Assembly: GCA_021205455.1 (NCBI GenBank)
Contig: JAJPXL010000067.1
Span: forward strand, 1 to 42,429
DNA: 42,429 nucleotides
Direction: 5' to 3'
Source: Clostridiales bacterium
Lineage (GTDB): Bacteria; Bacillota; Clostridia; Oscillospirales; Oscillospiraceae
Shown: piece by piece, positions 1 to 42,429 of the stretch
Position numbering within the stretch: the first letter of the stretch is position 1
Layout: each line of letters starts with the position of its first letter
Program-made: the position numbers and the translations under genes
Notes under the pieces: generated by a model
What the model was told of the DNA's origin: nothing
Database searches by the model: none
The model's input: only the letters and a program-made list of their open reading frames with translations

Positions 1-154
1 CCTGATACGGGGAGATTCTTAAGAGGGGGGCCACAGGCTCCCCTCTTAAGCCGCCCTCTTTTGCTACTTTTCTCGGCGGAGCGAGAAAAGCAGGCCATGC
101 CCTGGCAAGGGCAAACGCGGTAGTTCCTTCAATGAACCACATCTAAGGAGAGCA
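1..154 (-). repeat. Interspersed repeat, T and S modules (copy a), cut by the window edge
   Basis: Read on the minus strand this is module T (about 150 down to 110) followed by module S (about 105 down to 7). It matches 16445-16585 (plus) and 17156-17015 (minus). Module S holds two hairpins. The first has arms 67-75 and 82-90. The second, arms 18-28 and 40-50, is a perfect 11-bp stem. The sequence at 1-6 matches the start of the third module (P), so the element probably continues beyond the window. The open reading frame across it on the minus strand is not credible as a gene. Confidence 0.85.
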
Positions 155-155
155 A

Positions 156-208
156 CCCCGCCCGGAGGGCAAACGCGGCAGTTCCTTCCAAGAACTTTAT
201 CTAGGGAG
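156..208 (-). repeat. Interspersed repeat, T module alone (copy b)
   Basis: A second T module lies directly upstream (minus-strand sense) of copy a in the same orientation, with the shared core AAACGCGG.AGTTCCTTC seen on the plus strand. It carries no S hairpins. Its outer edge contains the TAG stop codon of the small ORF at 201-299. Confidence 0.75.
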
Positions 209-299
209 AAACCAGCCAGACGAAGGCCGCCGCATACAGCAGGCAGCCTCCTGTGACGACGCAGTACGTCCAGGGCGGCTTCCAAATCCGATTTTTCAT
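201..299 (-). CDS. Small hydrophobic protein, 32 residues, unknown function
   Basis: This ORF has an ATG at 299 preceded by AAGGAGG with a 7-nt spacer, the best type of ribosome binding site for this genome. The product starts MKNRIWKPPWTY, with a basic, aromatic N-terminus. Residues about 12-30 are hydrophobic (Val, Leu, Ala, Phe, Trp) and could form one membrane segment. It ends in a TAG lying inside repeat copy b. It sits just beyond the terminator of ispF, so it needs its own promoter or read-through; I saw no clear promoter. No family was recognised. The coding call rests on the ribosome binding site and hydrophobic profile only. Confidence 0.5.
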   Translation of the reverse strand: MKNRIWKPPWTYCVVTGGCLLYAAAFVWLVSP

Positions 300-332
300 G
301 TGGGTTCCTCCTTGTTCCGCCCTGTTTCGCGC

Positions 333-371
333 AAAAAAATGCGCCGCCGGCTCCTGATGCTCCGGCGGCGC
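333..371 (-). terminator. Intrinsic terminator after ispF
   Basis: On the minus strand a 10-bp GC stem (arms 362-371 and 341-350) is followed by T7 (the A-run at 333-339). It lies 22 nt past the ispF stop codon. Confidence 0.85.
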
Positions 372-392
372 GTGTGCTATGTCCTTTGTTTG

Positions 393-890
393 TCAGCTGT
401 TTTCCGTCTTTTCCAGCAGGGCCACAGCCTGGGCCGCCATGCCGGAGCCGTCCCCGGTGAAGCCCAGATGCTCCTCCGTGGTAGCCTTGACATTGACGCG
501 GCCCTCCGCAATCCCCATGTGCCGGGCCAGTAGCGCCCGCATGGCGGGCAGATAGGGGGCCAGCTTGGGGCGCTGGGCCACAATGGTGGCGTCCACGTTG
601 ACCACTTCGTAACCTGCCTCCTCCAGCAGCGCCATCGTCCGGTCCAGCAGCACCACGCTGGAGATATTCTCCAGGGCGGGGTCATTGTCCGGGAAGGCCT
701 TGCCGATGTCCCCCAGTCCGGCCGCCCCCAGCAGGGCGTCCATGATGGCGTGAATCAGCACGTCGGCGTCGGAGTGGCCCAGCAGGCCCTTTTCCCAGGG
801 GATATCCACGCCGCCTAAAATCAGCCTGCGGCCCTCCACCAGCCTATGTACGTCATAGCCCTGGCCGATTCTCAATCCTGTTCCCGCCAT
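393..890 (-). CDS. ispF: 2-C-methyl-D-erythritol 2,4-cyclodiphosphate synthase
   Basis: IspF converts CDP-methylerythritol 2-phosphate into methylerythritol 2,4-cyclodiphosphate, releasing CMP, in the MEP isoprenoid pathway. The 165-residue product has the family length. It carries the metal-binding D13-x-H15 of the YDVHR motif, H47 as third ligand, the GHSDADVL segment and the C-terminal [11 protein letters not shown] signature. It is the second gene of an ispD-ispF pair. Its start lies 19 nt inside the end of ispD, implying translational coupling. A strong terminator follows. Nothing unusual is visible. Confidence 0.97.
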
Positions 891-1606
891 TGTAAAATCG
901 CCTCCCCTGTCGCCAAATCCATGGGCGTGGTGATTTTGATATTCTCCCGGCTGCCGGTGGTCAGCGTGACCTTCATGCCCATGGCCTCCACGGCGGAGCA
1001 GTCGTCCGTCAGGGGTATCTTTTCCCGAATGGCCCGTTCCAATGCGCCGGTGATGAGTCCGTATTCAAAGACCTGGGGGGTCTGCACCGCGAACAGCGTC
1101 TCCCGGTCCGGCGTGCTGTCCACCAGCCCGTCGTGGGCCACCTTGATGGTGTCCACCACAGGGATGGCCGGGGCGGCGGCGTTATTCCGCTCCGCCGCCT
1201 GGATGACCTCCTCCAGCAGCTCGCGGCTCACGAAGGGCCGTGCGCCGTCGTGGATGGCCGCCAGGTCCGCCTCCTTGGACACCTCCGCCAGGCCCAGCCG
1301 GACGGACTCCGCCCGGGTCTCGCCGCCCTTCACCACCGTCTTCACCTTGTTCAGGCCGTGCTGCCTGACCAGGCCGCTGATGGGGACGATCAAATCCTCC
1401 CGGGTGACGACGATGATTTCGTCAATCAGTTCGCAGTCGTTCAGCGCCGACAGCGCCCGGACAATGACCGGAATGCCGCCCAGTTCCGCCAAAACCTTAT
1501 CCACGCCCTCCATACGGTGGGCGCTGCCCGCCGCAGGCACCACTGCGGCGCAATAGGGCCGTTCCTTGTTCGCCTTGCGTTTCAGCCAGGAAAAAAAGTC
1601 TGCCAT
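872..1606 (-). CDS. ispD: 2-C-methyl-D-erythritol 4-phosphate cytidylyltransferase
   Basis: IspD joins CTP and methylerythritol 4-phosphate to give CDP-methylerythritol, the step two before IspF. The product is 244 residues from the ATG at 1606. A TTG four codons upstream (1618) is an alternative, but a purine-rich stretch fits the ATG at least as well. The nucleotide-binding N-terminal motif PAAGSAHRM is a slightly divergent form of the usual AAGxGxRM. The HDGARPF and LTDDCSAVE motifs are typical of the family. A promoter at 1669-1697 and a leader of about 55 nt precede it. Confidence 0.95.
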
Positions 1607-1635
1607 ACGCTCCCCCAACCTTCCGTCTTAATCAC

Positions 1636-1697
1636 GCTGCGTGACACGCAGCACAGTTTCCTGTATTCAGTATACCAGCTTCTCCGGCCTTTGACAA
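1636..1697 (-). promoter_or_regulatory. Sigma-A-type promoter and leader palindrome for ispD-ispF
   Basis: On the minus strand the -35 TTGTCA (1692-1697) and -10 TATACT (1669-1674) are separated by exactly 17 nt. Downstream, in the leader, a palindrome GCTGCGTG-A-CACGCAGC spans 1636-1652. It could be an operator or a short hairpin; the effector is unknown. Confidence 0.75.
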
Positions 1698-1734
1698 GGC
1701 GGATTTTTGCAGGAACGGCAGCCCCCGGCAAACG

Positions 1735-1797
1735 TGCCAAAAGAGCCAAAAGGGCCAAAAGGGTCAACTGACTAAAATGACTCAAATGACTTAAAAG
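1735..1797. repeat. Degenerate 9-nt tandem repeat
   Basis: About seven units of a 9-mer (for example GCCAAAAGG, drifting to CTCAAATGA and CTTAAAAGA) fill the gap between the ispH-rpsA terminator and the ispDF promoter. In the minus frame the stretch reads as Leu-Ala-Leu-Leu repeats. The frame lacks a good ribosome binding site and runs into ispD, so it is not called as a gene. Confidence 0.6.
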
Positions 1798-1832
1798 AAC
1801 CGCCCTACGAGCTTATCTCGCGGGGCGGCTCT
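1793..1832 (-). terminator. Terminator after ispH-rpsA
   Basis: On the minus strand the arms GAGCCGCCC and GGGCGGTTC (about 1823-1831 and 1797-1805) close a loop and are followed by TTTT. It lies about 28 nt past the fusion-gene stop codon and ends the flavoprotein-cmk-plsC-ispH-rpsA transcript. Confidence 0.8.
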
Positions 1833-1859
1833 TTACGCAGTCAGTTCAGCCGAGGGGAA

Positions 1860-2966
1860 TCAATCCTCATCGTCATACTCGTCCTCCGCATCGCGCAGGG
1901 CGGCGCGGCGGGACAGGGAAACTTTCTTGGTCTCCTCATTGATGTCCGTGATTTTGACCTCCACGGTCTGGCCCTCAGCCAGCTCGTCCTCAGGCTTCTC
2001 CACCCGATGGTCGGCAATCTGAGAGATGTGAATCAGGCCGTCCACACCGGGGACGATCTCGGCAAAGGCGCCGAAGCTCATCAGCTTGACGATCTTCACG
2101 GTGACGATGTCGCCCACCTTGCAGGTGTCCATGAAGTTCTGCCAGGGGGAGATGGTGCGGTCCTTCACGCCCAGGGAAATCTTCTTCCGCTCCGGGTCAT
2201 ACTTGATGACGTACACATCCAGGGTGTCGCCCACAGAGACCACCTCGGAGGGGTGCTTGATGCGGGACCAGGACAGCTCGGAGATGTGAACCATGCCGTC
2301 CACGCCGCCGATGTCCACGAAAGCGCCGTAAGAAGTCAGGCTCTTCACGGTGCCGGTGTAGTGCTTATCCACCTCGATATTGTCCCAAATGGCCTGGGCC
2401 TTGGCTGCCCGCTCCTCGGCGGCTACGCTGCGGATGGAGCCCACCACGCGGCGGCGGCCACGGTTGACCTCGGTGATGTGCATACGGGCAGTGGTGCCCA
2501 CCAGGCTGTCCATCGGCTCGTTGCGGCGCAGGCCGGTCTGGGAAGCGGGTATGAACACGCGGATGCCCTTGACATTGGCCACGACGCCGCCCTTGTTCTG
2601 CTCCTTGATATAGCCCTCGACCACCGTCTTGTTGGCCTCGGCCTCCTCAATCATTTCCCAGTTCCGGTTGGCGTCCAGCTTCTTCTTGGACAGGGTAACG
2701 ATGCCGTCCTGGTCGTTGACCCGCTGGACGACGCACTCCAGCTGGTCTCCGATCTTGACCGCATCTGCCATTTTGACGGAAGGATCATCGGAAAACTCCG
2801 TTTCAGAGATATAACCGGTATGCTTGGTACCCAGCTCCACCTGGAGCTCGGTCGGTGTGATATTCACAACGGTACAAGTGACCTTATCCCCTGTATTTAA
2901 AGTTTTGATCGACTTCTCCAACATCTCCTTGAAGGATTCTTCGATCTCCATGGTTTCTTCGCTCAT
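1860..2966 (-). CDS. Possible separately translated S1 protein from inside the ispH-rpsA gene
   Basis: The codon for Met279 of the fusion (ATG at 2966) is preceded by a perfect AAAGGAGGT at 2977-2985, with 10 nt between. Initiation here would release a 368-residue protein with four S1 domains and almost no IspH sequence, close to the length of free-standing Firmicutes S1 homologues. The ribosome binding site encodes IKEV near the IspH C-terminus, so its presence by chance is possible. I infer that the cell makes both the fusion and extra S1; the sequence alone does not prove it. Confidence 0.5.
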   Translation of the reverse strand: MSEETMEIEESFKEMLEKSIKTLNTGDKVTCTVVNITPTELQVELGTKHTGYISETEFSDDPSVKMADAVKIGDQLECVVQRVNDQDGIVTLSKKKLDANRNWEMIEEAEANKTVVEGYIKEQNKGGVVANVKGIRVFIPASQTGLRRNEPMDSLVGTTARMHITEVNRGRRRVVGSIRSVAAEERAAKAQAIWDNIEVDKHYTGTVKSLTSYGAFVDIGGVDGMVHISELSWSRIKHPSEVVSVGDTLDVYVIKYDPERKKISLGVKDRTISPWQNFMDTCKVGDIVTVKIVKLMSFGAFAEIVPGVDGLIHISQIADHRVEKPEDELAEGQTVEVKITDINEETKKVSLSRRAALRDAEDEYDDED

Positions 2967-3800
2967 TTTGTTTTTGACCTCCTTTATTATCCACCCGGGC
3001 GTGGATGCGCCCGCGGTGATACCAACACAAGCCGCGCCGTTCAATAAGTGCTCCGGCAAATCAGCTGCCTGTTCGATCCAAATCACATTATCGCATTCCG
3101 CCTCGCAAAGCTCCGCCAGATGCCGGGTGTTGGAGCTTGCATGGTCTCCAATCACAATCATGGCATCGCATTGCTTCGCGAGGCTGACCGCCTCCGCTTG
3201 TCTATGGTATGTCGCATTACACATTGTATCAAATATCTCGGCATTTGTACATAGTTTTTTTGCAATTTCCACAGATTTTTTCCAATTTTCTTTTGAGGCA
3301 GTGGTTTGGCAAACCAGGGTCAGGGGCAAATCGCAACGATTTTCCCCTTCTTTCAGCCATTTTTCCAACTCTTCGGCGGTTTCCAACACAATCGCGCCGC
3401 GGCACCACCCCGCCGTGGCCAGCACTTCGGGATGGGATTTTTTTCCAATAATGACCGGAATCCGGCCTTTTTCCTCCGCTTCACTCACCAAATTGTGGAT
3501 CCTGGAGACGTTGGGGCAGGTGGCGTCCACCACCGGGACGCCCCGCTCCGCCAGGGCCTGGTACACCGCACGGCTCTCCCCGTGGGAGCGGATCAGCACA
3601 GCGCAGCCCTCCGGCACCTCCTCCACCGAGGAGACGCAGCCCATGCCCCGCCGGGCGAACGCCTCTACCACATGGGCGTTGTGAATGATGGGCCCCAGCA
3701 TGACGCAGGGGGTCCTCGCCTCCACCGTCTGCTCCGCCAGCTCCACCGCCCGGCGGACGCCGTAGCAGAAGCCGGCGGACTTAGCCTGCAGGACGTTCAT
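1860..3800 (-). CDS. ispH-rpsA: Fused HMBPP reductase (IspH) and ribosomal protein S1 homologue
   Basis: Residues 1 to about 277 are IspH, which reduces HMBPP to IPP and DMAPP using a [4Fe-4S] cluster. The cluster cysteines are C12, C95 and C194; the diphosphate-contact histidines H41, H73 and H123 and the E125 position are also present. Residues from about 303 to 628 hold four S1 RNA-binding repeats of the ribosomal-protein-S1 type, followed by an acidic tail. This 646-residue fusion is a known clostridial arrangement. The ATG overlaps the plsC stop by 4 nt. At the domain junction an AAAGGAGGT lies before Met279, so a separate S1 product is likely (see the entry at 1860-2966). Confidence 0.95.
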   Translation of the reverse strand: MNVLQAKSAGFCYGVRRAVELAEQTVEARTPCVMLGPIIHNAHVVEAFARRGMGCVSSVEEVPEGCAVLIRSHGESRAVYQALAERGVPVVDATCPNVSRIHNLVSEAEEKGRIPVIIGKKSHPEVLATAGWCRGAIVLETAEELEKWLKEGENRCDLPLTLVCQTTASKENWKKSVEIAKKLCTNAEIFDTMCNATYHRQAEAVSLAKQCDAMIVIGDHASSNTRHLAELCEAECDNVIWIEQAADLPEHLLNGAACVGITAGASTPGWIIKEVKNKMSEETMEIEESFKEMLEKSIKTLNTGDKVTCTVVNITPTELQVELGTKHTGYISETEFSDDPSVKMADAVKIGDQLECVVQRVNDQDGIVTLSKKKLDANRNWEMIEEAEANKTVVEGYIKEQNKGGVVANVKGIRVFIPASQTGLRRNEPMDSLVGTTARMHITEVNRGRRRVVGSIRSVAAEERAAKAQAIWDNIEVDKHYTGTVKSLTSYGAFVDIGGVDGMVHISELSWSRIKHPSEVVSVGDTLDVYVIKYDPERKKISLGVKDRTISPWQNFMDTCKVGDIVTVKIVKLMSFGAFAEIVPGVDGLIHISQIADHRVEKPEDELAEGQTVEVKITDINEETKKVSLSRRAALRDAEDEYDDED

Positions 3801-4447
3801 GGAATCTCGTCCTCCAGCGCATAAATCCTCTGCATCAGCAGCTCCGCCTGCTCCTCATACTCCTGAGGGGTGGCCCGCTTCCCGGCGGGCTTCATGACGA
3901 AGGGCTCACCGAACACCATGGTGCTGCGGTGGAACAGCCGCTTCTTCCTGGTGGAGAACACCGGCACCACCGGCACCCCGGTTTTCATGGCCAGCATCAC
4001 CGCGCCGGTGTGGGCGCTGCCGGACTGGCCCTCCGCCACGCGGGTGCCCTCGGGGAACATCAGCAGCTTGTCCCCGCTTTTCAGCACCTTCATGGCCGTC
4101 TTGATGGCGTTCAGGTCGCTGTTGCCCCGGTCCACGCCGAAGGTGCCGATTTTGTTGAACACCCAGCCGATGACCGGAATATCCATCAGCTCCTGCTTGG
4201 CCATGATGCGGATAAAATGCTTCTGCCCCGCGGCCAGGCAGACCATGGGGGGGTCGGCGTTGGAGCTGTGGTTGGCACAAATGAGGCAGGCCCCCTCCGG
4301 GATGCGGTCCCGGTGAAGCACCTTCACCGGATACAAAATCAGCCGGAAGATGGGGCAGACCAGGTGCCACACCAGTTGGTACCATCTGCGCATCGTCTCC
4401 CTGGACTTTGGGGGCACACGCTTCTTGTGCGCCTTTTCTTCTGCCAT
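3797..4447 (-). CDS. plsC: 1-acyl-sn-glycerol-3-phosphate acyltransferase
   Basis: PlsC adds the second acyl chain to lysophosphatidic acid at the inner membrane face, giving phosphatidic acid. The 216-residue product has the catalytic HX4D box (NHSSNADPP), the block KQELMDIPVIGWV and the FPEGTR phosphate-binding motif. A hydrophobic N-terminal stretch (about residues 26-45) could anchor it. I chose the ATG at 4447, just after the cmk stop codon and preceded by AGAGGA; the longer frame would run back into cmk. It overlaps ispH-rpsA by 4 nt. Confidence 0.93.
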   Translation of the reverse strand: MAEEKAHKKRVPPKSRETMRRWYQLVWHLVCPIFRLILYPVKVLHRDRIPEGACLICANHSSNADPPMVCLAAGQKHFIRIMAKQELMDIPVIGWVFNKIGTFGVDRGNSDLNAIKTAMKVLKSGDKLLMFPEGTRVAEGQSGSAHTGAVMLAMKTGVPVVPVFSTRKKRLFHRSTMVFGEPFVMKPAGKRATPQEYEEQAELLMQRIYALEDEIP

Positions 4448-4451
4448 AGGT

Positions 4452-5117
4452 TCACATCCTCTCACGAATCGTCCGGAGGAGCAGCTGATAACTCTCCTCC
4501 AGGTCATATTCTGTGGTGTCCACCAGCACCGCGTCCTCCGCCTGCCTCAGCGGGGCGATGGCCCGGTGGCTGTCATTCTCGTCCCGCTGCACCACGTCCG
4601 CCAGCACCTGGTCATAGGTGATGGGGTCGCCCTTCTCCTGCAGCTCCAGCCAGCGGCGCTTCGCCCTGGCCTCCGGCGCTGCGGTCAGGAACAGCTTGAT
4701 TTCCGCATCGGGCAGCACCACGGTGCCGATGTCCCGGCCGTCCATGACCAGATCCTTCCGCTTCGCCATATCCCGCTGGAGCTCCAGCAGGAAGGCCCGC
4801 ACCGCCGGGATGGCGGACACGGCGGAGGTGTACATGGAGATCTGCGGGGTGCGAATCTCCCCGGAGACGTTCTCCCCGTTCAGGATCATCTGCTGGGTCC
4901 CGTCCTCGCCGTAAGCCAGGTCGATGTGAATCTCCGGCAGCAGGGCGGTGATGCCCGCCTCGTCTGTGGGGGCGAGGCCCTTTCGGGCGGCGTACAGGCT
5001 GACGGTGCGGTAAATCGCGCCGGTGTCCACATATACGAAGCCCAGCTCCTTCGCCAGGCGCTTTGCCATGGTGCTCTTCCCCGCCCCGCTGGGGCCGTCA
5101 ATGGCAATGGAAATCAT
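4452..5117 (-). CDS. cmk: Cytidylate kinase
   Basis: Cmk phosphorylates CMP and dCMP with ATP, recycling the CMP released by phospholipid and MEP-pathway reactions. The 221-residue protein starts MISIAIDGPSGAGKST, containing a complete P-loop. The central DGRDIGTVVLPDAEIKLFL segment and RAKRRW lid region are typical. The ATG at 5117 overlaps the flavoprotein stop as ATGA; a GTG two codons earlier is a weaker option. The clostridial order cmk-plsC-ispH-rpsA is conserved and supports the call. Confidence 0.95.
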   Translation of the reverse strand: MISIAIDGPSGAGKSTMAKRLAKELGFVYVDTGAIYRTVSLYAARKGLAPTDEAGITALLPEIHIDLAYGEDGTQQMILNGENVSGEIRTPQISMYTSAVSAIPAVRAFLLELQRDMAKRKDLVMDGRDIGTVVLPDAEIKLFLTAAPEARAKRRWLELQEKGDPITYDQVLADVVQRDENDSHRAIAPLRQAEDAVLVDTTEYDLEESYQLLLRTIRERM

Positions 5118-6373
5118 GCGCACCCTTCCTCTCTCCTTTTGGCCTGCTCCGCAGCGGCCAGGCCCGCCGCATAGCCGGTGGCCCAGGCCGCCTGCAAATT
5201 GAAGCCGCCGGTGTAGCCGTCCACGTCCAGCACCTCTCCGGCGAAGTACAGCCCCTCTGCCCGTTTGGAGGCCATGGTGGTGGGGTTCACCTCGCTGAGC
5301 CGGACGCCGCCGGAGGTAACGATGGCGTCCTCCACCGGCCGGGGGCCGCTGATGTCCACCCGGAAGCCCTTCAGCTGCTCCAGCAGCGCACGGCGCTGGG
5401 CCCTGGTGATGTCGTGAATCTTCGTCTCCGGCGGGATGCCGGTGCGCTCGATCACCACCGGAATCATCAGCCGGGGCAGCAGGCCGCCCAGGCCGTTTTG
5501 CAGGGCGCGGTTCCGGTTCTCCCCAAAGTCCCGGAGTATGCGCTCGTCCAGCGTCTTTTCCTCCAGGGCGGGCTTCATATCTATTATAACAGAAAATTCG
5601 TTTTTGTCAAAATCCCGCAGGTGGGCGCTGGCGGAGAGGATCATTGGGCCGGACAGCCCGAAGCGGGTGAACAGCAGCTCGCCAAAGTCCCGGTACACCG
5701 CCTTGCCCTTCTGGTTCTTCACCTGAATCGCCACGTTTTTCAGGGCGAGGCCCTGCATTCTGGCGCAGGCGTCTCCCCGCTCCACCAGCGGCACCAGTGA
5801 GCCCCGTATCGGCGTGACGGTGTGCCCCGCCTGCCGGGCCAGGCGGTAGCCGTCCCCGGTGGAGCCGGTGCCGGGATAGGAGCAGCCGCCGGTGGCGACG
5901 ATGACCTGCCCGGCGGAGAGGGCTCCACCCCCTTCCAGCCGGACGCCCGTCACCGCGCCCGCCTCCAGCGTCAGCGATTCCACCCGGCTGTGGACGATGT
6001 CCACCCCCAGCCGTTTCGCCTCGAAGAACAGGGCGTCAATGATGTCCGCCGCCCTGTCGGACACCGGGAACACCCGGTTGCCCCGCTCCGTTTTCAGCGG
6101 GACGCCCAAACCGGTGAAGAAGCGCTTCGTCTCCTCCGGCGGGAAGCGGTTCATGGCGCTGTACAGGAACTTGCCCCCCTGGGGCAGGTTTTGCAGCGCC
6201 TCCTCCGCAGTGCAGTCGTTGGTCACGTTGCAGCGGCCCTTGCCGGTGATATACAGCTTCCGGCCCACCTTCTCATTGCGCTCCGCCAGGGTGACGGAGG
6301 CCCCGTGACCGGCGGCCGTGATGGCCGCCATCAGTCCGGCCGCGCCGCCGCCCACTATCAAAATATCGCTCAT
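5114..6373 (-). CDS. HI0933/YhiN-family FAD-dependent oxidoreductase
   Basis: This 419-residue flavoprotein has the dinucleotide-binding GGGAAGLMAA near residues 8-17. It also has the family signatures GKGRCNVTN and, near the C-terminus, GGFNLQAAWATGYAAG. The HI0933 (BaiN-like) family is widespread; its physiological substrate in Clostridia is mostly unknown, though one member acts in gut bile-acid dehydroxylation. Here it leads the cmk-plsC-ispH-rpsA operon, a usual clostridial position. A ribosome binding site (AAGGG) precedes the ATG. I cannot assign a substrate. Confidence 0.88.
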   Translation of the reverse strand: MSDILIVGGGAAGLMAAITAAGHGASVTLAERNEKVGRKLYITGKGRCNVTNDCTAEEALQNLPQGGKFLYSAMNRFPPEETKRFFTGLGVPLKTERGNRVFPVSDRAADIIDALFFEAKRLGVDIVHSRVESLTLEAGAVTGVRLEGGGALSAGQVIVATGGCSYPGTGSTGDGYRLARQAGHTVTPIRGSLVPLVERGDACARMQGLALKNVAIQVKNQKGKAVYRDFGELLFTRFGLSGPMILSASAHLRDFDKNEFSVIIDMKPALEEKTLDERILRDFGENRNRALQNGLGGLLPRLMIPVVIERTGIPPETKIHDITRAQRRALLEQLKGFRVDISGPRPVEDAIVTSGGVRLSEVNPTTMASKRAEGLYFAGEVLDVDGYTGGFNLQAAWATGYAAGLAAAEQAKRREEGCA

Positions 6374-6389
6374 ACCTGCGTTCCCTTCA

Positions 6390-6424
6390 CAAAAGCAGCG
6401 GAGTCAAACCGATTGACCCCGCTG
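6390..6424 (-). terminator. Terminator after the MurR/RpiR regulator
   Basis: On the minus strand an 11-bp stem (arms 6414-6424 and 6396-6406, one G-T pair) with a 7-nt loop is followed by CTTTT. It separates the regulator from the flavoprotein operon. Confidence 0.85.
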
Positions 6425-6448
6425 TCCTTATGTAGACGGCTGCTGCCC

Positions 6449-7318
6449 TCACCGGTCTCCGCCCGGCTTTTCGTAGACATCGTACTCGTCCCAGATCTGC
6501 TCCAGGCCGCTGAGGGTGGTCTCCAGCTGGTCGTTCCGCTTGGCCCCCACCGCCACCAGCAGGGCGTCCAGCAGGCTCAGCGGCGCCACCAGGGAGTCCA
6601 CGAAGGAGGCCATGTCGCTCTTGGCCAGGAGGGCGTAGTCCGCCACCGCCACCAGAGGCGACGCCTCGCTGTCCGTGATGGCGATGACCTTGGCCCCCTT
6701 GTCCTTGGCGTACTGCATGGCCTTGATGGTGCGCTTGGAGTACCGGGGGAAGGACATCCCGATGAACACATCCCCCTCCCGCACCTTGGCGATCTGCTCG
6801 AACACCTCGCTCATGGCGCTGCTGTTCACCTGCACCACATCGTCGAACATGAACCGGAAGTAATAGACCAGGAAGTCCGCCAGCGCCCCCGCCGAGCGGA
6901 TGCCCAGCACGAAAATGCGGTTGCCTGCGGCCAGGGCGTCCACCGCCTCCTCGAAGCGCTTCCGATCCGTCTCCTCCAGCGTCAGGCGAATCTTTTCAAT
7001 ATCCGACTGCATGACGGAGGAGATGATGTCCTGATTGCCCAGCCTGTCCCGGGAGACCTCGATGCGCTGCACGCTGGTCAGCTTGTTGCGGATCATCTCC
7101 TGTAAGCTCTTCTGCATACTGGGGTAGCCGTCAAAGCCCAGCTCCGCCGCGAAGCGGACCACTGTGGACTCGCTGACGTTCACCGTCTTGCCCAGCTTGC
7201 TGGCCGTCATGAAGGCCGCCTTGTCGTAGGAATTCAAAATATAATTGGCAATGAGCTTTTGCCCCTTGGAGAAGCTGGACATATTCTCCTGAATCGTGCC
7301 TAAAATATTATTCGTCAT
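6449..7318 (-). CDS. MurR/RpiR-family transcriptional regulator
   Basis: The 289-residue protein has an N-terminal helix-turn-helix of the RpiR type (about residues 1-77; core SESTVVRFAAELGFDGYP). A SIS phosphosugar-binding domain follows from about residue 125, starting NRIFVLGIRSAG and containing GMSFPRYSKRT. Regulators of this family respond to sugar phosphates or amino-sugar phosphates. No sugar catabolic genes adjoin it, so the target is unknown; it may be autoregulated. It is a single-gene unit with its own promoter (7388-7416) and terminator. Confidence 0.93.
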   Translation of the reverse strand: MTNNILGTIQENMSSFSKGQKLIANYILNSYDKAAFMTASKLGKTVNVSESTVVRFAAELGFDGYPSMQKSLQEMIRNKLTSVQRIEVSRDRLGNQDIISSVMQSDIEKIRLTLEETDRKRFEEAVDALAAGNRIFVLGIRSAGALADFLVYYFRFMFDDVVQVNSSAMSEVFEQIAKVREGDVFIGMSFPRYSKRTIKAMQYAKDKGAKVIAITDSEASPLVAVADYALLAKSDMASFVDSLVAPLSLLDALLVAVGAKRNDQLETTLSGLEQIWDEYDVYEKPGGDR

Positions 7319-7387
7319 GTTGGCTGACCGCTCCTTTTTTCAAAATTGCAGTTCGCTGCGCCGCTGCTTCGATATTACAATAGCATT

Positions 7388-7449
7388 ATCATACCGAATT
7401 TGAACGGAAATTGCAATTCTTTTTTGCAAGATTTTAAAATTTTCTTGCA
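7388..7449 (-). promoter_or_regulatory. Promoter and possible operator of the MurR/RpiR gene
   Basis: On the minus strand, TTGCAA (7411-7416) and TATGAT (7388-7393) are 17 nt apart. An inverted repeat TGCAAGA...TCTTGCA (7425-7431 and 7443-7449) lies just upstream and overlaps the end of rluB. An AATTGCA element occurs twice (near 7343 and 7409). These AT-rich repeats are candidate sites for autoregulation. Confidence 0.65.
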
Positions 7450-8186
7450 TTTTGGCCGGTCAGCTGCCCCAGATTGGCCCCGTTTTTCAGCAGTTCCACC
7501 TCGTTTTCCTGCAAGTAGCGCCACTGGCCGCTGCCCAGACTGCCCAGGCGCAGCGCACCCTCCCGGACGCGCTTCAGCCGATGCACCCGCAGCCCCGCCG
7601 CCGCGCACATTTTACGCACCTGGCGGTTCTTCCCCTGGGTGATGGTGACGGAGAGCAGGCTCGTCCCCCGCTCCGCCGTGGGGCGCACCTCCACGGCGGC
7701 GGCGCTGTAACGCACCCCCTCCACGGTCATGGGATGGGTCAGCAGGGGGAGGGCCGCCGCCACGTCTCCGGACACCCGGACCAGATATTCCTTCTCCACC
7801 CCATGGCTGGGATGGGTCAGCGCCTGGGCCAGCGCGCCGTCGTTGGTCAGGAGCAGCAGCCCCTCGGAGTTGCAGTCCAGCCGCCCCACCGGGTAGACCC
7901 GCGCCGGGCAGCCCGCCACCAGCTGGGCCACCGTGGGCCGCCCCCGCTCGTCGGAGAGGGTGGTCACATAGCCCCGGGGCTTGTTCAGCATCAAATAGAC
8001 CAGGGCCTGCCCCTCCGGGATGGGGTGGCCGTCCACACAGATCAGGTCCTGCTCCGGGTCGGCCTGGTCGCCGGGCCGGGCCACGGCGCCGTTCACCGTC
8101 ACCCGCCCCTGGTTCATCAGCTCCTCCGCTCCCCGGCGGGAGCAGACCCCCCGGGCGGACAGGATCTTTTGCAGCCGCTCCTTCAT
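7434..8186 (-). CDS. rluB: 16S/23S rRNA pseudouridine synthase, RsuA/RluB family
   Basis: This 250-residue enzyme isomerises a uridine in rRNA. An N-terminal S4 RNA-binding domain (about residues 1-55, SARGVCSRRGAEEL) precedes the catalytic domain with VGRLDCNSEGLLLLTNDG, where D104 is the catalytic aspartate. Length and motifs fit RluB. Its ATG overlaps the dacB stop by 4 nt. In Bacillus and many Clostridia rluB is also next to dacB and scpAB, which supports the assignment. It is the last gene of the 12587-7434 operon; no convincing intrinsic terminator follows. Confidence 0.93.
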   Translation of the reverse strand: MKERLQKILSARGVCSRRGAEELMNQGRVTVNGAVARPGDQADPEQDLICVDGHPIPEGQALVYLMLNKPRGYVTTLSDERGRPTVAQLVAGCPARVYPVGRLDCNSEGLLLLTNDGALAQALTHPSHGVEKEYLVRVSGDVAAALPLLTHPMTVEGVRYSAAAVEVRPTAERGTSLLSVTITQGKNRQVRKMCAAAGLRVHRLKRVREGALRLGSLGSGQWRYLQENEVELLKNGANLGQLTGQNARKF

Positions 8187-9253
8187 CGGTAGACCACTTT
8201 CCCGTAGTACAGGGTGGCGGAGGCGATCTCCTCCCCGTCCAGAAAGTAGGTGACTTTGCCCGCTTCGCTCCCCTCTTTGATGACGCTGGGGACGTTCACC
8301 GGGCAGCTGATCTTGCAGCTCAGGCCGCTCTCCTCCCCGTCCAGCAGGGGGTAGGTGACATCCTCCGCCGTCACCAGGGTGGCGGTGGCCCCGTTCCCGG
8401 CGAAGGTCAGGGTGGTCACTGTCTCACCGGCGGCGCAGAGGGTTTTGGGGGGGTAGGTGGCAAAGGCCCAGTCGTAGACCGCCATATGGTCGTCAAAGTC
8501 ATAGGCGTCGTTCAGCGTCACGCAGACCACCCGCTCCCCCGTGTCCGGGTCCCGGGCGCAGGAGACCAGCGTCCGCCCCGCCAGGGTGGTGAAGCCAGTC
8601 TTGATGCCGATGCACCGGTCGTCATAGGACAGCAGCTTGTTGTGGTTCTCGATCCAGTAGCCGTCCTCGGTGGTGATGACCCAGGTGCCGCAAATCTCCG
8701 CGAACAGCTCGTTCTGGATGGCGTAGGCCCCCAGAATCGCCATGTCGTGGGCGGTGGAATAGTTGTCCTCATCCACCAGGCCGTTGCAGCTGACGAAGTG
8801 GCTGCTCGTCATGCCCAGCTCCGCCGCCTTCTCATTCATCAGGTCGGTGAAGGCCTCCTCGCTGCCCGCAATCGTCTCCGCCACCACCACGGCGCAGTCA
8901 TTGCCGCTACGGAGCAGGCAGCCGTAGAGGGCGCTGAGGAGGGTAATTTCGTCCCCCTCCACCAGGTACAGGGAGCTGCCGCCCACCGAGGCCGCGTAGG
9001 CGGAGACGGTGCAGACCTGCTCCAGGTCCTCCTCGCTGCTGGCCTCGATGGCCACCAGGGCGGTCATAATTTTGGTGATGCTGGCGATGGGCCGCTCCTC
9101 ATCGGCGTTGTTTTCATAGAGGACCCGCCCGCTGTCCACATCGATCACATAGGTGGAGGTGGCAGAGGTGGAAATGGCCGCGGCAGGCGTCCGGCAGACC
9201 GTGCAAAGCAGCAGCGCGCACAGCGCCAGGGACAGGACTTTTTTCCATCTCAA
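8183..9253 (-). CDS. dacB: D-alanyl-D-alanine carboxypeptidase, S11 family (sporulation DacB type)
   Basis: It trims the terminal D-Ala from peptidoglycan stem peptides outside the cell. The 356-residue precursor has a signal peptide (about residues 1-26, hydrophobic core LSLALCALLLCTV). The three penicillin-binding motifs are S58-I-T-K61, S116-G-N118 and K218-T-G220. A C-terminal beta domain follows from about residue 270, but no clear membrane anchor ends the protein. Its place between gerW and rluB matches the spore-cortex enzyme DacB of Bacillus, so I favour that role. The spmA and spmB genes usual in this locus are missing here. Confidence 0.88.
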   Translation of the reverse strand: MRWKKVLSLALCALLLCTVCRTPAAAISTSATSTYVIDVDSGRVLYENNADEERPIASITKIMTALVAIEASSEEDLEQVCTVSAYAASVGGSSLYLVEGDEITLLSALYGCLLRSGNDCAVVVAETIAGSEEAFTDLMNEKAAELGMTSSHFVSCNGLVDEDNYSTAHDMAILGAYAIQNELFAEICGTWVITTEDGYWIENHNKLLSYDDRCIGIKTGFTTLAGRTLVSCARDPDTGERVVCVTLNDAYDFDDHMAVYDWAFATYPPKTLCAAGETVTTLTFAGNGATATLVTAEDVTYPLLDGEESGLSCKISCPVNVPSVIKEGSEAGKVTYFLDGEEIASATLYYGKVVYR

Positions 9254-9274
9254 AACGACTTCACCTCAACTACA

Positions 9275-9736
9275 TTACTGCGGCTTTTCCTCCGCAGCGT
9301 CCGTCGCCTGCTGGGCTTCGGCTTCCGCTGCGGCCTTCTCCGCCTTTTCCGTCTTCCGCTTGTCCACCATACCGGCGACCTTGTCCACCATGTCGGGCAC
9401 CATGTCGATGACCTTCTCCACCGGGCCGCCGGGGACGGGGGCCACAGGAATCAGCTTCACCGTATCGTTGCGGATGACCAGGAAGCCCACCGGGTCGATG
9501 TTGACCCCGGCGCCGGCGCCGCCGCCAAAGGCGTTGTCCTTATCGGCGGGCTGGTTCTTGGTGGCAAAATCGCTGCCGCCGGAGGCAAAGCCGAAGCTGA
9601 CCTTGGAGATGGGCACAACGGTGATGCCCTCCGCCGTGGTGATGGGGGTGCCGACGATGGTGTTGACGTCCACCATTTCCTTGACCTTTTCCATGGTGAT
9701 GCCCATGACTTCACTGATCGGATGCTTCTTTTCCAT
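9275..9736 (-). CDS. gerW: GerW (YtfJ) family sporulation protein
   Basis: The 153-residue protein has the family core: PISEVMGITMEKVKEMVD, then VGTPITTAEGITVVPIS and a Gly-rich segment ending GVNIDPVGFLVI. In Bacillus subtilis GerW is a spore protein needed for germination with L-alanine. The C-terminal 30 residues are a charged Lys/Glu/Ala tail. The ATG at 9736 is preceded by AGGAGGG; a longer frame would overlap the DUF2953 gene. It lies 1 nt after that gene, consistent with co-translation. Confidence 0.92.
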   Translation of the reverse strand: MEKKHPISEVMGITMEKVKEMVDVNTIVGTPITTAEGITVVPISKVSFGFASGGSDFATKNQPADKDNAFGGGAGAGVNIDPVGFLVIRNDTVKLIPVAPVPGGPVEKVIDMVPDMVDKVAGMVDKRKTEKAEKAAAEAEAQQATDAAEEKPQ

Positions 9737-9737
9737 A

Positions 9738-10460
9738 TTATTGACCCTCCTGTTTGGATTTATGTTTCTTTTCCTGCCGGTCGGCAAGATAAATACGAAG
9801 GAATTTGATGCCGGCTGCCACGAGGAAGCGGAGCACCCGCCCCAGGGACATGGTGATGGTCAGGCGCACATAGACCAGCGCCTCCGTGGTGGTAAAGTCC
9901 ACCCAGGCGGTGACCTTCCGCCTGCGAATCCTCAGGTTGTTCTCCAGCAGCGCCGTCACCGCGCCGCCTCCGGCGCAGATCATGCCGTACTGCCTGGCCG
10001 CCCCCGCCGGGTCCGGCTGGCCCGCGATGGTGTAGTGGACGTACAATTCGTCAAACCGCAGGACGTTCTTCAAATCGCCCAGGGTCTCCAGCCCGGCGGG
10101 AATCATCTTCAAAATCAGCTGAAGGCTGCCGCCCTTCTTTGGCTTTTCGGGCTGCTCCGGCTGCTTCTTTTTCTTCCGGGCGGCCTTCTTTTCCGCTTTG
10201 GCTTTGCGTTTTTCCTCCTTGGCTTTGCGCTTTGCTTCGGCTTTTTTCTTCTTCTCTTCGGCCTTTTTCTTCTTCTCCGCATCGGCGGCCTGCTGCTCCG
10301 GCGTCTTTTCCGGCCTGGGCAGCACCTTGATGTTGAAGCACAGGACCTTGACCAGGACGGTCAGCCCCTCCGATGAGTACTCCACCGTGCCGCCGAATCG
10401 GATAAATCCGATGAGCAGCAGTACGGCCAGCACGATCAGAATGACGAGCAGCGCCTTCAT
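9738..10460 (-). CDS. DUF2953 (YtfI-like) membrane protein
   Basis: The 240-residue product has one N-terminal membrane segment (about residues 3-20, LLVILIVLAVLLLIG). A highly charged Lys/Ala/Glu stretch (about residues 60-108) is probably a long helix. The conserved DUF2953 region follows, with YGMICAGGGAVTALL. YtfI-type genes accompany gerW in spore formers, and the order scpB-DUF2953-gerW is common in Clostridia; molecular function is unknown. The start overlaps scpB by 4 nt. Confidence 0.85.
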   Translation of the reverse strand: MKALLVILIVLAVLLLIGFIRFGGTVEYSSEGLTVLVKVLCFNIKVLPRPEKTPEQQAADAEKKKKAEEKKKKAEAKRKAKEEKRKAKAEKKAARKKKKQPEQPEKPKKGGSLQLILKMIPAGLETLGDLKNVLRFDELYVHYTIAGQPDPAGAARQYGMICAGGGAVTALLENNLRIRRRKVTAWVDFTTTEALVYVRLTITMSLGRVLRFLVAAGIKFLRIYLADRQEKKHKSKQEGQ

Positions 10461-11041
10461 CCTTCCTCACCCTGACCTTCCTGCATCAGCTTCATCCTGG
10501 CCGCCGCGTCCTCCATCTCCTTCGTCAGCTTGGCCTCCTCCCCCGTCTCCGGCAGCGGGGGCAGGTCGTCCAGGCTGTCCAGGGAGAAGCAGCGCAAAAA
10601 CTGCCTAGTGGTGCGGAACAGGGTGGGGCGGCCCGGCACGTTCAGCTTGCCCGCCTCCTCGATCAGCCCCCGCTCCAACAGCTGCTTCACGGTGTAGGTG
10701 GAATCCACCCCACGCACCTGTTCCACAAAGCCCCGGGTGGCGGGCTGGAAGTAGGCGATGATGGCCAGCACCTCCAGCGCCGTCTGGCTCAGCTGGGGCG
10801 GCTTGCGGGTCTCCATGGCCCGGCGGATAATATCCCCATGCTCCGGGGCGGAGCAGAGCTGATAGGCTCCGTCCAGCTGCAAAAGCCGGATGCCCCGGCG
10901 CTCAAACTTGTACCCGTCCGCCAGGCTTTTGGCCGCGCCGTCCAGCGTCACCTTGTCCACATCCAGCAGCTTGCACAGCCGGTCGGCCTCCACCGGCTCA
11001 CCCGCTGCAAACAGGATGCCCTCTAAAACGGATTCTATCAT
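10457..11041 (-). CDS. scpB: Segregation and condensation protein B
   Basis: ScpB is a kleisin-interacting winged-helix subunit of the SMC-ScpAB condensin complex, which organises the chromosome. The 194-residue product shows two winged-helix repeats and the signature ALEVLAIIAYFQPATRGFVE with the following VRGVDSTYTVKQLLERGLI. I chose ATG 11041 (MIESVLEGILFAAGEPV); a TTG four codons upstream (11053) with AGAGGG is equally possible. It follows scpA in the same operon. The C-terminus has a charged extension. Confidence 0.95.
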   Translation of the reverse strand: MIESVLEGILFAAGEPVEADRLCKLLDVDKVTLDGAAKSLADGYKFERRGIRLLQLDGAYQLCSAPEHGDIIRRAMETRKPPQLSQTALEVLAIIAYFQPATRGFVEQVRGVDSTYTVKQLLERGLIEEAGKLNVPGRPTLFRTTRQFLRCFSLDSLDDLPPLPETGEEAKLTKEMEDAAARMKLMQEGQGEEG

Positions 11042-11094
11042 CTGAACTTCCAAGCTGAGAACACCCTCTTTCTCTTTGAGCGTTTTTTCGTTTT

Positions 11095-11898
11095 CTAGTA
11101 GGAGTCAGCAGACAGCTCCGTCCACTCGTCGTCCAAATCCTCCGCGTGAATCACCGTGACGGTGCAGTTGTCGTCCGTCCCGGCCAGGCGTATCTTTCGG
11201 CTCTTGCATAGCTCCAGCACCGCCAGGAAGGTGGCCACCAGCTCGCTGCGGGACCTGCTGCCCAAAAACAGCGCCTTGAACCGGGTCACGCTGAACAGCA
11301 CCAGTCGGTCCAAGATTTCCTTCGCCTTTTCCGTCACCGGGTAGGGCTCCCGCCCCACGATGCCGCTGAGCATCTCCTGGGCGGGCCGCACCGGCTCCGC
11401 CCCCGCCTCATACAGCCGCTTCATGGCGTTCAGCAGGTCCTCCGGCTTATGCTGATAGCGGTAGGTCTTGTCCGGCGCAATGCTCTCCGGCTGCTTGGTG
11501 ATATAGTTGCGGCCCTGCTCGAACCGGCTCTCCAGCTGGGGCACCACCAGCTGCACCCTGGCGTAGGCCTCGCTGCGCTGCCGGGCCTCCAGGGAGGCGA
11601 TCAGCTCCTCCATCTCGGACTGGGCCTCCTCGTCATTGATGGAGAGGAGCATCCGCGTCTTGATATACACCAGATGGGAGGCCATGGTGACGAACTCACT
11701 GGCCACGTCCAGATCCAGCGCCTTGCGCTGCTCCATCCAGGCGAAGTATTGGTCTAAAATCAGGGAGATTTGGATGTCCTGAATCTCCATCTTATTCTTG
11801 CTCAAAAGGCTGAGGATCAAATCCAGCGGCCCGTCAAAATTCTCCAGCTCGGAGCGGGTGTGGACCACCCCCTCCAAATGGTAAACCGGCGTCTCCAT
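11095..11898 (-). CDS. scpA: Segregation and condensation protein A
   Basis: ScpA is the kleisin that bridges the SMC heads. The 267-residue product has the N-terminal FDGPLDLILSLLSKNKMEIQ motif that binds the SMC neck. The segment ASEFVTMASHLVYIKTRMLL and a C-terminal winged helix (SRSELVATFLAVLELCKSRKI) are also typical. The ATG at 11898 shares one base with the stop codon of the M50 peptidase gene and has GGGGGTGAG upstream. Confidence 0.95.
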   Translation of the reverse strand: METPVYHLEGVVHTRSELENFDGPLDLILSLLSKNKMEIQDIQISLILDQYFAWMEQRKALDLDVASEFVTMASHLVYIKTRMLLSINDEEAQSEMEELIASLEARQRSEAYARVQLVVPQLESRFEQGRNYITKQPESIAPDKTYRYQHKPEDLLNAMKRLYEAGAEPVRPAQEMLSGIVGREPYPVTEKAKEILDRLVLFSVTRFKALFLGSRSRSELVATFLAVLELCKSRKIRLAGTDDNCTVTVIHAEDLDDEWTELSADSY

Positions 11899-12587
11899 CA
11901 GCTCACCCCCAGGTAGCTCATCATCCCAAAGGGGAAGCGGGTCAGGGCGCACAGCCCCTTCATGGCCCAGGAAATCATGGCGCTCAGCGGCGTATCCAGC
12001 ACCCCCAAAAATACCAGGGCGAACAGCAGCAGCATCACATAGCGCTCATAGCGCAGAATCTGGACGTAAACGCGGTCGGGCAGCAGGGAGAACAGAATCT
12101 TCGAGCCGTCCAGCGGGGGGATGGGAATCAGGTTGAACATCCCCAGCCCGGTGCTCATCACCGCGATGTACATCAGCAGCAGCATGACGTACACCGCCGC
12201 CTGCGAGGTCAGAAAGAAGTGATACACCACGCTGGCCAGCCCCAGCGCCGCCAACGCAATCAGCAGGTTGCACACCGGGCCGGCCAGGGCCGTAATCGCC
12301 ATGCCCTGCTTCGGGCGGCGGAAGTTGCGCATATTCACCGGCACGGGCTTGGCCCAGCCAAACCCGGCAAAAATCATCAGCAGCAGACCCAGCGGGTCGA
12401 TATGGGACAGGGGGTTCAGGGTCAGCCGCCCCTGCTGCTGGGCGGTATGGTCCCCCAGGCGCAGGGCGGTATAGCCGTGGGCCAGCTCATGGGGCACGAT
12501 GCACAGCAGGGCGATGGCCGCCCGCAGCAGATAAACCAGCAGTACGGTCACGTCAAAGTTTGCCAAAAAAGTGGACAACTGCTCCAT
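11898..12587 (-). CDS. M50-family (site-2-protease-like) membrane metalloprotease
   Basis: The 229-residue protein has about five hydrophobic segments. Its zinc-binding HELAH motif is near residue 33, with NPLSHIDPLG, GWAKPVPVN and the second-site motif NLIPIPPLDGSKIL. Such YwhC/FtsH-neighbour-type proteases usually precede scpA in Clostridia. The substrate is unknown; intramembrane proteolysis of a regulator is the family role. I chose ATG 12587; ATG 12617 and GTG 12647 also lie downstream of the promoter, so the N-terminus is uncertain. Confidence 0.9.
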   Translation of the reverse strand: MEQLSTFLANFDVTVLLVYLLRAAIALLCIVPHELAHGYTALRLGDHTAQQQGRLTLNPLSHIDPLGLLLMIFAGFGWAKPVPVNMRNFRRPKQGMAITALAGPVCNLLIALAALGLASVVYHFFLTSQAAVYVMLLLMYIAVMSTGLGMFNLIPIPPLDGSKILFSLLPDRVYVQILRYERYVMLLLFALVFLGVLDTPLSAMISWAMKGLCALTRFPFGMMSYLGVS

Positions 12588-12672
12588 GTTCCAATCAACA
12601 CCCCTTTGCAGGGGCATCCCCCTGGCCTTGCAGTGCGCCGTTCCCACGCAGACACGGACTGCACTATTCTTT

Positions 12673-12701
12673 ATTATCCGTCAGATGCGCCGATTTGTCA
12701 A
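12673..12701 (-). promoter_or_regulatory. Promoter of the M50-scpAB-gerW-dacB-rluB operon
   Basis: On the minus strand TTGACA (12696-12701), 17-nt spacer, GATAAT (12673-12678). A transcript starting near 12666 would have a leader of about 80 nt to the ATG at 12587, with a small GGGG/CCCC hairpin inside. All seven genes down to 7434 are overlapping or separated by fewer than 55 nt. Confidence 0.8.
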
Positions 12702-12718
12702 CGTTTTTTCCGGGAAAC

Positions 12719-13522
12719 TCACAAATCCTGCCATCCCGGGTGGGGCTGAAGGGCCTCCCTGGCGTGGGCCACGAACAGGGCGGGAATCTGCCGGTTCTCT
12801 CCCAGGCCCTGGAGTAGCGGCACCACCTCAAAATAGTGCCGCCGAAGCTGGTTGGCCCAGGAGTCCTCGTCCTTCCCCGCCAGGTCGTTGCAGGCGCCGG
12901 GCTCCGCCGCCACCATCAGCGGCATCAGGTAGACCCGCCGCACGTTCCAGGTCATGGCCAGCCGATTGAGGACTTCCGGCACGCCGGGATAGCCCTCCAG
13001 CGCCCCCACGAGCAGATTCTGATACCCCTTATCCCGGAACACATAGTCCAGGCAGGCATAGGTGGGGTCCATGCGCCGCTCCGTGCCCAGCCCCACCAGC
13101 ACCAGGGCCTCGCTGTCATCCAGGGCGGGCAGGCCCGCGATCACCGCATCCGCCAGGGCCAGATAGTCGTCAATGGTGGTCAGCAACGGGCGGCCCACGG
13201 AGAACCGGGGGAACTGCTTCTGATAGAGCTGCGCCTCCCGGCGCAGGGCCTCCATCTCCTCCCCGTTCTCCAGATAGGTGGGCTGCACCAGCACGTCCTC
13301 ATATTCTTCCATGCGCAAGGCGGTCAGCGCCTCCACCACGCCGTCCACCGCCACGCCCCGACGTCTGCGCAGCGCCCGGCGGACGTAGCCGGAGGTGAAG
13401 GCCCGGCGGAACGTCCGGTCAGGGAAGGCCCTTGCCAGCGCCCGCTCCAGTGCGCCGAGGTCCTTTTCCAGCGCGGCGGCGTCATCCGTGCCGGAGGACA
13501 CCACCAAAAGTGCCTTTTTCAT
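12719..13522 (-). CDS. CbiK-like (anaerobic cobaltochelatase family) protein lacking both metal histidines
   Basis: The 267-residue protein follows the CbiK fold throughout: the N-terminal SSGT, the block RAFTSGYVRRAL, QPTYLENGEEM, then EGYPG and CNDLAGKDEDSW. CbiK inserts cobalt into sirohydrochlorin using two histidines and a glutamate. Here the usual GHGT is GLGT (L145) and the usual AGDHAxND is AAEPGACND (G209), so both histidines are gone, while the glutamate remains (E176). It may be a non-catalytic paralogue, a binding protein, or use other ligands. No other cobalamin genes are in the window. A terminator at 13621 precedes it, so it is probably its own unit. Confidence 0.75.
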   Translation of the reverse strand: MKKALLVVSSGTDDAAALEKDLGALERALARAFPDRTFRRAFTSGYVRRALRRRRGVAVDGVVEALTALRMEEYEDVLVQPTYLENGEEMEALRREAQLYQKQFPRFSVGRPLLTTIDDYLALADAVIAGLPALDDSEALVLVGLGTERRMDPTYACLDYVFRDKGYQNLLVGALEGYPGVPEVLNRLAMTWNVRRVYLMPLMVAAEPGACNDLAGKDEDSWANQLRRHYFEVVPLLQGLGENRQIPALFVAHAREALQPHPGWQDL

Positions 13523-13620
13523 GGGCGTTTCCCTGCCTTTCTCTGTCTGTTTCCCGCGCTTTTCAGGCGCGCCTGTGGTTGTTCACAGGCTGTTGAAAAT
13601 TCTGCCGCCTGCCTGTGGGC

Positions 13621-13652
13621 AAAAGAAAATAGCCACAGTCTCTGTGGCTATT
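13621..13652 (-). terminator. Terminator after the SleB-like gene
   Basis: On the minus strand an 11-bp stem (arms 13642-13652 and 13628-13638) with a 3-nt loop is followed by TTCTTTT. It lies about 45 nt beyond the hydrolase stop codon. Confidence 0.9.
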
Positions 13653-13694
13653 ATACCCGAATTTTCCTGCTGTGTAAAGCGGCAGGCGGCCGGT

Positions 13695-14528
13695 TTATGC
13701 GTAAAAGGTGTGATTCCCCAGGACGAACAGCTCCTCCCGGTTCCGGCTGACCCAGCTGGAGGCGGCGATGGCCTCGTTCTCAAAGTACAGCGCCTCCCCC
13801 GTCACCTCCGCACCGTCCAGCACCAGCCTGGCGGCCAGGACGCTCTCCTCCGTCGGCTCGTCGTACACGCTGCCGTTGGCCACCGGGGAGAACTGCACCC
13901 CGTACAGGGTGTCAAAGATCACGCCGTAGACGGTATCCGGGAACAGCTCGCTGGCCACCCGGTTCATCACCACGTTGCCCACGGCGATCTTCCCGTTCAG
14001 GCTCTCCCCCCTGGCCTCGGCGGAGATGATGCGGCTGAGCCAGTACAGCTCCCCCTCCCCGTCCTGTGCGCCGGTGGTGGTCAGGCTCTGGCCCTGCTCC
14101 GCCGTCCGGACGGTGATCTTACAGTCCCCCTCCTCCACGGAGGCGGAAAACAGCTCCGCCAGCGGCTCCAGCGGGACGTAGCACTTCCCGTATCGGCTCC
14201 GCACCGCTCCGGCGACGCCGCAGAAGTAATAGACCCCGTCGGCAGAGAAGTACTGCTTCCCCACCTGGGCGGTGATGGAGCGGTCGGACAGCCTCACCGT
14301 GACCACGTCCCCCCGCTCGCTGACATGGGCCTGTCCGTCGGCTGCCTGACAGAAGCCCTCCAGCTCCACATACACGAGGCCCTCGTCATCCGCCCAGGCA
14401 TTCACCGCCTGCCGGTTCACCAGCACCGTCAAATCCCCCTTCGCCACAGCCGTCGGGCTGCACAGCCCGAGGCACAGCGCCAGCGCCGCAATCAGCAGCC
14501 AGAGCCTTCCCCCGCGTGAGAAACGCAT
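13695..14528 (-). CDS. Secreted SleB/CwlJ-type cell wall hydrolase with stalk domain
   Basis: The 277-residue precursor begins with a signal peptide (about residues 1-28, RLWLLIAALALCLGL). A copper-amine-oxidase-N-like stalk domain (about 30-130, LTVLVNRQAVNAW) follows. The C-terminal domain is a hydrolase_2/SleB type with WLSRIISAEARGES (catalytic glutamate in SAEARGE) and VGNVVMNRV. SleB-family enzymes cleave spore cortex peptidoglycan as lytic transglycosylases. I chose the ATG at 14528, preceded by GGGAGGGG; the longer frame adds 77 unlikely residues. An operator-like palindrome lies upstream. Confidence 0.9.
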   Translation of the reverse strand: MRFSRGGRLWLLIAALALCLGLCSPTAVAKGDLTVLVNRQAVNAWADDEGLVYVELEGFCQAADGQAHVSERGDVVTVRLSDRSITAQVGKQYFSADGVYYFCGVAGAVRSRYGKCYVPLEPLAELFSASVEEGDCKITVRTAEQGQSLTTTGAQDGEGELYWLSRIISAEARGESLNGKIAVGNVVMNRVASELFPDTVYGVIFDTLYGVQFSPVANGSVYDEPTEESVLAARLVLDGAEVTGEALYFENEAIAASSWVSRNREELFVLGNHTFYA

Positions 14529-14543
14529 GGCAATCCCCTCCCT

Positions 14544-14569
14544 GTTACAGTTTGTAACTGGATTGTAAC
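14544..14569 (-). promoter_or_regulatory. Candidate operator upstream of the SleB-like gene
   Basis: The palindrome GTTACAGTTTGTAAC (14544-14558) is followed by a third TGTAAC half-site (14564-14569). It falls between a Shine-Dalgarno-like AAAGGAGG and the real start. The remainder of 14570-14741 holds only GC-rich inverted repeats near 14650-14712 and no ORF I can support. Confidence 0.4.
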
Positions 14570-14741
14570 CTCCTTTATCCCCCTTTACAAGCCACAATCG
14601 TTCGCAAGTTTCCCGTATATCCCCGTGTTTTTGGAACCTTTTGACGTGCTTCCCCGGGTTTCGCCCCGGTTCGCCGGATTCAGGCGGGCAGGCGCCCCGC
14701 CGGGGCGGCTGGAATTTTTCCGGCTTTTCTGAAAAAAGGGG

Positions 14742-14800
14742 TTGACAATCGGCCGACATTCTGGTATCTTAATCATAGTAAATCCCTAGGAAATAGGGTT
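14742..14800 (+). promoter_or_regulatory. Promoter and operator-like palindrome of the metY leader
   Basis: TTGACA (14742-14747), 17-nt spacer, TATCTT (14765-14770). Just downstream of the expected start point is an inverted repeat ATCCCTA-GGAAA-TAGGGTT (14782-14800). Its position suits a repressor; the protein is not identifiable from the site. The transcript leader before metY would be about 250 nt. Confidence 0.75.
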
Positions 14801-14999
14801 TTAAGGCTTCCGCCGCTGCGGTGCGGAGCCGTATTCTTCCCGCCGCGGTGCTGCGGCATAAGGAGGGTCCTATCATGACCGTTCGCTTCCCTGAGGTGCT
14901 GCGGCACAACTTCCGCTTCGGGCGAATGTGACCTCTTTCCCCTGCGCCTTGATGCGCAGCGATGTTCTCCCTTTAAATCCTGCCTTACCGACAGGAAAA
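14801..14999 (+). promoter_or_regulatory. Structured metY leader with upstream ORF (candidate attenuator)
   Basis: Three hairpins are visible: 14805-14830 (8-bp stem with a bulge), 14842-14857 (GCCGC/GCGGC) and 14942-14959 (CTGCGC/GCGCAG). A 12-nt direct repeat GGTGCTGCGGCA occurs at 14847-14858 and 14895-14906, before and inside the upstream ORF. GCCGC at 14842-14846 can pair with either copy; pairing with the second would enclose the ORF's ribosome binding site and start. None of the SAM riboswitch classes I know is recognisable. Regulation by translation of the leader is my inference. Confidence 0.5.
14875..14931 (+). CDS. 18-residue leader peptide upstream of metY
   Basis: This ATG has AAGGAGGG upstream with a 7-nt spacer, a stronger ribosome binding site than that of metY itself. 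The product is MTVRFPEVLRHNFRFGRM, rich in Arg and Phe, with Met as the last codon before TGA. It has no Cys and no Met run, so it does not look like a classical Cys leader peptide. It ends 98 nt before metY. The strong start inside a structured leader suggests a regulatory uORF rather than a functional small protein. Confidence 0.55.
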   Translation: MTVRFPEVLRHNFRFGRM

Positions 15000-15029
15000 C
15001 AAAATTAAAAATGAAAGAGGTACTTTATT

Positions 15030-16331
15030 ATGGCAGCCATTACTGAACAGACGAAACAGTCCTGGAAATTTGAGACGAAGCAGCTCCACATCGGCCAGGA
15101 AAGCCCCGACCCCGCCACGGACGCCCGGGCGGTGCCCATTTACCAGACCACCTCCTATGTGTTCCGCAACAGCCAGCACGCCGCCGACCGCTTCGGCCTG
15201 GCCGACGCGGGCAACATCTACGGCCGCCTGACCAACTCCACCCAGGGGGTGTTTGAGGACCGGGTGGCGGCCCTGGAGGGCGGCGTGGCCGGTCTGGCCC
15301 TGGCCTCCGGCGCGGCGGCCATCACCTACACCATTCAGGCCCTGGCCACCTCCGGCGGGCATATCGTGGCCCAAAAGACCATTTACGGCGGCTCCTACAA
15401 CCTGCTGGCCCACACCCTGCCCCTCTACGGCGTCACCACCACCTTTGTGGACGCCCACGACCTGGCCCAGGTGGAGGCCGCCATCCAGCCCAACACCCGG
15501 GCGATTTACATCGAGACTCTGGGCAACCCCAACTCCGACATCCCCGACATCGACGCCATCGCCGCCATCGCCCACAGCCATGGCCTGCCCCTGGTGATCG
15601 ACAACACCTTCGGCACCCCCTACCTGATCCGCCCCATCGAGCATGGCGCGGACATCGTGGTGCACTCCGCCACCAAGTTCATCGGCGGCCACGGCACCTC
15701 CCTGGGCGGCGTCATTGTGGACGGCGGCACCTTCAACTGGGCCGCCTCCGGCAACTATCCCCAGATCGCCTCCCCCAACCCCTCCTATCACGGGGTCTCC
15801 TTCGTCCAGGCCGCAGGCCCCGCCGCCTTCGTCACCTATATTCGGGCCATCCTGCTGCGGGACACCGGCGCCACCATCTCCCCCTTCAACGCCTTCCTGC
15901 TGCTGCAGGGGCTGGAGACCCTGTCCCTGCGGGTGGACCGGCACAACGAGAACACCGCCAAAGTCATCGACTACCTGGTGAAGAACCCCCATGTGGAGCA
16001 CGTCAACCACCCCTCGCTGCCCGACCACCCCGACCACGCCCTGTATGAGAAGTACTTCCCCAACGGCGGCGGCTCCATCTTCACCTTTGAGCTGAAGGGG
16101 GACGCCGAGGACGCCAAGGCGTTCATTGACCGGCTCCAGCTGTTCAGCCTGCTGGCCAACGTGGCCGACGTGAAGAGCCTGGTCATTCACCCCGCCTCCA
16201 CCACTCACAGCCAGATGAGCCCCGAGGAGCTGGAGGACGCGGGCATTCATCCCAATACCGTCCGGCTGTCCATCGGCACGGAGCATATTGACGACATCCT
16301 GGCCGACCTGGAGCAGGCGTTCCAGGGCTGA
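15030..16331 (+). CDS. metY: O-acetylhomoserine sulfhydrylase (aminocarboxypropyltransferase)
   Basis: This PLP enzyme makes homocysteine (or methionine) from O-acetylhomoserine and sulfide (or methanethiol). The 433-residue product has the family length. It includes [21 protein letters not shown], the cofactor region [24 protein letters not shown] and the PLP lysine K216 in [12 protein letters not shown]. The C-terminus carries [24 protein letters not shown] precedes the ATG by 9 nt. It is the only gene between the leader and the repeat island, and is regulated, I infer, through the promoter operator and leader. A GGGCTGA/TCAGCCC hairpin spans the stop codon. Confidence 0.97.
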
Positions 16332-16386
16332 GCTCCATCAGCCCACCCTCAGCACGGGAAACCCTGGAACGCCCCGGAGGGGGTAT

Positions 16387-16437
16387 TCCTTAGATAAGGA
16401 TACCGGAAGGAAATAAGGCGTTTGCCCTCCCGGAAGG
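16387..16437 (+). repeat. Interspersed repeat, T module (copy c)
   Basis: It starts CCTTAGATAAGG, continues with GGAAGGAAATAAGGCG and ends TTTGCCCTCCCGG. It closely matches the copy at 42367-42418, including the AAGGAT segment, so these two form a subtype distinct from the GATGTGGTTC type. It lies 55 nt after metY. Confidence 0.85.
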
Positions 16438-16444
16438 GTGATTC

Positions 16445-16780
16445 TTCTTAGATGTGGTTCTTTGAAGGAAATACCGTGTTTGCCCTCCCGGCGGGCCCTA
16501 TTTCTTGTCCCGCCAAGAAATAGGGGAAAGAAGGCGGCTTAGGGGGGAGCTTCGGGGCCTCGCTCCCCCTTAAGAATCCCCCTCCTATCCCGCTGGGCTT
16601 CGCGCTGTCCAGTCCATAAGTGGTCTGTTCCAATAGAGACGATGTAACTTGATAACTGGTGAGACTGCCGCCTATGGCGGCTGGCAGGGATTGCCGCCTC
16701 ATCCCTCGCCTACGGCGGGATGGGCGGCAATTTTATCATCCAGCGATGGATAACATCTGTCTATACCGCAAGGTTTTAGT
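16445..16780 (+). repeat. Interspersed repeat, full T-S-P unit (copy d), left arm of the inverted pair
   Basis: Module T is at 16445-16495. Module S is at 16496-16585, with a perfect 12-bp hairpin 16496-16525 and a 13-bp hairpin 16538-16574. Module P is at 16586-16780, including AGTGGTCTGTT, AGACGATGTAACTTGATA and GGCGGCAATTTT. The same order occurs on the minus strand at 17156-16800, so the two units face each other. No ORF with a plausible start and content is present. Confidence 0.85.
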
Positions 16781-16799
16781 TCCTGATGGAAAGCAAATG

Positions 16800-17156
16800 G
16801 TGAACCAACGTTTTGGGATTTAGGAGTAACAACGTCCCCTCACAGTCAGATGTCCACGACCAAAGGGCAACAAAATTGCCACCACGTTCCGCTCCAGTGG
16901 AACGGGCGGCAATCGTATCCAGCCGCCAAGGGCGGCAGCTTTGGTGCGTATCAAGTCACATCGTCTGTTGCCTGACAGACCACTTGAAAACGAGACAAGG
17001 CGCAAGCCGCCAGCGGGATACGGGGAGATTCTTAAGAGGGGGGGCACAGGCCCCCTTCTTGAGCCGCCCTCTTTCCCCCATTTCTCGGCGGCGCGAGAAA
17101 TGGGGCCCCCGGAGGGAAAGAAACATTGTTCCTTCCTCCATCCTCATCTAAGGAGG
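16800..17156 (-). repeat. Interspersed repeat, full T-S-P unit (copy e), right arm of the inverted pair
   Basis: Read on the minus strand: module T at about 17156-17109, module S with hairpins at 17076-17105 (12-bp perfect stem) and 17031-17063, then module P down to about 16835. A weak T-like sequence follows near 16800-16830. Compared with copy d, the first hairpin keeps its stem through paired base changes. Modules P of the two copies match in the AGTGGTCTGT and GACGATGTGACTTGATA blocks. Confidence 0.85.
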
Positions 17157-17224
17157 TTCCACCTCTCCACCGGCTAACGCCGGTTCCCCTCCACCGTCAA
17201 GCGGCTTTTCCGCTGCGCTCCCTA

Positions 17225-17350
17225 TGCCTGCGGCGGGACGGGCGGCAATTTTGTTGCCCTTTGGTCGTGGAAATCTGGCAGTGAGGGTACGCTGGTTCTC
17301 CTTAGATGTGGTTCTTTGAAGGAAATACCGCGTTTGCCTGCCGGGAGGGC
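17225..17350 (+). repeat. Interspersed repeat, end of P joined to T (copy f)
   Basis: This copy starts inside P (GCGGGACGGGCGGCAATTTT), continues through GTCGTGGAAATCTGGCAG and leads into a T module at 17298-17350 with GATGTGGTTCTTTGAAGG. It shows that P can be followed directly by T, as in a head-to-tail array. Two short hairpins (ACCGG/CCGGT near 17168 and AGCGG/CCGCT near 17200) lie between copies e and f. Confidence 0.75.
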
Positions 17351-17482
17351 AAGGAACGCAAGGGCCCCGGAGGACGACGTCGGTACGATGTTGTCCTTTT
17401 ACCAAAAACACTCTTAATCAACAGAATGATAAGCGGGTAATATCACCAATCGTTTTAAACTGAATTTGTGATGTTTGAAGCA

Positions 17483-17530
17483 CAAAAATACGGCCATGCA
17501 AAAGCATTTCTGCTCTCACATGACCGTATT
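17483..17530 (-). terminator. Terminator of the 35168-17647 gene run
   Basis: On the minus strand, arms AATACGGTCATG (17519-17530) and CATGGCCGTATT (17487-17498, one mismatch or wobble) are followed by TTTTT. It is 117 nt after the NIF3 stop codon. The bases 17351-17482 and 17531-17645 hold no gene I can support. Confidence 0.75.
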
Positions 17531-17646
17531 CCCTTTACCTCGCTGAAAGGCCGTCCTCAAAAACTGGCTTGTTTCAGAAAATCCCTAAGGCCAACCCACA
17601 AATGGGAGGGTTTTTCTTCTGTATAGGAGTTGATAAACACTATCAG

Positions 17647-18492
17647 TTACCGCGTGATATAAGAGAAGCTGTCGCCGGACTGCACATAGGAGATAGGAAG
17701 GTCACTCCCAATCACCTGGGGCAGCCATTTCGCCATACACTTCATGCCGAGCTCCTCCACGTTGAAGTGCCCCATTTCCAGAATCGCCTTGGGATACCCC
17801 GCATAGCAGGCGTCCCGGACATAGGCGCTCATGGTCCAGTCCACGATTTCAAACGGAATCATGACGTCTGCCCGCTCATTCCGGATGCGCTTCATCGCCT
17901 CGTTGTCCGGCACGGTACCGTCATTTTTCCATCCCCGGCTGGCCTGCACATGCTCACAGAAAAAGACGCGCTTTACCGTGGCGTTCTGATCCCCTACAAC
18001 GCGGATGCCGGTCAGGTTCAGCTTCTCCATCAGCTCCGCAGCCAGGGCTTTCACGTTGGTTTCCGGAATCTCATACATCAGCGGCTTCTTTGTGCTGCCT
18101 ATCACATAGTCCTTCCAGCCCAGCTCGCTCATGATGCCATAAAAAATGCCATCTGCAGAGCCTGCGTCGACGTTGCCGTGAATATGGTCATGGTCCCGCC
18201 AGATGACGATGCCATGCTCCTCCAGCAGCCGATGCTTTGCCTCATAGACCGGGTCTCCGGCCAGCCATTGGGTATCGTCCTCATGGTTATAAAAGACCGG
18301 TTCATGGCAGATGATAAAGTTTGCAGCGAGGTCGATCGCCTTCTGAATGACCTCCATGGAGGCAAAACAGGTTACAACAATGCCGGTACACTCCTGGTTG
18401 GCGTCACCGGCCTTGACGGTGTCGCAGGTGTGGGGGTTCCCGATTTCCGGATGAAATGCGATGAGCTTGTCGATAATCTCCTGAATTTTCAT
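17647..18492 (-). CDS. NIF3-family (DUF34) dinuclear metal-centre protein
   Basis: The 281-residue protein shows the family motifs: FIICHEPVFYNHEDD near residues 58-72, DHDHIHGN in the middle and GHFNVEELGMKCMAKW near the C-terminus. Their histidines and glutamate form the two-metal site. NIF3/YqfO proteins are toroidal hexamers, some linked to GTP cyclohydrolase-like or metal-related roles; the reaction here is unknown. It is about as long as the single-domain bacterial form. AAAGGAG precedes the ATG. As last gene of the accessory cluster, it may be a hydrolase co-opted for that pathway. Confidence 0.88.
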   Translation of the reverse strand: MKIQEIIDKLIAFHPEIGNPHTCDTVKAGDANQECTGIVVTCFASMEVIQKAIDLAANFIICHEPVFYNHEDDTQWLAGDPVYEAKHRLLEEHGIVIWRDHDHIHGNVDAGSADGIFYGIMSELGWKDYVIGSTKKPLMYEIPETNVKALAAELMEKLNLTGIRVVGDQNATVKRVFFCEHVQASRGWKNDGTVPDNEAMKRIRNERADVMIPFEIVDWTMSAYVRDACYAGYPKAILEMGHFNVEELGMKCMAKWLPQVIGSDLPISYVQSGDSFSYITR

Positions 18493-18560
18493 AACGTAGC
18501 TCCTTTCCTGTCATATGTTCATGCGTGCTCTTTTCCGGGATGTCATTCTCTCTGCAAGGG

Positions 18561-20015
18561 TTACAGGGGGAAGCCGTCCAGCGAGGTCATCATCCCGGGC
18601 GTATGCTGCACAAAGGTCAGCACCTTGTTCTCGTCCTCGTCGAGGACGATGTTCTCCGCCTGTATGCCGCCATCTGTGAAGTGCAGCGCCACAGGCGTAT
18701 CCTTTGTATAGGCCGGCCAATCCTGCAAGCCGTCCCCATTTGGATTCCCGCGCCTGGCAAAATTGGCCCAATAGCGCGTCATGCACCAGGATGCCGCATA
18801 GTCCGCCTCGGCATACCCGCCTCTGGCGTCCAGCGTGCCAAAGACGTAGGCAATTTCCGAGCTGTGGGGCGTTTTCCCGCCAAAATGCGAGGCGCGGGTG
18901 GGCTGCCCGGGCCTCACCGGCTGCGTGCGTTCAAAATAATAGGCATAGAACGGCGCTTTGCGGTTCCAGGTCGCCTGTAAGCGTCCCCACGCCTGATGGG
19001 GAGAGATGGCGAAGCCCCGATAATAGGACTCGTTGCCCACCTTCAAAAGCTCCGGCAGCCCCTTTCGGCTGAACATCCAGGAGTCTCCGGAGACGGTGCC
19101 GCAGATGATGGGCACATCCGCGTACTGCTGGTTGTGAATGGCGACACCGGGGGCCTCCTTCAGCACAACGCCGTCCAGGAACGGCTGGAAGAATCCCACC
19201 TCTTTCCCGGCCAGCAGCGTTTGGGCCGCTTCGGACAGCGCCTCTGAAAGCTCCAAAGCGTCCCGCGTCATCAGGTCCTGCACCGTCCAGCCCAGCTGCG
19301 CCAGAATCGCATCGCACATCTGCTGGAACTCCTCCTTGGGGCGCATCAGGTCGGCCTCGTTCAACCCGCCGCCGGATTGGATGATGGCCTTCTGGAACAG
19401 CCCCCGGGATAGGGGGCTCGTCAGATGGATTCGGGTGGAGATTCCTCCTGCGGACTGGCCGAAAATAGTCACGTTCTGACTGTTGCCGCCAAAGGCGCCG
19501 ATGTTCTCCTGCACCCAGCGCAGCGCGGCGATCTGATCTAAAATGCCAACATTTCCCGCGCACCCGCACTGCCGCTCCAGCGCCCGGCTGGAGAAGAAAC
19601 CCAGCGGCCCGCACCGGTAGTTGATGGTGACCAGGATAACGCCCTGCTCGTTCAGCGCAGCGCCATCAAACTCCGGCTCGGCGCTGCTGCCCGACTGAAA
19701 GCCGCCGCCAAAAATCCACACCATCACAGGGAGGCGCTCTGCGCTGCTGGCGGCGGGGGTGAACACATTCAGATACAGGCAGTCCTCTGAAAGCTCCGCC
19801 TCGTAGGACAGCCGCTTCGCGTTCTGGATGCAGGCGGGCGGGGCCTCCAGGCACGGGCGCTCTCCCTGCCATGGGTCGACGGGCTGCGGCGCCCGGAAGC
19901 GGAGCGCGCCGACGGGCGGCTTTGCAAAGGGGATCCCCCAAAACACCGTCTGCTGCGGGCTGACCGGAGCCCCGACCACGGTTCCGCACGTTGTTTTCGC
20001 TTTTATCATTGCCAT
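18561..20015 (-). CDS. Type-B carboxylesterase (alpha/beta hydrolase)
   Basis: The 484-residue enzyme belongs to the carboxylesterase/para-nitrobenzyl esterase family. SEDCLYLNVF is at about residues 76-85 and the oxyanion region IFGGGFQSGS at about 101-110. The nucleophile S188 sits in FGQSAGG, the acid is probably D311 (GTVSGDS) and the histidine H384 in HSSEIAYVFG. There is no signal peptide, so it is cytoplasmic and would act on imported esters. AAAGGAGC precedes the ATG. It lies 133 nt after the ferredoxin gene, with a hairpin between, and 68 nt before the NIF3 gene. Confidence 0.92.
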   Translation of the reverse strand: MAMIKAKTTCGTVVGAPVSPQQTVFWGIPFAKPPVGALRFRAPQPVDPWQGERPCLEAPPACIQNAKRLSYEAELSEDCLYLNVFTPAASSAERLPVMVWIFGGGFQSGSSAEPEFDGAALNEQGVILVTINYRCGPLGFFSSRALERQCGCAGNVGILDQIAALRWVQENIGAFGGNSQNVTIFGQSAGGISTRIHLTSPLSRGLFQKAIIQSGGGLNEADLMRPKEEFQQMCDAILAQLGWTVQDLMTRDALELSEALSEAAQTLLAGKEVGFFQPFLDGVVLKEAPGVAIHNQQYADVPIICGTVSGDSWMFSRKGLPELLKVGNESYYRGFAISPHQAWGRLQATWNRKAPFYAYYFERTQPVRPGQPTRASHFGGKTPHSSEIAYVFGTLDARGGYAEADYAASWCMTRYWANFARRGNPNGDGLQDWPAYTKDTPVALHFTDGGIQAENIVLDEDENKVLTFVQHTPGMMTSLDGFPL

Positions 20016-20056
20016 TGGAAACGCTCCTTTCTTCTTTTCACAGAGAAGCAGGGCAA

Positions 20057-20105
20057 AGCAGCGGAACCCTCACTTCAAATTGAGGTGCGGTTCCGCTGCT
20101 TTTTG
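20057..20105. terminator. Hairpin between ferredoxin and carboxylesterase genes
   Basis: A perfect 12-bp stem (20057-20068 and 20089-20100) has a further small stem in its loop. The T-run is on the plus strand (20099-20104), while the minus side has only TTT. On the minus transcript it may act as a partial terminator or RNA-stability hairpin inside the operon. Confidence 0.6.
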
Positions 20106-20148
20106 ATCATCGTTCAGGAACGCTGCGGGCTGCCCCGGTTCGCTCCCC

Positions 20149-20451
20149 TTACGGCAGCTTCCCCCGGGTCACCTCGGTCAGCACCCCCGGCTCTGTCACC
20201 ACCACGCGGTTCATGGGCGCTGTGCCCGCACCCCGGAAGGCGGTAATGGCGTAGGCGTACATATCGTTGCTGATGCCCAGCGCCCGGCCCTGGCAGTTCA
20301 GGTAGCACTGGCCGCAGCTCTGGCAGTTCTCCGGATAGGCCATCACCGACTTGTGGGCCACCGGGTCGAAGTAGAACACGTCCAGCGGGCAGATGTTCAC
20401 GCAGTTTTCACAGCCGATGCACTTGTTCAAATCCACTCTGATGACGCTCAT
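20149..20451 (-). CDS. 2[4Fe-4S] ferredoxin, electron-transfer partner of the FAD protein
   Basis: The 100-residue protein has two complete clusters: C11-x2-C14-x2-C17-x3-C21P and C43-x2-C46-x2-C49-x3-C53. A 45-residue C-terminal extension follows. Its ATG overlaps the end of the flavoprotein gene by 4 nt, so the two are almost certainly subunits of one enzyme. The pair resembles AprBA or ferredoxin-linked fumarate-reductase-like pairs in layout, but no sulfur-reduction genes are near. Confidence 0.93.
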   Translation of the reverse strand: MSVIRVDLNKCIGCENCVNICPLDVFYFDPVAHKSVMAYPENCQSCGQCYLNCQGRALGISNDMYAYAITAFRGAGTAPMNRVVVTEPGVLTEVTRGKLP

Positions 20452-22310
20452 GCTCTCCCTCCTTTTCCGCCTTTGCCGCCCCAGCGGGACGCGGGCGCTT
20501 CAAAGCCCTTTGCCTCCGGCTCGCCGGGGAAGTAGTACACATACCGCTTCTCGTAGGGCTGCTGCAAATCGCCGGCCCATTCCTCCGGTACCGGCACCTT
20601 CTCCGTGGTGAGGGAGCCGTCCGGCTCCTTCCGCTGGGTCAGGAAGCACAGGAAGTGCGCATCATCCCGGTAGGGATAATCCGTCCGATAGGTGTTGCCC
20701 CGGCTCTCCTGCCGGGCCAGACCGGCGCGGAGCTTCAGCTCGGCGCTCTGCACCTTATGTTTCACCTCGATGCACAGCCGCAGGTCGTGGCTGGTGCAGG
20801 CCGACAGGCGGGGAACGACGTGTTCCTTCATGTACAGCACCTGGACTAGCGCCGCCTGCAGGGTGGCCTCGCTCTTGGCCACGCTGACCCAGTAGGGGGC
20901 CATGGTGGCGTGGAGCACGTCTCTGGCCCAGTTGGGGTCAAAGCCCTTCTCCATCCGCAGGGGAGCGGTGATCTCCTCCGTTTTGGCCGCCACCGTCTCC
21001 GGGGAGAGGGTGCGGGACGGAACCCCGGCAGCGTAGGCGGCAGCCGCCTTGCCCGCGTGGTCGCCGTCGATGGAGCAGAAGCAGGAGGTGAAGCCCACCC
21101 CGCAGGGATAGGCCGCGCCGGAAGGGGAGGTGGCGTGGATGCCGTCCCCTGCCACATAGAGGCCGGGGACGCCGGTAGCGCAGTCCCGCTCCCGCAGTCC
21201 GCAGAAGACGCCGGAGGTCAGGTGGCAGCACATACCGGTGGCCGCACCGGCCAGGCCGCTCTCCGCCACAGGGGTGCTCATCTTGCCGGAGCGAACCTCC
21301 TCCGGGTCGCTGCCGTAGGTCTGGGAGCCGCCCCGACGGGTGAAGGCCGCCGTGGCCACGTCCTGGGTCTCCGAGCCGTCGGTCTTGGGGACACCGTTCA
21401 CCGCCTTGCGCACACGCCCCAGCACCATGGCGTTGCCCTTGGTGCCTGCGTAGCTGTCGATGTTCCCAGGCACCACGTCGCCGCCGCAGAGCCAGATGTT
21501 CTCCAGATACTGCCAGTGGTTGTCCAGGAAGACGTTGCCGGGGGCGGTGCTGGAGGTGCCGTGGAAGTCCTCAAACTCCTTGCCTGCGATGGGCAAGCCC
21601 AGCTCGTAGGCCATGTACTCCCCGTCGAAGGTGTCCCCGCCGGTGGGATAGCCGGTGGGCTTGTAGCTGCCGCCGCCTGTGGCCAGCACCACCGCTTTCG
21701 CGCTAACCGCGATGACCTGGCCGCTGGGCACATGGAAGCCCATGACCCCGCTGACCCTGCCGTCCTCCGTCAGGGTGTCCGTCACCATGGTGTGCTCCAG
21801 CACGGGGATCTCGTAGCGGTTCAGCACCTCCATCCACTTCTTGTGGCGGTCAAACCGGTCAAAGGTTTCCCGGTAGCCCACAAAGTCCTCCTGCCGGTAG
21901 AACTCCCCGGCCTCGGAGGCCTTGGGGTACTGGGCCAGGATGCCCCAGTCCGACAGGCGGTGATAAATGCCCTTGGACTCCTGAATCCAGCACTCGTACC
22001 AGCTCAGGTTGCTGAGGTAGTCGCCTCCCACCATCATGGCCTGGCGGAAGGACTCCTCATCGTCGCCCCGCTCCGGGTCGAACCAGCGGAAGCTGCTGGG
22101 CCAGGGGGACAGGCCGGAGTAGCCAGGCCGCCCCTTGTCAATGACGAGGACGCTTTGCCCCTGCTCCTTCGCGGACACCGCCGCGTTCAGCCCGGCAAAG
22201 CCGCAGCCCACCACGACCACATCCGCGCTGTAGGCCGCGTCATAGGGGCAGGCCACCGCCTGAGGGCGGGGCAGCTCCATGGTGCGGGGAGCGGTTACAG
22301 ATTGGCTCAT
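20448..22310 (-). CDS. FAD-dependent reductase flavoprotein subunit (fumarate/adenylylsulfate reductase superfamily)
   Basis: The 620-residue protein has the FAD-binding VVVVGCGFAGLNAA at about residues 31-44. It also has an internal ATGGGSYKPTGYPTGGDTFDG block and a late GVPGLYVAGDGIHATSPSG typical of this superfamily. A C-terminal helical region follows, and the protein ends in a Gly/Lys-rich tail GGKGGKGGRA. With the ferredoxin it should reduce (or oxidise) an organic substrate using low-potential electrons. The substrate is not evident from sequence. No signal peptide is visible. GAAAGGAG precedes the ATG. Confidence 0.9.
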   Translation of the reverse strand: MSQSVTAPRTMELPRPQAVACPYDAAYSADVVVVGCGFAGLNAAVSAKEQGQSVLVIDKGRPGYSGLSPWPSSFRWFDPERGDDEESFRQAMMVGGDYLSNLSWYECWIQESKGIYHRLSDWGILAQYPKASEAGEFYRQEDFVGYRETFDRFDRHKKWMEVLNRYEIPVLEHTMVTDTLTEDGRVSGVMGFHVPSGQVIAVSAKAVVLATGGGSYKPTGYPTGGDTFDGEYMAYELGLPIAGKEFEDFHGTSSTAPGNVFLDNHWQYLENIWLCGGDVVPGNIDSYAGTKGNAMVLGRVRKAVNGVPKTDGSETQDVATAAFTRRGGSQTYGSDPEEVRSGKMSTPVAESGLAGAATGMCCHLTSGVFCGLRERDCATGVPGLYVAGDGIHATSPSGAAYPCGVGFTSCFCSIDGDHAGKAAAAYAAGVPSRTLSPETVAAKTEEITAPLRMEKGFDPNWARDVLHATMAPYWVSVAKSEATLQAALVQVLYMKEHVVPRLSACTSHDLRLCIEVKHKVQSAELKLRAGLARQESRGNTYRTDYPYRDDAHFLCFLTQRKEPDGSLTTEKVPVPEEWAGDLQQPYEKRYVYYFPGEPEAKGFEAPASRWGGKGGKGGRA

Positions 22311-22326
22311 TTCCTTTTCACTCCTT

Positions 22327-24831
22327 TCAAAACAGCTCGCTGTAGCGGGCGTGGGTGGTCACGGCCTGGGTCAGCTGGGGCACCTTCTCCTGGGCGCCGA
22401 TGACCACGGTCCCCTCCAGGGAGCCGCCGAAGAACCAGTAAGTCTCGTGTCGGTTCCGGAGGCTGTCAGACACCTCCACCGTCTGGTAGGGAACGTCCGG
22501 CTTCTTCCCCGGGTCGCCGATGGCGAAAAGGGTGGTGCCGAACCCTTCCAGGCTCAGCCCCAGCAGCTGGTTGGCGTAGGTCAGCTTTTCCCCGGCGGCG
22601 TTGGCGCCCGCCACGGTGCCCTGGCCGGAGGCCTCCGCCCACAGCTGATAGTTCATGCCGTCAAACTGGGCGCAGTCGCCGCAGGCGTACACGTCCGCCG
22701 CGCTGGTCTCCATCCGCTGGTTGACCACGATGGAGCGCTCCACGGCGATGCCCGCCGCCTTGGCCGCCTGGACGTTGCCCCGGTTGCCGCAGGAGACGAT
22801 GACGAAGTCCGCCGGGAACACCCGGCCGTCCCCCAGCCGCACGGCGGTGGCGCGCTCTTCGCCCTCTACGGCGGCGATGGACACGCCCTCATAGCAGGCG
22901 ACCCCCATGGCCGCCATCTGCTCCCGCAGGAGGGCGGCGGATTTGGCGTCCGCCTGACGGCCGATGATCTGGGGAGACGCCTCCAGCACCGTCACCTTCA
23001 GGCCGGAGCGCAGCAGCTCGCTGGCCGCTTCCAGCCCCAGCACGCCGCCGCCGATGACCACCGCCTGGGTGGCGTTTTGCATCAGCCCGGCCAGGGCGGC
23101 GCTGTCCGCCAGGTGCCGAATGGTCAGCACCCCAGGCTTCTGCCAGCCCTCGAAGGGCGGGATAAAGCACTCCGCACCGGTGGCGATCACCAGCTTGTCA
23201 TAGGGGATGCAGTCCCTGTCGGCGGTGGTGACGGTCTTTTCCGCCGTGTCCATGGCGGTGACGGTGCAGCCCAGGCGCAGGTCGATGGCCCGCTCCTGAT
23301 ACCATTCCAATGGATGGATGGCGAGTTGCTCCGGCGCTTCCGCCGCGGTTTGAATGTCCTTGGTCAGCATGGGCCGGTTGATAGGCAGCCCCGGCTCTGC
23401 GGAGAGCATCAGCACGCTGCCCGTCTCATCCCGGCGGCGGATGGCCTCCGCCGCTGAGACAGCGGCCACGCCGCCGCCCACGATGACGTAGCGGCGGTCG
23501 GTGTCCTGGTGGAACAGGGCGTCGTCCTCCTCCACGGGGACGCATTGCTCCAGCCCCACGCCGCACACCGGGCAGGCCCCCAGGGAGGCGTCAAAGATCT
23601 CGCCGCAGACCAGGCACTTCACCAGGGTCGGCTTCCGGGGGTTGGGTACCCGCAGCACGCTGCACCCCACGCCGAAGCCGTAGTCCAGGGCGTGCTTGTT
23701 GTCCTGCTCTGTGGGCTGACCCTGGACGAAGAAATCCTGCAGCGTCAGGGTGAAGCCCAGGTCGGTCAGCCGCTGGCGGAAGTCCTCCACCAGTTCGCCG
23801 GCCGCCGCCCGGTAGAACACCGAGGCCAGCTTGCCCTTGCAGTCCTCCTTCAGCAGGGAGGTGGCCACGTCCCACAGAGCCTTGTCCGCGTTGCCCCAGG
23901 CGCCGTCCACCCCGAACAGGATAGCATCCGCCGTGGGCAGAGCGGCCAGCACCTCGTCCCTGCTCTCGGCACTCAGGTCGTAGCAGGTGACTGCGCCGAT
24001 GCCCGCTTCCGTCAGACCCTGCCGCACCTGGGCGGCCAGGCCGGACAGCAGCTCGCTCCCGGCGTACACGATGGCCACGTTGGGATGGGACATCGCCGTT
24101 CCTTCCTCCGTGTAGAGGGCGGTCAGCCGCTCCAGGCCGCAGTCCGCCACCGGCCCCAGGGCGGGGCAGATGCGCTGGATGTCATGGGTCCGGAGGAGGG
24201 CCACGGCCTGGGCCAGGCTGTCCTTCCGCTTGCGGCCCAGGAGGTCAGCGTAATACCGCTTCGCCCCCCGGAAATAGTCCGTCGGGTCGGGCAGCTCACT
24301 GAGCAGCGGCCGCTCCCCTGTATAGTCCGAGCCAAAGGCGTCCGCCGTGAACAGGGTTTTGCCGGCCTTGTCCACAACGTAGAGGGAGGCGGTAGCGAAC
24401 TTCTCCGGCACCACCTGGAACAGCAGCTCCCGCTCCCCCAGGCGGAGGGTGCGGCTGGTGCGGATCTCAATGCTTTGGAATCCGGCAGGGAGCCCCTGCC
24501 GCAGCCGGAACAGCGTGCCGGTTCCGGCAATGAGGGTCAGGTCGGGGCACTGTTCCAGCAGCAGCTTTGCCCCGGCGAGTTCATCTTCCCCGCCGAAGAT
24601 CACTGCCCATTTGACTCCGTCCGGTGGCGTCACTGACCGGATGTTTTCCAGCCACTGACGGTGGTGCCGCCGGGGGACGGTGCCCAGCAGCAGGTATCCC
24701 GCCCCTGTGTCCAGCAGGTAGGAGCCGTACAGCAGCCCCTGCTCCGTAAAGGAGACCTGCCGGAACACCCGCAGGGACGGGTCTGAGACGCCAATATGCC
24801 ATAGCGTCTGCGTTTGGTCAATCCGTTCCAT
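22327..24831 (-). CDS. Fusion: degenerate flavodiiron module, rubredoxin, NADH:rubredoxin-type reductase
   Basis: The 834 residues divide into a metallo-beta-lactamase-like region (1-245), a flavodoxin-like region (250-395), a rubredoxin domain with C406, C409, C420, C423, and an FAD/NAD(P)H reductase domain (446-834; VIVGGGVAAVSAAEA and VVIGGGVLGLEAA). The layout matches fused flavodiiron NO/O2 reductases. However, the diiron motif HxExDH is replaced by G80-G-E-D-E-L, the later GQH by GSD and the last SHGP by ALGP. The FMN phosphate loop is also unlike the norm. The rubredoxin and reductase halves look intact. It probably supplies electrons to partner enzymes rather than reducing O2 itself. 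Confidence 0.85.
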   Translation of the reverse strand: MERIDQTQTLWHIGVSDPSLRVFRQVSFTEQGLLYGSYLLDTGAGYLLLGTVPRRHHRQWLENIRSVTPPDGVKWAVIFGGEDELAGAKLLLEQCPDLTLIAGTGTLFRLRQGLPAGFQSIEIRTSRTLRLGERELLFQVVPEKFATASLYVVDKAGKTLFTADAFGSDYTGERPLLSELPDPTDYFRGAKRYYADLLGRKRKDSLAQAVALLRTHDIQRICPALGPVADCGLERLTALYTEEGTAMSHPNVAIVYAGSELLSGLAAQVRQGLTEAGIGAVTCYDLSAESRDEVLAALPTADAILFGVDGAWGNADKALWDVATSLLKEDCKGKLASVFYRAAAGELVEDFRQRLTDLGFTLTLQDFFVQGQPTEQDNKHALDYGFGVGCSVLRVPNPRKPTLVKCLVCGEIFDASLGACPVCGVGLEQCVPVEEDDALFHQDTDRRYVIVGGGVAAVSAAEAIRRRDETGSVLMLSAEPGLPINRPMLTKDIQTAAEAPEQLAIHPLEWYQERAIDLRLGCTVTAMDTAEKTVTTADRDCIPYDKLVIATGAECFIPPFEGWQKPGVLTIRHLADSAALAGLMQNATQAVVIGGGVLGLEAASELLRSGLKVTVLEASPQIIGRQADAKSAALLREQMAAMGVACYEGVSIAAVEGEERATAVRLGDGRVFPADFVIVSCGNRGNVQAAKAAGIAVERSIVVNQRMETSAADVYACGDCAQFDGMNYQLWAEASGQGTVAGANAAGEKLTYANQLLGLSLEGFGTTLFAIGDPGKKPDVPYQTVEVSDSLRNRHETYWFFGGSLEGTVVIGAQEKVPQLTQAVTTHARYSELF

Positions 24832-24854
24832 GGAACTTCCCCTCTCTGGTTTTC

Positions 24855-25715
24855 CTATAAGGTGTTCGCGTCATACACCAGCAGGACGCTGCCGCACCGA
24901 TGCTCCATCATGCGCTTTGTGGCGGCGGCTTTCCGCTTGGCGAAGTGGCTGACGCTGGCCACATCCTGCTCTGTCTTGCCGTCCAGCACCTCGGTGCAGG
25001 CCCGGAGCATATCCCTGGGGATGTCGTGGGACACGGGGTCGTTGCCGTGGCCCCAGTACAGCAGAGTGTCCTCCCGGATGGCGTCCATAAAGCGGGCCAG
25101 CCCGTCCCGGTAGGCGGTGAGGCCCACCCGCTTCTCCGGCGGAAGGGTCACCAGCGCGGTGCGGGTGCTGAAGGCGTCGCTGACCAGGGCGTAGTTGTTC
25201 GCCCGATTCAGCAGGGCGATGGAGCCCTGGGTGTGGCCGGGGATGGCGTACACCTCCAGCGTCCGGTCGCCCAGGTCCACAGTGTCGCCCTGGTCGATGT
25301 CCCTGTAGTTTAACCGGTCGGTCATCACAATATGCGTCTCGCAGTAGGCCTTCAGCTCCGGGTCGGCGTTCTCCAGGTGTCCGAACACATCGTCCATCCG
25401 CCGCTCGTAGGACAGCGCCACCGGCAGCAGCCCCTCGTCCCGGCGGTTCATGTAGACCTCGTCAAACAGGGCGGCGGCGCCCGCATGGTCGGGGTGGCCG
25501 TGGCCAACGACACAGACGATGGGCTTGTCCGTGATGCCTGCCACGAAGGCGGGCAGGGTGTCCGTCACGCCGAAGCCGGTGTCAAACAGCAGTGCCCGCT
25601 CCTCCCCCACCACGACGTACATATTGACGCCGGGGGCGTTCTCGGCGGGCCGCTCCGTGATGCGGTACACGCCGGGCAGCAGGTTTTCGCTTTCATATAC
25701 TTGAAACATCGCCAT
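24855..25715 (-). CDS. Metallo-beta-lactamase-fold hydrolase, first copy
   Basis: The 286-residue protein has the full metal-binding set: VVGHGHPDHAG (HxHxDH), IPGHTQGSIALL, LVSDAF and a final WGHGND. It lacks a signal peptide. The family includes thioesterases, lactonases, phosphodiesterases and other hydrolases, so the substrate is open. The ATG shares a base with the stop codon of the second MBL gene upstream. The two MBL proteins are only distantly similar, so they are not a recent duplication. Confidence 0.9.
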   Translation of the reverse strand: MAMFQVYESENLLPGVYRITERPAENAPGVNMYVVVGEERALLFDTGFGVTDTLPAFVAGITDKPIVCVVGHGHPDHAGAAALFDEVYMNRRDEGLLPVALSYERRMDDVFGHLENADPELKAYCETHIVMTDRLNYRDIDQGDTVDLGDRTLEVYAIPGHTQGSIALLNRANNYALVSDAFSTRTALVTLPPEKRVGLTAYRDGLARFMDAIREDTLLYWGHGNDPVSHDIPRDMLRACTEVLDGKTEQDVASVSHFAKRKAAATKRMMEHRCGSVLLVYDANTL

Positions 25716-26647
25716 TACTCCTTTTGCTCACGCAGCTTCTCGCTGTCGTACATGAAGCGCCGCCCGCGGTACAGGAAGGTCTCCATATGGCCGGGGCGCG
25801 GCCCCTTGGGCTTGTCGCCGGGTCTGCCGCCGGGCACATCCTCCGGATGGGGATGCTGGCAGTCGTAGATCTTCGGGCCGTCCGTTGCCTGCGGCTTCCC
25901 GGGGTGATGGGGGCGGTCCTCCTTCGGCGCAGGAGATGTTTCTCCGGCCAGGATCTTTTCCGCAGCCTCGAAGAAAATGTCCACTTCCTCCCCATCCAGC
26001 AGGGAGGGGCCGCTGCAAATGCGGTCGAACTCCCCGCGATGGGCTTCCAGCTTGCCCATGTCCCGATAGAGCTTCTCCACCGTGCCGCTGATCATCTTGC
26101 CGCCGGGCATGATCTCGTCCCCGGCGAACAGCAGGCGCTCCTTCCGGTCCAGGAGGGCAATGCCGCCTGGGGTATGGTCGCCCACCTTGAACACCTCCAG
26201 CTCACGCCCCTTCAGGTGGATGATGTCGCCATCCTTGACGATTTGCACGCCGTAATCCCGGGGGAAGGTGATGCCGTCAAAGCTGGGGTAGGGTACCGCC
26301 GCCTTGTCCACGTCCTCCTCTGCCATATAGACCAGGTCGAAATAGCAGTTGTTGGCGCTGTGGTCAAAGTGGTAATGGGTGTTGATGCACTTGCTGACGG
26401 GCTTGTGAATGATGGATTCCAAAAATTCCCGCAGATTGCCCGCGCCGTAGCCCGTGTCAATGGCGATGCCTTCCTCCTCGCCCTCCACCAGGTAGTGATA
26501 GTCGCCGGAGCTCATGATCTGCCACGTGCCGGGTGCGATTTGGGTGACCTCATAGTAGGGCTCGTCCATAGGGGTCAGGGTGCCGTCCTTGTGGCGAATC
26601 AGAATGTCGTGCTTACAGGAAAAATCAATTGCTTCCTTCATTGCCAT
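25715..26647 (-). CDS. Metallo-beta-lactamase-fold hydrolase, second copy, with Pro/His-rich tail
   Basis: The 310-residue protein has CINTHYHFDHSANN (HxHxDH), VGDHTPGGIALLD and LLFAGDE. The last histidine of the usual GHGP is not evident (ICSGPSLL). Residues about 235-290 form a Pro/Gly/Lys/His-rich segment containing RPHHPGK, QHPHPED and GGRPGDKPKGPRPGH, then a short charged end. Such a tail is unusual for the family and may bind metal or a partner. It lies 4 nt from the ceramidase-like gene upstream. Confidence 0.88.
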   Translation of the reverse strand: MAMKEAIDFSCKHDILIRHKDGTLTPMDEPYYEVTQIAPGTWQIMSSGDYHYLVEGEEEGIAIDTGYGAGNLREFLESIIHKPVSKCINTHYHFDHSANNCYFDLVYMAEEDVDKAAVPYPSFDGITFPRDYGVQIVKDGDIIHLKGRELEVFKVGDHTPGGIALLDRKERLLFAGDEIMPGGKMISGTVEKLYRDMGKLEAHRGEFDRICSGPSLLDGEEVDIFFEAAEKILAGETSPAPKEDRPHHPGKPQATDGPKIYDCQHPHPEDVPGGRPGDKPKGPRPGHMETFLYRGRRFMYDSEKLREQKE

Positions 26648-26651
26648 CCCC

Positions 26652-29237
26652 TCACTTGTGCTGCGCCAGCAGCCATGCGCGGGCGGGCTCCAGCTGATAG
26701 GTCAGTTCCCAGCCCCGGTTGTGGTGCTCCATTTTGCGGTGGACGGTGCCGTCATCCGGGAAGGCGGTCTCCTCGTCAAAGATCACATAGACCACCTGGG
26801 CGTCCGCCGGAGCCACTGCCGCCACTCTGGCGTTGTTGACCTCCCAGCCGTCCCGGAAATTCAGATGGATGCGGTTGACCTTGACCCCGTTCTCCACCAG
26901 GCCGTTCGTAATGGCGTTGAAGCTGGGATACTCCTTCAGCCCGCCGGAGCTGAGCCCGAAGAAGAATTTCTTCTGGGTCAGGGCGGTCATCTTCTCCAGA
27001 TTCCAGTGGGCGGCCACCAGCAGCGAGGCCGCAAAGTAATCGGGGTAACGGATGTTCAGCTCGCAGGATGCCATACAGCCCTGGGACTGGCCGGTGGTGT
27101 AAATGCGGTCCGTATCCACATTGTTCTCCGTCACCACCTTATCCAGCAGCTCCTTGATGATCTCCAGCTCAGGGGCGCAGGTGTACTCGTCCGTGGTCAG
27201 GTGGATTTCCTTGGGCACCTGCACCGCCAGCACATAGCAGGGGCGCTTGGCCTGTTCCTCCGGCTGCGCCCAAATGGTTGCGCCGATGCCCTGCGCCAGG
27301 GCCAGCTTGGCGTCCGAGCCGTTGGGGCCTGCATCCGGAATGAACATCACCAGCGGGTACTTCTTCCCCGGCTCCTGATTCTTAGGGGTATACAGGTTGT
27401 AGGGGAAGGGGCCGTACTGACCCTGTACAAAATCGTCAATGACCGGCTCCACCGTCTTGGAGGAGACGAAGCTGCCGCTGCCGGGAAGGTTCACCGTCAC
27501 CTGCACCGGCAGCAGCTTGGCTGCGGGAGGCATGGGACGCTTTCCAGGGCCGCCAGAGCCGCCGGGTCCACCGGGACCACCAGGACCACCAGGACCACCA
27601 GGACCACCGGGTCCACCAGGACCACCAGGACCACCGGGTCCACCAGGGCCGCCAGGGCCAGCGGGAGGGCCTGCGGGATGCTCAAAGGGCGGAATGACAA
27701 AGGACGCCTTGTCCTTTTCGGACAGGTTCAGCGTCACCGTGCCGCCCTCCACCTCCCGGGAGAGGATAGTGCGGTCTTTCACAGTGATGCTGTCCACATC
27801 GGGCAGCGGGCCGTCGAAGGTGAGGATGGCCTTCGTGATGCGCTCCCCGTCGGGGCGGGATTCGCCTACGGCCGTTATGGTGGGAATTACCGGCGCCGTG
27901 TCAGACGGGGCGCACGCCTTCATTGCATTCAGCTCCTCCGCAGCGGCGGCGACCCATTGCTCCGCGCAGCCGGGCATCAGCATGGCGCTGATGGATTCCC
28001 AGGTGACGCGGTCATAGGAGGACTGGTCGGGCATATACTTCATGCCGCCGTTCACCATGCTCATGAGCAGGGTGTGCCCGTAGGGGGAGGCTGCTTGCAG
28101 CTCCGCCTCGGTCTGAGCGTTGGTCTCCGGCTTTACGGCCACCAGGGCCAGGTCGCCGATGGTGATGATGTCCGCGCTCAGCTCGCTCGTTCCGCCGTCC
28201 GGGGTGAAGGTGACCTCTTTGGTGGGCACCATCGGCACCCGCTCCTTGGTGGGGACAGTGACGGAGGTGCTCCCGCGGGCAATGACCGGGGTCTCCTCGG
28301 TGCAGACGGTGGCGGAGAGGATGGCGGCAACCGCCTCGGCCATTTCCCTGCCCAGGCGCTCCACCATCTCCAGGCCCTTCTGGACGCCCTGGTCGTACTG
28401 ACTGACGGTACCGTCGTCGGCCACCACGTCGCCCCAGGCCTGCTCCTTCGGCACCTGGTCGCCCGCCGCGCTCATGACGAACAGGCAGGGCGCGCCGAAC
28501 TGTTCCTCCAGAATGTTGCAGGCCGCGCCGGGCACATCGCTGGACACCAGGCGGGTGCCCTTGTCCATCTCGGAGTTGTCAATGGCGCAGGGCTTGATGC
28601 CGTAGCTGATGAGCATACCGATGGGCGTCCCGTCCAGGCTGTCCACCCGAATGACGCTGGCTGTCTTGTTGGAGAGGCCGTCCCGGTTCAGACCGACCCA
28701 CCAGCCAAAGGGAGTTTCGATGTCCCGATTGGTGTTGACATCGCAGAAGCCGGTACCCACCCCCAGCTTTGCGGGCTGGAAGCTGGCTGCCGCCTGCTGC
28801 GCGGCGTCAGTGGTGGCGGAGAGAATGGTGGCAATAAACTGCTTCCGTTTGCGGGGGCCGTCCGGGTCCATGGGAGGCGGGCCGCCCTTTCCGCCGCCGG
28901 GCTTGCCCTTCGGCGGCTTCCCGCCCGGAGGGCCAATGGGAATGGAGGGGTCCCGGGGGGCGTGAGGCGTTGTAATGGCGTGGGTGGCATGGATCCAAAT
29001 ATTTTCCAGCGCGGTTCCCGTCTGGGCGCTGATGACGGCTTTGCACTGCTCAATGGCGTCGTCCGGCACGTTGACCAGCTCCATAGCCGCAATCGCCACA
29101 CGAACCCCGCAGTCCAGCACCAGCAGCCGCACATGGGGCGCATCGTGTACGCCCTGCAGGCCGTCAGTGGGGAACATATTCGCCGGGAAGTTGAGTACGG
29201 CGCTGCCGGCGCCGGCTCTCAGAATAGTTTGGCTCAT
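26652..29237 (-). CDS. Ceramidase-like domain fused through a Gly-Gly-Pro repeat to an alpha/beta-hydrolase esterase
   Basis: Residues 1 to about 430 resemble the N-terminal domain of neutral/alkaline ceramidases (HATHAITTPHAP; AAGDQVPKEQ where ceramidases have NAGDVSPN, so the nucleophile serine position is not conserved). A Gly/Pro/Lys insertion lies at about 103-130. Residues about 521-570 are a Gly-Gly-Pro tandem repeat. From about 585 to 861 lies a feruloyl/PHB-depolymerase-like esterase with S718 in TTGQSQGCMAS. No signal peptide is visible. I chose ATG 29237 with GAAAGGAAG upstream; 29 upstream codons are unlikely. Activity on an amide or ester is an inference. Confidence 0.78.
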   Translation of the reverse strand: MSQTILRAGAGSAVLNFPANMFPTDGLQGVHDAPHVRLLVLDCGVRVAIAAMELVNVPDDAIEQCKAVISAQTGTALENIWIHATHAITTPHAPRDPSIPIGPPGGKPPKGKPGGGKGGPPPMDPDGPRKRKQFIATILSATTDAAQQAAASFQPAKLGVGTGFCDVNTNRDIETPFGWWVGLNRDGLSNKTASVIRVDSLDGTPIGMLISYGIKPCAIDNSEMDKGTRLVSSDVPGAACNILEEQFGAPCLFVMSAAGDQVPKEQAWGDVVADDGTVSQYDQGVQKGLEMVERLGREMAEAVAAILSATVCTEETPVIARGSTSVTVPTKERVPMVPTKEVTFTPDGGTSELSADIITIGDLALVAVKPETNAQTEAELQAASPYGHTLLMSMVNGGMKYMPDQSSYDRVTWESISAMLMPGCAEQWVAAAAEELNAMKACAPSDTAPVIPTITAVGESRPDGERITKAILTFDGPLPDVDSITVKDRTILSREVEGGTVTLNLSEKDKASFVIPPFEHPAGPPAGPGGPGGPGGPGGPGGPGGPGGPGGPGGPGGPGGSGGPGKRPMPPAAKLLPVQVTVNLPGSGSFVSSKTVEPVIDDFVQGQYGPFPYNLYTPKNQEPGKKYPLVMFIPDAGPNGSDAKLALAQGIGATIWAQPEEQAKRPCYVLAVQVPKEIHLTTDEYTCAPELEIIKELLDKVVTENNVDTDRIYTTGQSQGCMASCELNIRYPDYFAASLLVAAHWNLEKMTALTQKKFFFGLSSGGLKEYPSFNAITNGLVENGVKVNRIHLNFRDGWEVNNARVAAVAPADAQVVYVIFDEETAFPDDGTVHRKMEHHNRGWELTYQLEPARAWLLAQHK
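27535..27670. repeat. Coding 9-nt tandem repeat (Gly-Gly-Pro linker)
   Basis: About a dozen units of GGACCACCA and close variants encode the linker of the fusion at 26652-29237. The opposite strand would read Gly-Pro-Pro, a collagen-like pattern, but that frame is antisense and has no support as a gene. Unit-number variation between strains is likely. Confidence 0.85.
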
Positions 29238-29268
29238 ACTGCGCTTCCTTTCTTCTGAGTTGTTTTCA

Positions 29269-29303
29269 TCGCATCGTGATTCCTGTTCCATCCGTCGATG
29301 CGA
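29269..29303. other. Hairpin upstream of the ceramidase-like gene
   Basis: An 8-bp perfect stem TCGCATCG/CGATGCGA (29269-29276, 29296-29303) lies in the 94-nt gap between the ATPase stop and the ceramidase-like start. There is no T-run. It could be a processing or stability site separating transporter and enzyme messages; no promoter is obvious beside it. Confidence 0.4.
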
Positions 29304-29331
29304 GTGTCCTGTACCTCGTTCCAAACCGGAC

Positions 29332-30324
29332 TCACTGGTTTGCAGCGGCGGATACGGTTTCCTGGGACAGATCAGGATTCAGCTCCCGCACCCGGCAGCA
29401 GGCCACATAATGGTTGGGCAGCACCTCTTCCAGGTGCTGGGGCTGCCTGCACGCCTCCGTGGCGTAGGGGCAGCGGGGCGCAAAGCGGCAGCCCGGCTTC
29501 GGGTTGATGGGGCTCATCAGCTCGCCGTGGAGCTGAATGCGCTTCTTGGGCTTATCGATGTCGATGGAGGGGATGGCAGAGAGCAGCGCCTTGCTGTAGG
29601 GGTGCAGCGTCTGCCGGAACAGCTCCTTGGCGGGGCTGGTCTCCACCAGCTGACCCAGATACATCACGCTGATGTTGTGGGAAATGTGGTGCACCACGCT
29701 CATATCGTGGGTGACGAACATATAGGTCAGCCCGAACTCCTGCTGCAAATCCATCAGCAGGTTGATGATCTGCGCCTGAATGGACACGTCCAGGGCGGAC
29801 ACCGGCTCGTCGCAGACGATGAACTTGGGGTTCATGGCCAGCGCACGGCCAATGCCAACTCTCTGGCGGCGGCCGCCGGACAGCTCGTGGGGGTAGGCCA
29901 TGCGCAGCCGACCGGAAATGCCCACCATGTCCATGAGCCGACGGATCTGATGGTCCAGGTCGCCCTTTTCGTACTGGCCGGAGATGGTCAGCGTCTCCTT
30001 CAGCGTATCCTCCACGGTGTAGCGGGGATTCAGCGTCATGTAGGGGTCCTGGAAGATGATCTGCATATCCTCCCGGAGCTTGGGCAGCTCCTTCTTCGTG
30101 GGATAAGTCACATCCTTGCCCTTGTACAGGATTTGACCGGCTGTGGGCTCCTGCAGGTGGATGATGGTGCGGGCCAGGGTGGATTTGCCGCAGCCGGATT
30201 CGCCCACGACGCCCATGGTCTGCCCTTCCTCAAAGGACATGGTGATGTCGTCCACCGCGTGGAGCTTGCCCTTGGGGGTGTCAAAGTAACGCTTCAGACC
30301 CTTCAGTTCTACCAGGGCGCTCAT
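29332..30324 (-). CDS. Oligopeptide/dipeptide-type ABC transporter ATPase (OppF/DppF-like)
   Basis: The 330-residue ATPase has Walker A GESGCGKST (near residues 39-47), the signature LSGGRRQRVGIGRA (one residue off the usual LSGGQ) and Walker B FIVCDEPVSALD. The C-terminal oligopeptide-type domain carries GCRFAPRCPYATEAC, whose cysteines in some family members bind an iron-sulfur cluster. It pairs with the ATPase at 30321-31433, overlapping it by 4 nt, to power the importer. Confidence 0.95.
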   Translation of the reverse strand: MSALVELKGLKRYFDTPKGKLHAVDDITMSFEEGQTMGVVGESGCGKSTLARTIIHLQEPTAGQILYKGKDVTYPTKKELPKLREDMQIIFQDPYMTLNPRYTVEDTLKETLTISGQYEKGDLDHQIRRLMDMVGISGRLRMAYPHELSGGRRQRVGIGRALAMNPKFIVCDEPVSALDVSIQAQIINLLMDLQQEFGLTYMFVTHDMSVVHHISHNISVMYLGQLVETSPAKELFRQTLHPYSKALLSAIPSIDIDKPKKRIQLHGELMSPINPKPGCRFAPRCPYATEACRQPQHLEEVLPNHYVACCRVRELNPDLSQETVSAAANQ

Positions 30325-31433
30325 ACTGCCGCCTCCTTTCGATTTGCCGCTCTGACCGCTTCCAGGTTATGGCACTGGCAGCGATGGGTGCCGCCCAGCT
30401 CCACCACCGGTACGGGGCCTTCCTTGCAGCATTCTGTGGCGTAGGGGCAGCGGGTGTGGAACTTGCAGCCCGCAGGCAGATCGGACGGCTCCGGCATGAT
30501 GCCGTCAATGGGCTTCAGACGGGTGCTTTCGCTGTTGATGTCAGGCAGGGCGCCGAACAGGCCGATGGTGTACGGATGGGAGGGGTTTTTGAACACTTCC
30601 CGCTTGGAGCCGTACTCCACGATTTCGCCGCCGTACAGCACCGCCACATAGTCGCAGGTCTCGGCCACGATGCCCAGGTTGTGGGTAATCAGCAGCATGG
30701 CGGTGTTGCGCTCCCGAATCAGCTCGGTCATCATATCCAGCACCTGGGCCTGGATGGTCACGTCCAGGGCGGTGGTGGGCTCGTCCGCCAGCAGCAGCTC
30801 CGGATTGCAGGAGAGGCCGATGGCGACCACAACACGCTGCTGCTGTCCGCCGGAGAACTGGTGGGGATAATCCCGCACACGGTCAGGGGTGATGCCCACG
30901 GTTTTCAGCATTTCGATGGCGCGGTCCTCCGCCTCACGCTTGGATAGCTCCGGATTGTGCAGCCGGATGACGGCGGAGACCTGGGTCAGGATGCGCTTTA
31001 CCGGGTTCAGGGCGGTCATGGGGTCCTGGAACACCATGGAGATCTTATTGCCCCGAATGTGCTCCATCTCCTTCTCCGGTATGGTGGCCAGGTCCTTCCC
31101 TTCAAACAGCATTTCGCCGGAGCTGATGCGTGCGCCGCGGTCCGGCAGGATGCCCAGGACGGCCTTTGCAATGGTGGATTTTCCGCAGCCGGACTCGCCC
31201 ACCAGCGCCAGAGATTCGCCGCGCTTGATTTCAAAGGACACGTTGTTCACCGCGTGGGTGATCTTTTTGCCGGCGGTATACTCCACGGAGAGGTTGCTCA
31301 CTTTCAGCAAATCTTCGCCGCGGACATGGTGCCCGGCGTTGTCATGGGCACCCTCCGGATGATGCGGATGATAGTTCTTGTCATGAGGGCCGTGTCTTCC
31401 GCCCTTCTCATGAGAAAATCGTTCTTCCTTCAA
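30321..31433 (-). CDS. ABC transporter ATPase (OppD/DppD-like) with His-rich N-terminal extension
   Basis: Walker A is G79-T87, the signature is QFSGGQQQRVVVAIGL and Walker B is LLLADEPTTALD. The C-terminal domain has CKFHTRCPYATECC. The first 40 residues are an extra His-rich segment with nine histidines (H8 to H36). The start is a TTG at 31433 with GGGGAGG and an 8-nt spacer; no in-frame ATG exists before the ATPase core, so the extension is real if the gene is translated. Such segments often bind Ni or Zn, which suggests a metal or metal-chelate substrate, or metal sensing. Confidence 0.93.
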   Translation of the reverse strand: MKEERFSHEKGGRHGPHDKNYHPHHPEGAHDNAGHHVRGEDLLKVSNLSVEYTAGKKITHAVNNVSFEIKRGESLALVGESGCGKSTIAKAVLGILPDRGARISSGEMLFEGKDLATIPEKEMEHIRGNKISMVFQDPMTALNPVKRILTQVSAVIRLHNPELSKREAEDRAIEMLKTVGITPDRVRDYPHQFSGGQQQRVVVAIGLSCNPELLLADEPTTALDVTIQAQVLDMMTELIRERNTAMLLITHNLGIVAETCDYVAVLYGGEIVEYGSKREVFKNPSHPYTIGLFGALPDINSESTRLKPIDGIMPEPSDLPAGCKFHTRCPYATECCKEGPVPVVELGGTHRCQCHNLEAVRAANRKEAAV

Positions 31434-31448
31434 CTTTAAGTCCTCCCC

Positions 31449-32348
31449 TCATTCCTTGAGTCTCGGGTCCATGGCGTCCCGCAGGCCGTCGCCGAAGAAG
31501 CTGATCGACATCACCGTCAGGGCGATAAAGATCATGGGTGCGAACAGCATATTGGGATAGTAACGCAGGAAGCTGCGCCCGTCGTTCAGCATGGCACCCC
31601 ATTCCGGCATAGGCGGCTGAATGCCCAAACCCAGGAAGCTCAGGCCAGCTGCGCCCATGATGGTGCCGCCGATGCCCATGCAGGCCTGGACGATGATGGG
31701 CTGGATGGAGTTCGGTATGACGTACTTCATAATGATGCGCGCCTCGGAGACATTGGTGGCCTTGGCGGCCTCCACATACTCCTGATTTCGCACAGTCAAA
31801 ATCTGTCCACGCAGCATACGGGCGGTGCCCCAGATGCCGCCAAAGGACATGGCGAGGACGGTGTTGAACAGGCCGGTGCCCAGCACGCTGGCAATGCAGA
31901 TGGTCAGCAGGATGCCGGGGATGCACTGCAAAATGTCAATGAAACGCATGATGACGGAGTCCACCTTGCCGCCGAAGTAACCGGCGATGGAGCCGACGAT
32001 GATGCCCAGAACGGTGCTGACGATAGAGGAAGCCACGCCCAGGGTCAGGCTCCACCGTCCGCCGTAAATCACACGGCTGAAGATGTCGCGGCCATATTGG
32101 TCGGTGCCGAACAGATGCTCCAGGCTGGGGGACAGGTACTTGTTGGACATATCCATGGCCTGATAGTCATAGGGGGCAATCAGGGGCGCGAAGATGGCGG
32201 TCAGACAAATCAGCAGAAAGACGATGCCGCCAAACAGCGCCAGCTTGTTCTTCGCCAGCCGCTTCAAAAATTCCCGGAAGGAGGACTGCTTCTTGACGGA
32301 TTCTTCCTGAACAGTGCCCTGAACGGTTGCGTTCGTATCGGTACTCAT
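31449..32348 (-). CDS. ABC transporter permease (DppC/NikC-like)
   Basis: The 299-residue membrane protein starts with a polar N-terminus, then a hydrophobic LALFGGIVFLLICLTAIF segment and about five more. It has the family's SLEHLFGTDQYGRDIFSRV motif and the EAA loop (EAAKATNVSEARIIMKYVIPN). It forms the pore with the permease at 32345-33331, which it overlaps by 4 nt. Confidence 0.95.
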   Translation of the reverse strand: MSTDTNATVQGTVQEESVKKQSSFREFLKRLAKNKLALFGGIVFLLICLTAIFAPLIAPYDYQAMDMSNKYLSPSLEHLFGTDQYGRDIFSRVIYGGRWSLTLGVASSIVSTVLGIIVGSIAGYFGGKVDSVIMRFIDILQCIPGILLTICIASVLGTGLFNTVLAMSFGGIWGTARMLRGQILTVRNQEYVEAAKATNVSEARIIMKYVIPNSIQPIIVQACMGIGGTIMGAAGLSFLGLGIQPPMPEWGAMLNDGRSFLRYYPNMLFAPMIFIALTVMSISFFGDGLRDAMDPRLKE

Positions 32349-33331
32349 GCCTCTGCACTCTCCTTTCTTCCATGTCTTCTGTGGTGACGCCTGCTGCCCT
32401 CTTCATACTGTGCCCGGATGCGGGGGTCCACCGCCGCATAAACCAGGTCGATGCCCAGCATAACCAGGCAGAATAGAATGGACAGGAACACGACGCAGCC
32501 CAGCACCGCCGGGGTGTCCCGCTTGGAGATGCTGCCCTGGACGTACAGGCCCAGGCCGGGGATGGAGAAGATGGTCTCCAGAATCAGGGTGCCGCCCAGA
32601 CCGGCCGCGAACTGGGTACCCAGGATGGTGATAATGGGAATCAGCGCGTTGGGCAGAGCGTGGCGGAAATAGACGCTGTTGCGGGAGAAGCCCTGGGCCC
32701 TGGCGCTGGTCACATAGTCCGAACGGATGACCTCCAGCATACTGGAGCGCATTTGTCGGGCAATGCCGGAAAAGCCTCCTATCATAATGGATACGCATGG
32801 CAATATGTACGATCGGATGCCCTCTGTGGTGCCATAGGCTGGCAGCCAGCCCAGGTTCAGGGCAAAGACCACGATAAGGAACAGTGCAATGCAGAAGTTG
32901 GGGATGCAGCTCAGCACGCTGGAGAGGACCAGGACGATTTTATCTGCAATACCGTCCTGATGGACCGCGGCCATAACGCCCAGGGGGATGCCAATCAACG
33001 CGCCCACCAGCACGCTGAACACGCAGATGGTGGCAGTATAGGGCATTCGGTTTGCAAGCTCGGTGGTGATGTTGGTGCGATACACCCAGGACTCGCCCAG
33101 GTCAAGCTTGATGAACAGCTGATAGAGGTAGTTGCCGAGCTGAACGATATAGGGCTGGTCAATGCCCAGATATTCCCGATAGGCGTCCAGCTCCTCAGTG
33201 GAAGCGGAGCTGCCCAGGATCATAACAGCAGGGTCGCCCGGTGTGAAGTACAACAGGGTAAAGACTAGAATCACTACCGCGATAATGATCGGGATTGTGA
33301 TCAGCAGCCTTCGTATGACATATCTTACCAT
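32345..33331 (-). CDS. ABC transporter permease (DppB/NikB-like)
   Basis: The 328-residue protein has six predicted membrane segments, beginning VIRRLLITIPIIIAVVI. It has the DppB-type FTPGDPAVMILG near residues 30-41 and the EAA loop TSARAQGFSRNSVYFRHALP. I chose ATG 33331, preceded by AAAGGAGC; a longer frame adds 16 residues without support. A hairpin (33361-33393) lies between it and the binding-protein gene. Confidence 0.95.
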   Translation of the reverse strand: MVRYVIRRLLITIPIIIAVVILVFTLLYFTPGDPAVMILGSSASTEELDAYREYLGIDQPYIVQLGNYLYQLFIKLDLGESWVYRTNITTELANRMPYTATICVFSVLVGALIGIPLGVMAAVHQDGIADKIVLVLSSVLSCIPNFCIALFLIVVFALNLGWLPAYGTTEGIRSYILPCVSIMIGGFSGIARQMRSSMLEVIRSDYVTSARAQGFSRNSVYFRHALPNALIPIITILGTQFAAGLGGTLILETIFSIPGLGLYVQGSISKRDTPAVLGCVVFLSILFCLVMLGIDLVYAAVDPRIRAQYEEGSRRHHRRHGRKESAEA

Positions 33332-33360
33332 GAAGAAATCGCTCCTTTCTCCTTTTTGGG

Positions 33361-33393
33361 AGAAGGGGCAGTGCCTCACGCGCTGCCCCTTCT
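33361..33393. terminator. Hairpin between binding-protein and permease genes
   Basis: An 11-bp perfect stem AGAAGGGGCAG/CTGCCCCTTCT lies about 30 nt upstream of the permease ATG. The minus side has no T-run. Such hairpins after binding-protein genes often stabilise the upstream message so that the lipoprotein is made in excess. Confidence 0.55.
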
Positions 33394-33443
33394 TTTCGTC
33401 ATCACGATATGCGCACGCCCGTCGGAATCAGGCGCATCGTTAT

Positions 33444-35168
33444 TTAGTCGTTAAAGGTAGAGGCGTTGGGCATCAGCGCGTACTTGGTGCCCTGCGCTGC
33501 GTTGACGTCGCTGCGCACTGCGGTCTGGTTGTCATAAACGCAGAGGGCGTAGGCATAGCAGTTGTCATAGGTGAAGTACTGATCCCAGGCTTCCGCGTTG
33601 GCTTCGGAGGGATCGGCCACGATAGCGTTGTACAGGTCGTCCAGGGTGGTGTCCGCAATGAGCATAAGCTGTTCGCCGTTGTCCAGATGGTTGGCTGCAT
33701 CCTCGGTGGTGAAGGTCTTCAGCACCTGGCTCATGTAGCTGCCGCCGCCGAAGGTCTCCAGACGGAGATCCCACTTCGTAGAGTCGTACCTCTCGGTCTC
33801 CAGAACGCTCTCCTCCAGGCAGTTCAGCTCAACATTGATGCCGACAGCAGCCAGCTGGGACTGCATGATCAGGGCGGCGCCGTCGTTGGCGGTGGTGCTG
33901 CTGTAGCTCAGGGTCAGAGTCTCGCCGTTATAACCGGACTCCTCCAGCAGCTCAGTGACCTTGTCCAAATCATAGTCGTAGTAATCGCGGCCGGAGCTCC
34001 AATCATCGGGTGCGTCATAGAGCCGAGCCTGGAAGCCGGTGACGGCGGTGGCAGGGACGGCCAGGCCATCCGCGATGGCTTCATTGTCCAGCGCGTAGCA
34101 AATCGCCTGACGGAGCGCAAGGTCGGCGCAGGGGGAATCGTCGCTGCAGTTGAATATAAAGGCGACAGGTGCGGTCTGGGGCAGGGAGACGGTGGAAATG
34201 TCGTCATTGCCCTCAAAGGCGTCGATGTCGGCAATGTCCAGGGAGTCCGCCATGTCAATGGTGCCCATTTCCAGGGCGATGGCGCGGCTGGAGGAGTCCT
34301 GAATGATCTGATACTCGATCTCGCCGACGTTCTGTGCGCAGTAGACCCACAGGTCAGCCTGCTCTTCCTCGCTGAGGTCCTTCATCCAGAAGTCCTCATT
34401 GGCCTTCAGGATAACGGTGCTGCCGGCGGTGTAGCTCTCTACTACATAGGGACCGGTGCCCACAGGGTCCGTGGTCATGTCACGGGATTCATAGGCTTCC
34501 TGGCTGACGATGTAGCAGTTGGTCAGGTTCTTGACCATGTCACCGTCGCCGAATTCCTCGGAGCAGTACCAGGTCAGGGTGTAATCGTCCACGACCTCCA
34601 GGTGATCCAGACGGTTGATGGCGCCGGTGTTGCCCAGGCTGATGAAGTACTCAAAGCTGTAGACAATGTCGCTGGCGGTAATATGGTTGCCCAGGCTGTC
34701 ATACACGTCGTCATGGATGGTCAGGGTGTAGGTCAGGTCGTCCACCTGCTCGAAGCTCTCGCCGATGGCCCACCGCAGGTTGCCCTCGGTATCCTCATAG
34801 GCCAGCTTCTGGTAGACCAGGTCCAACAGCGCGACGCCGCTGCCCCACTGGGATCTGGTGAAGGCGTCCAGCGTGCCGCCGTCAGAGGAAAGGCTGACGG
34901 TGATTTTGTCCCGCAGATAGTTGCCGTCCAGCACGATGGTATCGCCGTCGGCGTTGGCGCTGGAACCGCTGTCCTCTCCGGTCTCTTCCGCTTCGGCCTC
35001 GGCGCTTCCGGAGGCTTCTTCTGCTTCGCTCTCCGTTGCAGAGCCGGCGCTGTCACCGGAGTCAGAGGTGCCGCTGGAAGAGCTGCTGCTTCCGCTGCCG
35101 CAGGCACTCAGCAAGCCGAGGCACATAGCCATGGCAAGGATGAGCGAGAGTAGCTTTTTCGTTTTCAT
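33444..35168 (-). CDS. Solute-binding lipoprotein of the peptide/nickel ABC transporter (family 5)
   Basis: The 574-residue protein has a lipoprotein signal with LLSAC at about residues 19-23. A long Ser/Gly/Glu/Ala linker (to about residue 85) precedes the SBP_bac_5 domain, which includes VTELLEESGYNGETLTLSY. It binds the imported solute outside the membrane. The ATG at 35168 has AAGGAG with 9 nt spacing. The ligand cannot be read from sequence. It is the first gene of the operon behind the promoter at 35260-35288. Confidence 0.93.
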   Translation of the reverse strand: MKTKKLLSLILAMAMCLGLLSACGSGSSSSSSGTSDSGDSAGSATESEAEEASGSAEAEAEETGEDSGSSANADGDTIVLDGNYLRDKITVSLSSDGGTLDAFTRSQWGSGVALLDLVYQKLAYEDTEGNLRWAIGESFEQVDDLTYTLTIHDDVYDSLGNHITASDIVYSFEYFISLGNTGAINRLDHLEVVDDYTLTWYCSEEFGDGDMVKNLTNCYIVSQEAYESRDMTTDPVGTGPYVVESYTAGSTVILKANEDFWMKDLSEEEQADLWVYCAQNVGEIEYQIIQDSSSRAIALEMGTIDMADSLDIADIDAFEGNDDISTVSLPQTAPVAFIFNCSDDSPCADLALRQAICYALDNEAIADGLAVPATAVTGFQARLYDAPDDWSSGRDYYDYDLDKVTELLEESGYNGETLTLSYSSTTANDGAALIMQSQLAAVGINVELNCLEESVLETERYDSTKWDLRLETFGGGSYMSQVLKTFTTEDAANHLDNGEQLMLIADTTLDDLYNAIVADPSEANAEAWDQYFTYDNCYAYALCVYDNQTAVRSDVNAAQGTKYALMPNASTFND

Positions 35169-35259
35169 GTTTGTGGTCTCCTTTTTCATTTTAGATTTGG
35201 GCTGCGCCCTTTTTTCCGCCGCCTGGCCGCCCTGTCGGGCTGCTCAGGTGCATAGTTGC

Positions 35260-35288
35260 ATATTACTATCGTGTTTCACAAAAGTAAA
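35260..35288 (-). promoter_or_regulatory. Probable promoter of the ABC transporter / catabolic operon
   Basis: On the minus strand, TTTACT (35283-35288), 17-nt spacer, TAATAT (35260-35265). The -35 is weak, as expected for an activator-dependent promoter. A GGACAA box at 35319-35324 (plus orientation) lies just upstream and may be an activator site. Confidence 0.5.
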
Positions 35289-35318
35289 CTTTGAAAAAGG
35301 GTATTTGCCTCGAAAAAC

Positions 35319-35602
35319 GGACAATTCTTTTATAATGCGAAGCACTTGCCCCGATTTTTGGGGCGCTGCACCCGCCTTTTGAGGGAAATTCCCGCCACTC
35401 GGAGCTGTGACAGCGTTTTTTTTGCTCGCCGGAGGGCCGAACTGCGCTTAAAAATACTTTGATTGCCGCATATGGAGGAGTTTTCAGAACGATCTCCGAA
35501 TCCTTGATTTTTTCCTCCGGCTTGATTTTTGGACAAAAATTTGTCAACTTAGGGCTTTCACTATTGTAAAAACCATGATATAATAATGCAATAAACTTGT
35601 CC
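35319..35602 (+). promoter_or_regulatory. Promoter region of the AraC-type gene with GGACAA boxes
   Basis: A consensus -10 TATAAT (35579-35584) has a TTTCAC -35 at 17 nt. A perfect palindrome GACAAA-AA-TTTGTC spans 35532-35545, and single boxes lie at 35319-35324 (GGACAA) and 35597-35602 (TTGTCC). The three sites bracket both divergent promoters and are candidates for the AraC-type protein. The 450-nt gap between the two genes has no supportable ORF; a 112-codon minus frame lacks a ribosome binding site. Confidence 0.5.
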
Positions 35603-35659
35603 AATTTTCAAGGCGGCTCACGCCTGCCATTTTCCCACGCCTGATTGGAAGGTGAAACT

Positions 35660-37879
35660 ATGATACAGAAAACGCATCGCTTCCGCGCAGCCCTCTCAGG
35701 GAGACGAGGGATCCATCGCGAGATCAGATCCTATTTTATGCTTCTGGTTCTGCCGCTGGTGCTGTGTATTGCGCTTTTTATCGGCATCCGCACGGTCATG
35801 CAGCAGCTGATGGAAGAAAATATGAGTCAATTGATGGAGCGGTTTCAGTCAGAGATCGAGGCAGAGCGGTGTGAAACCCTGCTGCTGACGGACGCCCTGG
35901 CGGAGACGGATCTGTTCCTGCGGGTGCAAAACGGCGAGGCGCTTTCCACCGTGGATGGGGACGCCTTCGTGCAGCTGCTCTCCGACTATACCGACATGGG
36001 CAATGGGACGAGGATCGAGCACCTCTACCTGGTCAGCACCCTCTCCGACCAAATCTATTCCGACACGGGCCGCTTTACCACGGCCTCCCTGTCTGCCATC
36101 CTGTCAAAGGTCAGCATCACCCAGGAGGACCTGGACGCCGCAGTGGACGCGCAGCGCATTCAATGGCACCTGCTGACCCAGACCGGATTTGCGCCCTGCT
36201 GCGTCATCCCGCTTTCAACGGAAGGCGGGGACAGCTCCGGCGTTCTGATCGTCACGCTGAACATGACGAACTTTCTTGAGGTGTTCACCCGCCTGGACGC
36301 TTCCTTCTGCGCCATGTTCAATGAGGACTGCTATATAACATCCCTGCTGACCAATATTCCCTCCGGGTTTGACTGGTACAGCGAGGAGGCGGTCAGCGAG
36401 CTGGTAGGGTTTCGCGTCTCCTGCGCCTACCTGGAGGGGGAGTCCTTTACCTACCTGGTGGCGCTGCCTCAGGCAGTGTACTACCGTCCCCTGCAAATAA
36501 TCGTCATCGGCTTTTGCACCTACGCCGTGCTGTTCCTGGTGGGTGGCTACTGCTATTTATACCACGTGTCCAAGCAGCGGTATCAGCAGATTTCCACCTT
36601 AATCGACGCCCTGCCCCAGCGCCCGCCGGAGGATGCGTCCTACGTTGGCATTATGCAGCACGTCCAAACCGCTTTGCTGGACCTCCGGAATCAAAATGAG
36701 GATCAAAAGCGCATCAAGCAGGGGGAGCTGCTCCATAATCTGCTGTACGGCCACTATGGCTCCGACCTGCCGGAGCCGCTGCTCAAGTCCCTGTGCGCCA
36801 ACGGCGCGGAGCGCTACTATGTAGTCTCCTTTTATGTACAGGACATCTCCAACCTGACCCTGGAATCCGCCAAAAAGCCGGACACATTGGCGCTGCTCAG
36901 CGTGCTCTTCCAATCCACAATGGAGGGGTTATCTAAGCCGGACGTTTCTGTCCTCTCTTACGGCGATTTTGAAAGCCACACCGCCGTTTTCTGCGCCGCG
37001 CTGCCCCATGAAGCATTCAAGGGGCGGGTCATTGAGATCTGCAATAACACCGCCGCCCTCCTGTATCAAAGCTACGGCATCACCGTTCACGCTATGGTCA
37101 GCAGTATGGCCTGCGGGGTGTCCTCCCTGCCGAACGCCTTCCAGGAGACGCAGAAGCTGAACCGCTTTGCCCACTCCATTGACAGCACATCGCCCCTGGT
37201 AGCCCAGGAGGATTTGTTCGGCGTCAGCGGGAATCTGCTCAGCGGGGACTTCTTCAAGCAGGAGCAGGTCCTCATCAATACGCTGCTCTCCGGTAAATTT
37301 GAAGCCGTTCCCTCCATGGTGAACGTGATTTTGGAGGAGCACGTCGCCCCGCTGCGGAAGAACTACGATATAGTCCACAACCGCCTGCAAACCATCGCCA
37401 ATCTCCTGGCAGAAGGGTTGATTGCGGCACACATCCCCGGTATTGACGCGGTGGCGGCCTCGAACCGCCTTCAGGGGGCAGACTCCATTGCCGCACTGAA
37501 GGAGGTCACGCAAATTGTATTCCAGCAGGCCGCTGAACTGGCCGCCAACAGCTCCGAGGAGGATGGAATCATCGCCCGGGCCCTGGATTATATCCAAGCT
37601 CATGTTGGAGACCGAAACCTGGATGTGACGGCAGTCTGTGAACACGCAGGCGTCGGCGTAAAGCGGCTGACCCGAATGTTCCAACGGAAATTTGATATGA
37701 GCGTGGCGGATTACATGAATCGCTGCCGCATCACCGCCGCGAAAGAGCTGCTGAAAAATCCCAAGCTGACCGTGGCCCAGGTGGCCGACCGGGTTGGTTA
37801 TAACAGCTCGGACACCCTGGCGCGGAACTTCCGCAAATTCGAGGGCGTCACGCCCACGGAATATCGGAAGCTGCTGTGA
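35660..37879 (+). CDS. Membrane-anchored AraC-family transcriptional regulator
   Basis: The 739-residue protein has a membrane segment near residues 24-45 (YFMLLVLPLVLCIALFIG). An extracellular sensor region of about 230 residues follows, then a second membrane segment (about 283-302, IIVIGFCTYAVLFLVGGY). A cytoplasmic linker leads to two C-terminal helix-turn-helices (about 640-735; ending GVTPTEYRKLL). This layout is typical of regulators sensing extracellular sugars or other solutes beside a transporter. The ATG at 35660 follows GGAAGGTG. Its divergent position to the binding-protein gene suggests it activates that operon. Confidence 0.93.
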   Translation: MIQKTHRFRAALSGRRGIHREIRSYFMLLVLPLVLCIALFIGIRTVMQQLMEENMSQLMERFQSEIEAERCETLLLTDALAETDLFLRVQNGEALSTVDGDAFVQLLSDYTDMGNGTRIEHLYLVSTLSDQIYSDTGRFTTASLSAILSKVSITQEDLDAAVDAQRIQWHLLTQTGFAPCCVIPLSTEGGDSSGVLIVTLNMTNFLEVFTRLDASFCAMFNEDCYITSLLTNIPSGFDWYSEEAVSELVGFRVSCAYLEGESFTYLVALPQAVYYRPLQIIVIGFCTYAVLFLVGGYCYLYHVSKQRYQQISTLIDALPQRPPEDASYVGIMQHVQTALLDLRNQNEDQKRIKQGELLHNLLYGHYGSDLPEPLLKSLCANGAERYYVVSFYVQDISNLTLESAKKPDTLALLSVLFQSTMEGLSKPDVSVLSYGDFESHTAVFCAALPHEAFKGRVIEICNNTAALLYQSYGITVHAMVSSMACGVSSLPNAFQETQKLNRFAHSIDSTSPLVAQEDLFGVSGNLLSGDFFKQEQVLINTLLSGKFEAVPSMVNVILEEHVAPLRKNYDIVHNRLQTIANLLAEGLIAAHIPGIDAVAASNRLQGADSIAALKEVTQIVFQQAAELAANSSEEDGIIARALDYIQAHVGDRNLDVTAVCEHAGVGVKRLTRMFQRKFDMSVADYMNRCRITAAKELLKNPKLTVAQVADRVGYNSSDTLARNFRKFEGVTPTEYRKLL

Positions 37880-37912
37880 TGGAAAGTTGTAATTGCGGGT
37901 TGCAACAGGTAG

Positions 37913-38410
37913 GCGAAAAAGAATAACGAAGTCCATTTCGGATACAAAGACCATGTGAAAGCCGATGCAGACAGCAGGTTTATCATCGGTTTTGCGGTGA
38001 CAAATACCAGCGTCCATGATAGCAGGCTGCTGCCGAAGCTGATAGATGACCGGGATAGAATTCTCTATGCTGACAGTGCCTATACAGGGAAAGCACTCCA
38101 TGCTTCGCTGCCGGAAGGGCTTGAGATTCGAATCCATGAGAAAGGGCAGTGCAATCATCCATTGACGGATGCGCCGAAAGAGAGCAATCGTCTGAAATCC
38201 AAGACCCGCGCCCGCATTGAACACATCTTCGGTTTTATGACCGGTTCCATGCATGGAATTACCTTGCGCTCGATTGGAATGAAACGAGCAAAATTCAATA
38301 TCGCACTGACGAATCTTGTGTATAATATTGGGGGTTCAGAAGCTCCTGCCTGCCGCTGTGAACTTTTTGGTTTACAGCGGCGATTTTTCGTGCTATGCTA
38401 TTATCTGTGA
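37913..38410 (+). pseudogene. IS5-family transposase, 3' remnant
   Basis: The frame opens after a TAG at 37910-37912 with AKKNNEVHFGYKDHVK and runs to 38410. It covers only the C-terminal half of an IS5-type DDE transposase. The second catalytic aspartate (ILYADSAYTG) and the glutamate (RARIEHIFGF) remain; the N-terminal half with the first aspartate is missing. No start codon with a ribosome binding site exists. No intact terminal inverted repeats were found. It lies between the AraC-type gene and the symporter. Confidence 0.85.
38352..38388 (+). terminator. Terminator at the end of the IS5 remnant
   Basis: A 12-bp stem (arms 38352-38363 and 38370-38381, one mismatch) with a 6-nt loop is followed by GATTTTT. 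It would stop read-through from the AraC-type gene into the symporter. Confidence 0.85.
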
Positions 38411-38467
38411 CTGAATCCTGCGGCGGACTGCCGGCCGCAAATGAAAAAGATTGAGAGGTAGATTCCT

Positions 38468-39697
38468 ATGAAGCTCTTCCAAAAAGTCAACATCACCCTG
38501 GCCATCTTCATCGGCCTGGTGCTGGGCATCCTGCTGGGCCTGCTGGTGCCCGGCGATGTGGGGTGGTTCTACAGCATCCTGTCCGTCGTCAGCTCCCTGT
38601 ACATGAACGCGCTGAACATGATGATTTATCCCCTGGTGTTCTGCTCCATCATCGTGGGCATCCACGGCATCGGCAGCGTCAGCAGGACCGGGAAAATCGG
38701 CGGGCTGTCCCTGCTGTTCTTCCTGCTGACCACCGCTGTGGCCAGCGCCCTGGGCCTGGTGCTGCCCCGGCTTCTGAATCTGGGCACCGGCGTCACCATT
38801 GAGATGACGGAGAGCACCGTGGAGGCCACCCAGTTCACCAGCCTGCTGGACACGCTGGAGAACCTGATCCCCTCCAACCCCATCGCCTCCTTCGCCGACG
38901 GCAATATGCTTCAGGTGCTGGTGTTCGCCCTCATCATCGGCTTCACCATCCTGGCCGTGGGGGAGAAGGGGGAGCCGCTGATGGCCGTCATCACCTCGGT
39001 GAACGATGTTTCGCTGAAAATCATCTCTGTGGTGATGTACTTCACCCCGCTGGGCGTCCTCTGCTCCATCGCCACCGTGGTGGAGGCCAACGGCACCGAC
39101 ACCATCCTGTCCCTGGCCACCGTGATGATCGCCCTGTACGTCACCTACTTCCTGTACGCCGTGGTGTTCTACGGCGGGCTGGTGCGGACGCTGGGCAAGT
39201 GCTCCATCCGCAAGTTCTTCTCCGCCGTGGCTCCGGCGGCGCTGAACGCCTTCGGCACCTGCTCCTCCTCCGCCACCATCCCCCTGAGCATGAAGTGCAT
39301 GGAGGAGGAACTGGACTGCCCCAATGAAATCACCTCTCTGGCCATCCCCCTGGGGGCCACGGTGAACATGGACGCCGTGTCCATCGTCATGAGCTTTATG
39401 ATCACCTTCTTCGCCTCGGCCTGCGGGGTGGAGGTCAGCATCAGCATGATGGTGGTGATCCTGCTGGCCAACGTGCTGCTGAGCATCGGCACCCCCGGCG
39501 TCCCCGGCGGGGCCATCGCCTCCTTCGCCGCCCTGTCCGCCATGGCGGGGCTGCCCAGCGGCATCATGGGGGTGTACATCAGCGTGAACACCCTGGCGGA
39601 CATGGGGGCCACCTGCGTCAACGTGCTGGGCGACCTGGCCTGCTGCCAGGTGCTGAACGCCCAGCTGAACAAGAAGAAGCCTGCAAAGGCAAAATAA
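38468..39697 (+). CDS. Dicarboxylate/amino acid:cation symporter (DAACS family)
   Basis: The 409-residue membrane protein carries the family motifs: CSSSATIPLSM in the first re-entrant loop, PLGATVNMDAVSIV in TM7 (usual NMDGT, here NMDAV) and GTPGVPGG in the second loop. It imports dicarboxylates or amino acids such as Glu, Asp or Ser/Thr with Na+ or H+. The NMDAV change and the overall look fit the SstT-like side, but I cannot fix the substrate. GAGAGGT precedes the ATG. It is a single-gene unit. Confidence 0.93.
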   Translation: MKLFQKVNITLAIFIGLVLGILLGLLVPGDVGWFYSILSVVSSLYMNALNMMIYPLVFCSIIVGIHGIGSVSRTGKIGGLSLLFFLLTTAVASALGLVLPRLLNLGTGVTIEMTESTVEATQFTSLLDTLENLIPSNPIASFADGNMLQVLVFALIIGFTILAVGEKGEPLMAVITSVNDVSLKIISVVMYFTPLGVLCSIATVVEANGTDTILSLATVMIALYVTYFLYAVVFYGGLVRTLGKCSIRKFFSAVAPAALNAFGTCSSSATIPLSMKCMEEELDCPNEITSLAIPLGATVNMDAVSIVMSFMITFFASACGVEVSISMMVVILLANVLLSIGTPGVPGGAIASFAALSAMAGLPSGIMGVYISVNTLADMGATCVNVLGDLACCQVLNAQLNKKKPAKAK

Positions 39698-39717
39698 TCC
39701 GCTCACATCAAACCAGA

Positions 39718-39753
39718 ACGCGCCCGCAGGCGGTTGCCTGCGGGCGCGCTTTG
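39718..39753 (+). terminator. Terminator between the symporter and the XRE gene
   Basis: A 10-bp GC stem (39721-39730, 39737-39746) with a 6-nt loop is followed by a short CTTTG. The genes converge here, so it may serve both directions. Confidence 0.7.
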
Positions 39754-39762
39754 TCGCGTTTG

Positions 39763-41055
39763 TCACTTGAGTTTTTTCTTTTTTAGCTCATGGCGGTACC
39801 AGAGGATGCCCGCCGCCAGCTCTGCAATATAGCCAACGAGCCAAATCGTATTGACCGTTGATCTGATGCTGCTGGCCTGGGCGAAGTCCTCCTCCGTGAA
39901 CACTATCACCTGCCAGTTATCCCCTTCACCGCTGCACGCGATTTGCCAGACATCCGTATTCCGCCACACATACTCCAGCGGAGTACCGTCCGGGCCTGTG
40001 AAATTTGCGTAGACGTCATAGTCCGATTCATCGTCTCCAGCGGCCGGTTCGCGCGACGCAAGTTCGTTGCCATCCTCATCATACAGCACGGAACCGGCCT
40101 CTGTTATCTCCTCATCGCCGTCCTCCGCCGCTGTCCCCATATAGGTCTGAAAGCTGTCAACGTCAGTGAAAACGGTACCCTCCATCAGATCTCTGTCCGT
40201 CACGCCGAGGTTGAATACTACCTGCCCCAGGAGCGTCACCGCCATCACCAGCAGGGTGACTCCCCAAACCTTCCTTCTCGCCTTCCACCGCAGCGCGTCA
40301 CGAGTCTTTTCCCGCTCTGTCGGCACATAAAACCTGCGCTTTTCCGCCACCTTGGAAATAGCCACGCACAGGATTCCCCATATCAGAGCCGCAATCGCGC
40401 CGCCCAGCAGTCCATAGGCCAGCCATGTCGTGCGCAACAGCCCCACATAAGTATGCTCCGTCAGCAGGAACAGCGGGAGCGTAGCGCCAAACAGCACCAC
40501 TGCTAATCCAACTCCGACCCGCAAAGTGAACAGGACATATCGCTTATAGTCGTTTAGTCCTTCCCCTTCAAATTCCTCTCCTTTCACCTTTCCATAGGCA
40601 AGAATGCAGAACGTTGCCTGGCATAGAATCGCCGCCACATAGAACAGGCAGCCCACAAAGAAGCCGATGTAGGCCCGGTTAAAGCCGAAGTTCGCCACCA
40701 TCGCCCCCAGCAGCCCCGCCAGGCACAGCCCGACAGGCAGCATACTTTGGGCCATCAGTCTGTTTTTTCCCTCCTCCAGGATGTGGGCGATTTGCTTCTC
40801 CGTCCGGGCGGAGGGACGGGCCGGCTCAGCCGCCTCCCCGGCAGGGTTGCGCTCCCCCCGGAGCAGCTCGTCCGCCGTCACCCCGAACAGCTCCGCGATC
40901 ACCGGGATCAGGGTCAGGTCGGGCAGGCTCTCGTCCCGCTCCCAGCGGCTCACCGCTTTATCGGAGACGTTCAGCTTCTCCGCCAGCTCCTTCTGGGTCA
41001 TGCCGTTGGCCTTGCGGAGAACGGCGATGAATTTTCCTATCGTTTTCGCTTCCAC
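39763..41055 (-). CDS. XRE-family regulator with C-terminal membrane domain
   Basis: The 430-residue protein has an N-terminal helix-turn-helix (about residues 5-62, MTQKELAEKLNVSDKAVSRWER). About five membrane segments lie between 105 and 290. An acidic, probably extracytoplasmic region (about 295-395) and a last membrane segment (about 403-420) follow. A GTG start at 41055 has AAGGAG with a 9-nt spacer. Membrane-bound XRE proteins of this type are common in Clostridia and probably sense envelope signals; targets are unknown. A palindrome lies just upstream. Confidence 0.9.
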   Translation of the reverse strand: MEAKTIGKFIAVLRKANGMTQKELAEKLNVSDKAVSRWERDESLPDLTLIPVIAELFGVTADELLRGERNPAGEAAEPARPSARTEKQIAHILEEGKNRLMAQSMLPVGLCLAGLLGAMVANFGFNRAYIGFFVGCLFYVAAILCQATFCILAYGKVKGEEFEGEGLNDYKRYVLFTLRVGVGLAVVLFGATLPLFLLTEHTYVGLLRTTWLAYGLLGGAIAALIWGILCVAISKVAEKRRFYVPTEREKTRDALRWKARRKVWGVTLLVMAVTLLGQVVFNLGVTDRDLMEGTVFTDVDSFQTYMGTAAEDGDEEITEAGSVLYDEDGNELASREPAAGDDESDYDVYANFTGPDGTPLEYVWRNTDVWQIACSGEGDNWQVIVFTEEDFAQASSIRSTVNTIWLVGYIAELAAGILWYRHELKKKKLK

Positions 41056-41080
41056 GGTACTTCACTCCTTACACGTTTTG

Positions 41081-41101
41081 CTGTCCGGGCCCTTTGGACA
41101 G
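41081..41101. promoter_or_regulatory. Palindromic putative operator of the XRE gene
   Basis: CTGTCC and GGACAG are separated by 9 nt (centre GGGCCCTTT), 26 nt upstream of the GTG start. The position suits autoregulation. I could not define a clear promoter. Confidence 0.5.
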
Positions 41102-41119
41102 TTTTATCCTAGCAAATTC

Positions 41120-41192
41120 CCGCAAAAAAAGCCACCCCACAGACCGTAAATCACTCTCGCTTTGCGAGAATCGCCGGTTTAGGGGTGGCAAG
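41120..41192 (-). terminator. Terminator after the NUDIX-LarC2 genes
   Basis: On the minus strand GCCACCCC ... GGGGTGGC closes a region with an inner TCTCGC/GCGAGA hairpin, followed by TTTTTTT. It starts a few bases past the LarC2-like stop codon. Confidence 0.85.
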
Positions 41193-41197
41193 CGCCT

Positions 41198-41671
41198 TTA
41201 TTGGGCCGATTTTCCCGCTTCCCAGGTAGTCTGGGCCAGGCGGTACACCGTCTGATAACTCTCCCCGGTGGCCCGGCACAGGGCGGTCACGCTGTCGTAC
41301 TCCGGGTAGGCCCGCTCCGACCCGTCCGGCAGGGTGCAGACCTTCACCGCCACCCGGCCCAGGGCCGTCTCCACCTGGGCCATCCTGCGGGGGAGGATGG
41401 TCCGCTCCATCTCCACCCGGCGGATGCCGATGGTGGTGGTGTGGAGGAAGATGACCTCCTCCAGCGCCGGACGCTGCTCCTCGGTGCAAATCACGCTGAG
41501 CAGGCAGGCCGGGCGGTTCTTCTTCATATAGATGGGCTGGTAGTACACGTCCCGCGCCCCTGCAGAGAGCAGCAGCTCCATGACGAAGCCCAGGTTTTCC
41601 CCGGTGATGTCGTCCAGATTCGTCTCCAGCTTCCAGATGGTGTCTCTGCCGTTGGTATCCTGGGGTGTCAT
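41198..41671 (-). CDS. Free-standing LarC2-like (DUF111 C-terminal) protein
   Basis: The 157-residue product matches the C-terminal domain of LarC, the CTP-dependent nickel insertase that completes the nickel-pincer cofactor: ETNLDDITGENLGFVMELLL, DVYYQPIYMKKNRPACLL, FLHTTTIGIRR and a C-terminal YPEYDS. The N-terminal LarC1 half is absent here; upstream lies the NUDIX gene. In lactobacilli the halves are joined by a programmed frameshift, so a separate LarC2 is notable. I chose ATG 41671 (AAGGGAG, 9-nt spacer); ATG 41725, 4 nt after the NUDIX stop, is possible. Confidence 0.85.
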   Translation of the reverse strand: MTPQDTNGRDTIWKLETNLDDITGENLGFVMELLLSAGARDVYYQPIYMKKNRPACLLSVICTEEQRPALEEVIFLHTTTIGIRRVEMERTILPRRMAQVETALGRVAVKVCTLPDGSERAYPEYDSVTALCRATGESYQTVYRLAQTTWEAGKSAQ

Positions 41672-41729
41672 GCCGGTTTGCTCCCTTCTGTTTCCGGTTT
41701 GTTGCGGCCTGTTACCGCTTGTCATTTTT

Positions 41730-42356
41730 TCACAGGCTGTGAAAAACTTCCGCCCAGCAGGTCAGCAGCTGCCGGGTGATGCGGGCGGTCAGGCCCCAGA
41801 TGGTCTCCCCGTCCCAGGGCCAGTACATGGCCTCCTGCCGGAGGCGATAGTCCTTCAGGAAGCGCCGGGCCGCCGGAGGCTGCCCCTCCAAATGCTCCGG
41901 GGCCAGGGTGAAGGAGGTACGGCTGGGCGGGTTTGCCAGCAGCCAGTCCACCGGCACGGTGAAGATGCGCCCCACCTCCGCCGGGGAGGGCTGCGCCCTC
42001 TCCACCGCCGCCTGGGGCACCACCCCCACCACAGGGTACACCTGCCGCCGGGAGCTGTGCTCCGCCAGGGGCAGCGTTCCCAGCAGGGTGACGGCCTCCG
42101 GGGGAATGGCCAGCTCCTCCCAGGTTTCCCGCAGGGCGGCCTCCCGGGGCGTCTCCGCCCCCTCGATGCCTCCGCCGGGGAAGCAGACCTCCCCCGGCTG
42201 GCGGCGCAGGGTGGTCGCACGCACCTCGTACAGCAGGGCGCAGCCCTCCTCCGTCTCCACCAGCGGCACCAGCACCGCGGCAGCCTGGGGCCGATCTGCC
42301 GCCGGGGCGGCCTGCCGGGCCAGCGCCCCGCGCAGGCGTTCCAGTTCGTTTTTCAT
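41730..42356 (-). CDS. NUDIX hydrolase (CoA pyrophosphatase type)
   Basis: The 208-residue protein has the Nudix box GGGIEGAETPREAALRETWEELAI (first 20 residues of it fit G-x5-E-x7-REUxEE). The block RRQPGEVCFPGGG before it is typical of the CoA pyrophosphatase subfamily (NUDT7/CoAse). It would cleave CoA or acyl-CoA to 3',5'-ADP and (acyl)phosphopantetheine. I chose ATG 42356, preceded by AAGGAG that lies at the edge of the adjoining repeat; a longer frame adds 7 residues. Confidence 0.88.
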   Translation of the reverse strand: MKNELERLRGALARQAAPAADRPQAAAVLVPLVETEEGCALLYEVRATTLRRQPGEVCFPGGGIEGAETPREAALRETWEELAIPPEAVTLLGTLPLAEHSSRRQVYPVVGVVPQAAVERAQPSPAEVGRIFTVPVDWLLANPPSRTSFTLAPEHLEGQPPAARRFLKDYRLRQEAMYWPWDGETIWGLTARITRQLLTCWAEVFHSL

Positions 42357-42366
42357 GGGATTGCAC

Positions 42367-42418
42367 TCCTTAGACAAGGATACTATAAGGAAATAAAGCG
42401 TTTGCCCTCCCGGCGGGC
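42367..42418 (+). repeat. Interspersed repeat, T module (copy g)
   Basis: CCTTAGACAAGGATACTATAAGGAAATAAAGCG and TTTGCCCTCCCGGCGGGCC match copy c over almost its whole length. On the minus strand its edge reads CTAAGGAG and supplies the ribosome binding site of the NUDIX gene. The S module, if present, would lie beyond the window end. Confidence 0.85.
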
Positions 42419-42429
42419 CTGACTACCGC

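Follow-up and report, generated by a model that had tools for sequence, protein, structure and literature searches.

A degenerate class F flavodiiron protein in a candidate import, hydrolysis and reduction gene cluster of a Clostridiales bacterium

Class F flavodiiron proteins, represented by C. difficile CD1623 and T. vaginalis FDPF, are the closest described systems to the central gene of the locus analyzed here. The class F paper describes them as NADH:O2 oxidoreductases, in which the di-iron ligands His83, Glu85, Asp87, His88, His149, Asp168, and His229 are strictly conserved (PMC6033852). According to the same source, the isolated rubredoxin-reductase half of the C. difficile enzyme folds, with potentials of -250 mV for the FAD and about -110 to -130 mV for the rubredoxin; unidentified redox partners for the rubredoxin are suggested there, and its function is left open (PMC6033852). 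The cyanobacterial class C proteins Flv1 and Flv2 do not have the canonical di-iron ligands (PMC4390876). In our literature search, with most subscription papers outside its reach, no class F protein described without di-iron ligands was found.

The window is the whole analyzed stretch of 42,429 nucleotides, contig JAJPXL010000067.1 of a Clostridiales bacterium (GCA_021205455.1). Its minus strand carries 13 co-directional genes between positions 17647 and 35189, in the order OppA, OppB, OppC, OppD, OppF, CerEst, MBL2, MBL1, FDPfus, FADp, Fdx, COest, and NIF3, and the gene of an AraC-type regulator is divergent to them (Table 1). A preliminary description of this DNA had reported such a sensor gene divergent to a same-strand run; all the genes it named were found where it had placed them, but it counted 12 in the run instead of 13. 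Its remark that the genes overlap or nearly touch holds for nine of the 12 junctions, where genes overlap or lie no more than 23 bp apart, and fails for OppA–OppB (64 bp), Fdx–COest (133 bp), and COest–NIF3 (68 bp). The regulator and OppA genes are separated by 455 bp with promoter-like sites in both directions. These sites (seven observed versus 4.1 in shuffles) and the terminator-like sites (20 versus 13.2) are consensus matches only. Relatives of the regulator occupy an equally divergent position in G004 (locus L058, 36%) and in L060 (35%).

Table 1. Features of the gene cluster and the basis of their assignment
Feature	Coordinates	Strand	Basis
AraC-type regulator, 744 aa	35645..37879	+	Hydrophobic segments, C-terminal HTH; NCBIfam AraC-family matches at about residues 620-743
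OppA/NikA-type solute-binding lipoprotein (OppA)	33444..35189	-	Lipobox-like LLSACGSG; best NCBIfam match NikA, E=8e-25, below cut-off
OppB-type permease	32345..33379	-	Sequence; syntenic relatives 43-75%
OppC-type permease	31449..32348	-	Sequence; syntenic relatives 46-77%
OppD-type ATPase	30321..31433	-	Sequence; syntenic relatives 54-72%
OppF-type ATPase	29332..30324	-	Sequence; syntenic relatives 63-82%
CerEst: neutral-ceramidase-fold domain, Gly/Pro-rich linker, EstA/PHB-depolymerase-like esterase	26652..29237	-	GQSQG motif
MBL2, metallo-beta-lactamase-fold hydrolase	25715..26647	-	HYHFDH motif; PF00753 52.4 bits (cut-off 22.7)
MBL1, metallo-beta-lactamase-fold hydrolase	24855..25715	-	HGHPDH motif; PF00753 60.3 bits
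FDPfus, class F flavodiiron architecture, di-iron His and FMN loops lost	22327..24831	-	Domain matches, alignments
FADp, flavoprotein of the fumarate reductase/succinate dehydrogenase/adenylylsulfate reductase superfamily	20448..22310	-	PF00890, PF02910
Fdx, 100-aa ferredoxin	20149..20451	-	Eight Cys, two CxxCxxCxxxC motifs; Pfam Fer4; 4-bp overlap with FADp
COest, carboxylesterase type B	18561..20015	-	PF00135, E=1e-110
NIF3/DUF34 protein, divergent subfamily	17647..18492	-	PF01784 63.8 bits; YbgI 33.8 bits (cut-off 130.55)
Terminator-like hairpin, 20 pairs, T-rich tail	17486..17531	-	115 bp 3' of NIF3; consensus match only

FDPfus shares with the class F proteins the domain order MBL, flavodoxin, short rubredoxin with two CxxC pairs, and NADH:rubredoxin oxidoreductase in a single chain. 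The domain matches are PRK11921 (residues 8-386), RUBY_RBDX-like (residues 405-426; weak, E=0.0058), and Pyr_redox_2 (residues 447-738). The first ~390 residues match flavodiiron cores, and the protein aligns over its full length with five class F relatives, being 35–38% identical to five intact ones. Unlike them, it keeps only two of the seven di-iron ligands (Glu85 and Asp168), with all four His replaced, and it stands in an import and hydrolysis gene cluster next to a flavoprotein/ferredoxin pair. The regions of SAYGYT, PTIIGEA, and GSYGWSGEG, which we take to be the FMN-binding loops of the flavodoxin domain, are altered in all six cluster-borne copies. Each of these copies proved degenerate in the ligand check: the five copies of the genus keep two of the seven ligands and the copy in L056 keeps one, whereas the class F relatives outside such clusters have all seven in ten cases out of ten. 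The rubredoxin motifs CLVCG and CPVCG (Cys4) and both dinucleotide (FAD/NADH) motifs are retained. A profile search of the same bacterial genome with PF00301 yielded no canonical rubredoxin, which is expected given that the rubredoxin of FDPfus is short. The preliminary description had called the gene at 22327 a rubredoxin–NADH reductase fusion, which is right for these two parts and overlooks the degenerate flavodiiron core before them.

The best solved-structure match of this core is 6h0c, a diflavin protein, presumably Flv1. The likeness to Flv1/Flv2 lies in a flavodiiron core without canonical ligands; unlike FDPfus, those proteins have a C-terminal flavin reductase, no rubredoxin, and another gene context. 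This match and the precedent of Flv1/Flv2 (PMC4390876), together with the NADH:O2 activity of class F proteins (PMC6033852), would suit an FDPfus that still defends against O2 or NO by means of unusual ligands, shielding an oxygen-sensitive FADp–Fdx pair. We find this improbable, given that the four His ligands are replaced in six of six copies, that the FMN loops are changed as well, and that the same genome has a second flavodiiron gene, on contig C35, with all seven ligands. In a FastTree tree the degenerate copies form one clade with a support of 1.0, beside which the divergent C35 protein attaches, probably through a long-branch effect.

The dN/dS values between the window and L031, L030, and L038 are 0.09–0.28 for the two dead domains and 0.12–0.16 for the reductase; therefore, the reading frame of FDPfus has been held. 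Constraint is weaker on the MBL domain (0.25–0.28 versus 0.055 in an intact pair), which looks like a vestige. The comparison with L056 (two values undefined, MBL 0.50) is saturated and for this reason is given no weight here.

Of the 32 genomes of the genus, the seven that have a degenerate FDPfus are also the seven that have FADp, and MBL2 relatives occur in eight. FDPfus and FADp are immediate neighbours in the window, L031, L032, L033, L038, and L056; a transposase-like gene lies between them in L030, and in G028 and G029 they are found at the ends of separate contigs. FADp, Fdx, degenerate FDPfus, and MBL genes stand together both within the genus and in L056, which is a second lineage, and other clostridial lineages keep the importer, a ceramidase-fold hydrolase, MBL, and a flavoprotein grouped. 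Since other genomes have the group again, complete or in part, the 13-gene set is supported as one conserved cluster and not a chance run. The co-occurrence check proposed in the preliminary description, for the FAD protein, the ferredoxin, and the fusions at 22327 and 26652, came out partly in its favor, with pairings recurring across lineages. Scattering of these genes in relatives, which it had held would speak against a joint system, was sought and was not found as a rule, although modules are swapped or added between relatives. COest is present in G017 (L032) and missing at the matching place in G018 (L031), and is therefore an optional member.

The shuffling of modules, the weaker constraint on the FDPfus MBL domain, and the 133-bp gap before a COest that L031 does not have would all fit a loose catabolic island, in which importer-hydrolase and redox genes lie together for separate purposes and the dead flavodiiron core has simply decayed. 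This is unlikely in our estimation: dN/dS is well under 1 in every domain in three close pairs, the genes share one strand with mostly tight junctions, and the arrangement recurs across lineages.

Class-wide surveys covered 391 sampled genomes, with at most two to three candidates scored per genome, so that absences in them are soft; in genomes that are 61–80% complete, absences likewise carry little weight. FADp at E<=1e-45 was found in at least two genomes (the one analyzed here and G420). The CerEst profile matched at least six, namely our genome and five others; these five matched through the esterase part, and G420 alone among them has its match in a related cluster. The FDPfus-type survey matched at least seven genomes, and the five fusions checked, which do not include L105 (437 aa, the reductase part alone), were all intact. 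None of five intact class F genes (L039–L043) was flanked by FADp, Fdx, or Opp genes within the locus DNA examined.

The FAD/ferredoxin pair named in the preliminary description is present. FADp exceeds the cut-offs of FAD_binding_2 (PF00890, 70.1 bits versus 20.4) and Succ_DH_flav_C (PF02910, 47.2 bits versus 20.8), and its profile matches include SDH, aspartate oxidase, and AprA. With the soluble fumarate-reductase-like flavoproteins of anaerobes and AprAB-type pairs it shares the FAD_binding_2 fold, the C-terminal helical domain, ESRGxxxRxDYP, and an adjoining 2x[4Fe-4S] ferredoxin. However, it falls far under every listed NCBIfam equivalog cut-off (best score for a named FRD/SDH family 126.1 bits versus 587, among the 25 of 58 families listed). 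In the profile alignment alone, its asGaaypg lies opposite the SDH hGsnrlgg without the Arg of that region, which we take to be the substrate-binding catalytic Arg of FrdA. The predicted FADp structure (pLDDT 39.9) was too poor for use.

The superfamily of FADp holds dehydrogenases as well as reductases, and some related clusters contain FMN_dh (L053), GFO/IDH/MocA oxidoreductase (L122), GH3, and GH31-like genes. An oxidative catabolic unit is conceivable on these grounds, with FADp as a dehydrogenase and electrons passing from substrate through FADp, ferredoxin, rubredoxin, and the reductase domain to NAD+. We regard it as rather unlikely, given that the named function of the FDPfus reductase family is NADH oxidation and that, if the potentials are as in the C. 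difficile enzyme, NAD+ reduction from rubredoxin would be uphill (PMC6033852).

The five-gene importer of the preliminary description was identified by sequence and syntenic relatives: a binding protein, two permeases, and two ATPases follow one another in order, as in an Opp/Nik-type ABC importer. OppA scores 87.3 bits against the NikA profile (cut-off 393), and NikA and CntA, the latter a binder of metallophores, are among its best NCBIfam matches, none of which reaches its cut-off. Trilactone siderophores are taken up, then cleaved at their esters, and then reduced. The cluster could by this likeness serve metallophore uptake, the importer bringing in a metal chelate, the hydrolases opening its ester or lactone linkages, and electrons from NADH reducing the metal for release. 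This seems very improbable to us: FRD-type flavoproteins are, to our knowledge, not usual ferric reductases, and the varied esterases, YdjC-type, lactonase, and glycosidase genes of sister clusters indicate organic substrates.

The ceramidase-like/esterase fusion seen earlier at 26652 is indeed present, with a ceramidase fold and a GxSxG motif. Its listed ORF extends to 29324, but translation probably starts at 29237, which has the Shine-Dalgarno-like AAAGGAAG before it, and not at the TTG codon at 29324. No signal peptide was seen from this likely start. Unlike neutral ceramidase, CerEst is fused to an EstA-like esterase and has no match to Pfam PF04734 at E<=0.01, nor does it reach the gathering score; its relatives score 15.2–15.6 bits (threshold 32.1). 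In a short, weak aligned segment, Lys takes the place of the His of the fAIHP motif, presumably the zinc ligand of neutral ceramidase. Sphingolipid cleavage, which the fold would fit, is therefore not claimed. The esterase part is similar to 3doh (E=7e-24) and scores 17.5 bits against PF10503, under the 23-bit cut-off. Sulfoquinovose, tannins, and chlorophyll were considered as substrates, had no supporting evidence, and were dropped.

We propose, with a probability of about one half, that the operon is a cytoplasmic unit of import, hydrolysis, and reduction, in which FADp would receive electrons from NADH via FDPfus. OppABCDF would import a small compound bearing an ester or amide, for which the AraC-type regulator would be the sensor. 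Inside the cell, this compound would be cleaved by CerEst, COest, and the MBL proteins, and FADp may reduce the released part. FDPfus would descend from a class F NADH:O2 oxidoreductase minus its oxygen-reacting di-iron site and FMN loops. With these lost, the inner chain would end at the rubredoxin, and an outside acceptor would be needed, for which the adjacent Fdx and FADp are candidates. Electrons would thus run from NADH to the FAD of the FDPfus reductase, its rubredoxin, the 2x[4Fe-4S] Fdx, and the FAD of FADp. By analogy with the C. difficile rubredoxin-reductase half, a remnant acting as a stand-alone electron donor is plausible. Counting against the FDPfus–Fdx step, electron transfer from NADH:rubredoxin oxidoreductases (NROR) to ferredoxin is uncommon. 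The preliminary description had likewise predicted import of an ester or amide, its cleavage, and NADH-driven reduction; this still seems the natural reading of a conserved cluster, with the nature of FDPfus, the gene count, and the standing of COest revised. Our literature search, for which most subscription papers were out of reach, found no named pathway with these parts.

Electron flow could also be reversed, and several loci count against the proposal. L054 and L060 have the importer and CerEst and no NADH-donor gene within the locus DNA examined, L060 being also without the flavoprotein; G420 has an FADp (45%) with no adjoining 2x[4Fe-4S] ferredoxin gene; and FADp/Fdx pairs in L044 and L046–L048 have no donor module in the locus DNA examined.

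If the proposal is true, a well-known enzyme of oxygen defence now works as a dedicated electron source for anaerobic biotransformation, giving a function to the class F rubredoxin, left open in PMC6033852. The reactive site can be missing from genes whose annotation is flavodiiron NADH:O2 or NO reductase, and FDPfus, the ferredoxin, and the flavoprotein form a defined gene set testable in vitro. In anaerobic Clostridia, compounds that bear an ester are the likely substrates of this cluster family.

Related clusters, including two elsewhere in the genome of the window (C97 and C80), contain a pair of NuoF and a hydrogenase-like protein instead of FDPfus; in L053, C97, C80, and G017 the NuoF-type NADH module stands in its place beside the flavoprotein/ferredoxin pair. 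The HydA-like protein resembles HydA1 (7q4v, E=1e-69), and sister clusters share NuoF-type and HydA-like proteins with the bifurcating hydrogenase HydABC; however, their H-cluster loops are degraded. The first L1 Cys is lost in five of five copies, and the L2/L3 cysteines are lost in L052, L053, and G017 and kept in C97 and C80. A single locus, G420, has a CoxS/CoxM-GltD-like module with no molybdenum subunit in the DNA examined. Tentatively, and with more doubt than for the window itself, a general design may be suggested, in which substrate-specific flavoprotein reductases are powered by NAD(P)H-oxidizing machines with a dead or missing terminal site. Three unrelated machines would have been recruited: a class F flavodiiron protein that has lost the di-iron site (window, L056), NuoF with a HydA-like protein whose H-cluster domain is fully (L052, L053, G017) or partly (C97, C80) decayed, and the module of G420. 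Parallel loci in one genome would then resemble a polysaccharide-utilisation toolkit, here for ester-rich small molecules. The named relatives are MAGs, including RUG601, where we take RUG to stand for rumen, and red-deer records.

The window (contig C13 of a 2.67 Mb genome in 175 contigs) contains 13 consecutive genes on one strand, next to a divergent regulator; the preliminary description had recognized this run, but counted 12 genes. At nine of the 12 junctions, the genes overlap or lie at most 23 bp apart. By consensus matches only, a hairpin with a T-rich tail closes the run, and promoter-like sites in both directions are found between the regulator and OppA. Gly/Pro-rich low-complexity stretches are present in MBL2 (a metallo-beta-lactamase-fold hydrolase) and CerEst (a ceramidase-fold/esterase fusion), and likewise in CerEst of L050, L053, L054, and L060. 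The IspH-like fusion listed in the table is ordinary in Clostridia.

Positions of the features discussed
Locus	Position	Strand	Feature
Window	35189 down to 17647	-	OppA-B-C-D-F, CerEst, MBL2, MBL1, FDPfus, FADp, Fdx, COest, NIF3
Window	from 35645		AraC-type regulator, divergent from the run
Window	22327		FDPfus
Window	25715-29324		Gly/Pro-rich stretches, MBL2 and CerEst
Window	1860-3800		Presumably a fusion of an IspH-like protein with S1-type RNA-binding repeats
L030 (G004)	10996-12297		Transposase-like gene between FDPfus and FADp, presumably IS110 type
L047 (G061:C14)	5602-10863		FADp-like protein and ferredoxin beside what we take to be a glycyl radical enzyme and its activase
L077 (G420:C22)	9470-12370		CoxS-like 2Fe-2S protein and CoxM-GltD-like fusion (PF00941, PF14691, PF07992, PF03450), directly after the FADp relative
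L082 (G000:C127)	8942-12426		Ceramidase-like, lactonase, and MBL2 genes at contig end
L117 (G000:C113)			Ceramidase-like, lactonase, and MBL2 genes at contig end

The FDPfus gene had been described as a rubredoxin-NADH reductase fusion. Those parts are present, but the flavodiiron N-terminal half was missed: residues 1-386 resemble flavorubredoxin (E=3.8e-18, NCBIfam), and the last ~390 residues resemble NADH-dependent rubredoxin/ferredoxin reductases (NCBIfam). Judged from sequence, this is the architecture of a class F flavodiiron protein. The C. difficile study (PMC6033852) describes that enzyme as a stand-alone NADH:O2 oxidoreductase and the di-iron and rubredoxin ligands as strictly conserved across the class; PMC9364112 reports a homologue in T. 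vaginalis.

The window FDPfus and five other cluster-borne copies (L030, L031, L037, L038, L056) were aligned with ten class F relatives not located in clusters of this type (L039-L043, L100-L104) and with the other flavodiiron protein of the window's genome, on contig C35. All seven di-iron ligands are present in the ten outside relatives and the C35 protein, whereas two of seven remain in the window protein and the four genus copies (L030, L031, L037, L038), and one in L056; none of the four ligand histidines is found in any of the six. All three FMN-surrounding flavodoxin loops are altered in the cluster-borne copies; the CLVCG/CPVCG and GxGxxG-type motifs are intact.

Comparison of the window FDPfus with L031, L030, and L038 gave dN/dS of 0.25-0.28 for the MBL domain, 0.09-0.14 for flavodoxin, 0.06-0.19 for rubredoxin, and 0.12-0.16 for the reductase, versus 0.02-0.06 in all domains of the intact pair L039/L041. 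Constraint on the dead MBL domain is thus relaxed but still present, and on the dead flavodoxin domain it is as strong as on the reductase. We infer a structural role (dimer or docking) for them.

Co-occurrence of FDPfus and FADp (an FRD/SDH-superfamily flavoprotein), a check suggested in the preliminary description, was found: at E<=1e-30 for FADp and E<1e-200 for the degenerate fusion, both are encoded in the same seven of 32 genus genomes (G000, G002, G004, G017, G018, G028, G029), some of the others being incomplete. These seven are related and do not represent seven independent events. The two genes adjoin in the window, L031, L032, L033, L038, and L056, and are separated by a transposase-like gene in L030; in G028 and G029, the contig ends within or beside them. 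L056, a Clostridiales MAG outside the genus, encodes FDPfus (53%), FADp (73%), and the 2x[4Fe-4S] ferredoxin Fdx (78%) in the same order, preceded by ceramidase-like and MBL2 genes. No FADp, Fdx, or Opp gene was found near five intact class F genes, in the 5-15 kb examined around each. Five more distant FADp relatives (28-34% identity) all have an adjacent ferredoxin gene and no FDPfus; hence, FADp-Fdx is the older unit.

Electrons would pass from NADH through FAD and rubredoxin of FDPfus to ferredoxin, FADp, and the substrate; among the routes, this chain requires the fewest extra parts. Reverse electron flow is retained as a rival route. In the C. difficile enzyme, the isolated rubredoxin-reductase half is stable, with potentials of -250 mV (FAD) and -130 mV (rubredoxin) (PMC6033852). 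Such values would fit acceptors with potentials higher than about -100 mV, e.g., activated C=C bonds. The new element would be the degenerate class F protein as a dedicated electron donor, a proposed role of which no description was found in the open-licence literature.

Scanning the CerEst alignment against 84,980 species genomes revealed 15 loci. The enlarged G004 cluster (L058) starts with AraC, OppABCDF, CerEst, NIF3, and MBL2, continues with a second flavoprotein-ferredoxin pair, MBL1, two YdjC-type genes, a 508-aa protein, and MBL1, and ends with FDPfus, FADp, and Fdx. In G420, the neighbours of an FADp relative (45%) are a 2Fe-2S protein and a CoxM-GltD-like fusion; the cluster also comprises OppABCDF, MBL2 (68%), a lactonase, and several esterases, and no molybdenum subunit was seen at this locus. 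The import-hydrolysis-reduction reading is partly supported, since related clusters pair Opp, hydrolases, and a flavoprotein, but some loci do not fit: no donor was seen at L054 and L060, nor a flavoprotein at L060; L062 (Jiella) has ceramidase-like and esterase genes without either at the locus; and L064 and L065 are remote. Loose association of the genes and metallophore use are kept as rival explanations.

NuoF-type and HydA-like genes stand beside the flavoprotein in L052, L053, L122 (G017:C44), and two clusters of the own genome, L084 (C97) and L094 (C80); a ferredoxin gene was seen with them in L053, L084, L094, and L122. L053 (Lachnospiraceae) carries Opp, MBL and esterase genes, CerEst, flavoprotein, and ferredoxin before this pair, and L084 carries OppABCDF, MBL2, flavoprotein, and ferredoxin. 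The HydA-like protein resembles HydA1 of bifurcating hydrogenases (E=1e-69), from which it differs by degraded H-cluster loops. In the loops, which we take to correspond to H-cluster motifs L1-L3, the first L1 cysteine is missing in all five copies; the L2 and L3 cysteines are retained in C97 and C80 and missing in L052, L053, and G017, so that hydrogenase activity was likely lost in these three. The loss is stepwise across copies. Fragments on C127 and C113 of the own genome are probably further such clusters, split by the assembly.
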